Below, piece after piece: positions 1-42,385 of a stretch of 42,385 nt of DNA (the first letter of the stretch is position 1; the number at the start of each line of letters is the position of its first letter). This stretch comes from Daphnia carinata (Eukaryota > Arthropoda > Branchiopoda > Diplostraca > Daphniidae): NCBI RefSeq assembly GCF_022539665.2, contig NW_026712486.1:1-42385 (forward strand), given 5' to 3'. Made by a program: the position numbers and the translations under genes. Below the pieces are notes generated by a model. It ran no database searches. It worked only from the letters and a program-made list of their open reading frames with translations, and was not told the origin of the DNA.

Positions 1-143
<143 letters not shown>

Positions 144-466
144 GGTGTTTGCCAATCGTTCTGCTACATTCCTCCATTCCTTTCAGGATTGTCTGTGTTC
201 TGCTGGTGATTCTTCTGGCTGCCATCTGCTGTGATCGTAAGCCTGTATTCTTCCACTTTTTCTGCAACTTCCTGTTGTTGAAGCATCTTTGCTTCAGGTA
301 TGCAGTCGCTGCATCGGCTACTCCCAAGTCAAGATCTGTTACGATGGTCCATGAAGATCTACTGAACGCGACATCGGTTTGTTGTTTGAATATTGCATTT
401 GCCTTAGGATTAACGAATTGCTTGACAGCGGCCCAATCAGAAAATGAGGAACGGCACCAACAGAGT
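144..466 (-). pseudogene. Possible env-like (third ORF) remnant of the gypsy element
   Basis: Downstream of integrase on the minus strand, a frame is open from a TAA near 464-466 to the left edge of complex sequence (about 107 codons). It contains the stretch SWTIVTDLDLG and then a basic, Arg/Lys/Gln-rich segment. A short hydrophobic stretch (LLVPFLIF, about 440-463) precedes it in another frame, as a signal peptide might, but frames change between the two. The position after integrase, the hydrophobic leader and the ectodomain-like segment resemble env-like ORFs of errantivirus-type gypsy elements. This is inference from layout and general resemblance only. The plus-strand 106-aa frame over the same bases (149-469) has no recognisable content. 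Confidence 0.3.
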
Positions 467-737
467 TAAATATCTGGTTGGAGGTCTTCTGCTACGAGTG
501 GGTCTTCTAATTGACGTTGGCGCACTTACTTCCGAAGTGGGCGTGACCACGTCGTTTTCTTCGATGTCTGGTGATTCACCGCTCTGTTCAACTAGTGTTT
601 CTTCTGGATCAGCCTGAGTTTGTGGATGACTTGAAGCAGGTATCTCTCTTGTGTTTCTTCTTCCTGTTGATTTTCATCTTCTTTCTCTGAGACTTCTTCG
701 GTGATGCCAGGACGTGGCACAGCTTCATGGAATGATT
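437..737 (-). pseudogene. Displaced C-terminal tail of gypsy Pol
   Basis: The integrase frame stops at 738 right after IVHVV. A neighbouring minus-strand frame continues immediately with a Glu/Gln-rich acidic segment (about 592-737). Farther on, a basic RRPTRSRRPPTRY segment appears (about 460-510), typical of the extreme end of gypsy polyproteins. The continuity of composition across the stop indicates a single-base loss at about 738-742 plus at least one further frame change. No complete ORF remains. Confidence 0.45.
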
Positions 738-1685
738 TCATTGCACTACGTGGACGATATCTGCTTTTCCTCGGCCCGTTGCCGATATCACTTCATAGTT
801 CACTGGTGTGGTTTGTCTCAACGCTTTGAATGGTCCTAGCCAACGATGTAGAAGTTTTTCTGATTTTCCCACTTTACGCACAGGCTTGTAGACCAACACT
901 AAATCTCCTTCTTTGAATGACAATTCCCTATGGCGTGCATCGTAAGTTTCTTTTTGCTTTTGCTGTACACGCTGCATTCTAATTTTCACTTTTTCTCTAG
1001 CTGCTGCTAAGTCAGTCATTAGGCGATCTGCATATCCCATTGTTGCTTCCTCTTCTTCCAGCAATGGGTTTGGATCTGCTTCCAACTCCAAATCAATAGG
1101 AAGTCTGGGTTCACGTCTGTAGAGAAGGAAAAATGGTGAGTATCCAGTAGACTCTTGTCTAGCCGTGTTATATGCGAAGCACACGTACTGCAAGGTTTCA
1201 TCCCAATCTCGTTGATCACTGCTGACGTACATTGACAACATTGCGGCTAACGTATGATTCATTCTCTCCACTGCTCCATTTGCCTGGGGGTGATAACTGG
1301 AAGTCGTCTTGTGGTTGGTGAGCAGTTTCTTGACGACAGCTTGAGTTAGCTCGGCGATGAAGCACTTTCCCCGATCCGTGATGATTTGTTCTGGAGCCCC
1401 ATGGCGCAGAAAGATTTGTTGAACGAAGAACTCTGCCACGTCATCTGCCTTTCCAGTGGGCATAGCTTTCAACTCTACCCATTTGGTTAGGTAATCTACT
1501 GCCACTATAATCATTCTGTTTCCTTTTGTGGAGAGCGGAAATGGCCCTAGGAGGTCCATTCCTACTTTTTGAAACGGTCTTTCCACTTTAATGCATTGTA
1601 GAAGTCCTGGAGGTTTGTCTGGGACTCCTTTTCTGCTCTGACAGTGTACGCAACTCTGCACATGACGAATTATGTCCAGTGTCAT
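738..1685 (-). pseudogene. pol: Gypsy integrase segment of Pol (DDE catalytic core and C-terminal domain)
   Basis: A 315-aa open stretch. It starts inside the integrase zinc-binding domain, where only the CVHC cysteine pair near residue 12 remains in this frame; the histidine half lies in the preceding fragment. The catalytic core carries Asp44 (GMDLLGPF), Asp104 (ITDRGKCF) and Glu140 (YHPQANGAVE), giving the D,D(35)E spacing of retroviral and gypsy integrases. The C-terminal part ends with a GPFKALRQTTPVNYEV-type segment and IVHVV, the usual conserved end of the gypsy integrase C-terminal domain. The ATG at 1685 is not a true start: a missing A in an A run near 1710 puts this part out of frame with the upstream fragment. 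I see no chromodomain. Confidence 0.85.
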
Positions 1686-2836
1686 CTTCGGCCAGTAGTA
1701 ACGATCACAAATTTTTGTAGAGTGCGACTGATTCCAAGGTGACCGGAAACGATGTCGTCATGGTAGACGTATAGGATTCTTTCACGATACTCGACAGGTA
1801 CGCACAATCTTCTATAACTTTTTCCATTCTTTATAGTTTCTTTGTAGAGTTTGCCATCGTTGATCACAAAATTTTTCACTCTTGCTTTTCCACTTTGGAT
1901 TTTTTGAATTAGCTGATTCCAATTACTGCAGGCATTTTGCTTGTCTGCCAGGGACTCGTTTTCTTCTTCAGCGAGTGTTAGGTCATCAGTTAGTGCCCCT
2001 ATGACGACACAGCGGTCGTCTTCTTGCTCCTCTGTCTTTGGTAGTGGATTTCTTGAAAGACAATCTGCGTTGTCGTGCGTTTTTCCACTGCGGTATACGA
2101 TCGTGATATCGTATTCTTGTAGCGATAAGCTCCAACGTGCTAAACGACCTGCTAGGTCTTTTTTGCTCATCAACCAACATAGAGCTTGATGATCTGTGAC
2201 GACTTTCACTTTACAGCCCCACACAAAACATCTAAACTTGGAGAGACACCACACTAATGCAAGACACTCTTTTTCAGTTATGGAATAGTTCACTTCCGAT
2301 TTAGTCAGTAAACGGCTGGCGTATGCGATGGGACGTTCTGCTTCATCTATGCGCTGGGCTAGTACACCTCCTATCCCGTTACCACAGGCGTCAGGAAAAA
2401 TTTCCATTGGCAAGTCATAGTTGGGATGGGCCAAAACTGGAGATGATGTAAGCGCTTTTTTCAGGGCAACGAAACTGTTTACCTGATCTTCTCCCCACAC
2501 AAACGAAATTTCTTTCTTCGTGAGTGACGTGAGTGGGCGAGCGATTGAAGCAAAACCTTGGATGTGACGTCGATAGTACGAACATAGGCCCAAAAAACTT
2601 TGCACTCGTTTAACTTTGTTTGCTGTTGAATGGCCTTCACTAGGTGATGGGAAGTTCGAGACTGCCTCGAGCTTTTCAGGATCTGGTGCTAGACCATCTT
2701 TTGAAATCACATGTCCCAACACTTTTAGAGTGTGCTCCAAGAATGAGCATTTTGACCACTTTAGTTTCAAACCAGCTTTCACAAGGCAACTCAGCACTAA
2801 GCGAAGACGTCCCAAGTGTTGTTGGAATGTTGCTGA
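1682..2836 (-). pseudogene. pol: Gypsy RT thumb, RNase H and integrase zinc-binding segment of Pol
   Basis: This is the same frame as the upstream Gag-Pol fragment, separated from it by a single TAA (2837-2839) directly after YLDDVII. It reads through the RT thumb, then RNase H with FPDACGNGIGG, TEKECLALVW, VVTDHQALCWL and a THDNADCLSR end, then the start of the integrase zinc-binding domain (SGHLGISRTLQ). The canonical first RNase H aspartate context (usually TDAS) reads PDAC here. The frame ends at 1682 after an apparent one-base deletion in an A run (about 1706-1712); the next frame resumes with the CVHC pair. The first residue of a free-standing ORF at 2815 would be TTG, so this is not an independent gene. 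Confidence 0.85.
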
Positions 2837-5521
2837 TTAGATTATGACGTCATCCAGGTATATCAGACATGTTGTCCAGCGGAGTCCAGCCAAAATAATG
2901 TCCATGGCTCTCTGAAAAGTGCCTGGGGCATTAGTTAGACCAAACGGAAGAGTGCGAAATTGGTACAATCCATCTGCAGTGATGAAGCCTGTCTTCGGTC
3001 TATCACTGCTAACCACTGGAACTTGATGGTATCCAGCTTGCAAATCCATGCTTGAGAAAAACGTAGCCCCTTCTAGCCGACTCAGTGTAGCGGCTATACG
3101 TGGTAAGGGGTAGGAATCTTTAACTGTTACCGCATTGAGCTTGCGATAATCCACACAAAAACGCCAAGTGCCGTCTTTCTTCTTCACCAGGACCACTGGG
3201 GAAGACCAAGGGCTGTCAGACGGTTCAATTACTCCTCGACGTAACATTCCTTCCACTTGATTTTGGACTACAGCTCTCTCTTTCCAAGCACTTTTGTAAG
3301 GGAGTTGATGTATTGGTGAAGCTGTTCCAGTATTAATGTCATGTTTGACCACTGCACAGTATCCCAAATCATCTTCATTTAGTGCAAAGCAATGGATAAA
3401 TTGTTTAAGAACTTTTTGTGTTTCTTCTTTTTCTTCTTTTGTTAGACCCGTTCCAATTCTTCCTTCTAGGTTTTCTAATAGTTGCTTTTCATCTCGATTC
3501 AAATCTTGTTCCTCAAATGAGGTGTCCAATGCTAGGATTTCTTGGCTTGTTTCTATTTCTTTTGTTTCGGGATGTTCTTCTAACGTCCCTAACGTAACTC
3601 CTTTTTCTAGCCAAATTGTTTTCGGAGACAAGTTAGCAACAGGGATGTTTTCTAAATCTTTTTGTACCAATGCATGACCAGTGGATAGGCTACTAGTCGC
3701 TAGCAATGACTCTGAGGGTGTCACAATGCAGGAACCTTCCATCTTGCTGGAAACTGTTGTTGAAACTTGCTTGATTGAGTATGCTGGTATCTCTTGACAA
3801 TCTCTTGTAACCAGTTTACTTTCTTTGACTTCTTCTGTTTGAATAAGCGAAATTTCAACAAGTGGTGACTTTCCTGTCGTAAACGACAATTCTTGTGATA
3901 CATAATCAATGTGAATAGCTTGAAATTGTTGTAGGAAATCATTTCCTAGTAGTAGTTCAAAACCCGACATTGGCATGACTATCGCGTTTCCTTTGATAGT
4001 TTTACCCTTGTGGGTTACTACGATGTCAGCTGTACTCTGTGGGGACAGAGTATGGCCATTTACAAGGCGAATTTTCGGTCCACTCTGTGGTTTTTCCACG
4101 AACTCTGTTTTTTTCAATAATTCAGGAGAAATTACTGTCACTGCAGCTCCTGTATCAATCAACGCCATTGCAGTTTCTTTACCGCACTTCACTTTTTCTT
4201 TAATCAATCTTGCAGGGTTTAGATTCAAAATGTAGTCTTCTGGCCCATTTTTGTTTTCTTCTGGCAACACCAACTCTTGAACCATTGAGTTTATAGATGG
4301 ATTCTCTTTTGAAGTTGTGCCTGTCCCAGCGTCCTTCGCTGGGCCCCTATACTGCTCAGATTCAGGGTTTCTGAAACAGTTTCGGGCAATGTGTCCTGCT
4401 TTTTTACAGTAAAAGCACTGTGGCTTACCGCGTGTTGTGCGTCCTTTAGGTTTAAACGGCCCTCTTGGTTTCGGTTGCTCTTGACTGCCTTGTTTAAACA
4501 ACTTTTCACAAGTTTCTTGAATTACTTCACGCATTGTCTTTAAAAGATCCGCTTGTTGATCCGGATAGACCACCGAAAGGTTTGGAACTTGTTCAAACGA
4601 CTTTTGTGGTTCCGCCATGGGATCCTTCCATCCTCTGGCTTCTGACATCATCGATTTCTCCGTATAGACTTTTGCCAGTTCTAAGAATTCTTCACACGTT
4701 TGTGGCTTCTGAGGATAGATTTTTCTAAAAAGTGCTGGTCGAAGGCCTCTAAACAAATGCTCTAGTCGGTGGACTTCCGACATGTTGGAGTCGACCAGTC
4801 TGCATAGATTAAGAATTTCGTAGTAGTATCTGGTGGTCGGTTCATCCACTCCTTGAGTTCTACTTCTTAGTCTAGTTTCTTGGAAAAGACCATAAGAATT
4901 AGGCTGAAATTCTTTCAAAAATACCGAACGTAGACCGGGAACTGCAGGTCTTGCTTGATTTTCTCCGGCAGCCGGCTGTGCTGCCACATCTTGCCAGTCG
5001 TTTGGCACTCTTGCACACAAGAACCAATTTCTTGCAGCATCATCCAAGTACATGCAAAAATTATTACGTTTGTCCGCGTCACCCCAACCATTGTGGGTAG
5101 AGATAGTCTCGTAGCGCTCTAACCATTGACGAGCGTCTTCCGTTGGGCTACCTCGAAAAATAGGTGGACTTATGAATTTTCTTACAGCCGCCATGACTGT
5201 TTCTTGCAATTGTCTTGGAGCTCCAAAAATGTGTTGTCCTATCGTAGGAACAACCGGGTGCGTGGGTTCTATTAAATCTTCTTCAGAGTCAGAACTTGAT
5301 TCTAACTGTCTTGCGAGATTTTCAAACCCTCTCTGGCGAGTCGTCTCTGTAGATGACGTCGCTAAATCTTCTCTTGACGTAGAAATTTCTGAATCTTGTG
5401 CCTCGTTAGTTGCTGTGGTCTCGTTACCAGACAGCGCGGTGGGCAAGTCACGAAGCGGGTGCAATCGTCTACTTGGATCCCGGGGGCAACTAGGTAAACG
5501 TGAGCTATTCTTCTTCTGCAT
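2837..5521 (-). pseudogene. gag-pol: Gypsy Gag, aspartic protease and N-terminal RT in one frame
   Basis: An 894-aa frame from the ATG at 5521, about 60 bases after the LTR/PBS. Gag (about residues 1-400) has an acidic N-terminus, a capsid-like region rich in Trp/Tyr (ARQWLERYETIS, LEHLFRGLRP) and one zinc knuckle CFYCKKAGHIARNC (CX2CX4HX4C, residues about 368-381). The protease has ALIDTGAAVTVIS with Asp456 in the DTG motif. RT follows with VVLVKKKDGTWRFCVDYRKLN, LPFGLTNAPGTFQRAMD and YLDDV at the very end. A TAA stops the frame three codons after the catalytic YLDD, in the middle of RT. A Gag-Pol fused in one frame is known in several gypsy lineages. The stop makes the enzyme incomplete unless it is a sequencing error or read through. 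Confidence 0.9.
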
Positions 5522-5563
5522 CGACTATCTTTAAAGCAGCACTAATTCGTTAACAACGGGTAA

Positions 5564-5581
5564 CGAGCTGCATCTCCACCA
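5564..5581 (-). promoter_or_regulatory. Primer-binding site next to the 5' LTR
   Basis: Two bases after the LTR end, the minus strand reads TGGTGGAGATGC (5581 down to 5570). A TGG start just inside the LTR is the hallmark of a retroelement PBS (complement of tRNA CCA). The first 12 bases are complementary to the CATCTCCA-CCA 3' end of animal tRNA-Ala as I recall it; the following bases do not extend the match. The primer assignment is therefore tentative. Confidence 0.6.
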
Positions 5582-5583
5582 AT

Positions 5584-5966
5584 TGTCACACTGGAGTTTA
5601 CTTTGTTAATGAATTGTATTGAATTTAAAAGGGGAAAATACAAAACATAGCAAACATAAAGAATAACCACTTTTCTACTTAACTTCGAACGTGAAGAGAA
5701 CTGTAGGAGAACTTGAAGGGAACTTTAAGAACTTCAGAACTGACAAGAACTAACTTAGGGCTAAAAATGTAGGGGCTTTTATACCCTTCGTGAAGAATAT
5801 ACGCCCCATCTCTAGGGTTACATGAATTCTAGGGATAACTATCTTTTACTAATTATTGGCGTGTTGCAGCATCCTTTTCAAGAGAGCTGCATTGTACGCC
5901 ACGCCAAACGTTGGTTGTCACGTCTTTTCAGAAATGACAATCACGTCACTATTTCCCCTCGCGACA
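5584..5966 (-). repeat. 5' LTR of the gypsy element (383 bp)
   Basis: On the plus strand the segment begins TGTCACACTGGAG and ends CCCCTCGCGACA, so the termini are a short inverted TGTC/GACA. The inner edge is followed by the PBS and then gag. The outer edge joins directly to satellite sequence (atattgaaactcactg), which shows that the boundary is exact. A TATA box lies inside. Only one LTR is in the window, so age from LTR divergence cannot be estimated. Confidence 0.85.
5776..5783 (-). promoter_or_regulatory. TATA box of the LTR promoter
   Basis: The minus strand reads GGGTATAAAAGCCCC here, about 190 bases into the LTR from its outer end. This is a near-consensus TATA box in the right place to define the U3/R boundary, with transcription expected to begin about 25-30 bases downstream near 5750. 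A phased series of GTTC motifs starts at that point. Confidence 0.7.
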
Positions 5967-6119
5967 ATATTGAAACTCACTGTATCACACTATATTCACA
6001 TTGAATACATGTATATTTGATACTGTTTGAATGTAGATCATGAAACTGATTCTATAACACTATATTCACATTGAATACACGTATATTTGATACTGTTTGA
6101 ATGTAGATCATGAAACTGA
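5967..6119. repeat. Left remnant of the 70-bp satellite (about 2.2 monomers)
   Basis: The sequence matches the satellite that fills 30370-42385, starting at atattgaaactcactgtatca and ending at catgaaactga. Monomers are 70 bp. The piece is trapped between the gypsy LTR and the Helitron array, and shows that both elements inserted into the same satellite array. Confidence 0.95.
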
Positions 6120-6149
6120 CTAGTATATGGCGTACCGTCCCAGGATGGT
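6120..6149 (-). repeat. Helitron 3' terminal hairpin and CTAG end, unit 1
   Basis: The stem arms are accgtcc (6134-6140) and ggatggt (6143-6149) around a 2-base loop, with one A-C mismatch relative to the perfect arms in units 2 and 3. Fourteen bases separate the hairpin from the CTAG terminus. It would act as the termination signal of rolling-circle transfer. Confidence 0.85.
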
Positions 6150-6155
6150 AATAGG

Positions 6156-7240
6156 TGAAGTCTAGTATTAAGTGTCTGCTCTCGTTTTCTCCCTGCATGC
6201 AGCTCCCCCCCCTTCTTCCACCCTCGGCTCACGATTTGCCATCCGTCTGCTTTTTCATACTGACTGCAATTTTATTCCAGTCCTTTTAAGTTCGAAAAAT
6301 AAATGTTGAACTCTTGCCGGTGGCAGTTGGAAATTTGTTCAGGTTTTCGAACCTTACTCCAGGTATTTGAATGTCATGCGGTTCCTATTCGACCAATGGT
6401 AAGAGGGACGGAAAAGGAGAAAGCAAAATGTTAAGCCTAGCCAGAGTCAGTTGAAGTTTTTACTTCTTTTCTGTAATAAATTCTTACACAACTTGTTCGT
6501 TGTTATCTGATGATGGGCCAAGAACGAATCGGCAAACGAACGATCAGTCGTCAGTTGGTCAACAACGTTGATTTAGCATTACGCTGATGAAATTGCAAAA
6601 GCTTCTATTTAGAAATCGTACTCATTGAAGTTTAACATGTCCCCTTCTCGTAGGCGAACAATTTCCGAGATCCACTGTAAAATGCCAATTGTGGTCGGGA
6701 GCGTAAACGTTACCTGAAGCAATACTGCAATAATCGAAAATAAAATGAGAATACTGGATGTTGTCACTTGCTCGATTGTGAACCCTGTTAATAGATATGT
6801 TGACAGTCAAGAGCTTGCAGCTAAATGTTTAACTCGTTGACTGTTGATACGCACCTCAAACGTAAGACATCGTTTCTCTAGAAGGCATAATAGTTCCAGA
6901 AGATTTAATTTCTCTGCCGTGTAATTGAAAACAAAGCGTGATTGTAAAATTTTCAGCGAGCACATGAATGTAACGTGTCACTTGTTGATATGAATTTGTA
7001 AGTGAGTTTGCAAATTGAAAATCGCCATTAGTTTTGAAATATAGGCAGTGTCCTATTATGGAACTACAACATCATTGTTAAAATGGAATGGATCTGGAGA
7101 TGCAGCTAATTTTTTTTTTTTTTTTTTAAATTTGTTTTTAATTTATTTTTTATCAATTTCCATTCCATAAGGTACCTGTTCAATAATAAACATTGCAAGC
7201 TTTAAGTCAAATGTGATTTGTTGAGTGCTTCGAAACTGCG
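6156..7240. other. Left (3'-proximal) body of unit 1, no gene seen
   Basis: Nearly identical to 22505-23595 of unit 3. It contains a C run, a long T tract (about 7110-7127) and no supported coding sequence. A 62-codon minus-strand frame (6622-6810) is preserved in unit 3 (22976-23164), but the copies are too similar for this to be evidence of selection. Confidence 0.7.
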
Positions 7241-9900
7241 AGTTAGACATTTCTTTTGGTTGATCAGCAGTCCATCCTCGCGCAGCTTTTCACTTTGAAA
7301 GTTGCGAATGAAAGTATGCTTCAGAAATTTGCAGGATGCAACTCAAACATATGCTTCGTTGGTTCACCTGTAAACAGGAGAAAATTTGTGATCTTCAGAT
7401 TAAGCCACCGTCTTCTTTTTAATCTTAACAACAGTCACATAGAGAATGAAAACAATAACGCATGTTAAAATAGAACTGAAGTGATAAATGCAGATCCCCG
7501 TTGGTTGAGGTTTGAACGTTGAGGTTTGAACGTTGTTGGTTGAGGTTGGTGGAACTTGTTGAATGCTAAAATCTGGACGTTTTCATGAGGCAACTGTTGA
7601 CAAATGAACACAGAAAGCTTTAAATCAAAGGTGATTTGTCTAGTGCTTTGCACCTTTGAGTTTGAAATTTGTTTTCATTAATCATCAGTCTGAACTGGAA
7701 CGGAAATGGAGAGCCCTATCCCATGTACTGGTTTGACAAAGTTGAACGCCGTTGTTTGATTTAGCGGAAGTTGTCAAATGCCAACCTCTCCACGTTTCAG
7801 TGAGGCACCTATTAGCAAATAACCAGAGGTAGCTATAAATAAAATGTCACTTGTTGAGTGCTTGACACCTGTGAATTTGGTATTTCTTTTAGTTGATCAA
7901 CAGTCCGTCCTCGCGTAGCTCTTCACTTCGAAAATTGCAAATGGAGTGTGCCTGTGAAAATTGCAGTATGCAATTCAACGAATTCTTCATCTGTAAACAT
8001 GAGAACGTGTGTGATCTTCAAATTAAAAAAACGATTTTTTGAAAACGTAAACAACAGCCAAACGGTAAACCAAAACCACAAAGTATGTTGAGAAAGAACT
8101 GAAGCGGAAGTGTATATCCTTTACCTGGATGGGTTGGCAAAGTTAAACTCTGTTGATTGAGGATGGTGGAACTCACTGCATGCCAACATCTGCACGTTTC
8201 AGTGAGGCACCTGTTAATAAGTAACTACTGAAAGCTTGAAATGAAACATGACTTTTTGAATTCTTGACACCTGTGAGTTTGTTGTTTCTTGTAGTCGATC
8301 AGCAGTCCATTCTGGCGTAGATCTTCACTTTCAATGTTGCAAATGAACTTGGCCAGTGAAATTTGCAGAATGCAAATCAATGAATGCCTCATCTGTAAAC
8401 GTGAGAAAATTTGTGATCTTCAAAGAAGTCACTATGTCTTTGTGTAAACGCATACAATAGCCAATTGGTAAACAGAAGCACCACAACACTTTAAAATGGA
8501 ACTGATGTGGAAATGCACAGCCCTTTACCTGAAATGTGTCGAAAAAGTTGCACACCATAGGTTGAGAATGGTAGTACTTGTTGAACCTCAATATCTGCCC
8601 GTATCAATGAGGTTTCTAATTACAAATGAACATTGAAAGGCTTACGTAAAACGTGACTAATTGATGCTGCTATCTACCTATGCCGATGATATTTCTTTTA
8701 GTGGACCAGCAATCCATCCTAATATTGCTTTTCCCTCTCGGAGTTGCAAATGAAGCGTGTCTCCTAAATTTGCAGATTGCAATTCAAGGGAATGCTTCAC
8801 CTATAAACGGGAAAATTTGAGGATTTTAGATGAAGCCACTGTCTGTTGGTAAATTAAAACAGCAAAGCAGTGGAAGAAAACATAAACGCACGTTAAAATA
8901 GAACTGAAGGTAAAAATGCTCAGCCCTTTCATCTGGAAGGTGTTGGAAAAGACTGAATTCTGTTGGTTTATTAGGGTATTACTTGTTGATTGCTTAAACG
9001 TGCATGTTTGAATCAGCTACCTGTTGACGAATAAACCCTGAGAGCTTCAAGTCATACGTGACTGGTTTAGTGCTTTGCACCTGTGAGTCTCACGGGTTTG
9101 TTGTAGTTTAGTAGGAGTTTAGTTTAGTTTTGGCACCCTTTTCGCAAGCCCAGACGTCAAGGAAAACCCATAACTGTTATCACCTGGTTAAAAACTGTTA
9201 TTACCTGGTTGTAAACGCGTTCTAAAAAATTGGCTTAAAGAAATCGGTTACCCTGGTCAGTTAACAGCTGAGAATACCGAGCTCTTTCGCCTGGAAGATA
9301 TTGAAAAAGTTGAGCGCAGTTGGTTTAGTGTGGCGGAATTTGTTGAATGCCCGCTTCAATGAGGCACCATGAGGCACAAAAAATCACTGAAAGCTTTCAA
9401 TAAAACTTGACTTGTTTGAAAGTTTAATACCTGTGCGTTTGGCATATCTTTTGATCGGACAACAATCCATCCTTGCGTATTACTTCACTTTCAAAGTTGC
9501 AAATGAAGTGGGCCTGAGAAATGTGCAAAATGCAACTCAAGTAATACTTCACCTGTAATTAGAAAATTTGTGTGATTCACATGAAGCCACACTATCTTTT
9601 TGTGAACGTAAACAGTAGTCTATTGCTTACCATACCATACCAACACCTGTTGAAGGAGAACTGAAATGGAAGTGCAGAGCTCGTTCACCTGAAATGGGTT
9701 GACAAAGTTCAACACTGTTCGTTGAGGAAAGTGGTTCCTTTGGAATGCTTATCTGTGCAGGTTTGAGGTACCTGTTGAAAAATAAATGTTGAATACCTTA
9801 AGCCAAACATGTCTTGTTAAACTTTATGTAAAAGATTACTATCGTGCACCAGTAGTGCTGTACACCTATAAGGTGGCATTGCCTTTTGTTGATCAAATGT
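7240..9900. repeat. Degenerate direct repeats of about 400 bp, unit 1
   Basis: A module recurs whose landmark is gatcagcagtccatcc...cttcactttcaaagttgcaaatgaa. Landmark copies start near 7262, 7895, 8297, 8704 and 9453. The 402 and 407 spacings are single periods; the longer ones reflect partial copies or skipped modules. Other recurring phrases are caatgaggcacctgttgac, cttcacctgtaaac, gagaaaatttgtgatcttcag and ttgaaaaagttgaac. Copies are clearly diverged from each other but each matches its positional partner in unit 3 closely, so the amplification predates the split of the units. No coding function is seen. Confidence 0.85.
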
Positions 9901-10500
9901 GAGTGAAAGAAAATTGTAATCTTCAGGTGATGCCACTGCCGTTCTGGAATGTACGCAACAGTCAATTAGTCAACACAAACATTGACCCATCTAAAAATAA
10001 AACTGAATTAGAAATGCCAAGCCCGTTCAACTGGACAATGTTGAAAAAGTTGAACAACGTTAACTTGAGGGTAATGGAACTTGTTGCAAGCTAATATCTA
10101 CAAATAAGTTATACAAATTTGAATGTAGGATGTTACCTGTTTAAATGAGCAGGGAAAAAAACATTTTCTAGTACAACACATCCAATGGCTGACTTTTGGG
10201 AGAGCTAAGAGACATCAAAAGAAACCACTGGCAACTGAATTATCACCTGTTTAAATGAAAATTATATTGAAACAAACAGAAATGTTGAATTTTGGAAAAA
10301 ATTGTGGTATAAGAAATCGCTTACCATAGTTAAAATAAGACAGCAGGACGTTTTTGTCTACGTCGTTTGGTAGCTGAATTTCGTCTGACGTCAATGTGTC
10401 AATGATGGTGAAAACGGATTGCTAAAATGCGGAATGTGGTGATTGGAAATGACTAAAAAAAGGGAAAACATAAAACGGGAAAAAGCTAGCTTAGCCGTAG
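9900..10500. other. Right-proximal body of unit 1 shared with units 2 and 3
   Basis: The stretch starting at the atgccactgc/gttctggaatgta phrase is shared with 21414-21985 and 29314-29885 with only scattered differences. It contains no supported gene. The conservation across three units marks it as the backbone next to the Helitron 5' end. Confidence 0.75.
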
Positions 10501-10504
10501 GCAG

Positions 10505-10710
10505 GTCGAACCTTTTTCAGGTAGTCGAACCTTTTTTCAGGTAGTCGAACCTTTTTCAGGTAGTCGAACCTTTTTCCAGGTAGAAAAAGAAACACGTGAT
10601 GTCAATACGACCAATAATAAAACGGATGGCAAAAGGGAAGGAAAAGGTTAAGCTTAGCCAAAGGCAGTTTAAACCTTTTTTCAGGTAGTTGAAACTTTTT
10701 CCAGGTAGAA
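10505..10710. repeat. Iteron-like 19-20 bp repeats near the Helitron 5' end, unit 1
   Basis: The phrase gtcgaacctttttcaggta recurs with starts at 10505, 10524, 10544 and 10563 (spacing 19, 20, 19), followed by a second, looser pair near 10670-10710. Each junction contains AGGT-AGTCGA-ACCT, a short inverted pair. The cluster lies about 130-340 bases inside the minus-strand 5' terminus. Confidence 0.85.
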
Positions 10711-10842
10711 AAAAATCAGGTGACTGCACACGAACCAATCACTGCGTGCTCACGCCGTTAGGTTTTTCGGACAAACACACAGACAGATACACAAACAAAC
10801 TCCACCCACAAATAGACCTTTGGCTTTTATAAAGAGAGTAGA

Positions 10843-10871
10843 CTAGTATATGGCGGCCCGTCCCAGGACGG
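10843..10871 (-). repeat. Helitron 3' terminal hairpin and CTAG end, unit 2
   Basis: Perfect 6-bp stem ccgtcc (10858-10863) / ggacgg (10866-10871) with a 2-base loop, followed on the minus strand by gccgccatatactag. The minus-strand base after CTAG is the T of unit 1's TC terminus, giving a direct head-to-tail junction. Confidence 0.9.
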
Positions 10872-11432
10872 TAATAGGTAGAGTCTAGTTTTAAGTATCT
10901 GCCCTATGGTATTGTATATTTCAGCGATTTCTGTCTTCTTATTTGATTTTTGCTACCTATTTTTCGTTTTTCTCTTGTTCATGTACAACAACCGCCTGAT
11001 GAAAATAAAAGAAAGGTTAATCCCAGTAGGAGACACTTGAACCCTTTTCAAATAGTCAAACCTTTTCCCCCATAGTCGAGTGTGACGTAGATTTTCATTC
11101 GTACTGATGGCGGAAGACGATGGAAAGAGGGAAAAAAAGGCTAACCCTAACTGGAGGCAGATTAAGCCGTTTAGCAGGCAGTGGAACCTCTTTCGCAGCT
11201 AGAAAAAAAAATCACTTTTCATCTATTCAATCATGTATAGTGTGCGCCTACCATTTGTTTCGTCAAAGAAAATAAATAGACAATTCACGGTTGAGCGCAC
11301 TTGGGAACTGCCCCCAAGGCCCTGCCCGTGCTCCTTATTTGGTCCGTAAACCGAGGCGGAATTTAGTTCCTCTTTTTTATGTTTGTCGATATCAATGGGT
11401 CGTTGATTTTTTCGTTTTTTGGCGGCTTACTA
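10872..11432. other. RepHel 3' flank, no gene seen
   Basis: Holds two loose relatives of the subterminal motif (gaacccttttcaaatagtcaaacc near 11040 and gtggaacctctttcgcag near 11180), but otherwise nothing recognisable. This is the 3' untranslated side of RepHel. I found no convincing AATAAA on the minus strand here. Confidence 0.5.
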
Positions 11433-14400
11433 CTAAAGAAGAACTTCCTTGTAAACAACGTTTTTGGTGAATACCTTGTTTTTCTCTTCTGCCGTAGAAT
11501 GCGGAAGATTTCTAAGCAGTTTGCCTTGTTTCTCGGTTTCTTCGCACTGAACCTTGACACCTTGTCTTGACGTCGCCCGCGAGAATGCAACGTAAAGCTG
11601 TCCATGGCTAAAAACGGCTTTCGGAAGGTAGATCCCAACTCGGTCGAAGGTCTGTCCCTGCGACTTGTTTATGGTCATGGCAAAAGCCACAAGTACAGGG
11701 AACTGCAACCTCTTGAGTTTGAAGGGCAAGTCAGAGTCGGTGGGAGACATGGACATCCGTGGGAGGAAGACATTGTGCCCTTTGTGTTTCCCGGCCGCGA
11801 TTTCTGCTACAATGAGGTTCTCGCGGAGTGCCTTGAGGATGAGCCTCGTGCCGTTACAAAGTCCCTGTCGCGAGTCAATGTTCTTTAGGAGAATGACGAT
11901 AGCTCCTATTTTCAGTTTGAGTTGGTGCGTAGGTAACCCAGACACGTTGAAGGTGTTTAAAATTTCTGGAGGGTAGTTGGATATTTCTTCTGGGTCCTCT
12001 GAATCGATGGTGTCAATACTTTTGCAGACTTTAAGTGCGCCAGGCATCTCTCCAATAATCTTGTCGTTGATCCTGAGACAATCTTCGTTCTTGGGGCATA
12101 AGATAGCTCGGTTACAAATTTGTTCAGTCACGCCTTCGTTTAAGAGATCCGATGGATTTCCAAATACGTGTTCGATCAAAGTTGTTCGAATGTTGAGAAA
12201 GTCTTGCGGAATTTCGATGAGTTCTGGGTCATTGAGTCGCGGTGTTTGTTGCAAGGATCCGTCTCCGAGTCGAATAAGCCAATCGGCGAAATCTTGACTA
12301 CTGGCTTCGGTGCGCATGTTCTGCACTAATCGAAGCTGTCGGAAAAGATGCCAGGTAGCGTTGTTGATGATGGTCGCTTCCATGACTTTGACTCTGTTTC
12401 CGTGTCTCACAACGGGCAAGCACTGCCTAAAATCCCCACCGAGCAAGAGAACTTTACCACCATAGGGTTCAACACCATTATTCATGACGGTTTGGAAAAG
12501 ATGATTGAGCGCGTCGAGGGCGTGGTTGGTTTTCATGGTAGCTTCGTCCGAAATTATAAGGCTGGCGTTCCTGATCATTTGCGCACTGTAGCTTCCTTCT
12601 TCGATTTTCGACCTTGTCGTCTCTGTTATTGGAGGGTAAATCTTAAATTGAGAATGGTAAGTTGACCCGTCTAGCAACAAAGTCGATGCGATCCCTGTTG
12701 AAGCCACTGCGATGACTTGCTTTCCTTGGCCTTGTAGGACGGTTATGAGGGTGTTGTAGAGAAAAGTCTTTCCCGTTCCTCCAGGACCATCCAGAAAATA
12801 CTGTCGCGGATGTAAGTTGTCGACATCGTTAACGGCAGCCATTATTTGATTAAAGGCAGCGCGTTGCCCGTCGTTGAGTTGAGCCAGCAGCATTTCGCCA
12901 ATCATTCTCTTTTCTGTTCGAGTGTTTTCGTTGTTTTCTTCTATCTGAACATCGATCATTTGGTTTATCAGATAGAAATCAGGAATAGGCAAGGAGAGAT
13001 CTTCCATGGTCTGATTGTGGAGACGTAACTTATCCTGAATCCATTTCAACGTCAAATTCTTGGCCACGTTGACTTCGAGTCCGCTGTTTATGAAGTCTTC
13101 CATCAGATGGGTCAGGTTGGTTTCAAAGAGATGCAGAGCGTCAGAGGGATTGCAGAAGAGGCAAATGTCGACAAAGAGCTGCCTCAGCTGAAGAGGCATT
13201 TGAAATGCTGCCGCTTCTTCCATGGCTCTAGCCCAAGCGATGTCATCTTCCAACAAATTCCAAGCTATTGCTGCAGCTTTGAATGTAGGATGGACAACCT
13301 GGTCAATCGTTCGAAGATCTTCGAAGCTCGTTGGCCCCTTGACGTTGATGAGAAGCAACCGAAGGCAATAACGTTCAACTTGCCGTACGCCAACCGTGTA
13401 TAGGCGACCGATGATCTTCGCCCTTTTCGCCCGACGTTTCCACGAATTGGTTTTCTTGACGAAAACGTAATGGTGGGGTATTTCTCTGTAGAAATATTGA
13501 CGGGCGTCTTCATCGATGCAATTCAACTTGAAGTAAGCAGTCAGGTTGGTATCTCTCGAGGCGGCATTCATGGCGGCTTGCATTTCGTTTCCTGGCTGGA
13601 AAAAGACGGGCTGTTCTCGAGGCAAATGGACGGCCAGGCGATAGATGGCGTGCGAACGGTCAGAAAGTGGAAACTTGAATATTCGCCAACAAGCTTCTGG
13701 GGCGCTGACGTACCGCGTATCAAGATGGGATGTTATTTCGTCCCACTCCACCCTGGGTTTGTCCCCGTCTTCGAGCTGATATGTTCCCACTTTTTGATCT
13801 ATTTTCAGACAGTCATACCCTTTGTAGACGTACTTGAAGATGTACTTGACGCTGACGATGGAAGCGCAATATTCGAGGTTGATGTGGGAATCAAACTTGA
13901 GCAATAACCAAGGGTTGTAGGGAACAACCCATCTGTTGTCCACTGTGAAATCCATCTGTCCTCGTTTCAAGTAATGTACAACTCCTGTATCTCGTCGCCT
14001 ATAAGTAGGATAGCCGTTGTCGTTGACTATGGTCTCTTGGCTGTGTTGCTTTGGGAAAGACTTTGAGCATCGGTCTCCGTCCATGCAAGGGGACTTTTTG
14101 TTGATTAACCCACATGGACCGTGAATCATGTGGGCCATGACGATTTTATACAGTCTCGGATGCGTAGTTCTTTCTGGAATTTCTGCGCTGATAGTTGCAT
14201 CGACATCTTCTGCTGTAGCGGGGGCGTCACGCTTGTCGATCCAAATAAGCATGTGGCAGTGGGGCAATCCTCGCTTTTGAAATTCAACGACGTGTATCCG
14301 TGCAGTTGCAAATCCCAACACCTGGCGCTTTTCAATGTCGTTGACCAACTCAATCATCTTTTGTCGAAATACTCTTGCTACTATATCGGGTCGATCAGAC

Positions 14401-16751
14401 GACGTCAGATGACTGGGAATGTTGGCCGTGATCTCTTTCCACTTGGGGTTGCAGGTGAACGTCAAGAAAAATATGGGTTTGCCAAATTTTCCGCAGATAG
14501 CCATTGCATCTTGGTACGCTTGCTTCATCGCTCTTGGACTACCGATGAAACTCGATGGTAGAACGTGAAATGATCCGACCGTCAAGTTTTCTCGTTCTGC
14601 ACGATTGTTTATGTAGTCCAAGAGACCATCGTATTGAGCCACGTGAAGTTCTGCCTGATGTTCGCGGATGTACTTCACGCGGTTGGCTTCAATTTTGACG
14701 TAAGAATCTACCAACCATTGCTGAGTGAGTGGTCCGCCGGCCAAGACGTTGTTAAAGTAATTCCTAATCGATATCAGAAAGCTGTAAAATTCACACTGCG
14801 TCACCCTCTTCCGTTTTCCTCCGCCACGATTCAATCGCTGTGGATCATTTTCGTCGTTATCAATTTGCTCGTCTGGTTCCGGTTCTGGTTCTTCCACTAA
14901 CGGGTCGTTACCATCAACGGCTTCTAATGGTGGATTTACCATCTGCAGTATTTCGTTGAGCCTTTGGAAATTGAATTCGTCCTCTTCATTCCCATCCAAT
15001 GCTTGCGCTGCTGTTTCCTCTCTTTCGCGACGTGTGGTTCTGCTATAAGGCATGTTAACATGCCATCCGTCGTCCCCGTTAGGAAATAGCAAAGGGTAAG
15101 TCATGGGGTCGCACATGGGTTGTTGTGTGTCTATTTGTATAAATTTTCTCCCCACGACTGGAATAAAGAGATGGCCCCGGATATCCCTTTTCGCTGGCGG
15201 CTCACCGTTAGAGCTTTTGAAAATTACTGCAATCTCGTTTATCATCGGGCTGTTGTAACGTCTTTTGTCGAGATTTTTCCGATCACTGCTGATGATCATA
15301 CCCACTGTTTGATGCGGGAGATTCTCATGTTGGGCTCGGCGGTATTCTTCTTCAAGCACTTGACGCATCATCTTATAAATGGCTGCGTATGGATTCTTTT
15401 CTCGAAGCATTGCGTCCAATTCTTCCATTAAGTTCCTGCAGCACCCTGCATTTGATGAGAAACTGGATCTGAACTCGCTGGCCTGAGCAGCGTCAATGAA
15501 ATAAAGATCGGCGTACTTGGGATTGTTCGTATTAGGACCGACGGTTGTGGTGTTGTGGTACACTTGACCGTGGATTCTGAAACAATAGGGTCCACGCCCT
15601 GTTGGTGATGAAATATTTGCTCCCAACGATGCAAAAGCGTGTGCGCTGTTGTAGCTGCGGATCTTGGTCATGAACGCTTTAGCCTTTGGATGGTCGTTCT
15701 GCAACAGTTTAGCCAGCGGTTGAGGGCACTCCTTTGGAGGTGGAAGAATTACCTTGCCTTTTCCGCAGCATTGAGTAAATTTCTTGTCTGTTGGTTGCTC
15801 ACCCTTGAAATGTATGGCATTACATTCTCCGCACAAAATATCCATATCCCCACACTCATGCAATGGAACGCTCTCTTCAGTAACAAAGATTTTGCAAGCC
15901 GCACGATGAGTTCTCGGTACTCCATCGCGGTTGCGGGCAGCTAACAACTGTTCGCGGAAAGTGCGTTCTTCTTCTGTTTCAAGAGCCATAATCTCTGCAT
16001 GTTCCAATGCGTTTATTGCGCGAAGTAATTCTTCGTCTTCGTCTTGCTCCTCACGGAGTGTTTCCATCCGTATACGACTTTCTTCTCGTCTTTCTTCTGT
16101 CTCGTCTTCTATCTCAACCGCTCTGTAGCTGGCAGTCTGTTCTCTGTTGAATTCCCGCCGTGCCTCAGCCTCTTCATGCGTTTCATCGATGAGATACATT
16201 TGGTGACGCAATCGATCCAGCGTTGCACGTGAAAGTCTCTCTTCTGCTGTACATCGTTCGCGTTGGAGTCGATGTCGCAAGTTATCTTCGATCAATCTTA
16301 TCTTCCTGTCTTCAACAGTTTCAGCCATGCGCAGAGTTTGCTGCCGTTTTGCTTTGTCCTGTAGCCTTGCACGTTTTTCTTCTTCGTTTTCTTCTTCACG
16401 CAGGGATTGCTGTCGCAATGCTTGCTCTCGTAGCCTATCTTGTTGCACTTCTTCTGGTTCATTAGATCGACTCTCTCCTCTTTTTTCAGCCTCAACGTTT
16501 AGTCGTGCTGGCCTTTCTGTTTCGTTTTTCGTTTGACGCAGTCTCTTTCTATTTTCTTCTTCTTCATTTTTGCGGTCCAGATCTTCTTGATTTAAAGTCC
16601 GTTTATTCTCATCACGGAGGTATTTAGCCCTGTTTCTTTTGTCTTCTAAACGCTTTTCCTTGGCCTCTGCAGCTTCTTGAGCTCTTTTTTCTCTTTGTTT
16701 TTTATTTTTTTCCTCCTTTTCAGTATCGGTCAGTTGACGGCGAGGTGGCAT
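11433..16751 (-). CDS. Helitron Rep-helicase (RepHel), apparently intact, 1772 aa
   Basis: Rolling-circle replication initiator fused to a PIF1-family DNA helicase; it would nick, unwind and transfer single-stranded Helitron DNA in the nucleus. The frame extends to a TTG at 16763, but the ATG at 16751 (MPPRRQL) is the sensible start. Numbered from it: about 1-275 is an Arg/Glu-rich coiled coil; a Cys-rich segment follows ([16 protein letters not shown] ... CCGKGK); the Helitron-like N domain carries the HUH motif [12 protein letters not shown] (His-Cys-His about 831-833) and the two-tyrosine motif [12 protein letters not shown] (Tyr about 970 and 974); the helicase has Walker A GPGGTGKT (about 1322-1329), Walker [22 protein letters not shown] and a late INKSQGQTF / YVAFSRATS pair. 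No stop or frameshift interrupts 5.3 kb and all catalytic motifs are present, so it may be active. No endonuclease or OTU domain is seen. Confidence 0.95.
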
Positions 16752-16854
16752 CTCTGTTAGCAAATAATTCGTGGTTCCTTAATAGTTGATGGGAAGGGGC
16801 TTTTGGAGGTCCACACAAACAATAGCAGAAACAGTAACACAAACAATAGCAACA

Positions 16855-17157
16855 ATGATTGGTAAGTAGAACCGTTCAAGACATCGCACCAGATGGTTGC
16901 TCAAAGTGTTATCTGCTAAAACCTTATAAAGTTGCTTGCCAAAACACGTAACACGATCTCTTCAGTGTATTGAAGGACTGTTCTCAAGTGACCAGAATGA
17001 CGGAAATATTTACTTACTTGAATATTCAAGTGCAGATGCTCTTGTTTGCAGCGGGGCGGTTGTATGCGTCACGGAAGAATTTCGATGTGGCAGTATAGAA
17101 GAACTCGACGTCTTTCTAATAAAAGGAAAAAATAAACAAAAAATAAAATTAATGTGA
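16855..17157 (+). CDS. Possible tiny two-exon gene divergent from RepHel (62 aa), unrecognised
   Basis: An ATG at 16855 is followed after seven bases by a strong splice donor (G|GTAAGT at 16862). A 114-bp intron ending at AG 16975 would join it in frame to an open stretch ending TGA at 17157, containing SSADALVCSGAVVCVTEEFRCG. The unspliced alternative is a 73-codon frame from 16936. AATAAA-like sequences lie at its 3' end (about 17118-17145). The start is only 104 bases from the RepHel ATG on the other strand, so a shared divergent promoter is possible. Against it: very short exon 1, a weak pyrimidine tract before the acceptor, and no family I recognise. It could be a fragment of a captured host gene. 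Confidence 0.25.
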
Positions 17158-17540
17158 AAAAGCAGTAAGGTCCTTGTTTGGGCAGACTTTAATTAAAGGT
17201 GAAATTTTCAAATAAGCACAGAAGTATATTTTTGCGTTTTCATTCAATTGAAATCAGTGTCATGTTGGATATGTCTTTCTGGGATGACTGCGTTCCAAGA
17301 TTCTGGTATACTACACCATGTCTTCCAACATTTTTAATGTGCCATTCCATTTAAAAAACCTAAATTTCTTGTTTGAAAATTGAATCATGTAGCGTGTCTG
17401 TTAAATCTTGGAGCGCAGTCAAAGTATTACCAAATCAAGGAGAAAAAAGCCAGTTGTGTGAAATCTTAATCGTTTAATAGTATTACAAATGTTATTCATC
17501 AAAGAATTAACCGACTATTTTTTAAACGAAGCTAAAGAAC
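17158..17540. other. Non-coding, AT-rich stretch in unit 2
   Basis: No supported gene. It already contains two instances of the recurrent motif of the next block: gactgcgttccaagattctgg (inverted, near 17287) and ggagcgcagtcaaag (near 17410). Confidence 0.5.
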
Positions 17541-18830
17541 CAACTTCACTTTAAGAAATGTTGTACGCAGTCAATCTTAATGCTCCATATGTCCTCCAGA
17601 AATAGTCTGCGTTCCAGAATCTTTTTGAACAATTCATTTGAAAACCACAATAGATTACTTTGAAGGTTAAACTTAAAACGTCCCCTGAAAATTTTGGAGA
17701 ACAGTCATCATCACCTTCCTGTTACTAAAATCAGCGACTGAAAATAAAATTCTGTGAAAATATTGAAAAACACTACCATTCCAATACACATGTTATCCAG
17801 GAGATATTTGTTCTGGAATGTGTGGATGAAACATTCTATTTATGAACAATTTATGCATTCTTGGGAAGTTGAAAAATGTAACGGTCACCCAAAAACTTTG
17901 GAACGCAGTCAATATTTCTATTAGAAATATCAATCACAAAATAAATATTTTTCCCAGTTGTTGAGTAACTGCTCCCTAATTGGCATACATGAATTGTTTT
18001 TCACATGTTATCCATGAGATATTTCAGTTCTGGAATGTGTATATGGAAATGCTACATTGTATTTCATTAATTAATTTTCCTTCTTTTTATTTTAGTTGAA
18101 AAACGCAAGGTCACCCAAAAAAACGAAGAAAATATTGAGTCTCACAAAATAAATATCTAAAGTTGGAACATTGTTGCCTTCCCCCAAAACTTGGAACGCA
18201 GTCAGTCTTAAAATTTAGTCCACTCCACTTTAGGAAATGTTGTACGCAGTGAATCTTTATGCTACATATTTCCTCCACAAATGGATTGCGTTCCAGAATC
18301 TTTTTGAAACAATTCATTTGATAAACACAATAGATTACTTTAAAGGTTAAACTTGGAACGTCCCCTGAAAATTTTGAAAAACAGTCAACCTTCTTGTTAC
18401 CAAAATCCACGACTGAAAATAAAATTCTGTGAAAATGTTGAAAAGCACTACCATTCCAATACACATGTTATCCAGGAGAAATTTGTTTTGGAATGTGTGG
18501 ATAAAGCATTCCCTTTATGAGCAATACATTCATTCTTGGGAAGTTGAAAAATGTAACGGTCCCCCAAAAACTTTGGAACGCAGTGAATATGTCTATGAGA
18601 AATATCAATCACAAAATAAATATTTTTCCAGATGGTGAGTAACTGCTCCCTAATTGGCATACATGAATTATTCTGTTCAAAGTTGGAACATTGTTGCCTT
18701 CCCCCAAAACTTGGAATGCAGTCAGTATTAAAAAATAGACCACTCCACTATAAGAAATGTTGTACGCAGTCAATCTTTATGCTATATGTCTTCCATAAAT
18801 AGTCTTGTTCAAACATCTTTATGAAAAATA
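17540..18830. repeat. Overlapping 520- and 675-bp duplications with a GGAACGCAGTC motif
   Basis: Sequence from about 17560 to 17990 recurs at about 18240-18665 with an offset of 675-679 bases (for example cactaccattccaatacac at 17771 and 18446). Sequence at about 18160-18270 recurs at about 18680-18790 with an offset of 520. The phrase ggaacgcagtc(a/g) or its inverse gactgcgttcc recurs at about ten places. The copies differ at a few percent of sites and by small indels. No coding frame survives across copies. Confidence 0.85.
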
Positions 18831-19554
18831 CAATTTTCAAACCCAAATAAATTGCTGCGAATGTGAAATATTAATTTTCGATTGCAAAAAAGCTTTCTGT
18901 TAAAAACTAAAAAAGTGGAGGTGTGTGTTCTAGTGTTTACAGGAACTGTTCCTGAATAGGAACTCTGAAATGGTTTGTAAAGATAGAACACGGCAGTGGT
19001 CTCTTACAATCTCGGAAACACATGTAGTTTTCCCTATTTGTATGACACAGCATTCCATTTACCAATTTCTTGGTTCAATTGCAAGATGTTGGCCAACGTA
19101 CACTGAATGTCACGTCAATTCAACTAATACATAGTATATATACATACAACAAATACAAATACTTACTTTAAATAAAAAAAAAATGATTTTTTTTTGGTTA
19201 TTTGTTGTCAGGGTCGTCCAATGAAGATAACGGAGGAAAAATTGAAAAAAAAAACTTTTCAGAATGTATTTTAGGGATTACTAATTGATGAACCGTTCTC
19301 AGTACGTGCAATCTGTGTTTGCTGATTTCTTGTGTGGCTTATGGCAGTTGGTTTGCTTAACTATGCCATCTTCCGGTCGTTAAATTAGCCACACATTTGT
19401 TTTTCATGCGGTGTGAAATGAAAGCAAGGGACGGCTTTTAGTTGAGCAACTTTACTCGTTGTATTAGGAAGAAAACTGTTACAAACGTTGTCTCTAGCCG
19501 CGTTGTATTTCTTTTTCAATCAAGCACACCAGTAAAAGTTGTCAAAGTGGATTA
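18830..19554. promoter_or_regulatory. Upstream region of the two-exon cargo gene
   Basis: AT-rich, with a TATA-like tagtatatatacata near 19132-19146 and A/T tracts near 19175-19195. About 400 bases separate the TATA-like site from the ATG at 19555, so it is at best a candidate promoter or the site of an upstream non-coding exon. No other feature is seen. Confidence 0.3.
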
Positions 19555-20407
19555 ATGGCGTCAGCATATTCACAAGAGCTAGTTTCTTCAATAGAAAGCA
19601 TGGAGTCAGACGATGATAGTGTAGACCACATTTTGTCGCAAATGCCTCTCGTTGACGAAGAAGTCGTTGTGTCTGTCTTTGAAACGATCATGGAAGAAGA
19701 AGAAGAAGAAGAAGAAAATCAAGTTTCGGTCGCTGCACTGGGGGACGGGAAGAAAAACATAGAGGAAAAAGTAGGCAGAGATAGTGAGCGTGAAGATGAA
19801 AGAAAGATGGAGCAGAGAATCGCAGAGAAAGAAGTAGGTGAAGCCGGTAATGATGGAGATGAAAATAATACAGAAAAGAGAAAAGTAGAGGAAGAAACAG
19901 ATAAACACCATGACGAAGAAGAAGGTAGTATGATCGAAAAGGAATTGTTAGAAAAAAAGAGGAAAATCAATCGTGAAAGCAGGGAAATAGAACAAAAACT
20001 TAGGGAAATCAAGGAGAAGAAAAACATCGAAGAAAAAAGAAAAAAGGAAGCAGCGGCACTGCTGCGATATCGCAAGTATCCAGAGAACCAGGCCATCAGT
20101 TTAATGAAGGAAATGGAGAAGAGATTAGCAGAAGCGAGAACTGCTGCAAAACAGTAAGTATGCATTAAATCATGTTTAATTATCGTGTATATTTGCAGCT
20201 AAAACCTATATTGTTGTATATTAAAATCATATATGAATCGCATGTTCTAAATCAAAATTACCATTGTTTCCTAGGGCTTTCATGCGCGCATCAGCTATGG
20301 AGACGATGGTAGGCTTGGCACGGCAACACGTACATTTGCTCACATGCAGGAGAGTGGCACTCGAACAAATGGATGATAAAATTGAAAAACCTGAAACCAA
20401 ATTGTAA
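19555..20407 (+). CDS. Two-exon cargo gene: acidic coiled-coil protein, 243 aa, unrecognised
   Basis: Exon 1 is 19555-20153, the intron 20154-20274 (GTAAGT ... TTTCCTAG, 121 bp) and exon 2 20275-20407, joining in phase; TAA at 20405-20407 overlaps an AATAAA (20407-20412), with a second at 20454. The predicted protein has a Ser/Asp-rich N-terminus (about 1-45), an uninterrupted Glu run (about 47-54), a Glu/Lys-rich charged middle, a probable coiled coil (about 125-168), then a less charged C-terminus starting LLRYRKYPENQA and continuing into exon 2 (ASAMETMVGLARQH). The consensus donor, in-frame splice and immediate poly(A) signal argue for a real transcribed gene. It is opposite to RepHel and inside the Helitron termini, so it is cargo: a captured host gene or a Helitron accessory gene. 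No enzyme motif or known domain is recognised. Confidence 0.7.
20154..20274 (+). other. Intron of the cargo gene (121 bp)
   Basis: Begins GTAAGTATGC and ends ttgtttcctag, with a pyrimidine-rich acceptor. The exon 1 frame would stop at once if unspliced (TAA at 20155). Splicing after position 20153 and resuming at 20275 keeps an open frame for 43 more codons. Confidence 0.7.
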
Positions 20408-21985
20408 ATAAAGGCGACTTTTCTGTAACGGTAGTTCCTTGTAACAGCAGACTAATAAAACTAAGCGTTTGTGAATTATTTGAAACGGTTTTTTTTTACT
20501 TTGAAATTATAATACTTGCACTATTCCGTCGGTATCTGATTTATGGGCCACAATTGAATTAGTAAACGATCGTTTTCTCACATTGTTCACGGCTAAACAA
20601 AGTTGGGAACCAATTGTGTTTGTGAAATTTGCAGCAAGCATCTGAGTGCAGCTTGTTCTGCATTAGTCACTTTTAGAACACAATTTGCAAATTTCAGAAA
20701 CTGCCAATTCATATTCCAATACAAGCTGCAGCCTGTCACTGTATTGCACCAACATTGTTAAAATGTAACGGAACCAAAGAAGCAGCAGGTTTTTTTAAAG
20801 TATTTTAAGGTTTTTTTTTGTTTTTGCCCTTGCGTCACCGTTTCAATGAGGTACCTATTGACAAATGAACAATGAAAGGTTGAATGATGCTTGTTTTATA
20901 TTACTGGTTGTGGTATTACTGTAATGCTGTCATTGTTATTTGCTGTATGCTTGTCACCTGTAAGTCTGGTATTACACTTTTTGCTCAGCAGTCCTCCTTC
21001 ACGTAGCACTACACTGTGAAAGTTGCAAATAGAGTGTGTTTGAAAAATTTGCAGATTGAAACTCAAGTAATATTTCACCTGTAAATATTAGAAAATTTGT
21101 GTGATTCAGATGAAGCAACACTTTTTGAGAACGTAAACCATAGTCTATTGCTTACCATACCATATCAACACCTGTTGAAGGAGAACTGAAGTGGAAGTGA
21201 AGAGCGGGTGAGGATGGAGGTTCCTGTTGAATGTTTATATGTGGAGGTTTGAGGTACCTGATGAAAAATACATGTTGAATACCTTAAGCAAACATGTTTT
21301 GTTAAACTTAATGTAAAAGATTACTATCGTAGACCAGTAGTGCTGTGCACGTATAAGGTGACATTGCCTTTTGTTGATCAAATGTGAGCGAAAGAAATTT
21401 GTTGACTTCAGATGATGCCACTGCTGTTCTGGAATGTAGGCAATAGTAAATTAGTCAACACAAACATTTACACATCTAAAAATAAAACTGAATTAGAAAT
21501 GCCAAGCCCGTTCAACTGGACAATGTTGAAAAAGTTGAACAACGTTAACTTGAGGGTAATGTAACTTGTTGCAGGCTAATATCTGCAAATGAGTTATATA
21601 AATTTGAATGTAGGATGTTACCTGTTTAATTGTGCAGGAAAAAAAACGTTTTCTATTACAATACATCCAATGGCTGTCTTTTGGGAGAGCTAAGAGACAT
21701 CAAAACAAACTACTGGCAACTGAATTATCACCTGTTCAAATGAAAATTATATTGAAACAAACAGAAATGTTGAATTTTAGGAAAAAATGTGGTATAAGAA
21801 ATCGCTTACCTTAGTTAAAACATGACAGCCGGACGATTTTTTCTACGTCGTTTGGTAGCTGAATTTCGTCTGACGTCAATGTGTCAATGATGGTGGAAAG
21901 GATTGCTAAAATGCGAAATGTGGTGATTGGAAATGACTAATAAAAGGAAAAACATAAAATGGGAAAAGGTTAAGCTGAGCCGTAG
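20408..21985. other. 3' flank of the cargo gene, then the shared Helitron backbone of unit 2
   Basis: After the poly(A) signals, 20560-20830 loosely resembles the pre-repeat segment of unit 3 (the aacattgttaaaatg phrase). From about 20830 it contains one degraded copy of the 400-bp-type module, and from about 21160 it follows the units 1/3 right body closely. No gene is supported. Confidence 0.65.
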
Positions 21986-21989
21986 GCAG

Positions 21990-22345
21990 GTCGAACCTTT
22001 TTTCAGGTAGTCGAACCTTTTTCAGGTAGTCGAACCTTTTTTCAGGTAGTCGAACCTTTTTCCAGGTAGAAAAAAAACACGTGATGTCAATACGACCAAT
22101 GATAAAACGGATGGCAAAAGGAAAGGAAAAGGTTAAGCTTTGCCAAAGGCAGTTTGAACCTTTTTCAGGTAGTCAAACCTTTTAGCAGGTAGTCGAACCT
22201 TTTTCCAGGTAAAAAAAAAGCACGTGATGTCAACACGACCAATGGCGAAACAGATGGCAAAAGGAAAAAACAATATTAAGCTTTGCTAAAGGCAGTTTGA
22301 ACCTTTTACAGGTAGTCGTACCTTTTTCCAGGTATAAAAAAATCA
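21990..22345. repeat. Iteron-like repeats near the Helitron 5' end, unit 2 (three blocks)
   Basis: Four gtcgaacc repeats start at 21990, 22010, 22029 and 22049 (spacing 20, 19, 20). They are followed by two more blocks, each made of an aaggcagtttgaaccttt lead-in, aggtagtcgaaccttt repeats, an A run and a cacgtga core. Unit 1 has one block fewer, so the block itself is copy-number variable. Confidence 0.85.
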
Positions 22346-22469
22346 CGTGACTGCACACGAACCAATGAATGAGTGCGCACGCCGTTAGGTTTTTCGGACA
22401 AACACACAGACAGATACACAAACAAACTCCTCCCACAAATAGACCTTTGGCTTTTATAAAGAGAGTAGA

Positions 22470-22498
22470 CTAGTATATGGCGGCCCGTCCCAGGACGG
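22470..22498 (-). repeat. Helitron 3' terminal hairpin and CTAG end, unit 3
   Basis: Perfect 6-bp stem ccgtcc (22485-22490) / ggacgg (22493-22498), identical to unit 2, with CTAG at 22470-22473. It abuts the minus-strand 5' terminus of unit 2. Confidence 0.9.
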
Positions 22499-22504
22499 TA
22501 ATAG

Positions 22505-23595
22505 GTGAAGTCTAGTATTAAGTGTCTGCTCTCGTTTTCTCCCTGCCTGCAGCTCCCCCCCCCCCTTCTTCCACCCTCGGCTCACGATTTGCCATCCGTC
22601 TGCTTTTTCATACTGACTGCAATTTTATTCCAGTCCTTTTAAGTTCGAAAAATAAATGTTGAACTCTTGCCGGTGGCAGTTGGAAATATTGTTCACGTTT
22701 TCGAACCTTACTCCAGGTATTTGAATGTCATGCGGTTCCTATTCGACCAATGGTAAGAGGTACGGAAAAGAAGAAAGCAAAATGTTAAGCCTAGCCAGAA
22801 TCAGTTGAAGTTTTTACTTCGTTTGTGTTATAAATTCTTACACAACTTGTTCTTTGTTATCTGATGATGGGTCAAGAACGAATCGGCAAACGAACGATCA
22901 GTCGTCAGTTGGACAACAACGTTGATTTAGCATTACGCTGATGAAATTACAAAAGCTTCTGTTTAGAAATCGTACTCATTGAAGTTTAACATGTCCCCTT
23001 CTCGTAGGTGAACAATTTCCGAAATCCACTGTAAATTGCCAATTGTGGTCGGGAGCGTAAACGTTACCTGAAGCAATACTGCAATAATCGAAAATAAAAT
23101 GAGAATACTGGATGTTGTCACTCGCTCGATTGTGAACCCTGTTAAAAGATATGTTGACAGTCAAGAGCTTGCAGCTAAATGTTTAACTCGTTGACTGCTG
23201 ATATGCACCTCAAACGTGACATCGTTTCTCTAGAAGGTATAATAGTTCCAGAAGATTTAATTTCTCTGCCGTGTAATTGAAAACAACGCGTGATTGTAAA
23301 ATTTTCAGCGAGCACATGAATGTAACGTGTCACTTGTTGATATGAATTTGTAAGTGAGTTTGCAAATTTCAGATATTCGCCATTAGTTTTGAAATAAAGG
23401 CAGTCAAGGTGTCCTATTATGGAACTACAACATCATTGTTAAAATGGAATGAATCTGGAGATGCAGCTAGTTTTTTTTTTTAAATTTGTTTTTAATCTAT
23501 TTTTTTAATAAATTTCCATTCAATAAGGTACCTGTTGAATAATAAATATTGCAAGCTTTAAGTCAAATGTGATTTGTTGAGTGCTTCGAATCTTC
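22505..23595. other. Left body of unit 3, no gene seen
   Basis: Counterpart of 6156-7240 in unit 1 with scattered substitutions and small indels (for example a different C-run length and T-tract length). No coding sequence is supported. Confidence 0.7.
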
Positions 23596-26500
23596 GAGTT
23601 TGACATTTCTTTTGGTTGACCAGCAGTCCATCCTCGCACAACTTTTGACTTTGAAAGTTACGAATGAAAGTATGCTTCAGAAATTTGCAGGATGCAACTC
23701 AAACATATGCTTTTCGTTTGCGTTTGTTCATCTGTAAACAGGAGAAAATTTGTGATCTTCAGATTAAGCCACCGTCTTCTTTTTAATCTTAACAACAGTC
23801 AAATAGAGAATGAAAACCATAACGCATGTTAAAATAGAATTGAAGTGATAAATGCAGATCCCCTTCATCTGGGGGACGTTAAAAAATGGAATGCTGTTGG
23901 TTGAGAGTAGCGCACTTGTTGAGTGGCATGCTGTGCATGTTTAAATGAGCTATTTGTTGACATAAGCACTGAAAGCTTTATGTCATATGTGACTGGTTGA
24001 ATGCTTTGTACGTGTGACTTTCAAATTTCTTACAGTTTAGTGGTGGTTTAGCTTAGCTTAGTTTAGGCATCCTTTTGGGCGAGCGCAGAAGTCAAAGAAA
24101 ACTGTTGTCACCTGGTTGAAACGCAGATCCTTATGTGTTGGTTACGTGGCAGTCACACTTGTCACCTGGAAGTTCAACCAATTCTGTACAAATGTAATTG
24201 AGGCCTTCGATGACATGGCATACACAGTTTGCTGAGAAGTGCACTGCAGAATAGAGATCTAGCCGCAGAATGCTATCAGCTGTTCCAGTGAAGAACTTCG
24301 GTGAGAAACAGAAATTCAAAAAATATGTGGTAAAAAACGTTTAATACAACCAGTTAATAGCCATAGTGAAAATGCACAGTGCCTTCGCCAGCAAGGTTTG
24401 AAAATATTGAACGTTGTTGGTTGAGGTTGGTGGAACTTGTTGAATGCTAAAATCTGGACGTTTTAATGAGGCACCTGTTGACAATCAAAGTGATTTGTCT
24501 AGTGCTTTGCACCTTTGAGTTTGACAGTTGTTTTCATTAATCATCAGTCTGAACTGGAACGGAAATGGAGAGCCCTATCCCATGTACTGGTTTGACAAAG
24601 TTGAACGCCGTTGTTTGATTTAGCGGAAGTTGTCAAATGCCAACCTCTCCACGTTTCAGTGAGGCACCTATTAGCAAATAACCACTGGTAGCTATAAATA
24701 AAATGTTACTTGTTGAGTGCTTGACACCTGTGAATTTGGTATTTATTTTAGTTGATCAACAGTCCGTCCTCGCGTAGCTCTTCACTTCGAAAATTGCAAA
24801 TGGAGTGTGCCTGTGAAAATTGCAGTATGCAACTCAACGAATTCTTCATCTGTAAACATGAGAACATGTGTGATCTTCAAATTAAAAAAACGATTTTTTA
24901 AAAACGTAAACAGCCAAACGGTAAACCAAAATCACAAAGTATGTTGAGAAAGAACTGAAGCGGAAGTGTATATCCCTTACCTGGATGGGTTGGTAAAGTT
25001 AAACTCTGTTGATTGAGGATGGTGGAACTCGCTGCATGCCAACATCTGCACGTTTCAATGAGGAACCTGTTAATAAGTAACTACTGAAAGCTTGAAATGA
25101 AACGTGACTTGTTGAATTCTTGGCACCTGTGAGTTTGTTATTTCTTGTAGTCGATCAGCAGTCCATTCTGGCGTAGATCTTCACTTTCAATGTTGCAAAT
25201 GAACTTGGCCAGTGAAATTTGCAGAATGCAAATCAATGAATGCCTCATCTGTAAACGTGAGAAAATTTGCGATCTTCAAAGAAGTCACTATGTCTTTGTG
25301 TAAACGCATACAACAGCCAATTGGTAAACAGAAGCACCACAACACTTTAAAATGGAACTGATGTGGAAATGCAGAGCCCTTTACCTGAAATGTGTCGAAA
25401 AAGTTGCACACCATAGGTTGAGAATGGTAGGACTTGTTGAACCTCAAAATCTGCCCGTATCAATGAGGTTTCTAATTACAAATGAACACTGAAACGCTTA
25501 CGTCAAACGTGACTAATTTAGTGCTGTCTACCTATGCCGATGACATTTCTTTTAGTGGACCAGCAATCCATCCTAACATTGCTTTTCCCTCTCGGAGTTG
25601 CAAATGAAGCGTGTCTCCTAAATTTGGAGATTGCAATTCAAGGAAATGCTTCACCTATAAACGGGAAAATTGGAGGTTTTTAGATGAAGCCACTGTCTGT
25701 TGGTAAATTAAAACAGCAAAGCAGTGGAAGAAAACATAAACGCACGTTAAAATAGATCTGAAGGTAAAAATGCTCAGCCCTTTCATCTGGAAGGTGTTGG
25801 AAAAGACTGAATTCCGTTGGTTTATTAGGGTATTACTTGTTCCATGGTTCTCTTTCACTACTATTTTTGCGAATGCCAATTGAGGGAAACTGTTTAGTGT
25901 TCACCCTCAATGGCCGTCAGTGACTGTCGCTGTGACAGCCAATGCTAAATTCGTTAAACAGTGAATTTTTAGCGTTAGATGTCGCACAAAAATGATCGGT
26001 AAAATGATCGCCTCGATCTCGATCTCCGATCCGATCAAACTCAAAAGATCGGATCGAAGATCGAGATCGGAAAATTGATTGGCGCGGCAAGTCTGCTTCG
26101 ACTCTGCGAGTTTGACATTTCTTTTGGTTGATCAGCAGTCCATCCTCGCGCAGCTTTTCACTTTGAAAGTTGCGAATGAAAGTATGCTTCAGAAATTTGC
26201 AGGATGCAACTCAAACATATGCTTCACTTGTTCACCTATAAACAGGAGAAAATTTGAGATCTTCAGATTAAGCCACCGTCTTCTTTTTAATTTTAACAAC
26301 AGTCAAATAGAGAATGAAAACAATAACGCATGTTAAAATAGAACTGAAGTGATAAATGCAGATCCCTTTCATCTGGGGGACGTTAAAAAACGGAATGCCG
26401 TTGGTTGAGAGTAGCACACTTCTAGAGTGGTATGATGTGCATGTTTAAATGAGCTATTTGTTGACATAAGCACTGAAAGCTTTGTCATATGTGACTGGTT

Positions 26501-29260
26501 GAATGCTTTGCACGTGTGACTTTCAAATTTGTTGCAGTTTAGTGGTGGTTTAGCTTAGCTTAGTTTAGGCATTCTTTTCGGCGAGCGCAGAAGTCAAAGA
26601 AAACTGTTGTCACCTGGTTGAAACGCAGATCCTGATGTGTTGGTTACGTGGCAGTCACAATTGTCACCTGGAAGTTCAAATAATTCTGTACAAATGTAAT
26701 TGAGGCCTTCCATGAAATGGCATACACAGTTGGCTGAGGAGTGCACTGCAGAATAGAGATCTAGCAGCAGAATGCTATCAGCTGTTCCAATGAAGAACTT
26801 CGGTGAGAAACAGAAATTCAAAAATATGTGGTGAAAAACGTTTAACACAACCAGTTAATAGCTATAGTGAAAATGCACAGCACCTTCGCAAGCAAGGTTT
26901 GAAAAAATTGAACGTTGTTGGTTGAGGTCGGTGGAACTTGTTGAATGCTAAAATCTGGACGATTTAATGAGGCACCTGTTGACAAATGAACACAGAAAGC
27001 TTTAAATCAAAGGTGCTTTGTCTAGTGCTTTGCACCTGTGAGTTTGACTTTTTGTTTTCATTAATCACCAGTCTGAACTGGAATGGAAATGGAGGGCCCT
27101 GTCCCATGCACTGGTTTGACAAAGTTGAACGCCGTTGTTTGAGGTGGCGGAAGTTGTCAAATGTCAACCTTTCCACGTTTCAGTGAGGCACCTATTAGCA
27201 AATAACCCCTGGTAGCTATAAATAAAACGTTACTTGTTGAAGGCTTGACACCTGTGACTTTGGTATTTCTTTTAGTTAATCAACAGTCCACTCACGCGTA
27301 GCTCTTCACTTCGAAAATTGCAAATGGAGTGTGCCTGTGAAAATTGCAGTATGCAACTCTACGAATTCTTTATCTGTAAACATGAGAAAATGTATGATCT
27401 TCAAATTAAGAAACGATAATTTTTTGAAAACGTACACAACAGCCAAACGATAAACCAAAACCACAAATTATGTTGAGAAAGAACTAAAGCGGAAGTGTAT
27501 ATCCTTTACCTGGATGGGTTGACAAAGTTAAACTCTGTTGATTGAGGATGGTGAAACTGGCTGCATGCCAACAACTGCACGTTTCAATGAGTCACCTGTT
27601 AATATAAAGTAACTACTGAAAGCTTGAAATGAAACGTGACTTGTTGAATTCTTGACACCTGTGAGTTTGTTATTTCTTGTAGTCGATCAGCAGTCCATTC
27701 TGGCGTAGCTCTTCACATTCAATGTTGCAAATGAACTTGGCCTGTGAAATTTTCAGAATGCAAATCAATGAATGCCTCATCTGTAAACGTGAGAAAATTT
27801 ATGATCTTCAAAGAAGTCACGATGTCTTTGTGTAAACGCATACAACAGCCAATTGGTAAACAGAAGGACCACAATTTTTAAAATGGAACTGATGTGGAAA
27901 TGCAGAGCCCTTTACCTGAAATGTGTCGAAAAAGTTGCACACCATAGGTTGAGAATTGGAGGACTTGTTGAACCTCAATATCTGCCCGTATCAATGAGGT
28001 TTCTAATTACAAATGAACATTGAAAGGCTTACGTCAAGCGTGACTAATTGAGTGCTGTCTACCTATGCCGATGACATTTCTTTTAGTGTACCAGCAATCC
28101 ATCCTAACATTGCTTTTCCCTCTCGGCGTTGCAAATGAAGCGTGTCTGCTAAATTTGCAGATTGCAATTCAAGGGAATGCTTCACCTACGTTTTAACGGG
28201 AAAATTGGAGGTTTTTAGATGAAGCCACTGTCTGTTTGTAAATTTAAACAGCAAAGCAGTGCAAGAAAACATAAACGCACGTTAAAATAGAACTGAAGGA
28301 AAAAATGCTCAGCCCTTTCATCTGGAACGTGTTGAAAAAGACTGAATTCTGTTGGTTTAGGATATTACTTGTTGATTGCTTAAACGTGCATGTTTGAATC
28401 AGCTACCTGTTGACGAATAAACCCTGAGAGCTTCAAGTCATACGTGACTGGTTTAATGCTTTGCACCTGTGAGTCTCACATTTGTTGTAGTTTAGTAGGA
28501 GTTTAGTTTAGTTTTGGCACCCTTTTCGCAAGCCCAGACGTCAAGGAAAACCCATAACTGTTATCACCTGGTTAATAACTGTTATCACCTGGTTAAAAAC
28601 TGTTATTACCTGGTTGTAAACGCGTTCTAAAATATTGGCTTAAAGAAATCGGTAACTCTGGTCAGTTAACAGCTGAGAATACAGAGCTCTTTCGCCTGGA
28701 AGATATTGAAAAAAATGAGCGCAGTTGGTTTAGTGTGGCGGAATTTGTTGAATGCCCGCTTCAATGCGGCACCTGTTGACAAAAAACCACTGAAAGCTTG
28801 TTTGAATGTTTAATACCTGTGCGTTTGGCATATCTTTTTATCAAACAACAATCTATCGTTGCGTATTACTTCACTTTCAAAGTTGCAAATGAAGTGGGCC
28901 TGAGAAATGTGCAAAATGCAACTCAAGTAATACTTCACCTGTAATTAGAAAATTTGTGTGATTCAGATGAAGCCACACTATCTTTTTGTGAACGTAAACA
29001 GTAGTCTATTGCTTACCATACCATACCAGCACCTGTTGAAGGAGAACTGAAGTGGAAGTGCAGAGCTCGTTCACCTGAAATGGGTTGATAAAATTCAACA
29101 GTGTTTGTTGAGGACAGTGGTTCCTTTGGAATGCTTACTGTGCAGGTTTGAGGTACCTGTTGAAAAATAAATGTTTAATACCTTAAGCTAAACATGTCTT
29201 GTTAAACTTTATGTAAAAGATTACTATCGTACACCAGTAGTGCTGTGCACCTATAAGGTG
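23596..29260. repeat. Degenerate direct repeats of about 400 bp, unit 3, with an internal 2.5-kb duplication
   Basis: Landmark modules (gatcagcagtcc-type) start near 23617, 24754, 25153, 25558, 26130, 27278, 27673, 28088 and 28850. Sequence 23596-25840 recurs at 26107-28372 with an offset of 2,512-2,531 bases, a duplication of about five modules. The second copy continues into the shared right body; the first is cut off at 25840 by a unique insert. Confidence 0.85.
25841..26095. other. Unique insert in unit 3 containing a GATC-rich inverted repeat
   Basis: At 25841 unit 3 departs from the sequence shared with unit 1 and with its own second copy, and rejoins at about 26096-26107. Within it, arms 26013-26036 and 26047-26070 are inverted repeats matching at 22 of 24 positions around a 10-base loop, rich in GATC/CGATC. 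The insert could be a small transposon relic or filler DNA made when the 2.5-kb duplication formed. Confidence 0.75.
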
Positions 29261-29313
29261 GCATTGCCTTTTGTTGATCAAATGTGAGTGAAAGAAAATT
29301 GTAATCTTCAGGT

Positions 29314-29885
29314 GATGCCACTGCCGTTCTGGAATGTACGCAACAGTCAATTAGTCAACACAAACATTGACCCATCTAAAAAGTAAACTGAATTAGAAAT
29401 ACCAAGCCCGTTCAACTGGACAATGTTGAAAAAGTTGAACAACGTTAACTTGAGGGTAATGGAACTTGTTGCAAGCTAATATCTGCAAATAAGTTATACA
29501 AATTTGAATGTAGGATGTTACCTGTTTAAATGAGCAGGGAAAAAAACATTTTCTACTACAATACATCCAATGGCTGATTTTTGGGAGAGCTAAGAGACAT
29601 CAAAAGAAACCACTGGCAACTGAATTATCACCTGTTTAAATGAAAATTATATTGAAACAAACAGAAATGTTGAATTTTGGAAGAAATTGTGGTATAAGAA
29701 ATCGCTTACATTGTTAAAATGTGACAGCAGGACGTTTTTGTCTACGTCGTTTGGTAGCTGAATTTCGTCTGACGTTAATGTGTCAATGATGGTGAAAACG
29801 GATTGCTAAAATGCGGAATGTGGTGATTGGAAATGACTAAAAAAAGGGAAAACATAAAACGGGAAAAAGTTACGCTTAGCCGTAG
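29314..29885. other. Right-proximal body of unit 3, shared backbone
   Basis: Close match to 9930-10500 of unit 1 and about 21414-21985 of unit 2. No gene is supported. Confidence 0.7.
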
Positions 29886-29888
29886 GCA

Positions 29889-30245
29889 GGTCGAACCTTT
29901 TTTCAGGTAGTCGAACATTTTTCAGGTAGTCGAACCTTTTTTCAGGTAGTCGGACCTTTTTCCAGGTAGAAAAAAACACGTGATGTCAATGCGACCAATG
30001 ATAAAACGGATGGCAAAAGGGAAGGAAAAGGTTAAGCTTTGCCAAAGGCAGTTTGAACCTTTTTCAGGTAGTCGAACCTTTTAGCAGATAGTCGAACCTT
30101 TTTCGAGGTAAAAAAAAAACCACGTGATGTCAACACGACCAATGGCGAAAAAGATGGCAAAAGGGAAAAAAAATGTTAAGCTTTGCCAAAGGCAGTTTGA
30201 ACCTTTTTCAGGTAGTCGTACCTTTTTCCAGGTATAAAAAAATCA
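29889..30245. repeat. Iteron-like repeats near the Helitron 5' end, unit 3 (three blocks)
   Basis: Same organisation as unit 2: a four-copy gtcgaacctttttcaggta run with single-base changes (gtcgaaca, gtcggacc), then two further blocks with cacgtga cores. The following 100 bases lead to the conserved cttttataaagagagtaga end. Confidence 0.85.
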
Positions 30246-30369
30246 CGTGACTGAACACGAACCAATCACTGCGTGCGCACGCCGTTAGGTTTTTCGGACA
30301 AACACACAGACAGATACACAAACAAACTCCTCCCACAAAGAGACCTTTGGCTTTTATAAAGAGAGTAGA

Positions 30370-33300
30370 TTCTGTAACACTCTTTTCACATTGAATACAC
30401 GTATATTTGATGCTGTTTTAATGTAGATATTGAAAATCACTGTATCATACTATATTCGCATTGCATACACGTATATTTGATGCTGTTTGAATGTAGATAT
30501 TGAAACTCACTGTATCATACTATATTCACATTGAATACACGTATGTTTGATATTGTTTGAATGTCGATCATGAAACTGATTCTATAACACTATATTCACA
30601 TTGAATACACGTATATTTGATACTGTTTGAATGTAGATCATGAAACTGATTCTGTAACACTATATTCACATTGAATACACGTACATTTGATGCTGTTTGA
30701 ATGTAGATATTGAAACACATTGTATCATACTATATTCATTTTGAATACACGTATATTTGATACTGTTTGAATGTCGATCATGAAACTGATTATATAACAC
30801 TATATTCACATTGAATACACGTATATTTGATGCTGTTTGAATGTAGATATTGAAACTCATTGTATCATACTATATTCATATTGAATACACGTATATTTGA
30901 TACTGTTTGAATGTCGATCATGAAACTGATTATATAACACTATATTCACATTGAATACACGTATATTTGATGCTGTTTGAATGTAGATATTGAAACTCAC
31001 TGTACCATACTATATTCACATTGAATACACGTATATTTGATACTGTTTGAATGTAGATCATGAAACTGATTCTATAACACTATATTCACATTGAATACAC
31101 GTATATTTGATACTGTTTGAATGTAGATCATGAAACTGATTATATAACACTATATTCACATTGAATACACGTATATTTGATGCTGTTTGAATGTAGATAT
31201 TGAAACTCACTGTATCATACTATATTCACATTGAATACACGTATATTTGATACTGTTTGAATGTAGATCATGAAACTGATACTATAACACTATATTCACA
31301 TTGAATACACGTATAATTGATACTGTTTGAATGTAGATCATGAAACTGATTCTATAACACTATATTCACATTGAATACACGTATATTTGATGCTGTTTGA
31401 ATGTAGATATTGAAACTCACTGTATCATACTATATTCACATTGAATACACGTATATTTGATACTGTTTGAATGTAGATCATGAAACTGATTCTATAACAC
31501 TATATTCACATTGAATACACGTATATTTGATGCTGTTTGAATGTAGATATTGAAACTCACTGTATCATACTATATTCACATTGAATACACGTATATTTGA
31601 TGCTGTTTGAATGTAGATCATGAAACTGATTCTATAACACTATATTCACATTGAATACACGTATATTTGATACTGTTTGAATGTAGATCATGAAACTGAT
31701 TCTATAACACTATATTCACATTGAATACACGTATATTTGATACTGTTTGAATGTAGATCATGAAACTGATTCTATAACACTATATTCACATTGAATACAC
31801 GTATATTTGATGCTGTTTGAATGTAGATATTGAAACTCACTGTATCACGTTGCATTCACATTGAATACACGTATATTTGATACTGTTTGAATGTAGATCA
31901 TGAAACTGATTCTATAACACTATATTCACATTGAATACACGTATATTTGATCCTGTTTGCATCAGATATGAAACTTGATCTATAACACTATATTCACATT
32001 GAATACACGTATATTTGATACTGTTTGAATGTAGATCATGAAACTGATTCTATAACACTATATTCACATTGAATTTACGTATATTTGATGCTGTTTGAAT
32101 GTAGATATTGAAGACTCACTGTTATATCCATATTCACATTGAATACCGTATATTTGTTAACTCTGTTTGAATGTTAAATATTGAAACATTTACTATATTC
32201 ACATTTATATTTGATGCTATTATATTTAAATTGATGTAGATATTGAAACTATACATTATATTTATATACACTATTTGATGCTGTTTGAATGTAGATATTG
32301 AAACTCACTGTATCATAAAATATTCACATTGAATACACGTATATTTGATACTGTTTGAATGTAGATCATGAAACTGACTTTTTATAACACTATATTCACA
32401 TTGAATACACGTATATTTGATGCTGTTTGAATGTAGATCTGATGAAACTCACTGTATAACGTTCTATATTCACATTGAATACACGTATATTTGATCACTG
32501 TTTGAATGTAGATATTGAAACTCATTCTATAACACTATATTCACATTGAATACACGTATATTTGATGCTGTTTGAATGTAGATAATGAAACTGACTGTAT
32601 CATACTATATTCACATTGAATACACGTATATTTGATACTGTTTGAATGTAGATATTGAAACTCACTGTATCATACTATATTCACATTGAATACACGTATA
32701 TTTGATGCTGTTTGAATTATTTATAAACTATGTTACTATATTTTGAATACACGTATATTTGATGCTGTTTGAATGTAGATATTGAAACACACTGTATCAC
32801 ACTATATTCACATTGAATACACGTATATTTGATACTGTTTGAATGTAGATCATGAAACTGATTGTATAATACTATATTCACATTGAATACACGTATATTT
32901 GATACTGTTTGAATGTAGATATGAAACTGAACTATAACACTATATTCACATTGAATACACGTATATTTGATGCTGTTTGAATGTAGATATTGAAACTTCT
33001 GTAATACTATATTCACATTGAATACACGTAAATTTGATGCTGTTTGAATGTAGATATTGAAACAGATTCTATAACACTATATTCACATTGAATACACGTA
33101 TATTTAATGCTGTTTGAATGTAGATCATTGAAACTGATTGTATCACACTATATTCACATTGAATACACGTATATTTGAACTGTTTGAATGTAGATATTGA
33201 AAAATTCTGTAAGAACTATATTCACAGAACATTGAATACAACGTATATTTGATCACTGTTTGAATGTAGATATGAAACTGACTATATCATACTATATTCA

Positions 33301-36300
33301 CATTGAATACACGTATATTTGATGCTGTTTGAATGTAGATATTGAAACTCATTCTATCACTATATTCACATTGAATACACGTATATTTGATATGTTTGAA
33401 TGTAGATATTGAAACTCATTGTATCATACTATATTCACATTGAATACACGTATATTTGATGCTGTTTGAATGTAGATAGGATGAAACTAAACTGTATCAT
33501 ACTATATTCACATTGAATACACGTATATTTGATACTGTTTGAATGTAGATCATGAAACTGATTCTAAAACACTATATTCACATTGAATACACGTATATTT
33601 GATACTGTTTGAATGTAGATATGAAACTAAAATCTATAACACTATATTCACATTGAATACACGTATATTTGATGCTGTTTGAATGTAGATATTGAAACTG
33701 ATTGTATAATACTATATTCACATTGAATACGTATATTTGATGCTGTTTGAATGTAGATATGAAACTGATTCATAACACTATATTCACATTGAATACACGT
33801 ATATTTGATGCTGTTTGAATGTAGATATTGAAACTCACTGTATCATACTATATTCACATTGAATACACGTATATTTGATACTGTTTGAATGTAGATCATG
33901 AAACTGATTCTATAACACATTGAATACACGTATATTTGATGCTGTTTGAATGTAGATATTATGACTCACTGTATCATACTATATTCACATTGAATACACG
34001 TATATTTGATACTGTTTGAATGTAGATCATGAAACTGATTCTATAACACTATATTCACATTGAATACACGTATATTTGATACTGTTTGAATGTAGATCAT
34101 GAAACTGATTCTATAACACTATATTCACATTGAATACACGTATATTTGATGCTGTTTGAATGTAGATATTGAAACTCACTGTATCATACTATATTCACAT
34201 TGAATACACGTATATTTGATACTGTTTGAATGTAGATCATGAAACTGATTCTATAACACTATATTCACATTGAATACACGTATATTTGATGCTGTTTGAA
34301 TGTAGATATTGAAACTCACTGTATCATACTATATTCACATTGAATACACGTATATTTGATGCTGTTTGAATGTAGATATTGAAACTCACTGATTCATACT
34401 ATATTCACATTGAATACACGTATATTTGATACTGTTTGAATGTAGATCATGAAACTTATTCTATAACACTATATTCACATTGAATACACGTATATTTGAT
34501 GCTGTTTGAATGTAGATATTGAAACTCACTGTATCATACTATATTCACATTGAATACACGTATATTTGATACTGTTTGAATGTAGATCATGAAACTGATT
34601 CTATAACACTATATTCACATTGAATACACGTATATTTGATACTGTTTGAATGTAGATCATGAAACTGATTCTATAACACTATATTCACATTGAATACACG
34701 TATATTTGATGCTGTTTGAATGTAGATATTGAAACTCACTGTATCATACTATATTCACATTGAATACACGTATATTTGATACTGTTTGAATGTAGATATT
34801 GAAACTCACTGTATCATACTATATTCACATTGAATACACGTATATTTGATACTGTTTGAATGTAGATCATGAAACTGATTCTATAACACTATATTCACAT
34901 TGAATACACGTATATTTGATGCTGTTTGAATGTAGATATTGAAACTCACTGTATCATACTATATTCACATTGAATACACGTATATTTGATACTGTTTGAA
35001 TGTAGATCATGAAACTGATTCTATAACACTATATTCACATTGAATACACGTATATTTGATGCTGTTTGAATGTAGATCATGAAACTGATTCTATAACACT
35101 ATATTCACATTGAATACACGTATATTTGATACTGTTTGAATGTAGATCATGAAACTGATTCTATAACACTATATTCACATTGAATACACGTATATTTGAT
35201 GCTGTTTGAATGTAGATCATGAAACTGATTCTATAACACTATATTCACATTGAATACACGTATATTTGATGCTGTTTGAATGTAGATATTGAAACTCACT
35301 GTATCATACTATATTCACATTGAATACACGTATATTTGATACTGTTTGAATGTAGATCATGAAACTGATTCTATAACACTATATTCACATTGAATACACG
35401 TATATTTGATACTGTTTGAATGTAGATCATGAAACTGATTCTATAACACTATATTCACATTGAATACACGTATATTTGATGCTGTTTGAATGTAGATATT
35501 GAAACTCACTGTATCATAATATATTCACATTGAATACACGTATATTTGATACTGTTTGAATGTAGATATTGAAACTCACTGTATCATACTATATTCACAT
35601 TGAATACACGTATATTTGATACTGTTTGAATGTAGATCATGAAACTGATTATATAACACTATATTCACATTGAATACACGTATATTTGATGCTGTTTGAA
35701 TGTAGATATTGAAACTCACTGTATCATACTATATTCACATTGAATACACGTATATTTGATACTGTTTGAATGTAGATCATGAAACTGATTCTATAACACT
35801 ATATTCACATTGAATACACGTATATTTGATGCTGTTTGAATGTAGATATTGAAACTCACTGTATCATACTATATTCACATTGAATACACGTATATTTGAT
35901 ACTGTTTGAATGTAGATGATGAAACTGATTCTATAACACTATATTCACATTGAATACACGTATATTTGATACTGTTTGAATGTAGATCATGAAACTGATT
36001 CTATAACACTATATTCACATTGAATACACGTATATTTGATGCTGTTTGAATGTAGATATTGAAACTCACTGTATCATACTATATTCACATTGAATACACG
36101 TATATTTGATACTGTTTGAATGTAGATCATGAAACTGATTCTATAACACTATATTCACATTGAATACACGTATATTTGATACTGTTTGAATGTAGATCAT
36201 GAAACTGATTCTATAACACTATATTCACATTGAATACACGTATATTTGATGCTGTTTGAATGTAGATATTGAAACTCACTGTATCATACTATATTCACAT

Positions 36301-39300
36301 TGAATACACGTATATTTGATGCTGTTTGAATGTAGATATTGAAACTCACTGTATCATACTATATTCACATTGAATACACGTATATTTGATACTGTTTGAA
36401 TGTAGATCATGAAACTGATTCTATAACACTATATTCACATTGAATACACGTATATTTGATGCTGTTTGAATGTAGATATTGAAACTCACTGTATCATACT
36501 ATATTCACATTGAATACACGTATATTTGATACTGTTTGAATGTAGATCATGAAACTGATTCTATAACACTATATTCACATTGAATACACGTATATTTGAT
36601 ACTGTTTGAATGTAGATCATGAAACTGATTCTATAACACTATATTCACATTGAATACACGTATATTTGATGCTGTTTGAATGTAGATATTGAAACTCACT
36701 GTATCACACTATATTCACATTGAATATACGTATATTTGATGCTGTTTGAATGTAGATATTGAAACTCACTGTATCATACTATATTCACATTGAATACACG
36801 TATATTTGATACTGTTTGAATGTAGATCATGAAACTGATTCTATAACACTATATTCACATTGAATACACGTATATTTGATGCTGTTTGAATGTAGATATT
36901 GAAACTCACTGTATCATACTATATTCACATTGAATACACGTATATTTGATACTGTTTGAATGTAGATCATGAAACTGATTCTATAACACTATATTCACAT
37001 TGAATACACGTATATTTGATACTGTTTGAATGTAGATCATGAAACTGATTCTATAACACTATATTCACATTGAATACACGTATATTTGATGCTGTTTGAA
37101 TGTAGATATTGAAACTCACTGTATCATACTATATTCACATTGAATACACGTATATTTGATACTGTTTGAATGTAGATCATGAAACTCACTGTATCATACT
37201 ATATTCACATTGAATACACGTATATTTGATACTGTTTGAATGTAGATCATGAAACTGATTATATAACACTATATTCACATTGAATACACGTATATTTGAT
37301 GCTGTTTGAATGTAGATATTGAAACTCACTGTATCATACTATATTCACATTGAATACACGTATATTTGATACTGTTTGAATGTAGATCATGAAACTGATT
37401 CTATAACACTATATTCACATTGAATACACGTATATTTGATGCTGTTTGAATGTAGATATTGAAACTCACTGTATCATACTATATTCACATTGAATACACG
37501 TATATTTGATACTGTTTGAATGTAGATCATGAAACTGATTCTATAACACTATATTCACATTGAATACACGTATATTTGATGCTGTTTGAATGTAGATCAT
37601 GAAACTGATTCTATAACACTATATTCACATTGAATACACGTATATTTGATACTGTTTGAATGTAGATCATGAAACTGATTCTATAACACTATATTCACAT
37701 TGAATACACGTATATTTGATGCTGTTTGAATGTAGATCATGAAACTGATTCTATAACACTATATTCACATTGAATACACGTATATTTGATGCTGTTTGAA
37801 TGTAGATATTGAAACTCACTGTATCATACTATATTCACATTGAATACACGTATATTTGATACTGTTTGAATGTAGATCATGAAACAGATTCTATAACACT
37901 ATATTCACATTGAATACACGTATATTTGATGCTGTTTGAATGTAGATCATGAAACTGATTCTATAACACTATATTCACATTGAATACACGTATATTTGAT
38001 GCTGTTTGAATGTAGATATTGAAACTCACTGTATCATACTATATTCACATTGAATACACGTATATTTGATACTGTTTGAATGTAGATATTGAAACTCACT
38101 GTATCATACTATATTCACATTGAATACACGTATATTTGATACTGTTTGAATGTAGATCATGAAACTGATTATATAACACTATATTCACATTGAATACACG
38201 TATATTTGATGCTGTTTGAATGTAGATATTGAAACTCACTGTATCATACTATATTCACATTGAATACACGTATATTTGATACTGTTTGAATGTAGATCAT
38301 GAAACTGATTCTATAACACTATATTCACATTGAATACACGTATATTTGATGCTGTTTGAATGTAGATATTGAAACTCACTGTATCATACTATATTCACAT
38401 TGAATACACGTATATTTGATACTGTTTGAATGTAGATGATGAAACTGATTCTATAACACTATATTCACATTGAATACACGTATATTTGATACTGTTTGAA
38501 TGTAGATCATGAAACTGATTCTATAACACTATATTCACATTGAATACACGTATATTTGATGCTGTTTGAATGTAGATATTGAAACTCACTGTATCATACT
38601 ATATTCACATTGAATACACGTATATTTGATACTGTTTGAATGTAGATCATGAAACTGATTCTATAACACTATATTCACATTGAATACACGTATATTTGAT
38701 ACTGTTTGAATGTAGATCATGAAACTTATTCTATAACACTATATTCACATTGAATACACGTATATTTGATGCTGTTTGAATGTAGATATTGAAACTCACT
38801 GTATCATACTATATTCACATTGAATACACGTATATTTGATGCTGTTTGAATGTAGATATTGAAACTCACTGTATCATACTATATTCACATTGAATACACG
38901 TATATTTGATACTGTTTGAATGTAGATCATGAAACTGATTCTATAACACTATATTCACATTGAATACACGTATATTTGATGCTGTTTGAATGTAGATATT
39001 GAAACTCACTGTATCATACTATATTCACATTGAATACACGTATATTTGATACTGTTTGAATGTAGATCATGAAACTGATTCTATAACACTATATTCACAT
39101 TGAATACACGTATATTTGATGCTGTTTGAATGTAGATATTGAAACTCACTGTATCATACTATATTCACATTGAATACACGTATATTTGATGCTGTTTGAA
39201 TGTAGATATTGAAACTTACTTTATCATACTATATTCACATTGAATACACGTATATTTGATGCTGTTTGAATGTAGATATTGAAACTCACTGTATCATACT

Positions 39301-42300
39301 ATATTCACATTGAATACACGTATATTTGATACTGTTTGAATGTAGATCATGAAACTGATTCTATAACACTATATTCACATTGAATACACGTATATTTGAT
39401 GCTGTTTGAATGTAGATATTGAAACTCACTGTATCATACTATATTCACATTGAATACACGTATATTTGATACTGTTTGAATGTAGATCATGAAACTGATT
39501 CTATAACACTATATTCACATTGAATACACGTATATTTGATACTGTTTGAATGTAGATATTGAAACTCACTGTATCACACTATATTCACATTGAATACACG
39601 TATATTTGATACTGTTTGAATGTAGATCATGAAACTGATTCTATAACACTATATTCACATTGAATACACGTATATTTGATGCTGTTTGAATGTAGATATT
39701 GAAACTCACTGTATCATACTATATTCACATTGAATACACGTATATTTGATACTGTTTGAATGTAGATCATGAAACTGATTGTATAACACTATATTCACAT
39801 TGAATACACGTATATTTGATGCTGTTTGAATGTAGATATTGAAACTCACTGTATCATACTATATTCACATTGAATACACGTATATTTGATACTGTTTGAA
39901 TGTAGATCATGAAACTGATTCTATAACACTATATTCACATTGAATACACGTATATTTGATACTGTTTGAATGTAGATCATGAAACTGATTCTATAACACT
40001 ATATTCACATTGAATACACGTATATTTGATGCTGTTTGAATGTAGATATTGAAACTGATTCTATAACACTATATTCACATTGAATACACGTATATTTGAT
40101 GCTGTTTGAATGTAGATATTGAAACTGATTGTATAATACTATATTCACATTGAATACACGTATATTTGATGCTGTTTGAATGTAGATATTGAAACTCACT
40201 GTATCATACTATATTCACATTGAATACACGTATATTTGATGCTGTTTGAATGTAGATCATGAAACTGATTCTATAACACTATATTCACATTGAATACACG
40301 TATATTTGATACTGTTTGAATGTAGATATTGAAACTCATTGTATCATACTATATTCACATTGAATACACGTATATTTGATGCTGTTTGAATGTAGATATG
40401 AAACTGATTCTATAACACTATATTCACATTGAATACACGTATATTTGATACTGTTTGAATGTAGATCATGAAACTGATTCTATAACACTATATTCACATT
40501 GAATACACGTATATTTGATACTGTTTGAATGTAGATATGAAACTGATTCTATAACACTATATTCACATTGAATACACGTATATTTGATGCTGTTTGAATG
40601 TAGATATTGAAACTCACTGTATCATACTATATTCACATTGAATACACGTATATTTGATACTGTTTGAATGTAGATCATGAAACTGATTCTATAACACTAT
40701 ATTCACATTGAATACACGTATATTTGATGCTGTTTGAATGTAGATATTGAAACTCACTGTATCATACTATATTCACATTGAATACACGTATATTTGATAC
40801 TGTTTGAATGTAGATCATGAAACTGATTCTATAACACTATATTCACATTGAATACACGTATATTTGATACTGTTTGAATGTAGATCATGAAACTGATTCT
40901 ATAACACTATATTCACATTGAATACACGTATATTTGATACTGTTTGAATGTAGATCATGAAACTGATTCTATAACACTATATTCACATTGAATACACGTA
41001 TATTTGATACTGTTTGAATGTAGATCATGAAACTGATTCTATAACACTATATTCACATTGAATACACGTATATTTGATGCTGTTTGAATGTAGATATTGA
41101 AACTGACTGTATCATACTATATTCACATTGAATACACGTATATTTGATACTGTTTGAATGTAGATCATGAAACTGATTCTATAACACTATATTCACATTG
41201 AATACACGTATATTTGATACTGTTTGAATGTAGATCATGAAACTGATTCTATAACACTATATTCACATTGAATACACGTATATTTGATACTGTTTGAATG
41301 TAGATCATGAAACTGATTCTATAACACTATATTCACATTGAATACACGTATATTTGATGCTGTTTGAATGTAGATATTGAAACTCACTGTATCATACTAT
41401 ATTCACATTGAATACACGTATATTTGATACTGTTTGAATGTAGATCATGAAACTGATTCTATAACACTATATTCACATTGAATACACGTATATTTGATGC
41501 TGTTTGAATGTAGATATTGAAACTCACTGTATCATACTATATTCACATTGAATACACGTATATTTGATACTGTTTGAATGTAGATCATGAAACTGATTCT
41601 ATAACACTATATTCACATTGAATACACGTATATTTGATACTGTTTGAATGTAGATCATGAAACTGATTCTATAACACTATATTCACATTGAATACACGTA
41701 TATTTGATGCTGTTTGAATGTAGATATTGAAACTCACTGTATCATACTATATTCACATTGAATACACGTATATTTGATACTGTTTGAATGTAGATCATGA
41801 AACTGATTATATAACACTATATTCACATTGAATACACGTATATTTAATACTGTTTGAATGTAGATCATGAAACTGATTCTATAACACTATATTCACATTG
41901 AATACACAATATATTTGATGCTGTTTGAATGTAGATATTGAAACTCACTGTATCATACTATATTCACATTGAATACACGTATATTTGATACTGTTTGAAT
42001 GTAGATCATGAAACTGATTCTATATCACTATATTCACATTGAATACACGTATATTTGATGCTGTTTGAATGTAGATATTGAAACTCACTGTATCATACTA
42101 TATTCACATTGAATACACGTCTATTTGATGCTGTTTGAATGTAGTTATTGAAACTCACTGTATCATACTATATTCACATTGAATACACGTATATTTGTTA
42201 CTGTTTGAATGTAGATCATGAAATTGATTATATAACACTATATTCACATTGAATACACGTATATTTGATGCTGTTTGAATGTAGATATTGTAACTCTCTG

Positions 42301-42385
42301 TATCATACTATATTCACATTGAATACACGTATATTTGATACTGTTTGAATGTCGATCATGAAACTGATTCTATGTACTATATTCA
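30370..42385. repeat. 70-bp satellite array, about 171 monomers, two monomer types
   Basis: A head-to-tail tandem repeat with an exact 70-bp period over long stretches. Type A has tactgtttgaatgtagatca followed by tgaaactgattctataacac. Type B has tgctgtttgaatgtagatat followed by tgaaactcactgtatcatac. The other 30 bases (tatattcacattgaatacac + gtatatttga) are common. Recombinant monomers with an A start and B end, or the reverse, occur. Monomers next to the Helitron (30370-30800) are more diverged, as expected at an array edge. It runs off the right side of the window. A centromeric or pericentromeric role is possible but not shown by sequence alone. Confidence 0.97.
31947..33965. repeat. Irregular block of the satellite with clustered indels
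   Basis: Within this block the 70-bp phase slips repeatedly through short insertions and deletions. Several joins look like type A and B merged, such as gatcactg (from gatactg/gatgctg) and gatcattgaaac (from gatcatgaaac/gatattgaaac). Around 32150-32280 monomers are badly scrambled. On both sides the array is almost perfectly regular. Confidence 0.8.

Follow-up and report, generated by a model that had tools for sequence, protein, structure and literature searches.

Adjacent Helitrons have already been published for bats, maize, and fungi. In maize, two adjacent, unlike elements were attributed to consecutive insertion, at either a G/T or an A/T target, the side hit being considered not decidable (PMC2267711). 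Head-to-tail Helitrons in plants and bats have been cited as support for rolling-circle transposition (PMC5876387). For the fungus Metarhizium acridum, three tandem Helitrons are described, alongside cited cases from bat, Drosophila, rice, and maize (PMC5148889). A preference for insertion near other Helitrons has also been cited (PMC12477314). As for the reaction itself, Helraiser transposase cuts between the flank and the 5' TC, and inserts the element at A/T (PMC4778049). Of 1,751 Helraiser insertions, 46 were outside AT, with TT, AC, and AA prominent among these (PMC4778049).

The locus described here resembles each of these systems in part. As in the maize pair, CTAG is followed directly by TC, the bodies are unlike, and consecutive insertion has two options. 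However, maize offers one pair, whereas here there are 15 distinct joints, several families, and a duplicated host site that informs on the side of addition (PMC2267711). The tandem Helitrons of bats (Pritham and Feschotte, cited in PMC2267711) have equally perfect head-to-tail joints. Those arrays were read as tandem repeats, whereas neighbours here are mostly from different families. M. acridum also has three tandem units, for which double insertion at the 5' end and a rolling circle were both considered. Those Helitrons are non-canonical and fungal, and the accessible text of the report describes no genome-wide joint analysis; the elements here are canonical and are treated genome-wide (PMC5148889). 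Helraiser and Helibat1 share with our units a homologous RepHel protein (in U2, residues 649-1775), TC...CTAG ends, an A/T target, and a 3' hairpin (PMC4778049, PMC5876387). For these elements, circles with joined ends are known (PMC4778049, PMC5876387). Helraiser is a 5,296-bp bat consensus, whereas paired ends in the present genome delimit units of 4.7 to 18 kb. In the literature searched, most subscription papers being outside that search, we recognised no family-wide analysis of joint partners. What is new here is family-wide data on the side joined by newcomers. With one genome, 15 distinct joints, and several families, the concatemer and consecutive-insertion readings become comparable. 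If newcomers add at A/TC, head-to-tail arrays alone are no evidence of concatemers, and each array would be an ordered record of transposition.

The window, meaning the whole stretch of DNA analysed, is the entire contig C34 (42,385 bp) of a 108 Mb genome in 106 contigs. From left to right, it holds 77 C and 50 T, a Ty3/Gypsy-like retroelement, 149 bp of satellite, the minus-strand Helitron units U1, U2, and U3, and another 12 kb of satellite. The C and T runs, at positions 1-127 of the contig start, probably reflect an artefact of assembling the contig end. The retroelement (738-5521, minus strand) is broken into three ORFs. The features of the array are as follows.

5971 to 6119, no strand: satellite, 3' flank of the array; its minus-strand reading starts with T
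6120 to 10842, minus strand: U1, 3'-most unit, a non-autonomous family-A Helitron, 4723 bp
10836 to 10846, minus strand: U2/U1 joint, CTAG/TCTACTC, also present on contig C8
10843 to 22469, minus strand: U2, autonomous Helitron, middle unit, 11627 bp, with both ends and a Rep/helicase frame
10858 to 10871, minus strand: U2 3' hairpin, CCGTC-CTGG-GACGG, read by eye
11433 to 16763, minus strand: Rep/helicase open frame of 1776 aa, with Helitron_like_N and PIF1 matches and HUH, YIFKY, and GGTGKT motifs
22463 to 22473, minus strand: U3/U2 joint, CTAG/TCTACTC, on C34 alone
22470 to 30369, minus strand: U3, 5'-most unit, a non-autonomous, internally duplicated family-A Helitron, 7900 bp
22485 to 22498, minus strand: U3 3' hairpin, letters as in U2 (CCGTC-CTGG-GACGG), read by eye
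30370 to 42385, no strand: 5' flank of the Helitron array, made of 70-bp satellite monomers; its A adjoins the 5' TC

U1, U2, and U3 all start with TCTACTCTCTTTATAAAAGCC and end with GCCATATACTAG. Neighbouring units abut exactly (CTAG/TC) at 22469/22470 and 10842/10843, with zero bases between them. The sequence CTAGTCTACTC has 2 copies in the window, compared with 0 in 100 shuffles. The units have the 5' TC and 3' CTRR ends of canonical Helitrons, and a hairpin shortly before the 3' end. The hairpins were picked by eye from the sequence; that of U1 has one mismatch in its stem (CCATC/GACGG). Canonical insertion at A/T, without target duplication, is seen at the outer ends, while the joints themselves are G/T. 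In U2, a Rep with HUH and two tyrosines and a PIF1-type helicase are combined in one protein, as in canonical Helitrons. Joining the 149 bp left of 6120 to the 141 bp right of 30369 gave 290 bp that aligned to the satellite end to end and without gaps (best 96.9%). This confirms that the three-unit array sits between A and T of the 70-bp-monomer satellite, without target duplication. The preliminary description had recognised Helitrons with common termini and exact abutment, and a single satellite monomer split at A/T that the flanks restore. The ends, the joints, the Rep/helicase frame, and the gapless alignment agree with all of this. It had also counted one autonomous and two different non-autonomous units, three body types in all. 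U2 is indeed autonomous. However, U1 and U3 align at 93.6% over 3218 bp, 94.4% over 1403 bp, and 95.5% over 1462 bp. On these alignments they are one non-autonomous family (A), and three distinct body types are ruled out.

Within U3, the internal duplication has 92.4% identity across a 2296-bp alignment. What U2 has in common with U1 and U3 is mainly the first ~1.3-1.5 kb and the last 63 bp. Neither U1 nor U3 has an ORF of at least 150 aa in the window ORF list. Degenerate repeats, ~400 bp apart, occur in the bodies of U1 (7526-9102) and U3 (24407-28488). In the U2 frame, HUH, two-tyrosine, and Walker A motifs are present, and residues 649-1775 match the Helraiser structure (PDB 7lcc). Genome-wide, there are 23 Helitron_like_N matches, three of which lie in open frames of 1779-1781 aa (C9, C63, and the window). 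Among 120 relatives listed for Rep/helicase residues 600-1100, the closest with a name are Daphnia proteins, from D. magna (69%) and D. pulicaria (67% and 69%), and another relative is at 78%. The host is thus likely to be a water flea or something akin to one. A search of phage proteins found distant helicases alone. On the plus strand, opposite the Rep/helicase within U2, lies a 200-aa glutamate-rich ORF (19555-20157) with no Pfam match.

Pattern scans of the genome, allowing at most 3 mismatches, gave 42 5' ends and 41 3' ends, and the joint pattern returned 16 exact joints. Reversed patterns gave 0 in each case. Note that scans for ends and joints overlook more diverged ends. The joints occupy 15 distinct loci; the genome has several trains of mixed Helitrons, and the three-unit array is one example, not a unique case. 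Joints contain 15 of the 38 distinct 3' ends, after subtraction of three same-locus ends, of which C8 has two and C46 one. Between 256 and 310 kb of C9, six consecutive 3' ends each have a 5' end directly after them. Where listed ends are at most 10 bp apart, the arrangement is head-to-tail in 16/16 rows, a set that includes the same-locus rows of C8 and C46 and omits the joint at C9:310328. In the latter, a family-A 3' end meets a 5' end from a family (X) that is more distant. Partners were assigned by comparing 1.45 kb on either side. With U denoting U2, the 15 distinct joints are A/U, U/A, B/A (3), A/B (2), B/B (2), U/B, A/D, D/A (2), B/D, and A/X. The two D/A joints lie at the two ends of C9, and may or may not stem from a single event. 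Hence, like units do not join like units in excess: same-family joints number 2/15, compared with 4.4 expected by shuffling (P(<=2) = 0.13), where family labels were hand-assigned from sequence comparison and different labels would alter all three values. In a rolling-circle concatemer, neighbours are copies of one unit; this applies to 0/2 joints in the window and to 2/15 genome-wide. Depending on the locus, what comes after the U2 3' end is U1, a family-B unit, or host satellite (C63 and C97, reading CTAG/T). Similarly, U3-like 3' ends are followed by U2 (window) or B (C52). At C7:910729, outside the set of 15, a 3' end precedes what is, by eye, the apparent 5' terminus of another family. 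The family-B 3' ends at C33:12689 and C33:23774 lack CTAG/T, and read ACAAA/A and CTAT/A.

The U2-U1 order occurs also on C8 and C46. The joint at C8:1401632 is the window's own: C8 is 99.84% identical over 3184 bp across it, and 100% over 1043 bp of 3' flank. Since joint and flank are shared, C8 and the window are the same locus or duplicates. On C46, the downstream host flank is 99.9% identical over 1004 bp. The matching flanks on C8 and C46 indicate that other contigs carry this same locus or a duplicate, and both were excluded from the 15 distinct joints. Spread of U2-U1 as a composite is ruled out by the same flanks. U2 on C8 is interrupted by a run of 100 N, which lies, within C8:1396000-1400150, between satellite and a diverged U2 edge (97.1% over 814 bp). 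It is possible that the window contig spans the missing stretch.

At the outer 5' ends, the neighbouring base is A in 23/27 cases (3 T, 1 G); at the outer 3' ends, it is T in 24/27 cases with data (2 A, 1 G). Both G neighbours are the C46 joint, and same-locus 3' ends of C8 and C46 are counted among T. Satellite flanks 14/27 outer 5' ends and 12/27 outer 3' ends. As a nesting control, outer flanks (at most 400 bp) were compared with Helitrons, and 6/49 matched; the control covered parts of the B and D bodies and of the 18-kb unit's body, so nested insertions could escape it. Two of the six are the C46 joint itself and three others have little length or identity (33 bp, 40 bp, and 72% over 167 bp). 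The remaining match, at C33:23774, is the interior of a D unit (97% over 104 bp), at the end without CTAG/T noted above.

A duplicated host site on C52, a 59-kb contig, bears on the side of addition. Here, a host repeat is present three times, at 15940, 32119, and 42031, with one copy inverted. The copies are identical across the 401 bp tested, and two match over ~2.45 kb. One copy is empty and reads AAGCCAATTA/TATTTATATC. In the second, a U3-like/B pair separates the A of this site from its TATTTATATC, and the next 240 bp are the same by eye. In the third, a U2-like element follows the same A, with 99.3% identity to U2 809-2975, and the match ends at 34968. This element is cut short, and the sequence beyond its break does not match U2, so no downstream partner is readable. 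Two different 5'-most units at one A/T are as 5'-side addition predicts. Insertion at the 3' side would retain the 5'-most unit; hence, the arrangement counts against it. The same pattern could be mimicked by independent hits at the same A/T of a duplicated repeat, or by conversion of the first unit.

With same-locus copies set aside, the nearest relative over the last 1.45 kb is 96.8% identical for U1 (1387 bp; best 690 bp 98.3%), 99.9% for U2, and 99.7% for U3. U1 is thus older than U2 and U3, whose own order is not resolvable in the window. The same values leave unsupported the preliminary claim that the units arrived in one insertion, and the array is most likely no single fused insertion. 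We also compared terminal branches with position in six arrays. At all five tail lengths, the score leaned to older units toward the 3' end, with permutation p of 0.29, 0.25, 0.018, 0.26, and 0.015 (0.023 in a first run). Hence, p was below 0.05 at two of the five. In the C52 pair the 3' unit is younger, contrary to the trend. An age order along arrays, older toward the 3' end, is suggestive only and not robust.

Briefly, we observe exact CTAG/TC joints, a clean host A/T, mixed partners, and one orientation. The array is probably a heterotypic train of canonical Helitrons, built up as newcomers inserted one after another at the resident's 5' terminus. U1 would have entered the satellite first. 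The 5' border of the resident, host A/TC, would then be both a canonical A/T target and the nick site of the Rep nuclease. The 3' CTAG of a newcomer would be joined to the 5' TC of the resident, and the 5' TC of the newcomer to the host A. Each addition would regenerate A/TC, such that the process could repeat, with U2 and then U3. The acceptor step, joining of the newcomer at the nicked 5' border, is what we infer. If joining takes place on the resident's nicked strand, joints would be head-to-tail, and, since termini are common to families, partners can mix. Note that A/T is palindromic. Hence, mere preference for the dinucleotide should give head-to-head joints too, and 16/16 head-to-tail favours the model. 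Addition at the 5' side accounts for the exact joints, single orientation, mixed partners, and open-ended growth. More tentatively, the nicked 5' terminus of a resident may be a strand-specific preferred acceptor, at which related Helitrons with common termini build open-ended mixed trains on the 5' side only.

The preliminary description had offered two mechanisms, read-through past CTAG and repeated insertion at the terminus. Genome-wide, the latter is favoured, because partners are mixed, downstream neighbours vary or are absent, orientation is single, and the C52 site is found empty and with two 5'-most units. In read-through, rolling-circle replication passes CTAG and a multimer is inserted in one step, which would give exact, head-to-tail joints; end bypass and CTAG/TC circles are known for Helraiser (PMC5876387, PMC4778049). 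However, adjoining units are not repeats of a single element, U2 3' ends on C63 and C97 halt at CTAG/T in host satellite, and unit ages in the window array are unequal, making this explanation improbable. Repeated entry of newcomers at the resident's 3' border, with CTAG on one side and the host T on the other, yields identical joint letters and was one of the two options put forward for maize (PMC2267711). We consider it unlikely: it requires a G/T target, while the prominent non-AT sites of Helraiser are of other types (PMC4778049), one C52 site has differing 5'-most units, and the oldest unit, U1, is at the 3' end of the window array.

Different elements might instead be joined end to end before insertion, giving a heterodimeric circle or strand, or recombination between shared ends might reshuffle older joints. 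The common 5' ~1.3 kb and 3' 63 bp would allow this, circles with joined ends are known (PMC5876387), and D/A recurs at two places on C9. Set against these points, unit ages in the window array are unequal, and recombination is unable to create a first joint; we regard such routes as rather unlikely. Finally, the assembly could have placed units together because their ends are common. In favour of this, the window is a small contig whose first letters are 77 C and 50 T, U2 on C8 is interrupted by a gap, and C46 shows divergence close to its end. Nevertheless, a misjoin via shared ends would merge units; it would not set the 3' end of one against a different 5' end with base precision. Furthermore, the U2/U1 joint is present on C8 too, and long contigs (C4, C7, and C9) hold 12/16 exact joints. 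An artefact is therefore very improbable. Successive insertion at the 5' terminus of the resident is the explanation we prefer.

Copies of U2 elsewhere in the genome are closely related. Identity at the 3' end is 99.2-99.9% among the window, C9, C63, and C97, and such near-identical copies suggest recent movement of U2. Two copies, at C9:242677 and C97:13609, are without the first 210 and 383 bases and directly abut satellite. Both are 100% identical to the window U2 beside the break, and are either 5'-truncated insertions or products of later deletion. U2-like copies on C52 (34968) and C63 (30585) have the same breakpoint, at U2 2971-2975. The U2 match ends there on C52 and begins there on C63, where ~10 kb of other sequence precedes it. 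The shared breakpoint is perhaps one insertion with a 5-bp duplication.
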